From: Clytia hemisphaerica
Taxonomy: Eukaryota; Cnidaria; Hydrozoa; Leptothecata; Clytiidae
Reading direction: 5' to 3'
Assembly (NCBI GenBank): GCA_902728285.1
Contig: CACVBU010000809.1
Location: forward strand, 68,049-132,048
Length of the DNA: 64,000 nt
Each line of letters starts with the position of its first letter. Position 1 is the stretch's first letter. Below the pieces are notes generated by a model, which worked only from the letters and a program-made list of their open reading frames with translations, was not told the origin of the DNA and ran no database searches. A program made the position numbers and the translations under genes. This document shows, piece by piece, positions 1 through 64,000 of this stretch.

Positions 1-620
1 CATGAAAGTAGGTAAAAGATGGATCAAGCAGATTTTTGTAAAAAAACTTTGCAGCTCAAAAAACGCATGTTCATCTATAAGAATCACTATTAATAAGCAT
101 ACATCAATGTTCTTAGCCAAATTACTCAATTTTTTGATGAGATACACGCTTCTTTTTTTTATAAGAATGGTGTTTTTTCATTTCATCATGGATATTCTTA
201 ACTTTTTGGCGAAAATCATCCAAAAATATTCTTACGCTATTCTTAGGTTAAGATCAAAATTTGCAATCTACAGGTTAAAATGCATTAAAAATGGCATTTT
301 TAGGTTCAGTTGCTAAATTCCATGACGGTGATATTCTTACCATATTCTTAATTTTTCGGCCATTTTCATCATGGACATTCTTATAAAGTGTATTCTTATA
401 AAAAAAAAAGCGTGTAGATGTCTTTTTATGCTCACGAAGTCTTGAATATGAAAGAATATTTCAAGAGCATAAAATTTTGGTTTCTAAACGTTTTTTTTTG
501 TAAGAAACAAACGACTAATTTTAATAAATCGTCACTATTTGTGTTCTGAATGATTGTTTAACGTTCATGCTCACGTAGATATCAATTATATATGTGTTAA
601 ATGCATAACCAGGTAGGTCC
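1..620 (+). mobile_element. 'GGACCTACC' TIR element, 3' part (copy 1)
   Basis: It matches the right half of the copy at 33599-34722 (ATCAAGCAGATTTT, TCTTGAATATGAAAGAATAT, GCATAACCAGGTAGGTCC) and ends at GGTAGGTCC 612-620. The left half lies outside the window. An ATTCTT-type MITE is inserted at 143-416. Confidence 0.75.
143..416 (+). mobile_element. TA-flanked MITE, ATTCTT type (copy A1)
   Basis: TIR TACACGCTTCTTTTTTTTAT / ATAAAAAAAAAAGCGTGTA. The interior repeats TATTCTT at least six times. The related element at 34490-34540 lacks this insertion and keeps a single TA (GAGATATATG), confirming a TA target duplication. Confidence 0.8.
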
Positions 621-882
621 ATAAAAGTATCACTTGTTATTTGCATCTTTATTTGATTTCTATTTACGTCATCAATACACATCGAGTTTTTTGAAAAATA
701 CAAGTCGCCAAAATTCTGCAAAATACATAGCTATTCGGTAATTTTCTCAAAAGCGATATCAGAGCCCGATTCGCATCCCCTATATCAAAACTAATTTGGG
801 GATGCATGCAGCCTACTTAAAACGTGGTCCTTATAAAAAAAACGATTAGAACAAATGATGGTCCAAGTAAATTATTTGCATT

Positions 883-977
883 CCCAGCTGCCACACAACG
901 TTATTTCAACGTTCATGTAACGTTGGACGTTGTGAACGTTAGATAAACGTCAAAAAAAACGTTGTGTGCCAGCTGGG
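883..977. mobile_element. AACGTT-repeat MITE, copy 1
   Basis: The ends CCCAGCTGCCACACAACGTT and AACGTTGTGTGCCAGCTGGG are inverted. In between, AACGTT or AACGT recurs about six times. Confidence 0.75.
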
Positions 978-1423
978 TTGCTTTTGCTAGATAAGCAATC
1001 AGCTTCATATACGTATTGATTGGCTTTAATCTAACCCATTTGGTATCTATCAGATTTCGATGATATTTCCTTCGACAAATCTTGTCAGATCATAACTAAA
1101 ATAGCTAAATCTCACTTTCAAGGAGGGCTTGGTGTTGAACACCGTCCAAATTCATGTTTTTCATTAGAAATGAATTTTACCCGCTTAATATTATACCACT
1201 TCATTTAGAATCCCGTTGTACGTTAATTTTTTCTGCGCTCTAATTAAGTGTCAACTTTTCCAACGGATCACTGAAATTGGTCCTAGCTGCCTGAAAGGAA
1301 AAATAGAATTAATAATTGTATATGAATGAGGGCAATTTTACGAGGGCTTTCCGAAACGTAATCAAATGCAATGAGTGATAGCGAGCTATAGTTAAATGTC
1401 TTTGTTCCAAGATGCCTACCCAA

Positions 1424-1911
1424 TTAGATAGCGGCCGTAATACAGTGGTAAAGTATCGGTGCGCAAGGTTTTGGGTTCAAAACTCAGCTGGGTCATACCT
1501 TAAGGGAAGAAATTTTCGCGGTTCACAGCTCAAAATTCCGAAGTTTGGCGGAATTTTTTTTTGTGGTTGAGAGGAATTTTTGCTTAAAATATCGCTTATT
1601 TTGCCCAAAAAACACCAATTCTAAAGGTGATTTTTTAAATAATGAAAATAATCCTTTTTCGCGGAATTTAATTTCGTCAAAAAACCGCGAAAATTTGTTC
1701 CGCGAAAATTTGTTCCCTTGAGGTACCAAAAAGATTCCAAAAATGGTACTTGATGCCTCTCTGCTTGATGCTCAGCAATTAAAAGAAGGATCAAGGGTAG
1801 GTGGCGCAATCCAGAGAGAAAAAGTGGCACCCTGCCCTACCTTCGGGTTGATAGCTATCGAAAGAGGAGCCTTCAGGCCGCCTCCAACTGCGGTCACAGA
1901 CTTACTTGCTG
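1424..1911 (+). mobile_element. tRNA-derived SINE, split by a MITE
   Basis: Head 1424-1497 has A-box-like (TACAGTGGTAAAG) and B-box-like (GGGTTCAAAACTC) sequence. The body resumes at 1726 (GGTACTTGATGCCTCTCTGC) and runs to about 1911. The reverse-oriented copy at 40347-40615 is continuous across the junction. Confidence 0.7.
1496..1725 (+). mobile_element. TA-flanked MITE with CCTTAAGGGAAG ends, inside the SINE
   Basis: TA|CCTTAAGGGAAGAAATTT ... AAATTTGTTCCCTTGAGG|TA. It interrupts the SINE between GGTCATACC and the body; CGCGAAAATTTGTTC occurs as a subterminal repeat. Confidence 0.75.
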
Positions 1912-1921
1912 GATAGCTTTT

Positions 1922-3031
1922 GGACCTACCTGGAGGTCCTATAAATTAACCTTTGTCCGTCCGTCCGTTAGTTACCAGCTTTTCTCGAGATTGGCTCATT
2001 AGTTTTTTCTAAATTTTTGCACAATGATGCGAAATGGCAATGCCCAAAATGTGACGGAGCCCGATTTTCGAAAAAAAAATTTTCCGACCAAAAATGGCGG
2101 AAATATGCCGGAAAAACTGGTTTTTCGGCATTTTCTCGAGATTTCATCATTAGTTTTTTCTGATTTTTTGCTCAAAGATGCGTATTAACAATGCCCAAAA
2201 CATAGCCTAGTCTGATTCTTAAGAACAATTTTTTTCCGGCCGAAAATGCCGGAAATATGCCGGAAATCGCCATTTTTCTGGATTTTCATTGGATTTTTCC
2301 ATATAATTGGTTGTTTTTTCATTCAAAAACATTATTAATAGCAATGCCCACTATCAAGCATGTTTTAATTTTCAATAGAATTGATTTTTGAAGCCGGAAC
2401 TTTCTAAAAATCGCCGGAACAGCCGATTTTCGCCGGAAAAACGGTATTTCTTGAATTTCTCGAGCTGTACTTTATATTTTTTTATGAAATTTTGCACACT
2501 GATGCAATATGACAATACCTAAATTGTGACGGAGCCTGATTTTCGAAAAAAGTTCAATTCCAGCCGAAAATGCCGGAAATATGTCGGAAAAATCGGCTTT
2601 TTTTACATTTTCTCGAATTTTCATCTTTAGCTTTTTTTCTGATTTTTTGCAGAAAGATGCGTATTTGCAATGCTCAAAACATGGCCGAGTTCGATTTTTG
2701 AGAAAAAATTTTTACCGGTTGAAAATTCCGGAAATCGCCGTTTTTGCAGATTTTCATTATATGTTTTCCTTGTATTTCTATGTTCTTCACACAAAAACAT
2801 TATTGATAACAGTGCTCACCATCAAGCATGATTCAATTGTCAATAAAACTGATTTTTGCAACCATAACTTCCTATTTATTTTTTTCCCCTACAACCCTTC
2901 CCTCTCCCCCCATCAACAATCAATGATGAATTTATTGCGTTGTGTATTTTCGCTAAACCCTATATTTTCTGACTGATTTTTTTCATTTTTCTTTTCGCAT
3001 TGCTATCTAACTTTCATCATCAGGTAGGTCC
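1922..3031 (+). mobile_element. 'GGACCTACC' TIR element, nearly complete (copy 2)
   Basis: It starts TTTTGGACCTACCTGGAGGTCC (hairpin end) and finishes CAGGTAGGTCC. Inside are three or so diverged internal repeats of TTTCTCGAGATT ... TGATTTTTGC ... ATGCCGGAAATATGCCGGAAA. No ORF of note; non-autonomous. Confidence 0.75.
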
Positions 3032-3520
3032 ATTCAGCATGTTGCTTGTTTTATTTAGCTTTTTGGATTTACAACAACTTTTAAGCATGATGAGTTTGGC
3101 TGTTTCATTTAAAATCCATGCAGAGGATGGAGGAACCTTATCAACCAAAAAAATAATTCTTGGAAATATAGGGAAAATGAAAAAAATGCAATAAGCACCT
3201 GGAACAATTCTTCTACATACCTTTAAGTGAGGGTGGACGAACTAAAACCTGTCTTTTAGTCCCAAAAAACGTGTACAACACTTCGCAGTTCATTTAGGGA
3301 AATTCCCAATGTGACATAAGTTAAACCACAAGTGGTTTTTATCTTTTCGCTACCACAACGAAAACGATGACATTAGAAAGCAGTAAGCTTATGGTTGCCT
3401 TCACTGTGCCTAATGTTAATTTTTGACAGATCACTTGCAGTGGTCTTAAAAAAAAACAAATTAAAGTTCATCTAAATTCTATCTCAATTATCTCTAAGTT
3501 TAGTTTCCTTCCCCTCTGAG

Positions 3521-3596
3521 CAGGCACATAACGTATCTTCTAACGTTCACAACGTCCATTTAACGTCAGATGAACGTTGAATCAACGTTATGTTTC
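3521..3596. mobile_element. AACGTT-repeat MITE, degenerate copy
   Basis: CAGGCACATAACGT ... AACGTTATG with four internal AACGTT/AACGTC words. Confidence 0.5.
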
Positions 3597-3639
3597 GAGG
3601 AAATACTTCTATTTAAAATCACTTTATAAGAATGTCCAT

Positions 3640-4270
3640 GATGAAAATGTTTCATATTTCAAAAATTTTGATTTTTGAAGCCTGGGGACGAGTTTTTCGC
3701 CAAAACGAGGCTAAAACTTTGGGGCAGCCTGGAGACTTCAAATATTGTTCGATTTGGCTGAAATTTGGCACACTTGTTCCTTGGGTAAATATCTGGTGGT
3801 ATATTTTTCATTTTTCAAAAGTTTTGATTTTTGGGGCCTGGGGACGAGTTTTTCGCCAAAACGAGGCTAAAACTTTGGGACAGCCTGGAGACTTCAAAAT
3901 TGTTCAATTTGGCTGAAAGTTTGCACACTTGTTCCTTGGGTAAATATCTGATTGTGTTTCTTTCATTTTTCAAAAATTTTGATTTTTGGGGCCTGGGGAC
4001 GAGTTTTTCGCCAAAACGAGGCTAAAACATTGGGGCAGTCTGGAGACCTCCAAAATGGTCGGATTTGGTTGAAATTTGGCACACTTGTTCATTGGGTGAA
4101 TATCTGGGGGCACTTTTTGCATTTTTCAAAAATTTTGATTTTTGGGGCCTCGGGACGAGTTTTTTGCGAAAACGAGGCTAAAGCTTTGGAGCAGCCTACA
4201 GACCTCCAAAATAGGCGGATTTGGTTGAAATTTGGCACACTTGTTCATTGGGTGAATATCTGGGTGTCTA
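3640..4270 (+). repeat. 156-bp tandem repeat, four copies
   Basis: The landmark GCCTGGGGACGAGTTTTT begins at 3679, 3836, 3991 and (with CGGG) 4147, spacings 157, 155 and 156. Units run ...TTTTTCAAAAATTTTGATTT, landmark, AAACGAGGCTAAA, TTGGCACACTTGTT. Because 156 is a multiple of 3, plus-strand frames stay open as about 52-residue repeats; this alone does not show coding. Confidence 0.85.
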
Positions 4271-4439
4271 CAATTGGGCCTATGAATAATTTGAAGCCAC
4301 TGGAGTTGAGCCCAGTGCGTTGCGCACGTTCGACTATTTTTAAAGCATTTTCAATTATAAATTGTCAATAACCCCCAAGTTAGGCTCACTCCTTTCACAA
4401 AAATGCCATTTTAAGCTTGAGACGTATGTACTAAGCGTT

Positions 4440-4568
4440 AAAAATCTATTCTGAATTAGGATCCTAACCTAAAAATGCTGTAAGAATATTTTAGGATGAT
4501 TTTCCTAAAAAAGTTAAGAATATCCATGATGAAATGGATTTACACCATTCTTATAAAAAAAGCGTGTA
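4440..4568 (+). mobile_element. ATTCTT-type MITE, partial copy (A3)
   Basis: Right end CATTCTTATAAAAAAAGCGTGTA with internal GAATATT words; the left end is decayed. Confidence 0.55.
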
Positions 4569-4930
4569 TCAATCTTATTTAAAAACAAAACCAATTAAAG
4601 CGATTGATGGATCACCGAAAGTGACACGTTTATTAAACTGTTTGGATTTTAGGAGGGGCCTTTCAAAAAAAAGTGAGCGTTTATTAAATAATATATAACC
4701 AAGGCCACTTAAATAATATGAACTGGAACTATATTTTGCCTTTTCATTATTATTTGAGTACAAATATGTCAATTTAGGAATGTAAACGTGTGAAAATCAG
4801 TTAGAATACTAAAATAATATCATCGTATAGCTCAGTTTTCCTTCATAGTATACCTCCATACTGCTACTTGTCTCTAAAACACCCATTCTAGAGGGGAGGA
4901 GGCGTTTATTTGAATGGGTGTTTGTTTTTT

Positions 4931-5520
4931 GGACCTACCCCCGGGTACCCCGGTGGGGGTCCTTTAAATTAACCCAAGTTCGTCCGTCCGTTACCAGCTT
5001 TTCTCGGGATTAGCTCATTAGTTTTTTCTGATTTTTGGCACAATGATGCAAAATGATGATTCCTAAAAAGTGACGGAGCCCGATTTTCGAAAAAAAATAT
5101 ATTTGGGCAAATTTGGCCCAAAAACTGCCTAAAAATAGTGTTTTTTGGACTTTTTGTGCAAAATCCTGTCATTACTTTTTTCAGATTTTTTGTACAAAGA
5201 TGGAGGGCAAGATTCTCTAAAGAATGACTGAAATGGTTTTTCCCGGAAAATTCTTATTTGCCTTAAAAGACGGATTTTCGTATTTTGGGCAAATTCCCTT
5301 TAACCAAATAATGAAAATATAGCTTTTCTCAATGTTGACTCATAATTTATTTCTGTTTTTTTGCACAATGATGCAAAATGGCAATGCCCAAAATGTGACG
5401 GAGCCAGATTTTTAAGGAAAATGTTTTGGGCAAATTTGGGCCAAAAACTGCTTAAAAATAGGGTTTTTTGGGCCTGAATGGTTTAAGTCATTTTCGTATT
5501 TGGGGAAATTCCTTTTTACC
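4931..5520 (+). mobile_element. 'GGACCTACC' TIR element, left part (copy 3)
   Basis: GGACCTACCCCCGGGTACCC CGGTGGGGGTCC hairpin start, then AAATTAACCC, GTTCGTCCGTCCG and the GTGACGGAGCCCGATTTTCG block. No right end before the Penelope-like fragment. Confidence 0.65.
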
Positions 5521-5583
5521 ATTTTACATTATTCAACACGCAAGCTTTTAGTGTCATACGTTTGATACGAATGTAGATTATAA

Positions 5584-5644
5584 TTTAAATAATATTTTAA
5601 TGGTCATTCTGTATATATTTTTCGTGTAAACAATATTTCGACCT
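5584..5644 (-). repeat. pseudo-LTR direct repeat, copy 1
   Basis: TTTAAATAATATTTTAATGG ... TTTCGACCT; identical to 6583-6643. Confidence 0.85.
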
Positions 5645-5723
5645 GCTTGGTGCAGGTCTTCGTCAGGTCTAAACAATACAAACGGTTGAAGGCGCTACCT
5701 TGACTTTTTTGACGTCAAAAAAG

Positions 5724-6392
5724 TCAATGTAGTGTCTTCTCCCTAATGTACGAGAGCATTGGCTTCCAAAACCTAGATGTCACATACTGACCATCGTCTA
5801 AATTAAGACCATGGTCACTATGTGGCGCCGTCTGACGGAATTGGATTTCCAATGCTTCTCGCACTTTTCTATCAAATTTGTTCTCTTCAGTCTTTAAAAG
5901 CCTAGCTTCGTTCCAATTAAGTCCTTGGGTACAGTCTTTAGCATGGTTAGTTATACCCGAAATGTCCCATTTTTCATCTTCAACGTTCTTTTTATGTTGG
6001 CTGACACGTGTGGATATCTTTAACCCGGTCTCGCCAACATATCTTTTACCACATTCGCATTCTATCATATACATACCAGGGTGACTGTTAGGTGGTAGTC
6101 GGCTTTTGTTCTTAGAAGTTAGCAAAGTTTTTAGATTTGAACCACTCTTGAACACTGTTCTGTACCCAGCATTTCGGAAGGATTTCCTCAGTTTTGGGCT
6201 CAGACCAGGTATCCAAGGTAATTTAACGATTGGTAGTTGCTCTGGATCATTTCGATTGTCGGTTGTCTGGTTCCTGGTTCTGTCGTAATCGTTTGCGATA
6301 CGGGTTAAAGTGTTACGATCATAACCGTTCTCGACAAAGTTATTTATTAAGAAATCAATTTCTTCCTGACGGAATCGGTCATCACAAATTCA
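5724..6392 (-). pseudogene. Penelope-like element remnant: linker and GIY-YIG endonuclease domain
   Basis: About 222 codons stay open from just below a TGA at about 6393 to a stop at 5724. The distal part reads GMYMIECECGKRYVGETGLK (GIY-YIG core, with MYM...YVG), then ISTRVSQHKKN with the family's Arg/His positions, and a downstream Glu (EALEIQFRQ). The upstream part (GLSPKLRKSFRNAGYRTVF) matches the linker between reverse transcriptase and endonuclease in Penelope-like retroelements. No reverse transcriptase catalytic motif remains, so the copy is 5'-truncated. The encoded endonuclease would nick target DNA during retrotransposition. Confidence 0.8.
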
Positions 6393-6582
6393 GACATACT
6401 TATTTAGAGAATAAGAATTTTGCTGGTCGGAATTTAGAGGGTGTCACATGTAAGAGGCTAAATATCGGATTAACAAGCAACATGCTGAATGGACCTACCT
6501 AATGATTAACATCAGATGAAAATAAGAAAAAAGTGACAATAATTGTATAAAAATTCAGAATGGAAAAATAAAGCTTGTGTGT

Positions 6583-6643
6583 TTTAAATAATATTTTAAT
6601 GGTCATTCTGTATATATTTTTCGTGTAAACAATATTTCGACCT
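6583..6643 (-). repeat. pseudo-LTR direct repeat, copy 2
   Basis: Identical to 5584-5644; here the downstream hairpin (GCTTGGTGCAGG) is absent, so this copy is cut at CGACCT. Confidence 0.85.
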
Positions 6644-7880
6644 AACATCCCCCATGTCGAGATTAGACCAAGTTACAGCACAGACTCTACTGTCTTCATA
6701 AGATAATTAATTTTTTTCATCTAATTCCAGACTATTCGTACCAACGGCGGAGGTTCCGAATTACCCTTACAAGGTCAGCATTCATATTAAATCTTTCATA
6801 TCGAAAAAAAATTGTCTTGTTTGATAAACTTATGATAGAATACCTTAAAGTTGAAATTGTGTTAAAATTTTTACTCGAGGCACGAAGTTTTTCCCTTTAA
6901 GATAGCGAGCAAACTCTCTCGTATTAGGGATGATCGTCTGTATTTTTAATGACAAATTCTGACTGATGAAATGAATTAATATGCGTCATAGACTTCCTTA
7001 CCACATTAGAAATTTAGAGGGAATTTTCCAAAAGAACTAATTAATTATTTCGAATTAATATATTTTTTTAGAACATGATGGAATTTGTGAGCCTAGAATA
7101 TTGTTTACATGGTGGTACGATTGTCCGAAATATTGATCAAGCTACACATATCCTTCTCTCGCAAAGGTACAGGAGTTTTCTGGGTTGGAAGATTCCTCTA
7201 AAGATGCCGACCTTTCTTAAAATTTGAGCACTTAATATTCACTATCTTCCCATTCATTTTTGACAATTATTCATCGTTAAATTTTATATGCACTGTTTTA
7301 CCACTGTTTCTTTTCCTGCACTGAGTTCTGGCCGTTGGAAGTTTGAAAAAATTCAGAATTTGCTGATTCTAAATGTCCATTCATTACCGCCGCCCCTAAA
7401 CGGCTAAAAATTGGATGAACAAAATAGATTCACAGCGAGGGGCTGTAACGTTTGAAATTAGAAAAATTATGAAAAATCTAAATGCTTATAATAGTCTTCA
7501 AAATTTTTCTCTACTATTCCACTAAAGTGAGGTCGATGAGCTCTCATTATTTTGGAATTTACATTTTAATGATTTCCATTTTAATGACCTATTTTGTCTA
7601 CTTAGTGACGATCTGGCCGTCCAGGACATACGTGCAATAATCCGAACGAAACGAGTCAAGCCTCAGGTTATCACAGAACTTTGGATTCGTGATAGTATCG
7701 ATCAGAACAAAATGTTGGAAGAACGACCTTATAAACCTGCGTGAACATATATTCCTATTGTGAAGTGGTTGGTTCGCTTGTCCGTGACACCACCAAAGGA
7801 GTGCTAGAGGGTGCAATGCTCCTATTTATAATGGTGTTCATTGAGCTCATCGGTTTGACTTCAATACACCTTTTCGACCG
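6644..7880. other. no gene recognised
   Basis: AT-rich sequence with only short chance ORFs. I see no splice-bounded coding block or clear repeat here. Confidence 0.5.
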
Positions 7881-8260
7881 TACTCTTGTCTCCCGAATAG
7901 ACGTCCCCCCGCTAATTGTTAAGAGACCAAAAAATCCATCCCCCCCCCGCCTCTTATTAAGACCCCCCCCCCCCCCCCCCCCCCGCTAATTAAATTCGAA
8001 TAATTCAATATTTTATTGCAGTGTAGATAGACCTTAAACTTGATAAAATTTTCCTTTTTGTTAGTACTTGGTTCTTATTTTACGTGTTCATTTGTTAAAG
8101 TTTCTTTTTTGTTGTTGAATATGATACCAGTTAGAAAAAATTCTGTCTTCAAATTACCCCCCCCTCTTATTCCATCCCCCCTGCTTATTAGAATTTAGAA
8201 AATTTTCCTACCCCCCTGCTTATTCAGACCCCCCCCCCGTCTGTTCGGGAGACAAGAGTA
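7881..8260. mobile_element. C-rich TIR MITE, copy 1
   Basis: TA|CTCTTGTCTCCCGAATAG ... CTGTTCGGGAGACAAGAG|TA, flanked by TA. The interior has C-runs up to about 23, including 7965-7984, so the minus strand has long G-runs. Same element as 37212-37579. Confidence 0.85.
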
Positions 8261-8265
8261 GTCGC

Positions 8266-8404
8266 GCGGGCTTTTTTTGTCCGATTTATCCCACTAAAAC
8301 CGTCCCAATCCTTTTTTGACGCATTTTTCTACTGTCTATTGGTGCGAAAAAAAGGACTGGGACGGTTTTAGTGGAATAAAGCGGACAAAAAAATGCCCGC
8401 ACGG
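8266..8404. repeat. fold-back repeat with about 55-bp arms
   Basis: GCGGGCTTTTTTTGTCCG with CCACTAAAACCGTCCCA pairs with TGGGACGGTTTTAGTGG and CGGACAAAAAAATGCCCGC around a 30-bp loop. It directly adjoins the C-rich MITE. Confidence 0.75.
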
Positions 8405-8811
8405 CAATTGGTGGCTACAGTCGAAAAGGTGTAACCTATGCTGGATAAAAAATACAATACAAAAACTCCGGGGAATTTTGCCATGAAATATGTAAAGAAT
8501 GATGAATTTCGTCAAAGATGTGAAAAGTCAAACTGTTGTGGAAGGTCCAATTAAAATGCTCTATTAATACTGGATACTTTTTGTTCTGTCATCTGCAAAC
8601 CTCTGTTAACATCATTTACTTGAGATTATATTTTAATGTTATTATGAATAGATAATTACTTTGTCATAAAAATCTGCTCTCTTACACAAATTTTCCGATA
8701 CCCCTGAGAACACTACTGCTTCGGTCATTCCTTTCAGCTAATTTTCAAATACCCCTCGAGGTTTTCTCTTCTCCTCCTTTAACAGCATTAAGGAGGACCA
8801 TCTTCCTTATC

Positions 8812-9420
8812 GGACCTACACCGGTGGAGGTTCTATAATTTAAGGGCTCTCTAAACATGGTCAAATCAAAAAATCGGTTATGAGACTTGAAGATAAAACT
8901 TTTGTTTTGAGTTCCTCGACACTTTTAACAAAAAACTGTCTTTACATATAAGTTGTTTCTGAATTTATTCTATCAAGAGTAGCATACCAGGATAATCACG
9001 ACGACGGACGAAAAATGTAATAGGCTAGTGAAAATACGAAATTTGAATGGCTGAAACTCACTATAGCCTGTTAAAATTTTGTTCGTCGTCGTGATTTTGC
9101 CGATTTACTTAACCTCACTATTGGCAATTTAATTACAAAAATGACGTTGTGAACCTTAAAACGTTAACCCTTTAAGTACCAATGACGAGTATACTAGACA
9201 TGGGCTATATAGGAGGGTGAAGCCCTCCTGTAATGCCCAATTTGAGTTAGAAATGGTCTAACTCGTAGGAATTGGATTGGGTTTCATGGTCAAGCAAAAA
9301 AAAAATCTAAAGTGAGTCTTTCCAGTAAGATTTTAAGCCAAAAATGCAAAAAAATGCAAAACTTTGACAAAAATCCCAAATAATCTTTTTTAAGATTCTT
9401 TCTATCATTCAGGTAGGTAT
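8812..9420 (+). mobile_element. 'GGACCTACC' TIR element, diverged copy
   Basis: It starts GGACCTACACCGGTGGAGG and ends TTCAGGTAGGT. The interior is interrupted by the CACGACGACG MITE at 8976-9121. Confidence 0.5.
8976..9121. mobile_element. CACGACGACG fold-back MITE, copy 1
   Basis: AATCACGACGACGGACGAAA pairs with TTCGTCGTCGTGATTTT; GGCTAGTG/CTATAGCC lies inside. Same element as 50439-50587. Confidence 0.75.
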
Positions 9421-9544
9421 GCGCAGTGGATTTTTACATTTTTAAATTCAAGAATAGTTAGCCTAACAGAAAATTTATAATTTGTCATGGTTTCGCTGCG
9501 TAGATCAGTCAGAAAAAACATACATTTTATACACGAAAAATATG

Positions 9545-9720
9545 AAAACTCACTATGGTCAGTTCGTTCATTTGTTCGTTCGTTATTTAACTTTTCTCGA
9601 GATTGGCTCATCAGTTTTTCCTGATTTTTGGCACAAAGATGCTTAATGATAATGCCCAAAACATGGCCCTGGAAATTTTTTTTCCGGCCGAAAATGCCGG
9701 AAACTGCCGCTCGAGATTTC
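9545..9720 (+). mobile_element. fragment of the 'GGACCTACC' element
   Basis: It contains the GTTCGTTCGTTA, AACTTTTCTCGAGATTGGCT and CCGGCCGAAAATGCCGGAAA blocks of that family without either end. Confidence 0.55.
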
Positions 9721-10432
9721 CTCTAGAGAGATGAGTCCTTGAAGGATGACGTATCGTAAAATACAACGGAAAAGCACTGAAAAAAATCTTCATTTGACTT
9801 TTTTCAAACTTTCATTTTGACTTTTTCCAGACAAAAACGCCCACCGCCAAAAATTTTCTACCCCAAATCTGTCCAAAAACGCCAACCGCCCATAAACTTT
9901 GCTCCATCCATCCGCTCATTTAAGAAACTTTTTGACTTTTTTCTAAGAATTTTTAACTTTTTCTTTGAAATTAATTTTTTTACTTTTTGTAGAAGTGTAC
10001 GATAATCTTTCGAGTAATTTACCCCTCGATAAATCGTTCGCTAAATCAAAAGTTCGAAAAATTGACCAGGAGTCGACTCAGTATTGGAAACAGTCCATTC
10101 CCAAGATTAAGATAGTAATAAAGGTGTTTTTTCAACCCAAAAATGTTCACGTCAATCTTAAAAAACAAGGATATTATAGCAATTAGTTGTTCCAAATTAT
10201 ATCTTGGTCAAAAAGCAACTTTTCCTTTAAGGTTGCGGGATTTTATGTAGATAATGAAAAAAACAGAGGGCGGGTATTTTATGCCTTGCACCATCTAAAA
10301 ATAAATCTTCAAACTTTCAAAAGAGCTTTAGCAATACATCAATGGGGAAAGATCAGATACCTGACACTGAATAAAAACTTAGAGAAAGAGTAAAAAAGAC
10401 ACTCTTGTTTCAATTAAGAGTCTGCCAAACCA
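9721..10432. other. no gene recognised
   Basis: AT-rich; two adjacent plus-strand frames (9965-10393) lack a convincing start, splice sites or motifs. Confidence 0.45.
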
Positions 10433-11133
10433 CGCGCCTAGCGTACCCTATATTTTTCACGCCCCTAATTTTTTCACGAGCCTGATTTTTTCACACGCCT
10501 AATTTTTTCACGCGCCCATATTTTCCAGGTGCCTGGAAAACTCTCAAAAAATTAAGTTTAGACATATATTGCGAGTATAGGTGATTTCTGTACCTAACTC
10601 GAGATATTGAGCTTCGAAAAGTGCAAAAAATGGACAAAATTAAATAGTTGTTTCTGGCTGAAAAAAGGGTCAATATCTTCAGTTAGGTACAGAAATCACC
10701 TATACTCTCGCACCTATATATCTTCAATCTAAATTTTTTGAGAGCTTTCCAAAAATATACAACAGGTCTCTCCTTTTTCCAAACTAAAATTTTCAATAAA
10801 TTTTGACCCTATGATTTTTGCCTGAGACCGCCATATTTGTCATTTGAAAAAAAAAATGGCACCCATGTTATTTTAATTCTCCTACTACTTAGCTTTCCAG
10901 AAAGGATAACAAGTGCTTTGACTAAAAAAGTCGCACCATTTTACAAATATCCCCCTACTATTAGTGAAGGTTTAAAATTATAAGGCGAAAGGGGAAAAAT
11001 CAAGGCACGTGAAAATTTTAGGTCGAGCGTGAAAAAAATAAAACGCCTGGAAAATATGGGCGTGTGAAAAAAATAAGGCGTGTGAAAAAAGAGGCGCGTG
11101 GGCGCGTGAAAAATATAGGGTGCGCTAGGCGCG
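10433..11133. mobile_element. TIR element with a nested palindrome
   Basis: The ends GCGCCTAGCGTACCCTATAT and ATATAGGGTGCGCTAGGCGC are inverted; TTTTTCACGCG-type words repeat near both ends. Inside, AGGTGATTTCTGTACCTAAC (10579) pairs with GTTAGGTACAGAAATCACCT (about 10700). Confidence 0.75.
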
Positions 11134-11343
11134 GGCGATTTAGGAGACTCGATTTTACGGATTTTCGTAATTTCCTTAAAGTTTTGCTTGGGATAAGCAT
11201 TTTTCAGCCATAGCAAGTCCTCGACCTAAGCATATCCGAATATTGAATTTTGGCATAGTGAGAAAAACAAACTATAAATTATAAATGTTTGTGGATGACG
11301 AGGAAAGCGTAAATGATTTTACAATTTTCGGAAAACGATACTT

Positions 11344-11668
11344 AAGGCTTGGGGAGACGAGAAGTTTTTTTCGCGTCGGTGCAATGCAGCATATGCTCCA
11401 TTCCACCGACATGAAACGCTTTCTCGTGTCTCCACCCCATTTTTCTTTCTACCAATATAAAAGTGAAATCTGACTTTAGTTCCTACGGCAATGGAGCAAA
11501 ATTGGAGCAAGGGACAAAATCAGCGTGTCTTTTGGGTATTTCCCTCACTTTTTGTCCCATGAAATAAAAAAAGAATCCACGAGACACGCACTTTTTTTCT
11601 TGTGTTGGTGGGATAGAGCATGCTGCATTGCACAAACGCGATAAAAACTTTTCGTGTCCCCAAGCCTT
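11344..11668. mobile_element. fold-back element AAGGCTTGGGGA
   Basis: AAGGCTTGGGGAGACGAGAA pairs with the right end TTTTCGTGTCCCCAAGCCTT; GCAATGCAGCATATGCTC and GAGCATGCTGCATTGC form a second paired block. Confidence 0.75.
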
Positions 11669-11726
11669 TATAGTCCACTAGTTAATGGCCACTTGAACCT
11701 TGATATAACTATATTTATCTGCGAAA

Positions 11727-12450
11727 CGTTGGACCATGGAGGTAATAAAGATATAGATGGAGAGAAAACGTCTCGGTAATGATCTAAATGGTCGTTGAAA
11801 TCTTTTATAAATCTATTCAAAGCGGCTTTTCTTTGATGTACCGTCATTGGAAGCAAAAAACATTTTTATAACTTTATAAGAACAGAAAGAGACTGTTTGG
11901 TTGATTTCGAAAAACTTAATTTTGCCGAAAATCCTTGTTAAAATGCGATTCGAAATAGTTTCAACTGATGTAACACTACAAGAGTATATTAATTTCATAA
12001 GGACACATTTTTAGGCTGGCATTTTTTTAACATTGAGAGCTGCATCACATTATCATTGAAAGTTTCTTATCTTAAAATCTTCACGTCTGAGTGGGCAGCG
12101 GTTTTCATACTCTGAGAAAATTATCGATACAAGGTTCCTAATCGTAACACGTAATTCTTTTTTAAATCTATCGATGGCTTTATGGGCAGCTTCCCCTAGA
12201 AGTTTGGAGTATTGTGCTTATGATGTGAAGTTTTTTTCAATTTTTCATGACAAGGCTATTTATTATATTTCAATATACTTGTTAAAAATGTAATGTCCTT
12301 TCATTCATCTTAATATTCTCACGAGTATACCCAAAATTAATCATCTTATTCCCAAAGCAACCTAACAGCTGCTTACTTCTGATGATAAATCAGAATAGGA
12401 CAAAAGGCATTGACTCTCCATCTATCTTTATTACCTCCATGGTTGGACGT
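11727..12450. mobile_element. TIR element with GGACCATGGAGGTAATAAAG ends
   Basis: The left end GGACCATGGAGGTAATAAAG and the right end CTTTATTACCTCCATGGTT are inverted and extend through AGATGGAGAG. Non-coding interior. Confidence 0.7.
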
Positions 12451-12891
12451 AGAACTTTTCTGGACGCACGTATAATAGTTTGGTTTTTCATTTGCAAATT
12501 TGATAATTTGTGTTTAAATATTCTTCTCTCTAAAATATAAAAATTAAATCGGTAGAAAAAAATATTTTAAATGCTATATAATATTGTGTCCAATATACAA
12601 ATTAATAATTGCATAATTATCCAAACTAAAAGATTCTTTAAAAAATTAACGTTAGCTGTATATTTAGAAAATCGAAATAGTTATCTAAATTTTAAGTATC
12701 TAGTCGTATTCATAGTGTAATAGTTTTCACACTTATTTGGTGAAGAGTTCCGGCTATGTTTGTTGAAAAAGATTTCCATTATTCAAGCTTTTAAGATTTT
12801 GATAGCTTCGGAATGGTAAGCATCAATGAGAAAAACAGGTATTAATTCCAAAATATTTAAAAAGTTCACTGGGAAAAAGATTGTCAAATAT

Positions 12892-13600
12892 GGGGAGTTT
12901 CTAAACGTCGACCAGAAATGACGACCACGACCAGCGACCAGATAAATTTGGGTTATCGAGTTTTTCTCTTTCTCCACCGTAGTGTCTTTCTTAATCATTT
13001 GAATATATATTGAAGAGTAAGCCCACCCCTGTCTCATCTATTTAGAGCCACGTGCCAAATACGTAAAACAACCATTTCGACGCTCTTGGAGCTTGATTAT
13101 GGTGTCAATTTCTATCCTTTTGTATTATCAGCATCAAAATAATTAATGTACAAAACATTTTGAAAATGGTTTAAGAAGCTTTGTATTTCATCATCATATT
13201 GTTATCTCTGTCGAAATTAGTCATTTTGTCAGCATAAAGACAATAGAATAATTGATTAGATTCATATCTCTAAAACTGGCCTTCCCAATTTTTTCCTACT
13301 GACAACTTCTATATCTATTCATACTAAAGGCATCTCATTCTGCATAATTAAAATATTTGGTGTAACAAAGCTTACAGACATCATATTTAATGACCCTGTC
13401 AATATTTTTGTCAAATAGTGTCACTTTGTCAAGAAAATGACTGGTTACTTCAAAAGTCACTTTTTAGTATTCTGAGGACTTGATTTAAATATTTTCTATG
13501 GTGGAGAGAGCAGATAAACTCGATAATCCAAATTTATCTGGTCGCCGGTCGTGGTCGCTGGTCGTGGTCAACATTTCTGGTCGATGTTTAGAAACTCCCT
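12892..13600. mobile_element. element with about 90-bp terminal inverted repeats
   Basis: GGGAGTTTCTAAACGTCGAC, GACGACCACGACCAGCGACC and TTATCGAGTTT at the left pair with AAACTCGATAA, GGTCGCTGGTCGTGGTC and TAGAAACTCCC at the right. The interior is AT-rich and non-coding. Confidence 0.8.
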
Positions 13601-13838
13601 CAAAAATGGGATGTCCCACAAGTTATATTCTATAATGGTACAATGAATGTGCGTAAAAACCCTGTTGTGAAAAATTCTTTAATTTAACTTTTTCTTTGTC
13701 AATAACAGCAAAACTCAAATGCAATGATAAACCATAGAACAACATCTTCTAATTGCTAGCAAGGTTTAAGTCCGCTATCCTTCACAAAAAAGGTCCTGTG
13801 TTATAGAACACGACTTTATACAATACAAGTATAAAATT

Positions 13839-13844
13839 TTTATT
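13839..13844 (-). terminator. candidate poly(A) signal of the RAB20-like gene
   Basis: AATAAA on the minus strand, 135 bp after the stop codon. Confidence 0.45.
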
Positions 13845-13978
13845 TGTGTATGGGAAAACTACTTGTAGCCGTGTTCTGACACACCCTGTATTTCTCAAAT
13901 TCTCTACAAGAGAACATGGCAAAAAACTTCCTCTACAATAACTGAAGGATTCGCCTTTTTTACTGAAATAATCCCCTA

Positions 13979-14582
13979 TTAACCAGAACGACAACATTTA
14001 CTTTTCGTCTGCTCATGACATCCACTATCCTCTTTACTGTTTGGATCAAGACGTATCAATCCTGATGGTGAAGGAGTCCTTTGTGCAGCCCTGGCAGATG
14101 AAGGTAATATGGTCTCAAATATATATTCAAACACATCGTTCACGTTTTGATTTTGTTTGGAGCTCGTTTCAAATGAAGGTAACATACCCAAAGGGTGTCT
14201 CTTAGAGCTCCAGCGGTCACTAAATTCCAAAGCTTGTTGTGTACTCTCTTCAAAAGTCACTTCACGTGTATATGTTTTTCCGTTTAGTTTCTTATTCAAT
14301 AAATCTAGTTTAGTGCCAACAAAAACCATTACACATTGGTTAGATACAGTCTCTAACAATCTGGAATGTCTTTGATCTAATTGAAGAAAACTTTTCTTAT
14401 CATACATGTCATAACAAAGAAGTACAGCATTCGCATTTCGACAATAAAAGTTCGTCAATCCAGAATATTCTTCTTGCCCAGCAGTATCCCACAATGCAAT
14501 ATTATAACCGTTCCATTGTTTTAGGAAAAATGCAGCTCCTATTGTGTTTGGTCCTCCCTCATTGTAAGTACCTTCAATATAC
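13979..14582 (-). CDS. RAB20: RAB20-like gene, exon 2
   Basis: The acceptor TTTTTTTGTCAG precedes GTATATTGAAGG. It carries switch I to the prenylation tail and the stop codon. Confidence 0.92.
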
Positions 14583-15148
14583 CTGACAAAAAAATTCAAA
14601 ACCTATAGTAAAGGTATCATTAAATCATTTCTTTCAGCTTTGCAAAAAAAATTATTGAAAGGTTAGTCCTGGTTAGTCCAGATTTTTGAAATTTTAAAAT
14701 TATTTTTTATGACTCATAAGAAAAGCGCAAAGATATTCCAATCAACTGCAAATATTTTATAAGGACCTCTGTGTCAAATTTCAAATACCATCTTTTCTCT
14801 CTATGTTTTTCTTTTATTGTTGTTCATATTTTTCTTTCTAACAAAATGAATTTCGAATGAATTTAAAACGTTCAAAAAAAATTTGACTTGAATTTTTCAA
14901 TTAGTGAACGATAAACCAAATTATATTCAAAGTGAAAAATCGGATATCAAAATTATTCAATCTTGCTTTAATGATATTCATAATATATCAAGCTTGACTG
15001 AATAATTTTCGATATCAGATTTTTCTTGCCAAATATCTGCTTATACCATACAGCATAATAATAAATACCTTCGTATAAGGGAAGTCTTTCCTACACCACT
15101 TTCACCCAATATAACAACTTTACGATCAGCTTTCTTCTTTGTTGTCAT
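13979..15148 (-). CDS. RAB20: RAB20-like small GTPase (two exons)
   Basis: Exon 1 is 15148-15069 and exon 2 is 14582-13979 (684 nt, 227 aa). The junction CGAAG|GTATTT ... TTTTTTTGTCAG|GTATATT reads IRRYIEGTYNEGG in frame. GTP-binding motifs: GESGVGKT (15-22), switch I Thr40, WDTAGQE (58-64), TKLD (117-120) in place of NKxD, and ETSSK (165-169). GAAFFLKQWNGYNIALWDTAG and the YCRNANAVLL segment are diagnostic of the RAB20 subfamily. The C-terminus KSKCCRSG gives a CCXXX geranylgeranylation signal, so membrane attachment is expected. RAB20 in vertebrates acts on endosomes/phagosomes (established knowledge; transfer to this animal is inference). The insert between G4 and G5 is shorter than I recall for human RAB20. 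Confidence 0.92.
14933..15026. repeat. short fold-back repeat in the RAB20-like intron
   Basis: The arms AATCGGATATCAAAATTATT and the complementary AATAATTTTCGATATCAGAT flank about 50 bp. It looks like a small MITE inserted in the 486-bp intron. Confidence 0.6.
15069..15148 (-). CDS. RAB20: RAB20-like gene, exon 1
   Basis: It encodes MTTKKKADRKVVILGESGVGKTS...IRR and ends at AG|GTATTT. An upstream in-frame ATG at 15238 exists, but the chosen start gives the usual short lead before the P-loop. Confidence 0.88.
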
Positions 15149-15238
15149 TCTAGAGAAAGAATTATAATAATGATACCTTTTGCCTGTTTTTTTTTTTTTA
15201 CAAAAATGCCTCTTTTTGAAGATTCCGAAGCATAGCAA

Positions 15239-16210
15239 AAATAAGTTCTGTTAATATCATTTTTTTAATCATCTTACATGATCCTTTCTTGATATAATAT
15301 TATTGATTTGTTTCAGTCTGTTTACAAAAATATGGAGGACAAATTTGCCCTGCCCAGCAGTTTCCTTTAGAAGGCTTAGAAAGTATGCTTGCTGTATATA
15401 ATTAATATGGCAAATGACTTGAAAAATTAAATTTGGCAGATGAGGAGCATGTTTGTCAGAAAACGCAATTTAAATAAAAAAACTGTTTTAATGCCTGAAA
15501 TAGCAAATATTTTGGGCAATAAATGCAGTAATATAATTTTGGCGGGAAATTAATTTGGCAAATGAGGAGAAAAAATAAATTTGGTAGGAACGTAAATTGG
15601 TAGATTTTGACTGAATCTGTCAAAGCAAATGCGCCAAATTTTCTTCCCACCAAAATTTCTTCATATAAAGGTGTTTCTTTAAAAATGAGAAAGGGTTTTG
15701 TTGTGTTTCTTTTTCTCAATAAAAATTTTTTATTTTTAACTATTCTGCTAACTTTCTTGAGTAAACTCAAAAATTTAGTTTTCTTATTTGGAAAATCTGT
15801 AATTTTAATATGTTGGATTTGGAAGGGTTAAGTAAGAATATATGGAGGTTTTAACTCCATGATGAACTACCATGGAAAGAATCTACTGGTGAAAAATCTG
15901 AAATTGTCTAATTTTTTTGTAAAATCTTTGGTTTCTTTGTTTATCAGCTAATTTGAAGATACTCTTAGTAATTAGGCTGGTCAGTAGAAATTTCAAACTC
16001 ATTTGCAAAATGTCAAACCTCCTTGCGAGAAGTTTACTTACTTTTGGATACTTTTCACCATACCATTAACTTTCCCTTAGCGCTTTCCACCCGAATCTAT
16101 TTGGTTAAAGATCTTTTCAGATTTGGAAAGAAAAAACATTTATCTTGTTAAAATAATAACGTTGGTTAAAAATATTGTAAGTTTAAAGGAAATATTTTCA
16201 GTTTAAGTGC
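15239..16210. other. upstream of the RAB20-like gene; no further gene
   Basis: Near 15430-15660 there are degenerate GCCAAATT/AATTTGGC words like those inside the 55005-55297 MITE. A promoter could lie here, but I see no distinct element. Confidence 0.4.
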
Positions 16211-16511
16211 TTAGGCGGTCATCGAAAAAATGCTCTGTTCGCGTCGCAACAGGTGTTAAAAATGTATGCGGGCGGACGCTGCGGTCAAAAACATTCCTGT
16301 TTTTTTTTAATCACGCCAGAAACTCAGGGGCGGGTGGTAACGCGAGCAAAACAATTTTTCGATGGTCCTCAGAGCAATTGAGAAAAAAGCCAACTTTAAA
16401 AGAACAAATTGCTTTTCCCAGATTTTTTTCCGCATCTCCGCACCGGAAATCAGCGGAAAATTTGATGCGGGCGGGTGCCACGAATAGAGCAATTTTTCGA
16501 TGACCGCCTTA
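16211..16511. mobile_element. TIR MITE TTAGGCGGTCATCGAAAAA
   Basis: Left TTAGGCGGTCATCGAAAAA, right TTTTTCGATGACCGCCTTA; interior GATGCGGGCGG / GTATGCGGGCGG blocks. TTA at both ends may be the target duplication. Confidence 0.75.
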
Positions 16512-16890
16512 TTTTAACATCCTGAAATAATAGTTTGGAGTATATTCTTGAAGGAAACTGCCAGCCAGCCAGCAGCCAAAAAACAACTGCGTGTTATGGG
16601 TGGTTTCAAATTATGACCTTTGAACACTGTGACATCTCCAACCCAAAATGGCGCATCTGTTAAACAAAGTCAAAAAGTAGAAATCGCTCGCAAAAAATTG
16701 GCAATAATAAAATTTTTAAACAAAGGAAACGTCATCGACAGAAAAAGTCCGACAAATTTACCGACTCACACCGACTCAATTCTTCTCAATTTTCGAGAGT
16801 CGGTCGGGCGACGCGAAACGAAGATATTTGTGATTGCATCCTTATGCCGCAGGTGCAAGCCTCAACCTCCCTACGTACTGTACTATACTG

Positions 16891-17110
16891 CCGTGAAAAA
16901 GGGTAACTTGCATCATTGGAGGCTAACTTGCATAGCCTTCAAATGAAAGACCCAGCTGGTCATTAAAATACAAAAATAAATCAAAACAAAAATGGTAGAG
17001 TAGAGCTGCGAGCGGAGCTGCGTAGTTGTATTTTAATGACCAGCCAGGTCATTCATTTGAGGGCTATGCATGTTAGCCTCCACTGATGCAAGTTACCCTT
17101 TTTCACGGTA
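16891..17110. mobile_element. fold-back MITE with about 90-bp arms
   Basis: CCGTGAAAAAGGGTAACTTG pairs with CAAGTTACCCTTTTTCACGG at 17090-17109; GGTCATTAAAATACAA pairs with TTGTATTTTAATGACC around a loop of about 40 bp. Confidence 0.8.
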
Positions 17111-17285
17111 GGTTGTTGCTTGTTAATTTTTCGAAAATTTCTCCCCCTGGACTTCCAGCAAGTCTCTGCTCTGCTAACTGAATAAGAACATAGTCATTGT
17201 CAATATTATTATATCATTGTGTTTCATTTGTCTTCGTACATTGAGACGTAAAATTGTACGCTTTTTATTATGATGATGATAAGAC

Positions 17286-17437
17286 CAGACGATCTCAATC
17301 TAACGGAATCGACGATCGAACCAGTCGAGCAACAATCGAACTAATCGAATATTACCCAGAATTATGACGTTCGATTGAGATTCGATTGCGTTCGACAATC
17401 GAATTTCAATCGGTCGATTTGGTTCGATCGTCTGGAT
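17286..17437. repeat. ATCGA-rich inverted repeat upstream of TXNL1
   Basis: CCAGACGATC at the left and GATCGTCTGG at the right are inverted; AATCGA or TTCGAT occurs about ten times between them. Confidence 0.65.
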
Positions 17438-17970
17438 AAGAACAGCCAAAAATAATATTTTGACCATTGAAGCCTTATTTTCTTTAAAAAACCTGTATTT
17501 TATAGAAAAAGCTTATCTTACCTCTTTCCTATATGCTGATTATTTTTGCTTTGTGAGCGATCTTCTTCTTGTTGAATCTTCCACTCCACTTTTGGGTTTT
17601 GGAAGATTGAAGTTTGTTTTTGATTTGTTTGATTTCAGCTCAAAAGTTGAGAAAGAATTTTTTCATCCAATCAACTTCCGAGAATACTTAAGATTATGTC
17701 ATTATTTGTAGCTCGTTTCTGGTAGCTCACGGAGCGGCTAAACTTTTTTAATTCGTAGTATCTGACAAAATATGCTCTCAACAAGGAAGTGACAATTTCT
17801 CTACATTCAGGTACAGGTTTCAAAAGGATAGACAAAGTTGTGGCGCCTAGCTGACGAGACAATTTTTCTTGAAGAAAGTCAAAAGAAGCTTGAAGATTTT
17901 CTCATAAAAGGAAGGAATACTTCTTTTATTCTTTGAATAACATCTGCTAAAGATTTTAAGATTTTCAACT

Positions 17971-18843
17971 ATGGCTGGAACAATTAAGAATGTCGATGAT
18001 CATTCAACCTTTGAAACAGAACTTCAAAATGCTGGGGCAAAATTGGTTGTTGTTGATTTTCATGCAACCTGGTGTGGACCTTGCAGGCGCATTGCTCCAG
18101 TATTTAAAAGTCTTGCCTTGAATCACCCTAATGTTGTCTTTCTAAAAGTTGATGTAGATAAGAATGAAGTTACTGCTGCAAAGTACACTGTCCAGTCTAT
18201 GCCAACTTTCATCTTTATCCGAGCCAAAGTCAAAATTGACGAAATGAAGGGTGCTGATCAAAACACTCTTGTGGAGAAAGTAAAGCAACATGCAGGGCCA
18301 GATGCTGCCGCAAATGATGGAAATGAAGATGTTAAAGGTTATGCAGATTTGAAACCATTCTTTCTTTCAGCAGGATGCAATTGCTTGAATGAAAGTGATG
18401 ATCATACTCATGCAAATATTTTTGATGATAATGATACATATTTAGAGAGTGATTGTGATGAGCAGTTGATCTTAACAATTGAATTCAATCAAGCTGTAAA
18501 AGTCCACTCCCTCAAAATCAATGCTCCTAATGATGGGAAAGGCCCTAAACTAATTAAACTCTTTGTTAACCAACCAAGCTCTGTAGATTTTGACCAGGCT
18601 GAACGTATGGAAGGAGTTCAAAAGATTGATTTGACAGAAGATGATATTTCTGGAAGCAAAGTCATTCCTTTGAGATTTGTCAAATTTCAAAATGTTACAA
18701 ATTTTGTTATTTTTGTAGCAAATAATCAAGGAGATGAAGAAACAACTGTTTTGAAATACTTGAAAATTATCGGAGCTCCACTAGGAGCAACAAACATGAC
18801 TGAATTTAAACGGGTTGCTGGTAAAGCTGGTGAAAGCCACTAA
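17971..18843 (+). CDS. TXNL1: thioredoxin-like protein 1 (thioredoxin domain plus PITH domain)
   Basis: 290 aa, close to the roughly 289 aa of vertebrate TXNL1. Residues 1-108 are a thioredoxin fold with VVDFHATWCGPC (redox Cys35 and Cys38), VDVDKNEVTAAKY, and the SMPTF cis-proline loop (Pro78). Residues about 115-285 are a PITH domain (DLKPFFLSAGCNCLNES, GPKLIKLFVNQP, LKYLKIIGAPLGATNM). In known animals TXNL1 is a cytosolic/nuclear thioredoxin-family oxidoreductase that binds the 26S proteasome through PITH. The whole protein is in one uninterrupted exon, which is unusual beside intron-bearing neighbours and suggests either intron loss or a retrocopy. The frame is intact. The start is the first ATG, followed at once by the conserved N-terminus. 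No AATAAA lies close to the stop; one occurs at 19447. Confidence 0.95.
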   Translation: MAGTIKNVDDHSTFETELQNAGAKLVVVDFHATWCGPCRRIAPVFKSLALNHPNVVFLKVDVDKNEVTAAKYTVQSMPTFIFIRAKVKIDEMKGADQNTLVEKVKQHAGPDAAANDGNEDVKGYADLKPFFLSAGCNCLNESDDHTHANIFDDNDTYLESDCDEQLILTIEFNQAVKVHSLKINAPNDGKGPKLIKLFVNQPSSVDFDQAERMEGVQKIDLTEDDISGSKVIPLRFVKFQNVTNFVIFVANNQGDEETTVLKYLKIIGAPLGATNMTEFKRVAGKAGESH

Positions 18844-20887
18844 AGACAGTCACAGTGAGACATAATGTCATTGTTATATTTTGTATTTTATATATGTAAG
18901 CTTTAAACAACATTTTGTTATTATTTTAGGGTTTTTTCAATTTAAAAATGTTCAATATTTCTTTTAGCTACCCAACAACCATTATTTTTTATTTTGGTAT
19001 TTTTAGCATATATCTAAAAGCATTTAAAAAAAGATTTCTGCTTGCAAAAATAATTCTATAAATCTGTATACTTTTAATTCAGTTGGGTACCCTAGTATAT
19101 CTCTAAAGGTTGATTCTCAAAATAATGATGCTTAACTTAACACTTTATCTTGATTTTGGCTGGAATTTTAAAACAACACCTTGAAAAATATTATTTTATC
19201 AAACAATGCACCCCATTGAATCTCCATTAACCCCATTAGTACTAGGGTTTTTTTTTTCTGTTCGGTGGGGAAACTAATGAATAATTGGGCAATACTTTTT
19301 ATATCCATACAGGGGAGGGGGGTGAACAAACATTTCCAGAGGGTAATTCAAGCAGAATTTCCAGGGGGTCTAAGGAATGTTTCTTCATTTTTCCAGGGCG
19401 TCAAAAACTGATTTTAGTTCGTCCACCATCACTTTTAAGGCATGAAAATAAATTTTTTTTTCAGGAACTAAATTAGAGCAACTATCAAGCAATCTAACAT
19501 AGAACTAAGATTTGAAAATCTGTGAAATATCTGCCAGAGACATCATTTGAATTTAGAAAATTTTATTAAAGCCTGTAATTTTGGGTTTGATGTAAGAAAA
19601 TGATCATTATATTATCAATACTTTTCTTATAAAAATCGAAAGCTGTTATGTGGTATAATCTTGTTCACGCTAGCTGACACTAGTTATATAAGTATACCCA
19701 ATCTTGAAGAACTACAATTTTTTACTTTCTATGAAAAATTCAGCTTTTTTCTCTCAGATATTTACATTGTATAGAAAGAGTCACTGACCCTTAGTGATTT
19801 ACTATTCGTCCTGTTCAGAGGCAATTTCCCAAAAGGAAAATATTCTTTTGTATTTAGTGAAAATTCAGTTCGTGTTACCCTATTTTTGAAGGAAAATAGG
19901 TTTTTATTATGATATACACGTTTTCTTTTTATAAGAAGCTTAACTTAGCTCAAAGCCTGGATATTTCTTACTTTTTCAGAGAATTTCAGCCTCGAAATTC
20001 CTTTTAGTGCAGTTTAGCAATGTCAATCTTATATGCCTGTTGTATCTTTTAGTGAAAACTTAAGTAAAATTTATATACAACAAAGTTATTGGAATATTGA
20101 TAGAAATCATATGAAGAAATCATCTGGCCCAGAGGTGGTTGTTATTTCCAATGGTCACCTAGAAAAAGAGGAAAATGGAATTCAGTGGAAGTCGCTCAAA
20201 ATTTAAGATAGAAAAGGTAGAAAATGTTTTATTTTGTAATCAATTTTTGTTTTTGTTCTTCTGATTCTCCGAGAGAATAATACTTGATTTATTAAAGTTT
20301 TTAGACAGAATATGTCATCAATACTTTATGACCAGTATGTAACAAAATTACTGTAGAGTGTCACATATTACCAGAATACATTTTTGATTTTTAAGGCCTA
20401 GTTCGAGGCTCTCTCTCAAAAACAGTCTCAAAATCTTTTGGTTCCTCACAAGTCGTTTATTAGATGATGGCTGGGCATTGGTTCACTTGTAACGCAATTT
20501 TGATTGACAAAGTTTTTTATAATTAAACAAACTATGTAAAAACATAAGGCTTGGATGGCCAAAAAATTAAGGACAAATTAAGAACATTTTAAGGCTCTGC
20601 GGGCTGTAAAACAACCGATTCAACAGGAAAATTGGCAAAAAAACATGTTGAGAACGTTTTTGGACTTAAAACTCAGAAAAGTTATCATCTTCCGAAGGCT
20701 TTAAAAATGTTGGATATATCAAAACTTATCAGAGGGGATGCGGGCAGCCTACGAAAATATATATCAACCAAAAAGAATATAGAAAAAAGTGTTTTAAAAA
20801 GCTTTTGAAATCTTCGATGCATGTGTCTAATACCAGCGATTTTTTTGATAATATCCTTCTTAGCATCTCGTCCAAAAATTAACTTCT
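18844..20887. other. TXNL1 3' flank and intergenic sequence
   Basis: AT-rich, with a left-end MITE fragment near 19914 (ATACACGTTTTCTTTTTATA) and a degenerate GTTCTTA-type fragment near 20540-20700 (AGAACATTTTAAGG). No gene seen. Confidence 0.45.
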
Positions 20888-21133
20888 TCAATCAGTACTA
20901 GAAGTACTGTCCGAGTCACTTTTATTTTCTTCAATCACTAAAATTTTGATTGTATTTTCGAATGTTTCATCTTTGGCAATCGTTTCTCCATTCACTGCAA
21001 TGACGATATTTTCATGACTACACGATCGGCTCTTGCGTCGCTCCTCTTGGCGTCGTTTGCGTTCCTGGTCCCTGATTAGTTTTCGTTCTAAATAATGTCC
21101 CATCTTTGTCTCGTTATTCATCTGAACTCTCAT
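20888..21133 (-). CDS. small basic protein, C-terminus like the tail of the MLCK-like protein (hypothetical)
   Basis: 81 codons from ATG 21133. Residues about 15-38 are highly basic and helical (LERKLIRDQERKRRQEERRK). Residues 40-70 read ENIVIAVNGETIAKDETFEN and IKILVIEEN, then an acidic Ser/Thr tail. The IVIAVNGE ... IKILVIEEN part resembles VTVAINGE ... RKIVLKPGK in the last exon of the kinase gene 7 kb away on the same strand. A possible acceptor (GAGAGTTCAG|ATG, weak polypyrimidine tract) would make it a terminal exon rather than a free-standing gene. It may be an alternative 3' exon, a paralogue or a decayed copy. Confidence 0.35.
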   Translation of the reverse strand: MRVQMNNETKMGHYLERKLIRDQERKRRQEERRKSRSCSHENIVIAVNGETIAKDETFENTIKILVIEENKSDSDSTSSTD

Positions 21134-22070
21134 AATGTCTCACAGAAACTAATCAAAAAATGTGTAGATTTTGAAATGTATTCGTCCTTATTATACCACA
21201 ATACACTAAACCAGGTCTGTTTTTTCTTCTCAGTTGTTATTTTCTCTTTTTACGTCCTACCTGGATCTTTAAAGTGATTTTTCCCTTCACTTTTTTATAT
21301 TGTCAACTAGGAAAGCACTTCCTATCCTGTCCTTCCTACAGTTAGTCTGTTTATAGTTTTCTCAAACCAGCGTTATTTAAGTCGATTAATTTTCTCTCCC
21401 GTAAGCCGCTTAATTAGCAGCTTAGTCGCCTTATCGACAATCTTTTCTCAGACGTAAATCTATGTTTTCTCTTTCAAAGAAGCCTTCTGTTTTTCGATCA
21501 AATCCGAATTATGATATTAATTTTCATAACCTTATTTGATATAATGCTACTTATTAAAAACCCTGTGGCTACGAAAGTATTATAAGAGGCTGGACCTGGA
21601 GGCGGGTCAGTTTTGATAAGTCATTTTCCTTTCAAACATTCACAATCACTAATGCCGTCAGTTGACCTAGAGGAAAATTGATTCGATTATATATCAATAT
21701 AATGATAAAAACAACAGACGTTATCTTAAATTTTCCGCAGGCTAACAAACATACGTAATAGATTTGTCAAGGTGAAACTTTTTACCTCTTGTCTTGAAAC
21801 TTTAGCTCTAAAACTCTACATTCCCGAAATCATTTTTCCAAAATTTGCAAAGAATTCCCTTTTTTATCAGATATTATGATTTTTATTGTTGCTCTTTCCA
21901 TCTTAGAGTTATGATTGGAAAGTTTCCCCTGGGAATTATATCGTTTAGCGGTACTGCAGTACAAAATATAGTGACTCGGAGTTAAATCACGTTAGACTCC
22001 CCATGATCTTTTGAATTTCGCATCTTTTTGATTTAAAACTGTACATACATTTCAGAGTTAAATTATTACA
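21134..22070. other. intergenic, no gene recognised
   Basis: No coding block, splice-bounded exon or clear repeat found. Confidence 0.4.
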
Positions 22071-22216
22071 CAGTGGAGTCTCTTTTATTACTCGAATGTC
22101 TCCTTAACTCGGACAACTTGGTCCCTTCAGTTAACAATGCCTTATAAACCTTACTCCATAACTGGAAATTTTCATAACTCGAACAGATTTGTGTTTTTCG
22201 AATTATGGAGACTCAA
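22071..22216. mobile_element. degenerate pogo/Tigger-like MITE
   Basis: CAGTGGAGTCTCTTTTATTA ... TTCGAATTATGGAGACTC; ends inverted with several ACTCGAA-like words, resembling the CAGT...TAACTCGAA class. Confidence 0.5.
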
Positions 22217-23947
22217 AAATTAACAGCAAAGTGATAATTATTACCGACCTTTTCAGCATGGAAATGTAAATTAAAGGCTCAGAATTCCTTAAGGTATTAT
22301 CGGGTATAACTTCTAATTTACTCTCAATTTCTCTCCAAAGTAACCGATAAATATCATCTCTAATCAAGACACGTACTTTTGAACAAGTCACTTTCGTTTC
22401 TTCATTTTGTAGAACTCCGGTCACAGGGACTTTTATTAAGCCCTCTCTCTTTTTGATAACTTTATATCACGAAAGAATATGGCTTAATTCGGCTATTGCT
22501 ATTGTTGATTCAAAAAACCAACCCAAACGGGACCTTGACTTGGTTCATAGGGTTTGGTCCCCCTTAGAGGGTTACCCAAAATTTTGACCATTCTGCCAAT
22601 CTGATGATTTATAAACATAAGAGTCACTTTTGGTGACTTGGTCGCCCTTTAATAGAATTTGCGCCACACTTCTGATGACAGATTTAATCTAGCACTTTGT
22701 TTTTGTGTTTTACAATTTTCGAATTCTGGTAGTAAATGTAATTTCCAATATACTATTTTCATGAAAACCACTCAGGCCGCGCAACTTATGTAGGAAATAT
22801 GTGTCTTTAAATCCTACATAGGAGACTGGACTCTAGCCTTTGGCTAAACTTTATTGGTTCTCCTCTGAATCCCTACTTGAGATTCCTTCTGTCTGTTTTA
22901 AAATTTCAGTCTTTGATCCCACCATGGAAACTAACTGATATTATTGATAGCTTTATTGATTGTCAAGGTCAGAGTCTGTTTTATCTATTAATTATTCAAT
23001 TAACGTACTTGATAAACAAACTGTTTATCGTTGAGAAATTTAGCAATACTCTTTTACTGCGTTTACTACCTAGGAAGTCATATCTATTACTGGAGTGATT
23101 CATTTTGACATTCAAAATACTCCCAACAAAGTTCAACATTAGACACCACAGGGTGGAAATCTAGCACCACTTGGTTTAATCAATGAACTCTTAAAAGCGT
23201 CATTAAGTGCCTCATAGAGAGGATATCCCTTGATTTTTACCGCTAAGGGAAAAGTGCCTAAGGCCGAATGATATCATAGAAATGACTTCTTTTGTTTTAG
23301 ATTTCTAAGTGGATCAAACTTGAACTTGATTTTTATACTTTGATCTTTTATATTCATGATATTCATGACGTAATGTTTTCTACAGAAACACCCCGGTTTT
23401 TTGCCAGTAGTGGCAAATTTAAGTTAGAGAAAAATTTCTTAGGAACTGGCGGCGTCCTTTATATTTGACAGAAATAGTCCGTGCCCCTGTTGAGGATATC
23501 GGTCTTTTCAAGTAAAAAATACGATATCCAGGGGTAAGAATCTTTATAAGAGAGGATATTCAGGGTGTTGAGCATATTTTTATCCAGGGGACAAATCAAT
23601 GTCTTCAACAGTGAGGGTAAAATTTTTTTCTGGAAAAGCCCATTTATATTTGACAGATTTTTTGTATATCCCTATGGAATTCTGCCACATATCAAACCTT
23701 ACCCCTTTGTAACGGAGATAGACCTCCTCAACATTGGATATACAGGATATACGTTTTTTTTCAGGAAAAGGTCATTGGACTTACGAATACCCGGATTGAA
23801 TGACCTGGATTGTCAGTATCTGTCAGCAATTCAATACAACGACTTCAACTCTAACCCAATCAAATCCAGTTAACGAATTAATAGTTTGAAACTACTTATT
23901 TAATGGGGTCTGCCAAGGTAAGGCGGTAAAGGATTAGAATATACGTC
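22217..23947. other. intergenic, no gene recognised
   Basis: Plus-strand frames at 22877-23098 and 23565-23873 have no recognisable motif or splice context. Near 23480-23760, GATATCCAGGG, ATATTCAGGGTGTTG and TATACAGGATAT may be a decayed repeat. Confidence 0.4.
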
Positions 23948-24197
23948 TACACGTTTTTTTTCTAAGAACATCCAGAATTTTTAAAACCTTCGAATGTTCC
24001 TAACTTTTTAAGTTTTAAGCCTAAAAATGTTCTTAACACAATATTTTCGCCTTTTTTTAAGTATTTTTGTCCATTCTCTTAAGAAATCCGCTGTTTTAGA
24101 GTCCGTGACGCCTTAAAATGTTCTTTAACATATTCTTAATATTTTGGCGATCGAAGCCTTCTGTTCTTATATAGCTTGTTCTTATAAAAAACGTGTA
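23948..24197 (+). mobile_element. TA-flanked MITE, GTTCTTA type (C1)
   Basis: TA|CACGTTTTTTTTCTAAGAAC ... GTTCTTATAAAAAACGTG|TA; ATGTTCTTAA words repeat inside at least four times. Confidence 0.75.
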
Positions 24198-24514
24198 ATA
24201 GGAAGATAAGAGATATAATTTGAATATTCATTGATTCCAGTCAGTCAAGTCAAACTTTCCCAGGCCTTTCCTTCCGTTCTTATGAAAGAAATTTGATGAA
24301 ATGTTATGCTATGGAATATTCTTTTAAATTTTATAGTCAATTAAGTGTTCCTCTCTTCCAGTTTTTCCATATGACACCACTCCGTCATATACCAAGCCCA
24401 ACTTGAAAAATTGACTAAAAAAACGTCATAGTCGAAAAAATACCCTCAAACTTGGAAATTTCCCTATGATTTAAAACGTTCCACAGGTGTTTTAAAACTG
24501 GAGATAATATTTTT

Positions 24515-24720
24515 GGACCTACCTGGAGTTGAAGGTCCTATAAATTAACCCGTGTTCGTTAGTTCGTTAGTTACCAGCTTTTTTTTACCAGCTACCTGAT
24601 TTTTTGCTCAAAGATGCACGACTATAAACCCTCAAATGTGACGGAGCGAGCCCGATATGTTTGAAAAACTTATTGAAAAATTGGATTATTAAATTTTTCT
24701 CTTTTTTTTTTTGCACTTTC
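24515..24720 (+). mobile_element. 'GGACCTACC' element, left-end fragment
   Basis: GGACCTACCTGGAGTTGAAGGTCC, ATAAATTAACCCGTGTTCG and the TTTTTGCTCAAAGATGCA and TGTGACGGAGC blocks, in reduced form. Confidence 0.65.
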
Positions 24721-25159
24721 AAGTCCATCATCGCTAAAAGTTGGCTCGAGCAGATTTTCGTTCTTAATTAAGAAGTTATTGAGCAAAATTGTCATTTTGA
24801 AAATTTCTAAGTTTGCAGTTTGGACTTTGCATCATCGAAAATCTTGAAATATTTTATAAAAATCATGAATTTAACATCCATCAGATCGTAAATTTAAGGG
24901 AAGACAAAAATATGTTCATAGCCCCTCCCCCTATTACCACTGGGCTTAATAATTTGATTTTAACATCACCTACGTTTTGGGGGCCCGAAACCTGCGTTTT
25001 GACAACCAGGGGTATACTGTAAAAACTTTATCAAACAAATTTATGCCCAAAACTCTCTAAATCACATTTCCAAACTATGGTCAAAATTTTGTATTCATAT
25101 CTTAAAGAGATCTCGAGAAATCGCTAAAATTGCAAATTTTGAGGGACATTAGAAAAAAG

Positions 25160-25482
25160 CTACCTATCAGTGGCGGTGGGAAAATTTCTCTGGGGTGGCA
25201 CAAGCAAATATGGCGCCCTTTTTAAATATATTTTCTTTTTGGCGCCCCTCTCTATACGCTCATTATGAACACAAAAAAGGGAGTGTGCGAGCGAAGCGAG
25301 CCAGAAAATTTTGAGTTTTTGAGGTGATGAGGGGCGCCATTTTTGTTTTTTTATTTGTCAATCTTTCGATATGGGCGCCTGAAAAATCCTTCTTGGCGTC
25401 CCTTATTTTTGGGCGCCCCTTCTCAAAAGGGCTCCGCTGGGGGGGGGGCTGGCCCCCCTGCTACCACGCCACTGCTACCTAT
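25160..25482. mobile_element. hAT-type MITE with 8-bp target duplication
   Basis: The element is 25168-25474 with ends CAGTGGCG and CGCCACTG, flanked by the direct repeat CTACCTAT (25160-25167, 25475-25482). The TIR and 8-bp duplication match the hAT superfamily. The interior repeats GGCGCC and has a run of nine G. Confidence 0.85.
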
Positions 25483-25833
25483 CTTTAAGCGATTAAAAAA
25501 TATTGTTGAAATTGAAATCTTTGAAAAAGGGCTTTCGGGAAACGAAGTAGAGAGGTTAAGCTTTAAATTTTTGTAAAACCTCGAAAACCCTTAAAATTCT
25601 TTTAGATTTGATCGATGTTTTGGGTGCCGTATATTGTACGTTATTGTAGTTGTTTAGTATAGATAGTACCTTTGATTAGCCTCTGAGAACTTCCCAAGTC
25701 TCTAATGTCTAGACTAGGCTGAGAAAATCACTAAGAGGAAACGGTTCAACGGTAAGTATACTCTGGATTAATACTTTATGATTTTTCAATTGAGAAGGGA
25801 TTAATTAAACTCTCACATCGTAAAATAAAATGG

Positions 25834-26615
25834 ATTAACCCTATTAGCCCCAGGGGGGGTAGAATCTACCACGCTGGAGTTCTTCTGTGAATATCTCTGA
25901 GAAAAATTTTTTTTAAACAACTTGAAACTTTCTGACTTTTAACAAAATCTTATTAAGAGTACTTGTGCAAAATTTTAGGGTCGTAGGTTGTTCAGATCAG
26001 GTTTTATGACTTTATTGTGAAACATGACATAAAACACGGCTAAAATCGCTTAAAACTCAAAATTTAAAAGTGTTGATAACTTCTGAACTATTTATTCAAT
26101 AATTTTCAAATTTTGACACGTGATAGGCATTGACAATATAAATTTGAAAAATGGAAGAAAAAAAATTTGAAAATGATGACGTCATCATTTATGACGTCAT
26201 CATTTATGACGTCATCAAATTTTGAAAATTTTGCTCATCTTCAGCATAGATTTTAAGATAAAGTCCTTATGAAAAATTCAAAACCGGCAATTATGTTAAA
26301 GGACAACCTTTTATCTTTCTGAATCTTCAAACAGAATCTAATTATCTTTATTGGTTCGATTGTAATAGACATTTTTGTAAACCATATATTTGGGATTTTT
26401 TCCGACAGGTGGAAATTTTGTGATGACGTCATCGGTTTTTGATTGACGTCATCAATTTTTTTTTTCTTCCTGTAAATTTGTTTCATGATGGAGAACATCT
26501 GTACCAAATTTCATGACTATAGCTCTTCTAGATAAAAAATAATCGAGGGTGGTAGATTCTACCCCCCCCCCCTGGGGATACCAAAGTCAAAAAAGCTTGG
26601 GGCCAATAGGGTTAA
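25834..26615. mobile_element. TIR element with TTAACCCTATTAGCCCC ends and a CRE-like core
   Basis: Left TTAACCCTATTAGCCCCAGG then TAGAATCTACC; right GGTAGATTCTA then GGGGCCAATAGGGTTAA. Two clusters of TGACGTCATCA lie inside. Confidence 0.8.
26173..26219. repeat. TGACGTCATCA triple repeat
   Basis: TGACGTCATCATTTA-type units occur three times in direct succession; two more TGACGTCATC units lie at about 26420-26455. The palindrome TGACGTCA equals the consensus cAMP-response element. Confidence 0.75.
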
Positions 26616-26840
26616 ATAGCTGAGGGAAATTCTCAGAGGCTAAGGAATAAGAAACCTCAATTTAGTGGAGCTCGAATTTCAGGCCTAGATTTTATTTTGG
26701 GCTGTACATACGGTGATTTTTAAACTGATTGCCCCCCTCCCGGCACAAAATCTTTTTAAATCAGCATTTACAAATTGAAATTTCGTTTTTTCCCATATTT
26801 TTTGTATAACCAAATTTCACCCTATTTTAAATCTTACCTC

Positions 26841-27023
26841 TTAAAGGTTTTGTTTTTAAATAAGAGTGATATTATTTGCTTACTCATCAATTTTAATTGA
26901 CAAGCTTTTTGATATCGAATTGACATGATATTAGCACAATATAACAATAGGTAGACACTGTCCTGATATGAAACATGTGTCTGATATGAAACGGAAACAC
27001 TTATGTAAAGATAAAACCTTTAA
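26841..27023. mobile_element. TTAAAGGTTTTGT MITE, uninterrupted copy
   Basis: The ends TTAAAGGTTTTGTTTTTAAA and AAAGATAAAACCTTTAA are inverted. A related copy at about 33530-34905 is split by the 'GGACCTACC' element. Confidence 0.6.
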
Positions 27024-28087
27024 TGGACCTCTTCACTTGTAGAACAGTAGAACCCCGCCCCTGGCTTCCGAGATTAGTACCCAGACTTTTATGAATAGAA
27101 TTTCGAAATCATGTGAAACGGAACATTATATCGTCACAAAATATATAATAACAATAAAACTAATCTATACGACGAAAAAAATAACCAAAATTTAAAAAAC
27201 AGAAAAATTGTAGCAAAAACATTGAAAAAATAAAACTATATACATCACAATATAATATTGGTCTACAAACTTGCTTTAAAGAAACATTGAAACTCTGGAA
27301 GTGGAACTTTTTCAGGCTCATTTTTATAGGAACAGTATAAACAGTAAGCTTATCGGAATACAATCAAACACCTCTCTGAAATATCTTGAAGATGAATTTA
27401 GAGGGACTGGGTTACTTCGTCAGAATATAATTGCAGTTTTGTAAAACCCATCAAAATTTAAAATATTATATACTTACAAATTTTTTCTTTAAACTAAATG
27501 GTAAACTCTATAATCAAATCACTCTTTGTGTGCTCTATAATTTTGTTTTCACGAATACAAAAATATTTTGTATTTTCTACAATCAGCGCCGAAATATATT
27601 GGCAATTTTGGGACTTTCCACCGTTTTTCAGAATTTAAAAGCTCAGGCGAGAATTGCAATTTTAGTACTTTCAATTTGTTTCATTGGATTTGTTTATTTG
27701 GGAGGGATTGAGTGGCTTCCAGGCTATATTCTCAGCCATATTAGATAATTTTTGAGCTTTTAGATCTTGAGATACTAAGTATTAATGCTAAAACTAAGAG
27801 TTAAAACTCTACTTTCCAACCGTACTTTCAAGCACTTAAAAACAATTTGCGGTTTTCAAATTTTGTGGGATTTCCCCATTGTGCCAAATATTATGGCGGT
27901 GATCGTAGCAAATATCATGAAATTTATGTCACGATTTGAAGTTTCTCTTCGTACTTTGCTGTAAAACAGCATTTAGTTTAAAACCAGTCTCCATTACGTA
28001 AAATATGCAATAGTTACATCTGCATAAATTATCATGAATTAATATGTTTTGGTCGGTTATCATGAAAGCACGAAACCATCGTTTGGG
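27024..28087. other. 3' flank of the MLCK-like gene
   Basis: AT-rich, with two chance frames (27160-27363 minus, 27431-27748 plus) lacking recognisable motifs. Confidence 0.4.
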
Positions 28088-28093
28088 TTTATT
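28088..28093 (-). terminator. candidate poly(A) signal of the MLCK-like gene
   Basis: AATAAA on the minus strand, about 260 bp past the stop codon. It is the nearest canonical hexamer I found. Confidence 0.4.
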
Positions 28094-28351
28094 TGTGAAA
28101 CTTTACCGCATTATTCAAAAGAAGATATCTGAGAGAAATCAGTAAATCAATGTTCAGTTCTATAATAACCACATTTTTGAGGCTGCAAATACCCTTGATT
28201 TTAAAATTCAATCGTTAAGGATTCCCTATTGAACTTAAGACTGAACTAAATTTGAATCAATTTAACTCAGATCCCTTTTAAATTGCGTAAAAAATCACAT
28301 TTTTCGTCTCCATTTAAAATCAACTAACTTTTTCAACGTGATTTCCATCTA

Positions 28352-29755
28352 TTATTTCTTATCATTCGTAGCAACGCTTTGTCCCGAAGTCCCTTCATCC
28401 GTTTTTTTCTTCGGTTTAGGAGACGGGGATTTTTTGGATAGACCTGTATATCCGTTTATCTGAATCATCTTTCCCGGTTTCAGCACGATCTTACGCGGGG
28501 TTTTCTTGTCCGTTTTAGCTTCCACTTCGCCGTTAATAGCTACAGTTACTTGTTCCTCGTTATTATTACTCTCTTGATCGCTCTTTCGTTCCTCCTGCAT
28601 TTTCTTACGTGCGTCATCTCGTAATTTTTTACGCTCCTCTTCGCTTAATTTCTTCATCTTTTTCTCTTCTTCTTTTTGACGTTTTTTCTCGGCTTTTTCT
28701 TCTTCTTCTTTTCGTTTTTTCTCTGCTTTCTCCTGCTCTTTCTTTTTCTTTTCCTCTTCCTCTCTCTTCTTCTTCTCGAGCTTATCTACATCCTTCTTCT
28801 TAGTGCTATCTTTTCGTTTGAGCTTGTTACGGATACTGTCCATGCGTTTTAACTTTTTCTCGCCTCCATCGGCACTGTCCTTTGAAGCAGCTTGACTTTG
28901 CTTCTTTTCTTCGTTTTCCTTAGCTTTCGCTTCCTCCACTACTTTTCTCTCCTCTTCTTCTTTCTGTTTCTTTTGCGCTTCCTCGGCTTCCTTCCGTTTT
29001 TTCTCGGCCACTTCGGCTTCCTCTTTCTTCTTTTTCTCGGCCACTTCATGTTCTTTTCGTTTTTTCTCTTCTTCCTCTCGTTGTTTTCTTTCGGCTTCCT
29101 CTTTCCATTTTTTCTCGGCAGCCTCGGTTTCTTTTCTCTTCTTTTCAGCCGCTTCCTCGTCTTTTCGTTTCTTTTCGGCGGCCTCTTGTTCTTTTCGTTT
29201 CTTCTCGGCTTCCTCTTGTCGTTTTTTCTCAGCGGCCTCGGCTTCCTTTTGTTTCTTCTCGGTGGCCTCGGCTTCCTTTCGTTTTTTCTCGGCAGCCTCG
29301 GCTTCGTTTTGTTTCTTCTCGGCGGCCTCGACTTCCTTTCGCTTTTTCTCGGCAGCTTCCTCTTCTAGTCGTTTTTTCTCGGCAGCGGCTTTTCGTTCCT
29401 CTTCCTCCTTACGTTTCTTTTCAGCGGCTTCAACCTCTTTTCTCTTTTTTTCTTCTTCTTCCTCCTTTCGTTTTTTCTCGGCGGCCTCCTGCTCTTTCCG
29501 TTTCTTCTCGGCCTCAACTTGTCGTTTTTTCTCGGCAGCTTCTTCCTCTTTCCGTTTTTTCTCGGCAGCTTTTCGCTCTTCTTCCTCTTTCTTTTTCTTC
29601 TCAGCCTCTTCAGCTTCTCGTTCTTTGGCTTCTTGAATCCGAACGGCTGATAAAAAGTTTCCACGGCCTGCACCATGTGCTCCCGTTCCTTTGTTCCCGA
29701 ACAATGAGAGACCACCAGCCAAACGGCTGACAGCTTTGATTGTGTTCATCGTGCG
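28352..29755 (-). CDS. MLCK-like gene, exon 9 (calmodulin-binding helix, charged helix, C-terminus)
   Basis: A 1404-nt terminal exon after a TTATTTATTTTAG acceptor. It begins RTMNTIKAVSRLAGG (second half of the calmodulin-binding segment), then a Gly-rich hinge, then about 250 residues of imperfect AAEKKRKEEE-type repeats. A Ser-containing break carries basic RxxS-like sites (KRMDS, KRKDS). A second charged stretch follows, then a less biased C-terminus (VTVAINGEV, KIVLKPGKMIQINGY) that looks like a small folded or binding module. The opposite strand shows long Ser/Phe-rich ORFs that are only shadows of this repeat. Confidence 0.88.
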   Translation of the reverse strand, partial: RTMNTIKAVSRLAGGLSLFGNKGTGAHGAGRGNFLSAVRIQEAKEREAEEAEKKKKEEEERKAAEKKRKEEEAAEKKRQVEAEKKRKEQEAAEKKRKEEEEEKKRKEVEAAEKKRKEEEERKAAAEKKRLEEEAAEKKRKEVEAAEKKQNEAEAAEKKRKEAEATEKKQKEAEAAEKKRQEEAEKKRKEQEAAEKKRKDEEAAEKKRKETEAAEKKWKEEAERKQREEEEKKRKEHEVAEKKKKEEAEVAEKKRKEAEEAQKKQKEEEERKVVEEAKAKENEEKKQSQAASKDSADGGEKKLKRMDSIRNKLKRKDSTKKKDVDKLEKKKREEEEKKKKEQEKAEKKRKEEEEKAEKKRQKEEEKKMKKLSEEERKKLRDDARKKMQEERKSDQESNNNEEQVTVAINGEVEAKTDKKTPRKIVLKPGKMIQINGYTGLSKKSPSPKPKKKTDEGTSGQSVATNDKK

Positions 29756-32700
29756 CTAAAATAAATAAGAAAACGTAAGTGAAAGCTCTTTTAGAAATTT
29801 TCGAGAATAAGTGAGGCAAGAGTAAGTATACTGCTTAAGTTTTATCTTTTTTGTTATTTTTTACATCTACCAGTTAAAACTACTTACATTTTTCGTTATT
29901 AGATACTCAAAATTATTTGAAATTTCTTAATTTTAATTTTTTAATGCCAGAAATATTTCAGAAATCATAAAAATAAGTTAATATTTTTCCAAAAAATGAA
30001 ATTCTAACATTGCATAAAATCTATTCTAAAGGGCCTCAAAGTCCTAGAGATGCTAACCATAATATTGATAAACAAAACGCTGAAAACAATTATCTACGTA
30101 ACCTACAGTTTAATCTCGGTATTTTGGGAATTCTAGTATGCTTGAGTTATAGAAAAATTTCAATAATAGAATTAGCGAAAGGCCAATGTAAAAATTTCCT
30201 CCTGTTTATTAAGGAAGAGAAAGTTTCGTTTATCTACTACTACATAGATTCCTCCTATAAGAGGGTAATTGTATATATTGTTTGATCAGTTGATTTCAGT
30301 AAGTTAACGTCCCTCGGTTTCAATTCTTTTGACCTTGATTGTTCACTGCAAGTTTACTACACAGGGAGTCGGTTAATCACTTTGATAGAAACAAAGGTTA
30401 CCTGCCAACGTCGCCTTGCGATGAATTTCTTCAAATTTGAAGTGTCAATTTTCCTCTCACTTCCTTCGTTCTGCGAGAGAAAAAATTCAAGAACATTTCA
30501 TTCAAGGTGAATAGTTACCAGTTTTTTTTATTTACTTAGACTCGGCTGATTTATTTTGTCGTAATTTTCAGGCTTAAATACTCTTAGAATATTCTCAATA
30601 TATTACTTTAAAAAAGTCAGCCTTTTCCAAGCCGTTTATGAAATGTGATACTGTCATAGTTCTCAATTTGTACTCAAAGTCCTATAAACAAACATCTAAA
30701 ACATTTGGTTGGCTGATCTGATTCAGCAATTTCAGAGGTTTGTATGACAAGATAATGACGGACAGACGGCCAGCTTTTGTTTCCAAGAACTACGAAAGAC
30801 TTACCCTCAGCCATGAATGTTCAAGACATTCTGCCACGGTTAAACGTTGCCTAAAAATTGAGAAACATGCTTATATTATAATCGGAATCGAACGCTTACA
30901 GGTAAAGGTAGTTTAGTTAAGCAACCTTTTCTAACTCGAAAACCTGTTTTTATCCAATCAAATAGTGTTTTTCTGGTTTTTAGAAGGCAAAAAGTGAACA
31001 ATTTCTTTCATCTCGCAAACATAGGTGACATTTTTTTCCCAAAATGTTGGCCCCTTACCTCAAACGGCTGGGCCCACGTTCGTTGGCACAACATTAATTA
31101 GAATAGTCAAAATGTTTATGAAAAGCTCACCGTGCAAATGAAAATCTGTCACGTTAGAAAAATAAGTCACAAAGTTTGAAAATATATTCTGGTACTGCTT
31201 TGGAAAAAAATTCGTCGCAGTTTGTTATTAGTTTGTACTAAATTTGTTGAAAAGATGACGTGTTAAGAAAATAAATCGTCCGTTACCGTCCACTGTGATA
31301 GACTAAATGACGCGATTAAGTGGTAGTGATCATTTTTTATGTTTTTCTTTCAAAATGGCGACCTTGTCAAGTGCTTTTAATCTACCGTTTCAAGGCTAGC
31401 CTAGCATAGTTAGGTTATCAAAAAACTTACGTTGGATCAAGGATCAACAGATCTTGAATGAACAATTTGACTTCATCAGAAAGGTTCTCAAAGATCTCAT
31501 CTTCATCTTCAAAGTCGTATTCACCCGAGGATACATTCTCCATTGTTTCATTATCATCATCTCCCATGAAGGGTGAAAGACCACTCAATAAAACATATGT
31601 AATCACTCCCAATGACCACATATCTGCTGCAACTGTCACCGGATCGTACTTCAACACTTCAGGTGCTGCAAAGAGAAAAAGAAGAAAGAAAATATTGTTA
31701 GTAGTGGCTTGGTTGGTCGACCAACATTGGGGCAAACTGAGAGACAGTTTTCTAAAGTTGGTATTTTGGTGCCCTATCTTTAGATTATTTACGCCGGCGA
31801 AGCGATCACTTAAAAATATTTGGATATCAATTTATCTCTTTTGACTGTAGACCTAAAAGCGAAGGGGCGTCGAAATTAGCAATCAGATGCACCTTTTGGC
31901 GCCCCTGTCGTTCTTTAACAATACGATGGTCACCAAATACAGAACATGTTTTTTTGTGATAATGACACGTGAAAGCGAAACTAGAATTTGCTCGAGTAGA
32001 TGGATATATACATGTACACAAATGAGTAACTTGATACTCAACGAAAACAAAAATTGAATTTCTTGGACGCTGACACGATAACAAGAGAAAATTTTGCTCT
32101 TGTGTGTGCGTATGCAGTGTAGAAGGTAGTCTGGAATTCACTCAAAAGTAGGAACAGTAGACGTAACATTTTATTGCAAATTAAGATGGATTCTGCTCAT
32201 GCTGACGAACGTAACTTAGCTCACTGTGCAGATGGAAGGAGCACGATGAGAACCGACAACCGTGAAATGACGAAAATCAAGGAAGACCATGCAAAAGAAA
32301 TCGAAAAAATCCAGTTCGAAAATAAGATAAAATTTCTTGAATCGGAAAATAACAATCGAATGAAGATCATGCAGCTTGAAAAGGACAATCAGTCTTTGAC
32401 TTATCAACTTCAAATGTTGAAGCTTCAAACCTCTCATGAAGTAGATTCAAAAAAAATGGTTGCTGATCATGAGTTGGAGAAAAAACTGGTGGAAAAGGAT
32501 AAGGAGATTGCAGCTAAGGAGATGAAAATCAAGGATATGGAGAAGGCAGCTCTGGTTAAAGATCGCGAACACCAAAAGAAGTTGCTGGAAATCAGAAATG
32601 AGATGATGATTGTTAAGGAAAAGGAGCATGAATCGAAGATTAAAGACTTGGAGCATTCCAATGAGGAAAAACTAGCACAAATGGAGAAAGAGAAGAGCCT

Positions 32701-35700
32701 TGAGATTCAAGCGTTTCGCACTGAGAATCAAATGACAAAAGCCTTAGGAGGAGCATCTTCAAAAGAGAACGATGTACGGAATGCAGTTCCTATCAAAGAA
32801 GAACAACTGTTATGGGGCATTGATAGGTTTATCAAGGGTGTTAAATCGAATTTAAACCTCTTTTCTTCCTACACAGAATGGTATGAGCGTATGTCGTCTG
32901 ACTTGCTTACCCATAAAATACCCGAGTATGTTTCTATGGAGAGATATTGCTTCATCAGAAAAGAATACTCTGAAAAGCATGATTTACTGTATTTTTACAG
33001 TATAAGGAATACGTGCGACTTGCCTAAAGAATTTAATAACATATCCCTGACAACAGAAATTGAAGAAGAGGGTACGAAAATCTTTTTGTTACATCCAAAC
33101 GAATTATCAAATAATACTTACAGAAAAAAGTGGGGTCAAACACCATCTTTTGAACACATAGAAGATTTTTATTTTGGAGAGAAAAACTCGCTTATTTTCC
33201 TCGTTGAGTTTCCAAAGAACTGAAACTCTAATTGATAAATGATTTGCTATATATGAACGAACTATGAATGCACGAGCTGTGGAGGTCTGAGTTATGGAGT
33301 TTCTGTCCCTTGACTTTCCCATATTTCAAACGATGGATTAGTAAATTCCAGTTATCGCTGATTGACATCATCAAATCAGTGTCAAATTTTCTGATTAGGT
33401 TTTGCAGAATACAGTCTATTTGGAAGAGCTCTTTTTCTCTGTAAAGTTGGGCCTGTTTGAAGAGTCGAGGGGATTCTTTAGATTGTGAAATAAATGATTG
33501 ATAATAATAGATTATGAAATAAATGATATTTTAAAGGTTTTGTGTTTAGATAAGAGTTATATTGTTTGCTTACTGCTTATTTAATTCACAAGCTTTTTGG
33601 ACCTACCCCGGTGGAGGTCCTATAAATTAACCTGTGTTTGTTCGTTCGTTCGTCCGTTCGTTCGTTCGTCTGTTACCAACTTTTATCAGGATTGAATCAT
33701 AGGAATCTTTTGATTTTTGGTATAAAGGTGCAAAATGGTAGTGGGCAAAATGTGACGAAGCCCGATTTTCGAAAAAAAAGTTTTTTGGGCAAATTTGGGC
33801 CAAAAAACTGCTAAAAAATGGGTTTTTTAGACTTTGTGAAAAATTGGATCATTAATTTCTTCTGATTTTTTGCATGAAAGTAGGGTACCATCATAGATAA
33901 AAGATGGCTCAAGCAGATTTTCGCAAAAAAAATTTTTGGGTCAAAGAAAGCATGTTTATCTATAAGAATCACTATTAATAAGCATACATCAATGTTCTTA
34001 GTCAAATTGCTCAATTTTTTTATGAGATAGATGTTTTATTTTGCTCATGAGGGCTTACTTTTGAAGAATATGTGTGTTTAGACAGGAAATTTTGGTTGCT
34101 TGGCATGTTTTTATAAAAAAACTGGCCAAATTCGATATTTTTTTACAAGCACATTATCAATTACTTAGTTATTAGCTTTTCTCGAGATTGGCTCTTTCAT
34201 TCTTTTATGATTTTTTGCACAAAGATGCATAACTATAAACCCTCGAATGTAACGGAGCCCGATTTCGAAAAAAAATTTTTGGGCAAATTTGAGCCAAAAA
34301 ACGGCTAAAAAAAGAGTTTTTTTGACTTTGTGAAAAATTGGATCAGACGATATCGAAGTTTTTTTGCATAAAAGTAGGGTACCATCATAGATAAAAGATG
34401 GCTCAAGCAGATTTTTGCAAAAAAGATTTGGCTCAAAAAACGCATGTTTATGTATAAGAATCACTATTGATAAGCATACATCAATGTTCTTAGTCAAATT
34501 ACTTGATTTTTTTATGAGATATATGTTTTTTTTGCTCACGAAGTCTTGAATATGAAAGAATATTTCAAGAGCATGAAATTTTGGTTTCTAAACGTTTTTT
34601 TTATAAGAAACAAACGACTAATTTTAATAGATCGTCACTATTTGTGTTCTGAATGATTGGTTAATGGTCACGTCACGTAGATATCAATTATAAATGTGTT
34701 AAATGCATAACCAGGTAGGTCCATAAAAGTATCACTTGTTCACATTGGATTGACACGGATGTGGAGCAAGATTGGTCAAAAAGAGGAAGAGAAAAACATT
34801 TTCTTGCTTAAATCAGCATAACATAACAATAGGCAGACACTGTCCCAATATAAAATATGTGTCTGATATGAAACGGGAACAGTTATACAAAAACAAAACC
34901 TTTAAAATTACATTTAAAATTAATAATAACTTAAAATTGTTAGAAAATGATTTTTTTCAAAGTTCTATGAATTGTAAAAGTAAACGATTCGTTAAATTAA
35001 AGTGTTCCATAAAATTTTCATCGTTTTTTTGTAGCTGTAATATTTTCAATAATTTCGACATATGACTTACATGACTATTTCGATGTTTTGTGTTCGGAGA
35101 ATTACTATACTCTCCTTGCTCTCATTAAATTCATTTAAAGTCCGTTGAAAGTTCATTTAAAAAGACCGCAGAGAAAAATTAGGGTATTTTAAGTACAGAG
35201 AATTCGTCCTCGCAGTAAGCAAAACTTTCTCTCTGTTAAATTCCACTTAAACAGTCGAATAACCATAAAATGATTAAAGTTCAATTAGTAATTTTGAAAT
35301 CGCTAATATGAGGTTTCTGAAGCAAAAAATCTTCCCAGAAACCAAAAGTCCATAAAAAGTTCGAAAATTCCGGTTAAATACATGCTAGCTAAAACCACGA
35401 AGAAACCACCCAAAATTTAAGAAATCTTTCTTAATCCAGCCATATCGATACTTTAATGCTGTTAATTCAGTTTTGCCCCTTATTTGAATCGCAAAATGAT
35501 ATTTTTAGGATTGCCAAAAACATAAAAGCAATATATTTCCCCCAAAACAATGCTTAAATATTTTGATTAAATTACCTTTGATAATAGTGTCGATTTTTCA
35601 TTCAAATGTTGATTACTGTTTTGATGAATTTGGTCATTTTAGGTAGGTCAATATTTTCAGTTTTTTAAACATGACTTTTGATTGACTTAACCGATGTTAA

Positions 35701-38700
35701 AGTTTTGTATACCAAAAGCAATCCTTTATTGAATAAAAATCAGCGAAAAAAACCGTAAGCTCGTATTATCTTGTCAAAACTGTGTTTTTGGTGCACCCGG
35801 TAGGAAATACCCGTTTTTCAAAAAAAAAAATTTGCAGTTCACTGTCTCTCATATCGATATTTACGGGAATCCTAGAAATATACCTCTGAGGGTCGCAACT
35901 AAGCTTGGTCGATACCTTTAATGGCCTCATCCACCCTCCCCCGCCCGCCCCCGATTAAACTCAAAGTAACCTACCGATGAATTCAGGAGTGCCGCCCATT
36001 ACTCGTTCGTCTCCATCTTTGTCCAATACTCTGGTCATTCCAAAATCGATCAATTTGATCTCCTCATAGCCTGGTTTTCCTCCACCCAAACATAAAATAT
36101 TCTCCGGCTAAAAACGAAAATGGAAAGAGAATTTATGTAACCTGACGACATTACCTTTTAAAAGTCGTCCCAACCATTTATATAGTGTGCTCGAAAAAGA
36201 CGAAATTGATTAAAAAAATCCTCAAAACTTATTATTTTTTGCTTTTTTAAATTTATTCACACTGTAAACTTTATCTCAAATCTTTAGCTCAAATTCGTGT
36301 CCAACTTAAATATAAATTGTTTAAAACCTTTCTGAATTCTTTACCTCAAGACCATCGATTTTTTTTAGAATTTGTCGGCAATTTGGAATTTGGATTTTTT
36401 TCGTTTCCTTTTTTAGGATTGCGTCAACTTTTCCATACTACATACCATTATATCGCCGTGAATAACGTTACAGCTAACTTTTAACCGAAGGTCAAAGGTA
36501 TGGAGTTTATTGGTATGTTTTGTTTTTCAAATTATTATCCACATACCTGGCGGAACAATCGTAAAAGGCTGAAGACTCAAATGGAATAAAATTCACTAGG
36601 AATTGGGGAAAAAAATTCTAATTTTCTCCGCTTCCGCTGGGCCTGATTCATACATACTAGTTATCATTTGAGTTTGAAAGAAATACGGGATATATTTTAC
36701 GAGTTCCGTAGTATTTTCGCGAAAAATATCTGAAATATCCGGAACGAGTAAAATATTTGATTATTTCACGAGAATGTATGCAATTAGTATCAGCACATTT
36801 CGCAATATTTTAGCTGAGTGTGGAAAAATTTTAACCAAAGCACATTTTTGGCGTTTACGGTAAAAAAACTCGGTATTTTTTTCAGTCAAAATTCGTATGG
36901 GAATATAAACAGACTAACAATCCTTAAAAGTAAATTATCATTTCACAACAGCTTTATGCAACCTTCCCGCAGTGACATGCACTGAGAATTGAATTGAATT
37001 GATAGTAAATAGTCTATACTATGTATGCCACATTCAGTAGGTAGGTACATAGTATTCTGACAGCGAAAAGGCTAGCACGCGAAGTAAAAATGCGATTCAC
37101 ATATAACAGAATTTCCACCAATCTCGAAAAGCTACCATCATCAATAACTCCAATATTTTTTACTTTCAAAAAGTCAACTTTCAAATCTGTTTTTTTTTTT
37201 GGTTAAGAAACTACTCTTGTCTCCCGAATAGACGTCCCCCCCGCTAATTGTTAAATGAAAAAAAATCCATCCCCCCGCTCTTATTAAGACCCCCCCCCCA
37301 CTAATTAAATTCGAATAATTTAATATTTTATTACAGTGTAGATAGACCTTAATCTTGTTAAAATTTTCCTTTTTGTTGGTATTGGTTCTTATTTTACGTG
37401 TTCATTTGTTAAAGTTTCTTTATGGTTGTTGAAATTGATATCAGTTTAAAAAAATTCTGCGTTCAAATTACCCCCCCTCTTATTCCATCCCCCCTGCTTA
37501 TTAGAATTAGAAAATTCCCCCCCCCTTATTAGAATTTATTTTCAGACCCCCCCCCCTGTCTATTCGGGAGACAAGAGTACATTATTGCCAAAATAAAATA
37601 CCATATTACTTGTAAAAAAATGCTGCCCTTCATTTCAACCTCGAAAAAAGCCCTCCATTTTTACCGAAAACTAGCGACCTTCATTTAAACATCGAATAAG
37701 GGTCCCTTCTTGAAGAAAAAAGTATAAGAAGCCGTCAGACTTATATTGCAGTGACTTGGTATGTCATTTGATCACTCAACCACACCATTAGAACAATTTT
37801 CAGAAATCCATAATAAATATTCCAATACCTTGAGATCCAGATGTACCATGTTCTTTCTATGCATATGTTGTACACCATAAATGACTTGTTTCATATATCG
37901 GATGACTTGTCGCTCCGTCAAGTTATCATCCTCGACCACCTTCTCGAACAGTTCACCACCTGAACAAAAAGTATAATTAAACGGTTTGGCTTGTTGCCTT
38001 GTGTCGCATTCATAGGGTGCAGAGGGGTCTGAACTTTATAGGGGGGATATGTGTATACACCCCCTATTTTAAAAATTTTTCGATCCTGCGCTATTTAGTC
38101 CACTAGTCATTCCAAACCAAAAACATTGAAATTTCTATTAGAAATTATATAAAAAAATAGTTAAACAATGGCGCCGCAGGGGAAAATTTAGCTATCCTAC
38201 ACTTGTTTTTTTTAGTTGTCCCACACCAAATATCTAAATCAATATAAAATATGTTCGCCCCAGACCTCCCTACTTCATACCTGTGACCAGTTCCATGATG
38301 ACGATCATGTCTTGTGTTGTTTCGTATGCGTCATAAAGTTGAATTAATCGCTTGTGATGCAACAAGTTCATCATTTCAATCTCGCGTAAAACTTCTTTCT
38401 TTGACGATGCCGATTTTCGGACGAATTTTGCGGCGAATATTCCGCCATCTGGCTTTCGTTTCACTTTGTATACCACTCCGAATTTTCCTCTGGAAACAAA
38501 ATAAGAGGTTATATTTTAGTATTTTATGCACAGGCCTGCAAAAACATCTACCAACTCTTGCACTTAAAGTTTTATAGGGGATTGAGTTCCAGGGTTTGTC
38601 ATGGTTCAACTACGTTAACATTTCAAAGTCATTACTACGCTCATAGATCATGCAGACATTTGCAGGCTCTATCTAGTCTACTATAATTCAATCCTCTTAG

Positions 38701-41700
38701 CAAGTTGGACTGATATGGGTTTACTTGATGGCAGTACATTTCTTTCTGAAATATATATTAAAATGTTATCATAGAGTTGAAGTAATGAAAATTATTGTTT
38801 CAATACTGACAGTTTCATGTCTTATTCAAGCAATCCTCAGTTGAAAAATGTAAATATTAAATCTAAGAAAAGTTTGAAAATCTCTCATGGATCAAAACAC
38901 TACCCTCAACATAATCTCAGCAAAAGCTGAAACATCATCACACCCCAATTGCTCGACCGACAATACCAACAAATATGATACAAAACAACAAAACATTCAA
39001 ACAAACAATTATACAAAGAAAAAGAAAATGGCAAGATGAAGACAAAGCCTAGAGTCAGGTGTGGTACCAAGAGTAAGCACTCTCTGGCGCCCGCGAGCCA
39101 CCCGTCATCTTTACCAAAGAAGAAATAGTGTTGATCAGACACTATTTCGTACATAAAAAAACAGAGAAGAGGGATTAAAATAAAACAAATTGTAAACAAA
39201 AAAGTTTAAAATTTCTGACCATACAGTGAAGTACAGCAGAAAGAAAGAGAAAAAGTTGAAAGGTTGACCGAGAGCCCGGTTCGGAACCCCGTAACCGAGT
39301 AACGTACACATTGGAAACGAATTAGGAAATGAGACAAACTCAACAAACTTAGACATAAACTACAAATATACTGGACAGAGAAAAAGATACAACACATTGA
39401 AATATAAAACGACTCTATCGATTAAAAAGAAATGAAAATTAGTAAATTAGTAAAAAGAAACAGTGACAAATTTAGTATTAAATTGTTAAATATCATAATT
39501 TTCTGCCAGTGCTCTCAGATAACTGGTGAATAGAAAGGCCAAAGAATCAAATTAATTTGCATTCTACAATTTTCAAATGACGGAGCACAACAAGGGTAAG
39601 CGAATTAAGAGTGAAAAACTTTCATTCAGTTGATTGGAATGTTAAACTAAATAAAACTCGAACTTGAACCCAGTGTTTACGATTGGTTGAGTGACGTCCA
39701 TCAGATAAATCAAAATATACACCACTGTCTCACAGCCCTGATGGAGTTTTTTCCTCAGTGGGGATAAAAATTCCTATTGAAGCCCCAACGGGAATAGAAA
39801 ATCTATTGTTCCGAGATTAAAAAATCCAGTGGGGATGAACGTTCGAACATTCGAATTGGGATGAACTCAAAGTCAATTTCCCTGGGGCTGAAATTCCAGG
39901 GTATTTTCTTATCAAATTTTCCAGTGGGGCTGGGGTCCCAGCGGGTCTGTAACACAAGGGTATATAGCTCTGGTTATGAGATTTTATGAAAACTGTATGA
40001 AGCAAGGATAAAAGTTTCCTGGGGCAAAAAGGAAAACACACAGCTGTATGACAGACAGACAGACCTACATTTTTTTCTTTTCGAAGAGTTTTAAGGTCAT
40101 CAAATTTATTGTAGTACGTTATTATACTCATTTAAACTCTTTCAAAGTCCATCACAAAAGATGAGATCCTTTAATTAGATTAAGAATTTTAATTCATTGA
40201 TTCATACTGTATCGTTAAGCTTTACTTAATGAGAATTGATGGTAGTAATTAACTCGATCGTTGCGAACATTTATAACTCGTTGTCTATCGCTACTCAGTC
40301 ATATGTCATCTCACTGACACTACTATGTAGAGGGTTTGCAAATTTTAAGCAAGTTACTTTGCAACCGCAGTCGGGAGTCAACCAGAAGGATCCTCTTCTG
40401 ATAGCTATGCACCCAAAGGTAATGGAGGGTGCAACTCTCTTTCCCCCTAGATTGCTCAACTTCCCCTTGATCCTTAACGTTAATTGATGAACATTAAGCA
40501 GAGAGGCATTGGCATCAAGTACCATTTTAGAATCTTCGGTATGACCCGGCCAGGGATTGAACCCACGGTCTTGCACAGCGTAGCCGAATAACCCACCTTT
40601 GCACTACGGTTACAGCATTATTGACTTGACCGAGATGTTGGAAGATACTGCAAAGACTCAAAAGACGGACTTGAATCTTTGCAATATTTCAACGGGAACT
40701 AACATTCAATTTTATTAGTATAATCTTTTATTCTTCTTCTTCAAGCTTTCACTATCCAAGTCTACATAGAAAGGTTTAAATACATACTTTCCGAGTTCTT
40801 CGAGGTTTTTGAAAACAGTTGCATATGAGTTATCTGTCTTTACGTTGACTGGTGGTCTAGCTTCAAGTTCCAAGCAATCTCCTTCTTCAAGCTCTGCTAC
40901 ACCTAGAAAGTGAAAGAATTTTAAGGTTTAACAATACTGAATAATGTTTGATACTATGCCAAACTTCCTAAATTTTTTATGCTTGTAAAAGGGTGGTCAT
41001 TCACATTATTTTAAAAAGGGCGTCATGAACACCGCAATAACGACGCAATTTTCTTGGATCGCCGTCAACCCCGAAAAGGAAAATTGCTAAAATCCAAATT
41101 TTGCTGGTTTTTTTGACACCGAAATACCCAGAGGTGGTTTTAGTCCATGTCGAACTTATCAGAAGAAGAGATTTTCATTGTCTTTAACGAGCGTTACACT
41201 CCTTCGCATGTTTCCAACGTACTTGCTCTATTGTCTTAAATCTGCCAGTGATATCATCAACGAAACTCCGACGCAAAATAACTGCATGGTCCACCTATAT
41301 ACCTTTGTTCGTTGTTGAATTTTTACATTTTTCTGACCTCGGAAACTTTTAGAGACACACGTTTTAACCTTTCAAGGTCATGGCATTTTAGCGATACCTT
41401 TGTTAGGTTGATGATGAACTGTTTTAATTGATAATATATTGAATATTATATTTAGCAGTTTTTCTGCCCTTTTAGGTCACTCAAAACGTCAAAATCACGT
41501 TCATCTAATGTCCATAGCGTGTGCTAGCCACTGACCTTTATATATCCCTGGACCAGGTTACTCAATCCCGGCCAACCAAAAATCTATGATCGGAATTTTT
41601 TTGAAATTGGTATATACCCTAATGGCGGCACCACTCAATAGCGATGAAAATGCATCAAGTAGATCTTTTCCTCGAATACTTTTTGATGATGTAGCGCCGT

Positions 41701-44700
41701 TAGACGTTAGTTTTTAACATTGCAATGGCTTCTTCTCGGGTACCAATTCCGCCAAAAAAACTCCGCTTAAAGATGGCTGATATAGCTTGGTACAGGGGTA
41801 TATAAAGGTCAGTGGTGGTAGCGCGTTCAAGAGGGTATCAATCTAAGTGCATGCCTAGATCTTGTGGTATGATGTTGTAAGTTTGAAGTTAAGTTTGATC
41901 TCTCTAAAAAAAAATTCATTATTCATGTATGATGATGTTTATGAGATCAATCTGATACATGATCAGATCATCCAACCCTAATCCAAAAACACAAAACATT
42001 CTCGAAACACAACATTGTATAATTTTATTTTTTGTATCATTTCCTTAAAGTGATGATCACTTGCACAATATTTGTTAAGTTGTCTGTTATGACTGTAAAT
42101 TGATTTTTCGATTAAAGGTAAATGCAACACAACCTACTCATAACCTCAGTCTCTGAATTTTCATACTTTTTCTTCCTCTAGTTCGGAGAAAAAAACGATT
42201 AAAAATTTGTTTTAAAGAGCATCCAAAATTTTAGAAGCCTTCAGATGTTCTTAGCTTTCTGAAGTTAAGCCTAAAAATGTTCTGAAAGTGTCTTACTTTC
42301 ACCATTTTGAAAGTATTTTTGTGTCGTTTCCTAAAAGATTGAGTGTTCACAAAGCCTTAATGTTCTTAATATTTTAGCCATTCAAGCCTCATGTTCTTAT
42401 AAAGTTTGTTCTTATGATATCAAAAACGTGTAAGTGATATTATGAGAAAGTATTCTAAACAGACTTATAAATTATTGGAGTGCCAAATCAAGGAAAAATT
42501 GATACTGTGTTGTGTTTCTTGTCGGGTTCAAGTAATACCTACACGTTTTTTGTAAGAACATCCAAAATCTTTGAAGCCTTCTGATGTTCTTAACATGTTC
42601 TCGTTTTGACCATTTTGTGAGAATTTTTGACCATTTTCCTGAGAAAAGGTGTTTTTGAGTCCACAGAGCCTTAAGATGTTCTTAACTTGTTCTTAACATT
42701 TTGGCCATCGAAGGCTTATGTTCTTACGTTATATAGTTGTTCTTATAAAAAAGACGTGTAAAACCCCCTCATCATCAGCCTTAGGACATCTCAAAATAAG
42801 GGCATCGAGACAGGGGTGTCAAAATCTAACAATGAAAAAAAATGGTTGCTTTCAAACATGCTCAGAAATGTTTGCCCAAATCTATGGCTAACGATGAACT
42901 CTTATAAAATTGTCTAGTTCATCATTTTATTTTCACCTAGCTATTCCTTATCCACTTCTGAAATCTGAGGCTAGGTTAGGCTTCTGCTCATCCTCTACCA
43001 AGAAAAGTTTCTTATATAGGGAGTATATCTATAGAGGTCTGCGATTCAGACTAAGGCTAGGTCGATTCTTAATTTTTTCAAATTTCAGTCTCGTGTTCTT
43101 ATAACACTGTAAGCTAAAAGAAACACAGATTGTTCGCGTATAATAGACCTTTTCATAAATCAAGTCACGAACACCACTTGCCTCGTTTTGAAATTATTGC
43201 CATAGTGATTAACTCCCAGCAGATTTAATTAAAACTACTTTTTATTTATAAAAAAATCATTCAGTGTCTCAAGGGACATTATCACAATGGTAATTGTTTG
43301 AATACGAGGCAAGTGATGTTCGTGACGTAATTTATGAAAAGACCTATTTTAAGAAATATTTATAGTTTACCAAATAACTCGTCATCTTCACAAATTGGTG
43401 CCATCTTTCTTTTGAAAAGTGTCAAGTTTAGAATCAGTCAGCTAGCTTTATATCCAGGTCAGGAGAAATCGATAAACAATATTGTTATGTTGCTGTTATT
43501 TGTTTTTGTTTTATCCTGTCTTATGAGTATTCATCTAAATCCTTATGTTGTTAATAAATTACCCTTTATCAACAATATTCATAACTATTTAAGTGGTGTG
43601 TCTGGAAATATAATTCTTAATATTCCAAAATTTTGATCTAAATCAAAGCAAAACAATGGATAAAGTATCGATATCAATGATAATCCAAAAAATCTTCTTG
43701 TGCTTACAACCTGCTATAAACTGGTTGTTATTCTCTAAAATTTTGATCATTGAATCAAAATTTACACTCCTAATACCATTGGAGGTGCATTCAAAACTCA
43801 CCAATACAAATAACTCCAGTAACACTGAACTCCAGTAAATCAAAACAAAAACTAAAATTCTTTTTAAATCAACGAGACACACACTCATCAAAACAACATC
43901 AATTAGATAAATGGAATGCCATAAATGCTTTTTATCTTTAATCAATCAAACGCTCTGATGTCCGTAATTAACACAATATTTTCAAGAACATCAATTTTCC
44001 TCTCTAAGTGCTGGAAATTTAAAGAGTCAATTGATATTGACCTCTTGAGTTAATTTAAACCACTTCATTCTTTCCACTATATTCAACCAAGAGAAACTGA
44101 ACCTCTATGGTGAAGATTTTCAAAGATATCCTCAACTTAAAAGCCACTCTACTATCACCATATCCTTCAGGATGGATGCTACAATTTTGGCCATTGAACC
44201 TATTTGAGTATTGATTGCATTTTCCCATTAAACATACCATCAAAATAGTAAATACATCTCATACAACCCTATCCAATACCTAACTAAAAGACTACATAAT
44301 CCTCGCTGACAAACATAAGAGAGAAGGGAGAAATTGATCAAAAAGAGAAAAAAAAATTGTTCTAAATCGAATACAGAACATTCTACAAAAATGGACAAAA
44401 TAATGATCAATCGCTGCTAAGGACGGATTTTGAAAATGCAATCTTTTTTTTATAAGAATCAATTAAATTTTGAGAATTGGTCTTGTATTTTCATGCTTTA
44501 GTTTAAAGAACTTTCAACATAATTTACTCTGACAAAGTTTGAACTTTTGGAACTTCCTAGTTGATGACTTTATGACTAAATTTATTGGTATGAAAGATTT
44601 CGATAAGAATTGGTTTTCCTAATCTAGACAAATTACCATCTCTTTATTAAACTATAAGACGAGGTATAAGACATAGAAGCGACTTAGTTCTATTAAAAAA

Positions 44701-47700
44701 ATAGATAGTTCTGTTTTAAGAGCGATTGAATCCTACTATTAACAATTCTTCACAGCACGACGGTACAGCTTATCTCTATTTCGACGTAAGAGCAATTCTA
44801 TTCCTCCTCGAAAAATCTTTATTTGAGATAAAAAACATTCTCTATAAAGTCCATATTCTTTAATGATGTCAGCTCGTAAGGACCATATGTATCATGATAT
44901 GCATGTAAGCAACGAACTCTAAATTAACACCTGGAATGAAAATCTCTATAGAAATTTCTAAAAGAATGAAAGACAGCTTTTGTCTTAAAAAATAGCCAGA
45001 GCTGAGGGATGTGTTGGTAATTGTTACTTTTACAAAATTATTTGTATACTTTCATTGTGCTATAGCCTTAATCTTGAAAATTCGTGTTTTTTGCCAAGCG
45101 TCTTTCCCCCGGGCGTGGGGTACTTAGGCAAATGGAGGGTACGGCATGTGCTGCCGTGGTACCTTTTTTGGATTTCCAAAGTCCCGCTAAGGGTCGTAAA
45201 ATTGACAAAATTTTCCTTTGTTTTCTCCTTTTTAGTCCCGATAAGGGTCCGAGGGTCGAAAGTCGGGCGGCACCCCCCCCCCCCGTCAGCTCGTAACCCT
45301 AGTACCCCCACCCCCTTTCCCCAAATTCGAGGACGTCACATGGTCTGTTGAGAACTAAAGAGTCAAAATAGATCTACCTGATTTTCCTTACACTTGTTTA
45401 AATAGAATAGCCAGGAGGTATCTACACATACACGTATACTCTTTCGGTCAAACGTTTCTTTATGACGAGAGGTCAATGATGTATTCTGATTATGAAAACT
45501 GTCAAATTATTATCTGTCCTAGTACTTAAACAATAGCGAGTTTATGTATTCGAGATAAATCGAAGGAGACGGTATAAAGCAAATTGATATGCCACCAAAA
45601 TCACCGTCCATATTACTTGACGACGGTAAAAACACCAAAATACCGTCGTCTGTTTATTTAGCTGAGAATAGAAGATATAGAGCCGAACATCGACTGTCGA
45701 CTTTTTTTTGCCTCACTTTCACTTTCCGTCACCCTCGATATTCTCCGACACATAAACTCGGTATATCACTCGGTAATCACGAGGCCAGGGGAATGTGAAA
45801 ACTGTGGTGGAGATATACAGTTGACGCTCTCTAATTCGACGTTCTACTATTCGATGGTTCCCTTATTCCATAAAATTTAAAGTCCCCGTCAACAAGAAAC
45901 TCTTATAAACGACTTTTCTGCTATTCGATACTCATTCAATGAAAGCCCAATTCACCTTGAAGATCGAATTAGAGAGCGTCAACTGTATGCACGAAAAGCT
46001 TGTCGAAATAATTAATCAATGGTCCATGCTTACGAGAATCTCTCATCAATACTGACTAAAAGAATATATGGCAAGAATCTCAAAAGCCAAAAACATGTCT
46101 TATAAGACTCCAACATATCAAAAAGCTCAACTTAACAAAATGATGGTGATGCTATATCGAAAAAAAACATCGAAAAAACTTTGAAGGTATTCACACTACT
46201 ATGCTGCTCTTTTATGAAGGACGAAAGACAATCCCTTACGAAAATACTTTTTAAGGGGACTTCTCGTCGAGTTGTTGGTCCATTGGACTTTCTTGTATAT
46301 TGTTGTTGTGAGAAAGAAGGAACTTAATCAATTATTAAGTCAAATCCTCCCATCTAGTTATAGATTCTTTTTACTTGGATTCCCTCCAAATTAATAACAA
46401 AGTATAAGTGTCTACATTCTTAGAAACTAGACTAATCCAATTTTTCTTCCGTTCTCTGAACCTTCTGTTCAAGGGATTCATAAGCCGTGTCAATTTTCCC
46501 ATCTTTCCAAAATTGCATTTTTTTCTAACTCCCCCCTCCCCCACTGACCCTCTTCTAACTGGTCAGACTACCCCAAACATTTTTTTGTCTCATGCAATTA
46601 TTAAAAAAGATTTGAAATGAATTCTCCCAAACATATGGATTTTTACTTCTCTTTAATAAATGCTTCTTTTCTCTAAAATGAGCGTCAGGTTTTATCTCCT
46701 TTTAAAAAAAAAAAGTTCCAGCAAGGAACCATGAAGGAGGAACTGAGGCAGGGTTGGCATTGCAAGACCATTGCAAAAACTAGATTTTGTGCTCATAGTG
46801 CTTAACGAAGTACAGCTATTCTATTGGTTCGATCCAGAACAACATCATTTCAACAAACAGAATCGTTTCAATATGAGGTTAAAGCGGTTCATATTTCGCG
46901 TCAACATCAAAACAAAAATCCAAAAAGACGCAGCAAACCAGCTTCAGACTTCCCTTCTTATCAGGCTATCAAAATCTCCTAAGAACTTCATCTACATCTC
47001 TTTCTTCAGCTCTGTTCATGGGAATCGTGAATTGTGTCAATTTATCCATCCCCTGAGCCCTTTCAATCACAGGAGTGAAGAACTTCATTTTCAACAAGTA
47101 AAATCGCTTCTATGTTTACGGTTCCTATCGTTTCAACATCAGAACAAAAATCCAAAAAGAAAGTGACAACGTCATTCCAAGCTTTTGACTTTTTCTTTCC
47201 TTCTCATCAAAGCTAGCAAAATCTCCTAAGAGCATCAATCTCCATCTCTTACTTGAGTGAGGATCCAAGTCTAACACTCCTCGATTGAAGTATCTCTTTA
47301 TCACTTCTTTTATAACTCATTTTTTCATTGCTTGGTGACCACAAGACGAAGTGTTGATCACTTGACACACTCATACCCCTCTTATCACCTTATTTCCTCA
47401 TTTATCACCATGTTGGAATATTATGTTTTGATATTTTACTTGAAAAGAGTCTCAATCAACGAGAGAAGTCCTTTTGACTTCATAACGAATACCTCAAAAT
47501 AAAAAGCTTTTTCATAAAAGTTTTACATCTCTAAGGGTCGGTTATCGGAGGTCTGTTCCGCATACACCCGACATTTTCCAACCCCCTAGGTAAAAAGGTT
47601 GAACATATTTTTCAATCTAAATGTTGATCCGTCCTTTTAAAATAAAAATATTACTCCTTTAAATAGTCTGAAATCCCTGGTAATTACTGCCATGGGTATT

Positions 47701-50700
47701 ACTACCAATCATTATGTAGCCATTCGATTCGTCCCCTCTTTCGTTTTTTATAGACGTAAAGTAACTTTGCTAAAGAAGAAACGAGACATTTTGTCCATAC
47801 ACGTCTTTTTTTTTTAAGAAACTAGTTTTACCAAGCAGCCTCGATGTTTCTTAAGAAATTTGGCCTTTTGAGCCTTAAATGTTTCTTACATGTTTCTATA
47901 CTTTTTGACATAATTAGCCTTGATTGGAAGGTTCTTATAAAAAACCGAATCAAAAAATGTTATTTTCTCATTCTCAGCCTCAGCATGTTTCTTAGATGTT
48001 TCTTAGTTTTTAGGCATTCTGAGCCTCATGTTTCTTAAAAGTGTGTTTCTTAAAAAAAAAAAGACGTGTATACTAACTGAAGATAAGTGCAACCCAGAAA
48101 AAAGGTCAATTCAAAATTCCTAAACTTTCAAACTGAAAATAGAAGGCGTCGTAATTGATTTCAAATTGAAGGTTGGCAATATACACGCTTTTTTTTTTAT
48201 AAGAATAGTGTACTTTGGTTGAGGGTGAGCATTATTCTTATTTTTCTATTGTTCTAAACAATAGGCCTATTGTTTTAAACCCGAAATCTCACCCTGATAT
48301 TCTTATAGAAGTTACTCTTATAAAAGAAAAAGCGTGTAAAGCTTGATTGATTTTCCTTGTTACAATCTACATTGTAATTCTGCAATCAATAAAAAAGAAA
48401 GTTCTTTTCAGTAAGGACAAAAATGTACGTGGTTGGCAGCTCAATTAAAGTAGATTTCTTTCACGTGTGAACTTAAGTTAACACAATTATAATCGAACCG
48501 CTTAGATTTCGATTTCTTTAAAGTGGGATTTTCCCCTATCAAAACAGTCGACATTTCATAACACCACGTCTCGATCTGTGCAATGGTCGACCTCCCACAA
48601 CAGAAATACATGTTTTTTTTTATAAGCAAGTTTATGCCCCTTGGTCAGACTCGTGTATGCTTAAGTTCTCAAAGCATCCAGGCATAGCTTATGCTTATTA
48701 TATGCTTAAGAATCATGCTTATGATTCACCCCCGAGCCAAGTTTTTAATGAAATTTCAGAAATTTTGTAAAAACTTGTTCAGATTTTGGGAGCAGTGGAA
48801 TGTAGCTAGCTGTGGGATGTCTTATTTTTTACTTAACCTCTACCAAACCTTTTTAAACAGATAAAAATGACCACTTGAAAAATATTTTAGGCTGACATAT
48901 ATGCTCATGTTATGCTTAGGAATTCTGCAAATCTGAGCCTTAATATGCTTTAAAAAAAACATGTAATCGGGACAAGCTGGAGTTTTTACAAGCTCTTATT
49001 TGATTTGGTTGATCGTTAACCAGTAATAAAACAATTTTGTTACTTTTTCTAAAGAACGCGTCATCGCTCTATCACTTCAAATGACCAATTAGTTAAGTAT
49101 CTTATAAAAACTCCAGCTCATCCCAAAAAATCATGATGAATGAAATTTTATTTTTCCAGGAAAACTTCTGTTAACCTCATCAGGAGAAGGCTTGATTCGC
49201 TGCTAAGCTTTTTAAAACCTTTGAAATATCCCTGTCATCGTTTAAAGTAAGGTATTTTAACCTCATTCAATTCATTTTCATTGGTATTCGGACATAGAGC
49301 TCGTACGTCGCGAGAATTTACATAGCCTATATTTTGGGGCGCCGATGTAACAAAAAAAAAAAGTTTACCGGCAGGAAATTCTAGCGTCTGAGAAACAAAT
49401 CGAGTTAAGCAGGTTGAAAGGAATTCCCAGCAGACCTTTATGCTAGCTATTCTAAGTACCGAGATCAACTCCAAGCTTCAAAATGAAGAGCGTCACAATT
49501 GAAATAACTTCTAGTCTACTTTGCTCCGACAATCTCACTTCCTGATTTCAAATTATTCCATATTCCAATAGTTTCAAAACAAATCGCAAATTTTATTCCA
49601 AAAGGTTGCAAACAACCTCTAGCATTCTACGGGGCCATGCATTTTTCATTTGTCAACTTCCCACAGTATTTATTAATTTTGTAACTTGATCGCTCTATTG
49701 ACATTTTAGATTTTGTCAAAACTTAAACTCGGTTCCTTTTTGGACACTTAGTTATTATTTGTATGTCAAGATGATGAATGCAAGCCTCCTGTATTTCCCC
49801 CTTAACATTATGTATGACTAAAGGAGGTCAAATTCAGGTTATTTTTTAAAGCTATTGATGAAATTCAGGCTTAGTTATATCCCTAAGGTCCATGGTAATG
49901 GGCACGGATAGAGCGCATGGAGATTAAAAACAAATGCGCTTGACTGTCAACTATATGATTTCAAATTTGGTCTGAGAGTGTGTAGACCGAACCTCTAGAA
50001 CCCCGGACGAAGCTTTTTAAGTCTAATTTTCTCCAAATTTCCCTCTGGAAATGAATATACTTTTAAGAGACTTCTCTAAAAGCTGAAAGGCTGTTGGAAA
50101 GCAGTTATCTAAACCAGTTTATATTCTAACTTGGTCAAAACTATTTTTTCATAAATAACATTTGGCTTTTCGTCCAACTTAGCCCGCACACTCTTCTTAA
50201 AGATGAGCCTTCAAGAGATAGGGAACAGGTCTGAAGCATGGGTTTTAAAACAAACGATATGATTTCGAGAGATTTATAGTCAGCGTGATTCTCTGCATCG
50301 TTTTTATATAAGATAGAAGTAAGTTATCTATAATTTTGAAATGCTGTCACATTATCTATGATTGTTTTAAGTGGATTATTGTATAAGGGATCAGTGACAA
50401 ACAGCCTTCTAATATTTGTCTACATAGCGGCTGTATTACTGAGGTTAAGCATACCAGGATAATCACGACGACGGACGAAAAATGTAATAGGCTAGTGAAA
50501 ATACGAAATTTGATTGGTTGAAACTCGCTAGCCTGTTAAAGTGTTCGTTCGTCGTCGTGATTTTACCGATTTGCTTAACTTCACTATTATGTCCTCATAT
50601 AAAAATACTACAGATATATCAAGCGTCTGCCTTTTTCGAGACACAAGAGCGCGGGAATATTCTTATAAAGAGTTAATTTAAAATAATAAATTGCCGCGGG

Positions 50701-52802
50701 AGAGTGGTTTGGAAACATGATAAGCCCAATAGGTCAGCTGACACAAAATAAAAATTTACTAGTCTTACAAGTTTACTAGTCGTAGTTTTATCCTGTGCGC
50801 AGCTTTATGCGAACTTTCGTTCTTGGACATGTACACGTTTTTTAAACATACATCTTGAATTTTTGAAGCCTTTGGATGTTCTCAATTTTTTGAGTTTTAA
50901 GTTTGAAAGTATTTTTAAAAAAGTTCTTATTTTCACCATATTTTTCTGAAATTTTTTTATTTTAGAGTCTGTAAAGAAATATGGTATTTTAAAGTCTGTA
51001 TTCTTAAGTTTGACTATTGTTGTCTTTCATTCATTTAATTTAATCCATCACTCACTTTCCAACAGCCATAACGGTTTTAACCTCTCTTTAGCCTGAATAA
51101 CAAACCTCTTTAAAACCACAGGCAATAGAGGAGCATGAAACCGTTAATGGCTGTCAGCAGCCTAACTTCTCTAATTTTTTACACGTGCGCCAATCAATCT
51201 AAATCCTCATTCTCAATTTTTCTTGCTTTAAATTCCTCAATAGACCTCTTCGGATGTAAAGTCAATGCTCTCTTGTTATAATCATAAGCCGTAAAATTAC
51301 AACCAGGCAACCTTATTTAAGTTTTTAAGAATTACGCGAAATCGATTTTCAAGTTTTAAAAGTATTTTTGGAAATTTGCCAACTTGATAGTGAACCAACC
51401 ACTAAGAGATCAAATAGATTAGTCAGGTGATATCAACAAAACCTTCCTGCTGGTTCTGATTAAAAGAGTTCAAAATATTTCTAATCGGAAATAAAAAATT
51501 CCGCTGTTAACAACTTGAGGGACCCCGAAGTCAACCAGCGGACCCCTATCGGAGTCTAAAACTAAAATCAATGTTTTGTTTAAAAAAGGAATTAAAGTAT
51601 TGAGCGTACCTTCATTCATTTTTGGTTTATTTTCCATCTCACAGAAAATTCAAATCTATCAGCCTATATATTACTATTAAATTTACAATATAGCTGTGTA
51701 TCTATTTCTTGTTACATTGTTTCTCGAATTTCGTTGAATCTAAAACGCCTCTGCCTGCCTCTGCCTCTTTTGTATGTGGAGTTTCAATTGATCGTAAGCC
51801 TGTAAGATTGTTTCATTTTTTGGCTAGATTATCTTATTAAAACCATTCAAAAAATTTCAGATAAAGAAATCCAAAAAGTTAAAGCACTTTAAAAGGAGAA
51901 AATACTATCGGTTAACGAAACGATATCACTTTGTGAAAAAAGTTATCCATACAAGGTTTGACATGATGTTTTCAAATCAAAATACTGGTGTGGGGGTCCA
52001 CCGGGTCTGTGACACAGGGGTGTCAGTTACAAATCACCATTGTTGTAGGGTTTTGCCGGTTTTCCTTTTTCTTCCCTGATGTGAAACAGATGGCTGTCTA
52101 GTGAGAAATTTTTCAACTAGCTTTATAATGATGTAATATGAATGTTGTTTGTGTAGAAAGTGAGAAAAATGAAGAAGAAGGCCAAGTTTTGGAAGATCTT
52201 CTATATATTAATACGCTGCTAATTCGTTTGTGTTTACAACATTTTTGTAAAAATGGCGTTGAACCTTCATCTTTCCGTATCTTAAGCAGATTCTCTACCA
52301 TTAGACTAACTTTGGAATGCCCAGATACGATGTTCTATACAGGAACTTCGGAGCTGGGCGAGTTAAAATCAACCTTCTTCCCATACATTTTCACTTTTTA
52401 GCTTTATTTTTTCATTTTGAAGAATTCTTATTCAGATGCTTATTAAAACCTTTTTGTTACATTGGCAGCTCTTTGACACTTTTTACGACAGCTATATTTT
52501 CTGTTAGAGTTTTTTATATGAGTAGGAATTCACTGGATTAGAACACGCAGCGTGCGACGCTGCGCATACGGCTAGTTTACTTAAAATCTTTGAAATAGAC
52601 ATAAATTTTCATGTGAATACACCTTTCAGGGTCGTTTTCATTCGATTTTCTCAAATTTGGCTAAATTTTCTCATAGAGTCCAATTTTAAGACCCTAATTT
52701 TTTGTCGGCACATATGGTAGTTTTCAGGTCAAGTGCCCCTTCCTAGGGAATATTGGTAATAAAGGCATTGAAAGTCACATTCTTACCGTCCTTGTTTGCC
52801 AT
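28352..52802 (-). CDS. MLCK-like Ser/Thr kinase with calmodulin-binding segment and long charged-helix tail (9 exons)
   Basis: Exons, 5' to 3' on the minus strand: 52802-52787, 40902-40788, 38489-38281, 37959-37829, 36107-35975, 31665-31431, 30850-30805, 30470-30402, 29755-28352. All introns are GT-AG and every phase joins, giving 2358 nt (785 aa). Residues about 36-294 form a kinase domain: GKGKFG loop (43-48), Lys65, Glu80, HLDLKPEN (153-160), DFG (178-180), TPEFIAPE (197-204), GLSPFMGD. HLDLK and the SPFMGD/NET region are typical of myosin light chain kinases, whereas DAPK has HFDLK. Residues 308-335 (FIARRRWQRTMNTIKAVSRL and following) match the autoinhibitory/calmodulin-binding helix of MLCK in position and spacing. 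Residues about 357-605 and 640-710 are almost only K, E, R and A, suggesting single alpha-helix. No Ig or FN3 domains are seen. Likely role (inference): Ca2+/calmodulin-controlled phosphorylation of myosin regulatory light chain on the cytoskeleton. Exon 1 is the least certain part. Confidence 0.85.
30402..30470 (-). CDS. MLCK-like gene, exon 8 (autoinhibitory linker)
   Basis: A 69-nt phase-0 exon between a TTTTTTCTCTCGCAG acceptor and a GTAACC donor. It encodes NEGSERKIDTSNLKKFIARRRWQ. The LKKFIARRRWQ part corresponds to the MKKYMARRKWQ-type segment that precedes the calmodulin-binding helix in vertebrate MLCK (recalled family feature). Confidence 0.85.
30805..30850 (-). CDS. MLCK-like gene, exon 7 (subdomain XI)
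   Basis: A 46-nt exon between a TTTTTAG acceptor and a GTAAGT donor. It encodes QRLTVAECLEHSWLR, matching the RL...CLxHPWL end of MLCK kinase domains, with S in place of P. It is too short to show up as an ORF. Confidence 0.85.
31431..31665 (-). CDS. MLCK-like gene, exon 6 (APE to C-lobe)
   Basis: The acceptor is TCTTTGCAG and the donor is GTAAGT. It encodes APEVLKYDP, DMWSLGVITYVLLSG, LSPFMGDDDNETMENV, then an acidic stretch and VKLFIQDLL. Confidence 0.92.
32186..33223 (+). CDS. uncharacterised coiled-coil protein, single exon, nested in a kinase intron
   Basis: 345 aa from ATG 32186 (MDSAHADER...); the four upstream in-frame codons start at TTG and are not a plausible start. Residues about 25-200 are a highly charged coiled coil with repeated short blocks (HEKE, KEHES, LEKD, MEKEK). 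Residues about 205-345 look globular, with aromatic residues (LLWGIDRFIKGVKSN, YTEWYERM, HIEDFYFGEKNSLIFLVEF). I do not recognise the family. The gene is intronless and lies entirely inside the 31666-35974 intron of the minus-strand kinase gene, on the opposite strand. Two AATAAA hexamers 265-300 bp past the stop support a real transcription unit. It could also be a domesticated or recent transposon-derived ORF, but no transposase or reverse transcriptase motif is visible. Confidence 0.7.
   Translation: MDSAHADERNLAHCADGRSTMRTDNREMTKIKEDHAKEIEKIQFENKIKFLESENNNRMKIMQLEKDNQSLTYQLQMLKLQTSHEVDSKKMVADHELEKKLVEKDKEIAAKEMKIKDMEKAALVKDREHQKKLLEIRNEMMIVKEKEHESKIKDLEHSNEEKLAQMEKEKSLEIQAFRTENQMTKALGGASSKENDVRNAVPIKEEQLLWGIDRFIKGVKSNLNLFSSYTEWYERMSSDLLTHKIPEYVSMERYCFIRKEYSEKHDLLYFYSIRNTCDLPKEFNNISLTTEIEEEGTKIFLLHPNELSNNTYRKKWGQTPSFEHIEDFYFGEKNSLIFLVEFPKN
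33489..33523 (+). terminator. paired AATAAA poly(A) signals after the nested coiled-coil gene
   Basis: AATAAA occurs at 33489-33494 and again at 33518-33523, in an AT-rich stretch 265-300 bp after the stop codon. Confidence 0.45.
33599..34722 (+). mobile_element. 'GGACCTACC' TIR element, best full-length copy
   Basis: TTTTTGGACCTACCCCGGTGGAGGTCC start, GTTCG/GTCCG microsatellite, two tandem GCCCGATTTTCGAAAAAA ... ATCAAGCAGATTTT-like modules, end ACCAGGTAGGTCC. 1124 bp, no transposase ORF. Located in an intron of the kinase gene, just 3' of the nested gene. Confidence 0.8.
34906..35974. other. kinase-gene intron, no other feature
   Basis: AT-rich; contains a lone GGTAGGTC end-like sequence at about 35642. 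No gene found. Confidence 0.4.
35975..36107 (-). CDS. MLCK-like gene, exon 5 (PEN, DFG, GTPEF)
   Basis: The acceptor is CGTTTTTAG and the donor is GTAGGT. It encodes PENILCLGGG, KLIDFGMTR and MGGTPEFI. DFGMTR replaces the DFGLAR usual in MLCKs. Confidence 0.92.
37212..37579. mobile_element. C-rich TIR MITE, copy 2
   Basis: TA|CTCTTGTCTCCCGAATAG ... TATTCGGGAGACAAGAG|TA; same order of C-runs and AT core (TTCGAATAATT.AATATTTTATT) as 7881-8260. Lies in a kinase-gene intron. Confidence 0.85.
37829..37959 (-). CDS. MLCK-like gene, exon 4 (alpha-D to catalytic loop)
   Basis: The acceptor is TTTTTGTTCAG and the donor is GTATTG. It encodes GGELFEKVV, LTERQVIRYMKQ and NMVHLDLK with catalytic Asp155, ending in phase 0 immediately before PEN. 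Confidence 0.92.
38281..38489 (-). CDS. MLCK-like gene, exon 3 (N-lobe)
   Basis: The acceptor is TTTGTTTCCAG and the donor is GTATGA. It encodes GKFGVVYK, FAAKFVRK (ATP-anchoring Lys65), LREIEMMN (alpha-C Glu80) and MELVTG (hinge). Confidence 0.9.
38490..40346. other. kinase-gene intron with an unclassified repeat-like block
   Basis: At about 39718-40065, a TATACACCACTGTCTCACAGCC end and a right end GGGTCTGTAACACAAGGGTATATA are roughly inverted, with CCAGTGGGG words repeated inside; probably a decayed MITE. At 39121-39147, GAAATAGTG and CACTATTTC form a small hairpin. Confidence 0.4.
40347..40615 (-). mobile_element. tRNA-derived SINE, uninterrupted copy
   Basis: On the minus strand: tRNA-like head with GTGGGTTCAATCCCTGGCC (B-box) and a GTAGTGCAAAGGTGGG A-box-like stretch, then GGGTCATACC, GGTACTTGATGCCTCTCTGC, a CACCCTCCATTACCTTTGGG body and GACTGCGGTTGC end. 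Confidence 0.7.
40788..40902 (-). CDS. MLCK-like gene, exon 2 (N-terminal lead to P-loop)
   Basis: The acceptor is TTTCTAG and the donor is GTATGT. It encodes an acidic lead (VAELEEGDCLELEARPP), then NLEELG, the start of kinase subdomain I; the glycine loop is split across this junction. Confidence 0.8.
41528..41815. mobile_element. CACTGACCTTTATATA MITE, copy 1
   Basis: CACTGACCTTTATATATCCC ... GGGTATATAAAGGTCAGTG; long inverted ends, interior includes GGCTGATATAGCTTGGTACA. In kinase intron 1. Confidence 0.75.
42190..42432 (+). mobile_element. GTTCTTA-type MITE, degenerate copy (C3)
   Basis: AGAGCATCCAAAATTTTAGA, AGATGTTCTTAGC, GTTCTTATAAAG and right end AAAACGTGTA; lies 108 bp from a second copy in the same orientation. 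Confidence 0.6.
42540..42760 (+). mobile_element. GTTCTTA-type MITE (C2)
   Basis: TA|CACGTTTTTTGTAAGAACAT ... GTTCTTATAAAAAAGACGTG|TA with repeated ATGTTCTTAAC words. Confidence 0.75.
43144..43347. mobile_element. ATAGACCTTTTCATAAAT MITE, uninterrupted copy
   Basis: ATAGACCTTTTCATAAAT...GTCACGAACA at the left pairs with TGTTCGTGACG..ATTTATGAAAAG at the right, with GCCTCGTTTTGAAA / GAATACGAGGC inside. Confidence 0.8.
45060..45345. other. GC-rich island in kinase intron 1, unclassified
   Basis: CCCCGGGCGTGGGGTACTTA, GGTACGGCATGTGCTGCCGT, then a run of ten or more C. Composition is unlike its surroundings; overlapping frames exist on both strands but show no motif. Possibly transposon-derived. 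Confidence 0.35.
45816..45987. mobile_element. pogo/Tigger-like MITE
   Basis: TA|CAGTTGACGCTCTCTAATTC ... GAATTAGAGAGCGTCAACTG|TA. The CAGT terminus and TA duplication are characteristic of pogo-type Tc1/mariner elements. Confidence 0.85.
46780..47275 (+). repeat. diverged tandem duplication, unit about 240 bp
   Basis: CAACAAACAGAATCG (46851) and CAACAAGTAAAATCG (47092) start parallel blocks; both continue to AACAAAAATCCAAAAAGA and CTATCAAAATCTCCTAAGA / CTAGCAAAATCTCCTAAGA. Confidence 0.6.
47798..48070 (+). mobile_element. TA-flanked MITE, TTTCTTA type (B)
   Basis: TA|CACGTCTTTTTTTTTTAAGA ... AAAAAAAAAAAGACGTG|TA; TGTTTCTTA occurs about six times inside. Confidence 0.8.
48182..48338 (+). 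mobile_element. TA-flanked MITE, ATTCTT type (A2)
   Basis: TA|CACGCTTTTTTTTTTATAAG ... CTTATAAAAGAAAAAGCGTG|TA, with ATTCTTAT near both sides. Confidence 0.8.
48607..48965 (+). mobile_element. TA-flanked MITE, ATGCTTA type (D1)
   Basis: TA|CATGTTTTTTTTTATAAGCA ... ATGCTTTAAAAAAAACATG|TA; ATGCTTA/TAAGCAT repeats about eight times. It is the inverted counterpart of 55296-55612. Confidence 0.8.
48966..49130. mobile_element. GCTGGAGTTTTTACAAG MITE, copy 1
   Basis: CAAGCTGGAGTTTTTACAAG ... CTTATAAAAACTCCAGCT, with TTGATTTGGTTGATCGTTA inside; abuts D1. Second copy at 63716-63872. Confidence 0.75.
49131..50438. other. kinase intron 1 sequence, nothing recognised
   Basis: AT-rich; no exon, repeat or RNA gene that I can support. 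Confidence 0.4.
50439..50587. mobile_element. CACGACGACG fold-back MITE, copy 2
   Basis: GAGGTTAAGCATACCAGGAT then AATCACGACGACG; right CGTCGTCGTGATTTTACCGA then TTGCTTAACTTCAC. Nearly identical to 8976-9121. Confidence 0.8.
50833..51010 (+). mobile_element. GTTCTTA-type MITE fragment, right end lost
   Basis: TA|CACGTTTTTTAAACATACAT, TTTGGATGTTC, AAAGTTCTTATTTTCACC; no right terminus. Confidence 0.5.
51061..51157. repeat. short fold-back repeat
   Basis: ACAGCCATAACGGTTTT pairs with AAACCGTTAATGGCTGT, with AACCTCTTTA / GAGG words between. Confidence 0.5.
52245..52325 (-). repeat. tRNA-like (glycine-type A-box) fragment
   Basis: Minus strand TTAGTCTAATGGTAGAGAAT then AAGGTTCAACGCC resembles A and B boxes, but the acceptor and T stems do not pair well. 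More likely a SINE head or tRNA pseudogene than a working tRNA. Confidence 0.3.
52787..52802 (-). CDS. MLCK-like gene, exon 1 (start codon exon)
   Basis: Sixteen coding bases, MANKD plus one base, ending at a GTAAGA donor. The ATG has A at -3 and G at +4. The phase-1 end fits exon 2, which begins with two bases (G|GT). The intron that follows is 11.9 kb, so another first exon or an extra small exon cannot be excluded. Confidence 0.6.
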
Positions 52803-53985
52803 TGTGAACCAGATTTTAACACTTCTCACAAATTCCAACAAACTTCACTATATTATTTTTTTGTTTCTCTGCTTCTTCTACTTAAGAAATCAACGAGAAA
52901 ACCATGAATAAAATTTACTCCAAAAAGCAGACCTTACAGTGGACAATTTCTTCAACAAATTATTCTGAAAAGAAAACCAACAAAAAGCCGCTGGATCCGC
53001 TTCATTAAAGTCTGTATCGATATAATCTGCAGCGAAGACAGAAGATGCTGTAACTATTGACAGAATTTGAATTGAATAGTGGTTTTGGGCTTGTTGAAAA
53101 GATAATCGGGAGTGGCCAATAATAGAAAATAGAAAAAAAAGAAAAGGTTTTTAATAGATTTTTCACCCCTTTGAGAGACTTTCGAGGGTGTCAAAAAGGG
53201 ACCCTTATGGCTCGCACATACCCGGCACCAATTTTGGCTAAGTCACCCTCAGATGACGTTTCTTCATCGTCTTGATTTCTTTTTCTTCAATTTTTATTGT
53301 TTATTTTTTTCTATTTAGCGATACTCCACTCTTGATTAACTTTTCAACGAACACAAAACCGCTAATTAATTCAAAGCCTATCAAAAGTCATAGCCTCCGC
53401 CGCAGATTATATCGAGACACACATCAAATAAAAAGCACCAGTTGCAATAATATCCCACCAAATAATAAACAACAATCTGTCTCAAATTTTAAGATTTCCA
53501 TACAAAATATGACGAGAAATTTTTCAACGATCGTCAAAATATTTTTTTCTCATCTCATCTCTAGTCGTCCAACAAAAAGGAAGGATTAGCTGGTTTGGAG
53601 CGCGTTTGACAGTGTATCTCTTTTTGTTTCATTGAATTTTTGTTTATTGTTGATGCGTCCAATTATCTGAACAATTTTAAACTACAGCAAAAGGCTGGCA
53701 AGCGAGTAAAAAAATCGATTTAAACAACACACTGTTTGAAGGTTTTATTGTCTTTTTTTTCTAATCTGTTATTTTTTATTTTTTGTTTATAAGCATCTTT
53801 TGCTTTAAGAAAACTTATTAATACTATCAGTATTGATGATTGCTAATTCCGGTATTCCTGGGATGTATGACCGTTGTGGTTATGTTAGACAAGAATTATC
53901 CCACCTTTTGGATATTATACGTATAATAACCAGATTTTAACAAGTCATGTTTGGTTAAATATTTTTCACATTGATGAGTTCTGTT
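52803..53985. other. region upstream of the MLCK-like start exon
   Basis: The presumed promoter/5'UTR side of the kinase gene. AT-rich; no TATA or operator that I can defend. The plus-strand frame 53272-53589 lacks motifs. Confidence 0.35.
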
Positions 53986-54372
53986 CACTGACCTTTATAT
54001 ACCCTGGACACTGTTACTCGAGAATAGGCGTAGCGAGATACCCTGCAAAATTTATAAGGGAATGCAGACGTTTATGACATATTCATTATCTTTTGATTAA
54101 ACAAAGGCTATAATTACAGTGTCGTAAAAACCGCTCTCATCCATAAATTTTGCAGGGTATCTCGCTACGCCTATGCCGATCTCGCCTAAAGCAAAACCTT
54201 GATCGGAGTATTTTAAAAGTGTCACCCTAATTATAACACTACTAAAATTTTTACAATGGAATACTGCATTGGATACATAAATTGACCCACATCCATTTGG
54301 GTACCACTTTTATAAAAGCTTTGATCGAAGATGACGGATATAGCTTGATTCAGGGTATATAAATATCAGTGG
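53986..54372. mobile_element. CACTGACCTTTATATA MITE, copy 2, carrying a nested element
   Basis: CACTGACCTTTATATACCCT ... AGGGTATATAAATATCAGTG. Contains the 54024-54174 fold-back, absent from copy 1. Confidence 0.75.
54024..54174. mobile_element. nested fold-back MITE ATAGGCGTAGCGAGATACCC
   Basis: ATAGGCGTAGCGAGATACCC then TGCAAAATTTATAA at the left is mirrored by ATAAATTTTGCAGGGTATCT then CGCTACGCCTAT at the right. Confidence 0.85.
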
Positions 54373-54847
54373 TACTGTCATCAATAGATTCGCCCTATTT
54401 TCAACCCCCATGACCATGCTAAAATCTGCATGAAAAGTTTTGATACGGAAATTCTCACAATTTCACAAAACAGCACCCGAAGATTCAGCATGATCGATTT
54501 ATTATGCTTATAAAAATGTCTTAATCGATTTATTTTGTTATTGTGACACACAAAGGAAAATCCCTATGATTTCTGATTTAAAATTTTTTATACAAAAAAG
54601 GGGCTTAGCGCAAATTGATAGGCGGGATAGAGAGAAACTGTTGCATGGTGAGTATTAAAAAGAAATAATTGACAAAAAGACATTAGTGACAAATAAAAAG
54701 CTTTGCTCCATTGATCCTGTCATTAATTGATGACACAGTAAGCAACACAAATTTAAGGCTGGCTTTTCTGCTGTTTCTTCTCTCCTAAACTGAAAAACCA
54801 ATTTTTTTTCTATTTTTTAGCATTATTGTGAAAATGAATACAATGTT

Positions 54848-54945
54848 CCCAGCTAACACCCAACGTTGTTTCAACGTTCATCTAACGTAATATGGACATT
54901 TTGAACGTTAGACAAACGTTAGAACAACGTTTTGTGCCAGCTGGG
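54848..54945. mobile_element. AACGTT-repeat MITE, copy 2
   Basis: CCCAGCTAACACCCAACGTT ... AACGTTTTGTGCCAGCTGGG, with AACGTT or AACGT about seven times. Confidence 0.8.
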
Positions 54946-55004
54946 TTAGCACGCAATATCTTGCCTCGGAATAACAAAAAGATAAGTTCAGTGGAACTTT
55001 GAAT

Positions 55005-55297
55005 TACCTTAAAGGAAGAAATTTTGGGGGAAAGAAAATTTGGCGGATTTGGCGGATTTGGCCAGAATCCGCCAAATCAAGTTCCCGCCAAATTAAACTT
55101 TTTGAAAATATGATGGTGGTTTTGCATTTTTTTTGCTGTTTTTACGCCATTTTAAGGATAAATTTTTCAGCAAACGCCAAATTAAATTCCCGCCAAATTT
55201 AGTTTTTTCGTCCATCCGCCAAATTAAATTCCCTCTATAAAACCTTTTTGGCCATCCGCCAAATTAAATTCCCGCCAAAATTTCTTCCTTTAAGGTA
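55005..55297. mobile_element. TA-flanked CCTTAAAGGAAG MITE with CGCCAAATTAAATT repeats
   Basis: TA|CCTTAAAGGAAGAAATTTTG ... CAAAATTTCTTCCTTTAAGG|TA; CCGCCAAATTAAATTCCCGC words repeat inside. It shares its right TA with the next MITE. Confidence 0.8.
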
Positions 55298-55612
55298 CAT
55301 GTTTTTTTTTATAAGCATAACGCTTATAAGCATATGAAGGCTCAGATTTGCAGAATTCCTAAGCATAACATGAGCTTATATGTCAGCCTAAAATATTTTT
55401 CAAGTGGTCATTTTTATCTGTTTAAAAAGGTTTGGTAGAGGTCAAGTAAAAAATAAGACATTCCACGGCTATTAAAAACTTGGCTCAGGGTGAATCATAA
55501 GCATGATTCTTAAGCATATAATAAGCATAAACTATGCCTGGATGCTTTGAACACTTAAACATACATGAGCCTGACCAAGGGGCATACACTTGCTTATAAA
55601 AAAAAACATGTA
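55296..55612 (-). mobile_element. TA-flanked MITE, ATGCTTA type (D2), inverted relative to D1
   Basis: TA|CATGTTTTTTTTTTATAAGC ... GCTTATAAAAAAAAACATG|TA. Reading its minus strand reproduces D1, including GACATATAAGCTCATGTTATG-like and CACCCTGAGCCAAG blocks. Confidence 0.85.
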
Positions 55613-56694
55613 GTGGACATCAGTTGATTCATCAGTGTTCATAACGTTTGTAGAATGCTTTAAGGGGTTCAGATGTCCGCTATTTACAGAGAACTCCCCC
55701 CCCCAGGAATTATGAATGAAAAAAATACATATGTAAGGGATTCTTAAGAATCAACCGAATGAGCTTGGTGAACCAATTGAATGCTAGATATAAGGTGTGT
55801 CTATTACCAATTTATCACATTCTCTGATAAAGATGAAATACCTTTAGAAGGTGCCACGTAAAGAATCAATAGTAGATTATAAACTATTATTAATTATTAA
55901 GAGGGTTATTTATGGGACTCTCCGTATACTTGTGTAAGTTTAGGACAAGGCAATTTGAAATCCTCTTATTAATTTGTCGTTAGACTTGGACTAGTCGTTT
56001 ATCTTTTTTCCTTTTTCCAGAAAAATCAAGGAAACCCTAATATCCGCCCCATGTATTTTGATGACAAAAACTCCAGGAAATCAAGAGGGGGAATTTTTTT
56101 AAATATAGAAAATCTTAGGATTTTAGATTCCCTCCCGGTTAGTCCGGAAGTTATAATTGAAATAGAACAGAAAAAATCTCCAACCAGCTTCAAAGTTTGC
56201 ATAATTAGTCGATGACGATCGAATTTTTTCTTATTTTTGATTAAATTTTGCTCTTTAAGGTTGAACTCTTGGCAAATACCCTTCCTGGCTGACTAATGTA
56301 AAGTAAAATTCTATAAAGAGCTTCCAATAACTGTTCGTACATGGGAACCCATGATAACGCTGCACATTTGAACTTTACATTTTGTTTTTAAATATTCCAT
56401 AAAATTGCCACGAAGTATAACCCTCATTATATGTTATGAAAACTCAATCTCAATCAAGAAGAAAAAGTGTTTAGAATTCTAGAATATCGAGGTTATAAAG
56501 TTTTATACGTTCATACTTTAATATTCTGTTTCTAACATCTCTTCATCAAGAAAAGATGACTATCACCTTGAAACTTTATTTTAGAATTATCTCATCTATC
56601 TCGATACAGAAAAGTATCTTCTTATGAAGTAGGAATGCTTAGGGTTGTCTAAATACTACTAGTTCTGTGCACGCGAGACACAATTACCTTATCG
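55613..56694. other. intergenic, no gene recognised
   Basis: AT-rich; no coding block seen. Confidence 0.4.
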
Positions 56695-56777
56695 GGGAAA
56701 ACTTCGTCGGGGAAAAGTGACGAAATTTTGGACAAGTGACGAATATTTTCCCCGACGAAGTTTTCCCCGATAAGGTA
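56695..56777. repeat. near-perfect palindromic mini-MITE
   Basis: TA|CCTTATCGGGGAAAACTTCG then TCGGGGAAAA is mirrored by TTTTCCCCGA then CGAAGTTTTCCCCGATAAGG|TA around a loop of about 27 bp. Confidence 0.85.
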
Positions 56778-57002
56778 CTGTATTGTATAGTGACGACACT
56801 AAACGCGGAGAGCACGTAGTTCTCGTCGCGAGCTTAAAACAAGTGAAATAAATGCTACTTTACACTATGATGCCTGGCATATCAAATCTAACTCCTATAT
56901 CAGTGTTATGAACCTGATTCATTTCACTTTGGTGAACTAATTAAAATGAGAATCACTTTGAAACTTTTCCAGAATCAAAGTTGGGAATCTTAAGTCCCCT
57001 AC

Positions 57003-59857
57003 CTATATTATACTTTGAGATATCATCGCATAGTGCGATAGAGGTGCAATAGCTCTAGTAGCTCGGGAACCACTCATAACGTTTTGGCCCGGCGTAATTT
57101 GGCAGGCTTCATATTTTGGCTTTGCTTGAGGTGGTAGCAAATACATGCCACTAGATCCAGTCCCTTTTTGGAGAAAAACAAACAGAAAACCATGTACTAG
57201 ACCAATTTCTTTCAAATTTTGGAGGTATTTTCATGTTTTTTTTATAGTTTCATAAACTTCGATGGATTTTAGCATATATTTTATTGTTATGTTGTTTTTT
57301 TATAATTTTTGAAAACGATAGTGAAAAATTTCAAGATGGCGATATCCTCTAGTCTACTTCACTGAGTCAATCAAAATCATCAAAAAGTTCAGTCAGAAGT
57401 AGACTCTAGTCTATAGCTCTAGGGGCTTGAAAATTTAGGTCGCACGTTTCCGATGATGATCATGTGATAATCGAGTTAAATTCAAGATAGACCTTTTCAT
57501 AAATTACGTCACGAACAGTCGGGAACACTATATGGAAAAGGCAACTATTGCCTTAACGGGAAATATTTTCCGAACGGGAAGGTGGAAAACTTCCCGAAAT
57601 GGCTAGACTTTCCAAATCGGGAAGTTCACCAGTTTCCCGATCGGGAAAGTGGCCTCTGAGCACTCCGGGAATGCCTGTGGAAAGTTTAAAACTTATCCCT
57701 CTTGTAAAGGAGGGAAAATAAATAATATTCACCAGGTAGTTAAGAAATCCACCGGGTAATCGCTTCTTAATTCTACTTTCCCCATTCCCAATTAAAAGCT
57801 TCCCTATTTGGAAACTTTTTCTCGATCGGGAAACAAAAATCTGCTTTGTTTACAAAAATTCAACTTCCCGTTCGGGAAAAATGAAAAGTTCTTGATCAAA
57901 ACGGGAAACTACAAAGTGATGAAATTTTCAATCTGGGAACAGTTTCCATTTTGGGTTATTTTCACCTTCCCGTTCGGGAAATACTTCCCGTTAAGGCAAT
58001 AGTTGCCTTTTTCATGCAGTAGTACTGACTGACGAACATCATTTGGTGATTGTGTCCCTTGAGACATTAAATTATTTTTTAAGGATAGAAAGTAGTTTTA
58101 ATAAAATCTTATGGGAGTTAACCACCATGACAATAATCTCAAAACGAGGCAAGTGATTAACATAATTTATAAAAAGGTCTATTGTTTCGACTCACCTTTA
58201 AATATCATCATGGGAAATCAGAGGTGATCATCTTATCGTGCTTAATTGAAGGTAATTGTAAACCTATTCTTTTCTATTCTCTGCATTCTCTGCACGCATT
58301 TCTTCATGAGAGCAAACTATATATAAGAACGTAACGCTTCGGTTGCCAAAATATTAAGAATAAGTCAGAACATTTTAAGGATTTACAGACTCTGAAACAT
58401 CCAGTTTCTAAGGAAATTGCACAATACTCACAAAATAAGAAATACGAACATTTTAAGAACATCTGAAAGTTCTTAAAAAACGTGTTTTCTTTGATTCTAA
58501 TAATCAGCTGTTTATGATACCTTGTTGAGGTATTTCACGAAAATTCTTTTAATCATAAAGTAATTGTAGGCGATACAATCTTTCCTCACTTGTAATTTGA
58601 TTACGAAAAGATTGTACGTCAATTGACGGATGAAGTTTTTGTGAAACTTTAAAGCAAAAGAAGAGGGATGCAAAGTTAATATTTTAATTTTTTCTTAAAG
58701 TTTTAAAGGTTTGAATAAATCTACTCAAAATTATCTTTCCAACGAGATTTTACCTCAATAGTTTTTCCCCCTGAGAGCTGTGTTTTAAAAATATCAGATT
58801 TCTGATGTAGATAGCCAACAAGAAAATATTTGATTTTAATGCCAAATTTTACGTTCTTGGGTAAACAGATTAAACATAAATTAAGAACAATTTAATTTTA
58901 GACCTCAAAAAATGTTTATAAAAAAAAGAACAACCGATGATCCACCCAATATTTAGTAAGTTTCGTATATGTACTAACACTCTTTTTTTTCAAAAAAAAA
59001 AAAGTTTCATGAGAAGAAAATATTTCAAGTTAAGAATAATTTAAGAATAATGTCAAGCCTGGGGCGGCATGTAATCTTTAAGCAATGAAGGATCAAATTA
59101 GTACAAATAGGGTATAAAATCTGAGATACCCCCGTTTTAAGAACATCTATAAGTAAGAACAAAATTTTAGGCTCAAAGTACCAAAAGATAAGAACAGTCG
59201 AGCCTCATCAAAATTTACTAATTCTTATATTAAAAAAATTGCATTCAATTTTTGTTCCATGTTTTATGTATGTTATTCCTCCTGAATAACAGGGGTTTTT
59301 GAAAAGTAGAATTGAAAATTCCATAAAAGACCATTTCATAAATTACGACACGAGCAACGCTTACTCGTCTTTAAATTAATGCTATGGTAATTGATTCCCA
59401 GAGAAGTTTACTCTATTTACAAAAGTGACACTTGAAGACTCAAGGGATTTAATCATCTTATTGTGATGGTTTGAAAATAAGGCACCCGTCCCACTCAAAA
59501 TAAATTATAAAAATTGCTTCGGAGAACAGCGATCCATGAAGAGGAACTCAGTGCTGTTCACCGTTTGAATAATAATACATGTCTTTGAATATCTAGATTT
59601 TCCTTAGTTTACATTGAAAGAGGATGAGTACAGAGTTTAAAACGATTACCTTCATCGAAAACCTTCTAAAGAGTGATCAGCAACTTATAATCATACCATG
59701 CATTGGGTTGTACAAATGAATACTTAAACCTCACACTTCAGGGGGTCGGTTGAAGACTCATTGTGTAAGAAAATCTTCAAAAGGGACCGCAGTGTATAAA
59801 AAGATACTTACTTAATTCTCGTGTTAATAGTCCACGCCTGCGTCTGGCTGAGTCCAT
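57003..59857 (-). CDS. probable small two-exon gene of unknown function
   Basis: Exon 1 (59857-59812) reads MDSARRRRGLLTREL and ends at a strong donor A|GTAAGT. Exon 2 (57163-57003) follows a pyrimidine-rich TTTGTTTTTCTCCAAAAAG acceptor, joins in phase (A|GG = Arg) and reads TGSSGMYLLPPQAKPKYEAC, then QITPGQNVMSGSRATRAIAP, to a TAG that sits directly on a GTAGGG donor-like site; 68 aa in all. The exon-2 ORF has no in-frame ATG until Met codon 6 of the exon, which argues that it is an internal or terminal exon. I do not recognise the product. If the GTATAA two codons upstream of the stop is the true donor, the protein continues into an unfound exon. Confidence 0.45.
57487..58182. mobile_element. 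ATAGACCTTTTCATAAAT MITE, split by a second element
   Basis: Left ATAGACCTTTTCATAAATTA CGTCACGAACA, right CAAGTGATTAACATAATTTA TAAAAAGGTCTAT. The middle follows the 43144-43347 copy once 57519-58031 is removed. Confidence 0.75.
57519..58031. mobile_element. TTCCCG-repeat TIR element inserted in a MITE
   Basis: AAAAGGCAACTATTGCCTTA at the left is mirrored by TAAGGCAATAGTTGCCTTTT at the right; TTCCCG(TT)CGGGAA words recur at least ten times. The direct repeat ACGAACA flanks it (57512-57518, 58032-58038). Confidence 0.8.
58324..58490 (-). mobile_element. GTTCTTA-type MITE fragment
   Basis: ATAAGAACGTAACGCTTCGG, AGTCAGAACATTTTAAGG, AAGAACATCTGAAAGTTCTT, AAAAAACGTG; reverse orientation relative to 42540-42760. 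Confidence 0.55.
59326..59515. mobile_element. ATAGACCTTTTCATAAAT MITE, degenerate copy
   Basis: AAAAGACCATTTCATAAATT then ACGACACGAGCA and an AATAAGGCAC ... AAATTATAAAA right part. Confidence 0.5.
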
Positions 59858-60504
59858 AATTATCTGGAATTGTGTATCAATTGTTAATTGTAAACATAAA
59901 CAATAAAGGCTAATTTAACTTAATGATAACCACGGTTGCGTCCACCAGTACTACTTCAAATCAACACACCCCTCCAACAAAAATTCAATTTTCACTTAAC
60001 AGCGATCCATGATTTTCTCTTGCGTTTTTTGCATAAAAATGTCAGCTTCTGTTGATATTATACAAAACAGAAAGGAGTAGTTTTTTTTAATAATTTCGCT
60101 AAGTCGAAAAGCAGTTATCTCTCCACTATGAACAATCATACTTTTATTAAAAAACACAAATTGATCTACGAGTTAAGATGATTAAAACAAAAAGAAGAAA
60201 ATTAAATATGCTAGCAATCTGGTAATTACAAAAAAATCGCCTCCATGAAACTGATAATAACTCGATGGAATCCCAAAGGGCAGAGTGTCGTCTAAGAGAT
60301 AAACTTTTTACGTAATACTTTTTGTATTTTGAATTTCATCAAGTAGAAAATCTACGATTTTCTAGGTATCTGATTTATTTTGTGGAGCCAGAAGCTAATC
60401 TACTCCTCACTAGCAGAAGCTACCCTAGAAATTACTTTGTTTGAGCAGCATCATGTGGATCAAGGATCCCTAACTTTAACTATCAGATAAAGATAATCTT
60501 TGTA

Positions 60505-60712
60505 TCTCTTGAGGGAAAATATTTTTTGTATTTCTGAAGGAAAATGATTCTAGGCATTTTTGAAGGAAAAGGTTCTTTGCATTTTAAAAGGAAAGCATTT
60601 TTATGATCTTGAAGGAAAACATTGTCCGTAATATTTAAGGAAAACATTGTCCGTATTATTGAAGGAAAACTTTTTTTTGTATTTTTGAAGGGGGAAAGGT
60701 TCTTCAAACGTT
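60505..60712 (+). repeat. diverged short tandem array (unit about 25-33 bp)
   Basis: GAAGGAAAA or a close variant recurs about eight times (for example ...ACATTGTCCGTAATATTTAAGG / AAAACATTGTCCGTATTATT), keeping a minus-strand frame open. Confidence 0.75.
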
Positions 60713-61637
60713 TTTGTTTATTTGTTTTGAGAGTGTCAGCAAGGATAGGGATGTACGCTTTTTTTTATGAAAATATTCATGATGAGATTTGCCAAAAAAT
60801 TAAGAATATGCTAATAATAACACCACCATGGAATTAGGCAACAAAACCTAAGGATGTCATTTACATATTGTCATTACGCCATATTTTGGGCGCTATATAC
60901 TATTCAAAGTACCACCATTGAATATTATCCTAGCTGATATGAAGATATCTACAATCAGTGACAAAATACTTGGCACAAAAGGGAAATTCACCGCGGTGTT
61001 TTGAAACCACAATCGATTTGTAAGTGCTCTAAAGTAGGTTCGAAAGGTAGAGTTTTAACTCTGAGTTTCAACGCTAGACTTAAGACTTAGAACCTCTTAG
61101 GATCCGAGGATCCAAAAGTTCAAAAATGGTCCAGTAGGGCTTGAAATATAGCCTAGAAACCAATAAATCCCTCCCAGATCGAAATAATCGATGAAATCAA
61201 GTTGAAGGCCCGAAATTGACATTCTCGCTCGAACTTCAATTTTCGAAAAATGGTAAATTAGCCAAAAGTGCCAATATGTTATGGCACTGATTGTAGAGTC
61301 CGTTTGTTAGTAATCTACAAAAATTCCATATCAAAACAATGAGACGGCTGCAATGCATCACTTATGTTTGAATACACCGAAGATAACAATGAAAATTATG
61401 CTTCAATCACCGTTAGCCTTTGTCTCAGATGCTGACGAAGGATATAGAAAAATGTCGTTATAGAATCAGTCAATGGATTGTCAATATTGTTTTTAAATGA
61501 ACCTTCAAACTTTCATTATTTTTTGCCCGAGTTTTTTACACTTTTTGTTGTAGGATCAAAGCCGAGCGAGAATTTTTGTCTGCATTAAATCTAACTTCAC
61601 CATTTGTAAACAACCCGAAAAAGAGGTGTAACCCATT
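60713..61637. other. 3' flank of the membrane-protein exon
   Basis: A partial ATTCTT-type MITE end lies near 60748-60812 (ACGCTTTTTTTTATGAAAAT). Otherwise nothing recognised. Confidence 0.4.
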
Positions 61638-62193
61638 TTAAAGTGTCCGTGATTTTTTCATCATTTTTCGTTTGACCTTGACATCCGCATAAGATGCATT
61701 TCTGTTGGATGAGGTACTCAAACTTCTTGTCAATTTCCTGATAAAGCAATTCACCAAAGCGCTATATTTTGTTTTCTTTTGACGCCTCCTCACTGGCTTT
61801 GATGCCGAGTTTCGTCCAGTTTTGCCAGAAATGCAATGATATTTATCATTAATCAAGTTCGGAATATTATCCTGGAAAACGACATTACTAAGTGACGAAG
61901 TCCTTGTCATTAACCTTGGTCTTGAACCTTGTATAGTAACTCGCTTCTTGTTGAGTTTGTTAACTGATTTCTTGAATTTCAGAAAAACTTGTCCGTTGCG
62001 TTCACCAGTTTTGTACACAATACCAATAATAAAAACCAAGAATGCAGTGACTACCAAGAGGTACCAGGTACTCCATAATGGTCCAAAAGTTGCCAGTAGA
62101 TTAACGATTGATACAGCCTCTAATAATTCTTGACCGAAGTGAGATGTTTTCTTCTTCTTTTGGTTCTTTTCGGATCTTCTGCTTCTTTCAAAC
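61638..62193 (-). CDS. last exon of a single-pass membrane protein (partial gene)
   Basis: The open frame starts at a good acceptor (TGTTTTTTTCAATTTTAAG|G) and runs 185 codons to a stop. It encodes a basic lead (ERSRRSEKNQKKKK), then LLATFGPLWSTWYLLVVTAF and LVFIIGIVY, a strongly hydrophobic membrane segment. A roughly 125-residue Lys/Arg/Ser-rich tail follows, with RTSSLS, VRRRQKKTK and KVKRKMMKKSRTL. Positive charge after the helix suggests a cytoplasmic tail. The frame stays open upstream to an ATG at 62303, but that part (36 codons) reads like intron. Upstream exons were not identified. No family recognised. Confidence 0.5.
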
Positions 62194-62854
62194 CTTAAAA
62201 TTGAAAAAAACAGACTATCTTCAAAAACTAGCCATGAAAGTGCAAGAAAACATTCGACACATTTGTACCCTGAGAGAACCCGAATGGTCCTAAGAGAGTG
62301 CATACTCAGCACCTAATACCTGATTCCTTCAAGCACCCCCACCCCACAACTGGCTATAGATTTAAAACTTCTTATGAATTAATTAAAACAACAGTAACCT
62401 GGTAGATTTTCTCAGCTTCAATGGCATCAGTATGGAATCATTATTAGAAAAATATTTTCAACCAAAGCAACCAAAAAGAGTTTTTCATATTTTTTATTTT
62501 TTATGATCTCCAAACCAAAATGTTATTTTCATGAAAATCTCCTGAAAAGATTTGCTGGTGTCTAAAAAAAAACACCTCAATTTTTTTGTTTAAAAAATAA
62601 AACGGTACTCTAATGAAACTTTAAAGAGGCTTAAACATTTTCTTTTTGAAAAAAAAATTTGGAAATAGCTTTCGTATTTTAATATTTCATGAAATGTTGG
62701 TCAGGGTAAAAAAGTTTTTACATGAAGTATGAAATAATTCACTCCGGAAACTTTTAAATTTCTAATTTTCCTATTGACGGTTCAAATCAATACAATTGAA
62801 TATCCTGAAATATTCCAGAAAAGGAGATCTCTTTAGCACGACATTTTAAATCAT

Positions 62855-62969
62855 CGGTCGGTCGGTCGGTCGGTCGGTCGGTCGGTCGGTCGGTCGGTCG
62901 GTCGGTCGGTCGGTCGGTCGGTCGGTCGGTCGGTCGGTCGGTCGGTCGGTCGGTCGGTCGGTCGGTCGG
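62855..62969. repeat. (GGTC)n tetranucleotide microsatellite, about 29 units
   Basis: About 115 bp of uninterrupted CGGT repeats. The minus strand encodes (PTDR)n frames that are artefacts of the repeat. Confidence 0.97.
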
Positions 62970-63067
62970 GAAACGTTCATCGGAGAAGAATTCGTAGGGA
63001 ACCATTCGGTTACCGTTTTAAGTGGCTCAAGCATAAATTTTGAACCCAACTGCCTCAACTTTGGCTG

Positions 63068-63413
63068 AAGAGTACTTTAGGCGTACAAACTTTCGCGAAA
63101 AATTCTCAAAAAAAGTTGAAATCTATAAAACCTCGAAATCGTAATAAATATCGAATTTTCGGCATATTTTTATCCTTTAATGCCTTTTTAAAGTCGAAGA
63201 GCAACCGCCTTTATCAGATTTAAGGAATATTTTTCATTTTTGAGGCAATTTTCATTCGAAAATTCCCATTTTTATCCAACGATTCGCGAAAGTTTATACT
63301 CGCGAAAAACATTTTTTCATCAAATTCGCGAAAGTTAATGTCGTGCATTTCGCGATTTTTCGTCCTCGCGAAAGTTTCTGCTCGCGAAAGTTTGTACGCC
63401 TAAAGTAGCTCTT
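63068..63413. mobile_element. TIR element AAGAGTACTTTAGGCGTACA
   Basis: AAGAGTACTTTAGGCGTACA then AACTTTCGCGA at the left; TCGCGAAAGTTTGTACGCCT then AAAGTAGCTCTT at the right. TCGCGAAA recurs about seven times. Confidence 0.8.
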
Positions 63414-63540
63414 GGCTCCTTAGGAAGGTCTTTGTAAAATTATTTTGATTTCTCTTTTTGATTCAGAATCGAAAATAACTGAAAGCCAGCGAAAAATCGC
63501 TCAAAACTGAACGAAAATAAAGTTTTTTTTCGGGCAATTG

Positions 63541-63687
63541 AATAGACGATATCGGCTTTCTGAATTCTCCCCGAATGATTACCCATGATGCATTGTTAGG
63601 GTTTGGGTTATCGTCCGTGAATTTTTTTGCGCAATGCATCACGGGTAATCATTCGGGGAGAATTCGGTAAAGTCGATATCGTCTATT
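63541..63687. repeat. fold-back MITE AATAGACGATATCG
   Basis: AATAGACGATATCG and GAATTCTCCCCGAATGATTA are mirrored by TAATCATTCGGGGAGAATTC and CGATATCGTCTATT. Confidence 0.85.
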
Positions 63688-63715
63688 ATATAAAGAAGCC
63701 TTGGGTAGCCTTGGA

Positions 63716-63872
63716 TCGGGGACAAGCTGGAGTTTTTACAAGCTCTTATTTGATTTGGTTGGTCGTTATAAAGATGTAATAAAAGAATCTTGTTACTTTT
63801 TCTAGAGAACGCGTCATCTCTATCACTTTAAATGACCAATTAGTGAAGTATCTTGTAAAAACTCCAAGGCAT
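63716..63872. mobile_element. GCTGGAGTTTTTACAAG MITE, copy 2
   Basis: GACAAGCTGGAGTTTTTACA ... CTTGTAAAAACTCCA; interior close to 48966-49130. Confidence 0.75.
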
Positions 63873-64000
63873 CTCTTGGATTGGATCACGTATAACTACT
63901 ACTAATAGGTCATAACCTGCGTTGGATATGATTTTGTCTTTTTGGAAAGTAGGACGTCATTTTGCAACAGTCCCAACATTTTTAATTGTATACCATTACA

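Follow-up and report, generated by a model that had tools for sequence, protein, structure and literature searches.

The kinase gene and its surroundings

The window, a stretch of 64,000 nucleotides of Clytia hemisphaerica DNA, contains on its minus strand a protein kinase gene that runs from position 52802 to position 28352. As the initial annotation had proposed, nine phase-compatible exons (16, 115, 209, 131, 133, 235, 46, 69, and 1404 nt, in this order) can be joined, all with GT-AG borders, and the spliced translation is 785 residues long and free of internal stops. This structure of a kinase with an attached tail is shown computationally, as a prediction from the DNA only. The kinase domain begins in exon 2 (40788–40902), which also encodes the N-terminal flank, and continues through exon 3 (38281–38489; N-lobe, with the remainder of the P-loop and the catalytic Lys in AAKF, residues 63–66), exon 4 (37829–37959; HLDLK at its end), exon 5 (35975–36107; PENIL, DFG, and GTPEF), and exon 6 (31431–31665; C-lobe), to end in the short exon 7 (30805–30850). 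Exon 8 (30402–30470) encodes the autoinhibitory part and the first half of a predicted calmodulin-binding segment, whose second half opens exon 9 (29720–29755). The rest of exon 9 consists of a Gly-rich linker of 20 residues, AGGLSLFGNKGTGAHGAGRG (29660–29719), a charged stretch predicted to be helical (28889–29659), a short break, ASKDSADG (28865–28888), a second charged stretch (28529–28864), and a Lys/Pro-rich C-terminus of 58 aa with the stop codon (28352–28528). A poly(A)-like signal, AATAAA, occurs at 28088–28093 of the same strand, about 260 nt past the stop codon.

Exon 1 (52787–52802), which supplies the start codon and the residues MANKD, is the least certain exon of the model. It was the best of nine first exons screened for Kozak context and donor, being the sole candidate to combine a strong donor with a purine at −3 and a G at +4; the screen covered the region 40903–53600 and admitted candidates no longer than 150 nt that have a common donor. 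A possible alternative first coding exon on the minus strand, MENKPKMNE (51637–51610), is in phase with exon 1 and uses the rarer donor GTACGC, a type that the screen did not admit.

Several other features occur in the window. Intron 5 of the kinase gene hosts, on the opposite strand, an intronless open reading frame (ORF) of 366 aa (32123–33223), whose product has a long coiled-coil half followed by a globular-looking half; it matched no Pfam family, and the one NCBIfam match was far below the cut-off. A single-exon gene on the plus strand (17941–18843) encodes a thioredoxin and a PITH domain (Pfam) and is presumably TXNL1-like, and a Ras/Rab-type GTPase exon on the minus strand (13979–14602; Pfam Ras, 1.1e-27) presumably resembles Rab20. 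An ORF on the minus strand (5724–6389), with no Pfam match, holds CECGKRYVGETGLKISTRVSQH, a stretch that we take to be GIY-YIG-like, and is perhaps a retroelement remnant. Finally, a 156-bp unit is repeated 3.9 times, with 88% matches, at 3650–4263.

Kinase class and the calmodulin-binding segment

Pfam identified one protein kinase domain, at residues 37–294 (E 7.7e-72), the other families listed being overlapping kinase models, and the catalytic motifs that had been described as intact are all present: the P-loop (43–50), HLDLKPEN (153–160), DFG (178–180), and APE (202–204). In its core, the kinase is 49.0% identical to human MYLK, for which the reference sequence is unverified against a database; the figures are 48.2% for MYLK4, 46.2 and 47.4% for two twitchins, and 45.1% for DAPK1. 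A tree of nine sequences places the window kinase with the MLCK/twitchin kinases against DAPK at an ultrafast bootstrap of 94. With the addition of the two closest paralogues of the same genome (C346 and C342; 11 sequences), this separation is found at 89, the window kinase is sister to C346 at 95, and C342 joins them at 75; both trees used CAMK1 as the outgroup and contain four reference sequences that do not come from a database. Support is weak at nodes within the MLCK branch (39, 67, and 75 in the larger tree, 43 and 54 in the smaller), those with better support being MYLK2 plus MYLK4, the twitchins, and the window gene plus C346.

By PDB score alone, DAPK1 chains come first, before MYLK4 and twitchin; the calmodulin segment, missing from most MLCK-family chains in the PDB, contributes to the DAPK1 score. 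The DAPK1/ZIPK kinases thus offer the highest-scoring PDB kinase and, like the window protein, carry a calmodulin segment after the kinase domain. They differ in having, beyond the catalytic Lys, a basic loop (RRTKSSRRG in DAPK1) that the window kinase lacks. DAPK membership was rejected on the basis of this missing loop, of the placement of DAPK outside in the tree, and of the half-motif comparison described below, and on these sequence comparisons the kinase is assigned to the MLCK/twitchin branch, not to DAPK or CaMK1.

An autoinhibitory and calmodulin-binding segment of the MLCK type is predicted directly after the kinase domain, the calmodulin-binding part at residues 311–330, spread over exons 8 (LKKFIARRRWQ) and 9. 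The initial annotation had read it as an MLCK-like segment split between the 69-nt exon and the last exon, and a PDB search agrees: smooth-muscle MLCK (smMLCK) peptides deposited with calmodulin were matched at 18.6 bits (E 0.015, 18 residues), versus 12.4 bits for DAPK1, and only three polyubiquitin chains, with scores summed from 1.6-bit pieces, ranked above them. As in MYLK, a W and an L lie 14 positions apart in the segment. Its presence predicts release by Ca2+/calmodulin, and the kinase is probably switched in this way.

The segment depends on the splice from 30402 to 29755, which yields FIARRRWQ followed by RTMNTIKAVSRL. When the 14 residues after every AG on both strands of the window were compared with the second half of the smMLCK motif, acceptor 29755 ranked first of 6875 (score 32, runner-up 23); against the DAPK1 half-motif it was only tenth. 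The same scan was applied to six paralogous kinase loci of this genome. Two of the six, C346 and C342, have both the 46- and the 69-nt exons and a clear acceptor, with the calmodulin motif split at the identical place; acceptor 964339 of C346 ranked 1/1663 for the smMLCK half-motif (32 vs 15) and acceptor 600709 of C342 ranked 1/1528 (20 vs 9). At C416, a possible acceptor, 294159, came top for both half-motifs with narrow margins (16 vs 15 and 19 vs 14), and no convincing split-motif acceptor emerged from the scan of C531, C735, and C346:938000–947900.

As the fusion is known here from DNA alone, exons 1–8 and the last exon might be imagined as separate genes or isoforms, with their joining an artefact of reading. 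This is extremely improbable. Acceptor 29755 stands first among the AG sites, the exon lengths and the motif split recur identically in two paralogues, exon 8 by itself would be left without the second half of the calmodulin motif, and a poly(A)-like signal is present past the last exon. The artefact was rejected on the acceptor rank and the exon structure of the paralogues, which together are strong evidence that the fusion of kinase and tail is a real gene; the join postulated by the initial annotation is well supported.

MYLK contains Ig and Fn3 domains and a C-terminal myosin-binding Ig domain, telokin (PMC5505704). None of these modules was found in the window gene, in which a charged helix is predicted to follow the kinase instead. 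Upstream of exon 2 (40903–64000), a Pfam search of the three minus-strand frames, read with stops as X, gave no Ig or fn3 match at E up to 0.5, and Pfam detected no Ig/FN3 or telokin-like Ig domain in the last exon. The only family found in the upstream frames was the PT repeat, a match explained in all three frames by a perfect (TCGG)29 tetranucleotide array at 62854–62969. The possibility that Ig exons were missed through an insensitive method was rejected, as the same method, applied to the C342 locus, did detect I-set and fn3 stretches upstream of the kinase there. Applied to the kinase exons of the window gene itself, it found them at 2.8e-31 in one frame; because most kinase exons sit in that frame, the other two were weak controls, with no match in one and E 0.081 in the other. 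The absence of detectable Ig/FN3 exons holds within the window, inside which the best start exon also lies.

The charged tail

The tail had been described as two long K/E/R/A-rich charged stretches totalling roughly 350 residues. When the last exon was modelled with AlphaFold2 from its single sequence, helices were predicted at residues 33–165, 172–289, and 298–409 (363 residues), in agreement with that description if the weak break at 166–171 is ignored; the pTM of the model is 0.22, and a bias towards helix is expected of such models where a sequence is rich in K and E. The first charged stretch corresponds to last-exon residues 33–289 (257 aa) and the second to residues 298–409 (112 aa), with residues 290–297 modelled without helix between them (pLDDT below 50 at 290–294). 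At 0.15 nm per residue the two would measure ~39 and ~17 nm if continuous, and the whole tail (residues 33–409, 377 residues) would reach up to ~56 nm. This region has an E+K+R fraction of 0.66, a Pro+Gly fraction of 0.008 (0.8%), and a longest run free of Pro and Gly of 264 residues. The Gly-rich linker that precedes it has low pLDDT and no helix. The C-terminus, which the initial annotation had considered folded-looking and a possible anchor, did not live up to that description, with a block-mean pLDDT of 45–55 over last-exon residues 401–467, neither helix nor strand predicted, and no fold.

An open frame alone is weak coding evidence here, because the sense strand over the helix region contains only 6.5% T; long antisense ORFs cross the region. 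The other frames of the last exon contain 12 and 27 stops (sense) and 9, 5, and 10 stops (antisense). The tail is repetitive, with a period of ~10 residues, and its repeat copies differ at codon positions 1, 2, and 3 by 258, 273, and 659 mismatches of 1380 (0.187, 0.198, and 0.478), counted over 69 pairs of 60-nt windows with a DNA identity of at least 70%; the pairs overlap between lags and do not count as independent. The explanation of the tail as non-coding purine-rich DNA is ruled out by this third-position bias, which, as a comparison between repeat copies, shows that selection has acted on the amino-acid sequence of the tail and has kept it.

With a charge-pair score whose weights are our own, modelled on PMC5812594 and distinct from the Waggawagga program, helices 1, 2, and 3 of the model scored 0.69, 0.74, and 0.51, compared with 0.77 for the single helix of myosin-10 and 0.14 for a coiled coil that the window also encodes. 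Charge pairing exceeded that of shuffles of the same composition by 10.3 SD for the tail, 5.95 for the myosin-10 helix, and 2.96 for the window coiled coil, a figure that grows with length. Hydrophobic residues make up 4–6% of helices 1 and 2, which have no hydrophobic seam triple, versus 29% and five triples in the window coiled coil. Helix 3, which is the second charged stretch, contains 11.6% hydrophobic residues and two seam triples, and this, together with its lower score, makes a short coiled coil possible there. The sequence pattern of a single α-helix (SAH, ER/K), a long E/K/R-rich stretch with opposite charges spaced i,i+3 and i,i+4 and without a hydrophobic seam, is found in helices 1 and 2 and, more weakly, in helix 3, and the tail would probably be a monomeric single helix in solution.

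Net charge is close to zero in the first two helices (+2 and +1, 251 residues together) and rises to +12 in the second charged stretch and +9 in the C-terminus. The last exon matched no Pfam or NCBIfam family and no PDB chain at E up to 1e-5. The window protein lacks DFRxxL, the actin motif of vertebrate MLCK, and no anchor motif could be made out in it. Two Ser residues in a basic setting (KRMDSIRNKLKRKDSTKKK) lie close to the beginning of the second charged stretch (28849–28793, minus strand) and are candidate phosphosites or a candidate docking patch.

Proposed role of the tail and related kinases

Smooth-muscle MLCK attaches to actin and to myosin through its ends, and its attachment to myosin is presumed to increase the local affinity (PMC5505704). 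No actin- or myosin-binding tether of this kind was recognised in the window protein. Which heads are switched on depends on where an MLCK sits relative to myosin, a demand that smooth-muscle MLCK answers with its actin- and myosin-binding ends. A substrate is encoded in the same genome, so that substrate and kinase coexist: the best of 27 light-chain matches in the genome is a regulatory light chain that contains RAQRATSNVFAMFDQSQIQ, and the smooth-type MLCK site, RAQRATSNVFAMFDQ, is part of its N-terminus. From QRATSNVF to SLGK this light chain is presumably identical to the human smooth-type sequence. Troponin gave no match in this genome, with a query that gave none in control genomes either; this result is compatible with a non-bilaterian animal but is no proof that troponin is absent.

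Our preferred reading, to which we assign a probability of roughly 55%, is a short, Ig-less, calmodulin-switched MLCK that a single-helix leash ties to an anchor, with heads on a neighbouring filament within its reach. In the resting state, the active site would be blocked by the autoinhibitory/calmodulin segment (residues ~300–330). On wrapping around this segment, Ca2+/calmodulin would free the kinase to phosphorylate the myosin regulatory light chain on its N-terminal Ser. The leash between kinase and anchor, monomeric and stiff but extensible, would consist of the Gly-rich linker and both helices (~39 and ~17 nm), and a kinase so held in an actomyosin or cytoskeletal lattice could reach heads on the neighbouring filament. 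The anchor would most likely be the basic second helix with the Lys/Pro-rich end, or the helix surface itself. Expression of the gene, its switching by Ca2+/calmodulin, the monomeric state of the helix, its role as a leash, and the anchor are all presumed in this proposal.

In a wider and more tentative form, for which the odds are rather against than for, Ca2+ control of contraction or cortical tension in this animal, with no troponin match in its genome, would run partly through a calmodulin-switched MLCK in which a helical leash of at most ~56 nm replaces the Ig-based tether to actin and myosin, with the length of the leash setting the heads that are reached and with the possibility of stretching under force. 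If the proposal is true, this would be a natural MLCK on a helical rod, with a reach tunable by tail length alone. The leash idea would then be directly testable by a change of length, comparable to the doubled-length form in which the INCENP helix has been tested.

INCENP offers the closest parallel. Its single helix of 213 residues, ~32 nm long, has been suggested to serve as a leash that gives Aurora B access to targets in motion, so that a kinase is held through a long single helix, as proposed for the window protein. The INCENP helix, however, is part of a scaffold subunit separate from the kinase Aurora B, whereas the window gene encodes both in one chain. Caldesmon, unlike the window protein, is not a kinase. 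H-caldesmon is described as having a long repetitive single helix of ~34 nm between myosin and actin (PMC13102872). It shares with the window protein a long repetitive single helix in an actomyosin regulator, and the proposed leash MLCK would be the INCENP/Aurora B arrangement realised in a single chain, with a spacer like that of caldesmon. M4K4, which we take to be MAP4K4, belongs to a kinase family other than MLCK. A 53-residue construct of its single-helix region was reported to be 79% helical by CD (PMC12203971). Both are kinase genes that encode a single helix, predicted in the case of the window gene, but the tested M4K4 helix is several times shorter. Predicted single helices are common, in ~1.5% of genes by one estimate (PMC5812594). 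A calmodulin-switched MLCK fused to a single helix was not found among the listed titles and abstract starts of open-licence papers. The window gene is predicted to be a new combination of known parts, an MLCK kinase and its calmodulin switch joined to a single-helix tail.

The spacer or leash idea fits the published single helices of INCENP and caldesmon, and because these appear to do similar jobs a helical leash is favoured here, with binding by the helix surface as the main rival. According to that rival, the tail would be chiefly a binding surface for microtubules or F-actin and reach would be secondary. The INCENP helix is reported to bind microtubules directly, and the positive charge of the second charged stretch and of the C-terminus would suit such a role; the first two model helices, however, are nearly neutral, and the last exon has neither a family match nor DFRxxL, so that we regard a tail serving mainly as a surface as unlikely. 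That the tail is instead a dimeric coiled coil pairing two kinases is very improbable. Single helices and coiled coils are easily confused, as the INCENP helix was reportedly long predicted to be a coiled coil, and the hydrophobic content and two seam triples of the second charged stretch speak for pairing, but helices 1 and 2 contain few hydrophobic residues and not one seam triple, far from the composition of the window coiled coil.

A different objection is that the tail is a neutral low-complexity expansion, generated by repeat slippage and tolerated at the end of a kinase without any specific role. Its tandem repeat structure, a low-complexity ORF of another sort downstream of the nearest paralogue, and the lack of a second tail copy in the genome can all be read in this way. 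The repeat copies, on the other hand, differ ~2.5 times more at third than at first and second codon positions, and the charge order lies 10.3 SD beyond what composition gives, both of which indicate that the amino-acid sequence has been kept; a neutral origin without function is accordingly judged improbable.

The helical leash, if it exists, seems to be confined to this gene within the genome. The closest relative, C346 (966–968 kb), is 56.3% identical and has the same 46- and 69-nt exons and a nearly identical calmodulin segment, its exons 3 and 4 being fused into one. No Ig domain was found by Pfam in the 9.9 kb scanned at this locus, nor in 956500–985700 by tblastn with a telokin Ig sequence that does not come from a database. 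It differs from the window gene in that its frame stops 51 residues after 964339, in the last exon modelled in this assembly, and no comparable helix was found beside it. The sole long K/E/R-rich ORF in the six kinase loci scanned lies near C346 (963369–961741) and is a putative part of that gene, but with 13% Pro+Gly and 25% Ser+Thr it gives no helix signal (z −1.5). C342, with a kinase 55.9% identical, the same 46- and 69-nt exons, and the same split motif, differs in its upstream I-set and fn3 stretches and in its Ser/Thr/Pro-rich end. A search of the same genome found no second copy of the charged helix, the only other match to the last exon being a weak low-complexity one (E 1.2e-5). Since the kinase and the calmodulin segment recur and the helix was not found again, the tail appears to be particular to the window gene, and the kinase with its calmodulin segment is old and shared. 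Outside this genome, viral contigs gave no relatives, and genome contigs gave one bacterial kinase at 28% identity.

Among cnidarian kinases, the actomyosin kinase of Aurelia has been described as a protein of 563 residues with two Ig domains and a kinase, and was reported to lack a working calmodulin site (Tanaka et al., PMC5958069). The same authors stated that Ca2+ activation of cnidarian kinases could not be deduced (PMC5958069). A paralogue that has a good calmodulin site and no Ig domains would be a candidate for the missing Ca2+ switch of cnidarian muscle kinases.

Two observations concern the paralogous loci. The residues that follow the linker read NFLSAVRIQEAKE in the window gene (29659–29621, minus strand) and TMLAALNAANKE in C346 near 964240, and vertebrate MLCK presumably has AFLEAVAEEKP before telokin; the three may represent a single short motif held in common. 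Just downstream of the Ig-containing MLCK of C342 comes another kinase with an Ig-like stretch (C342:594753–599466), so that two such kinases stand side by side at that locus.
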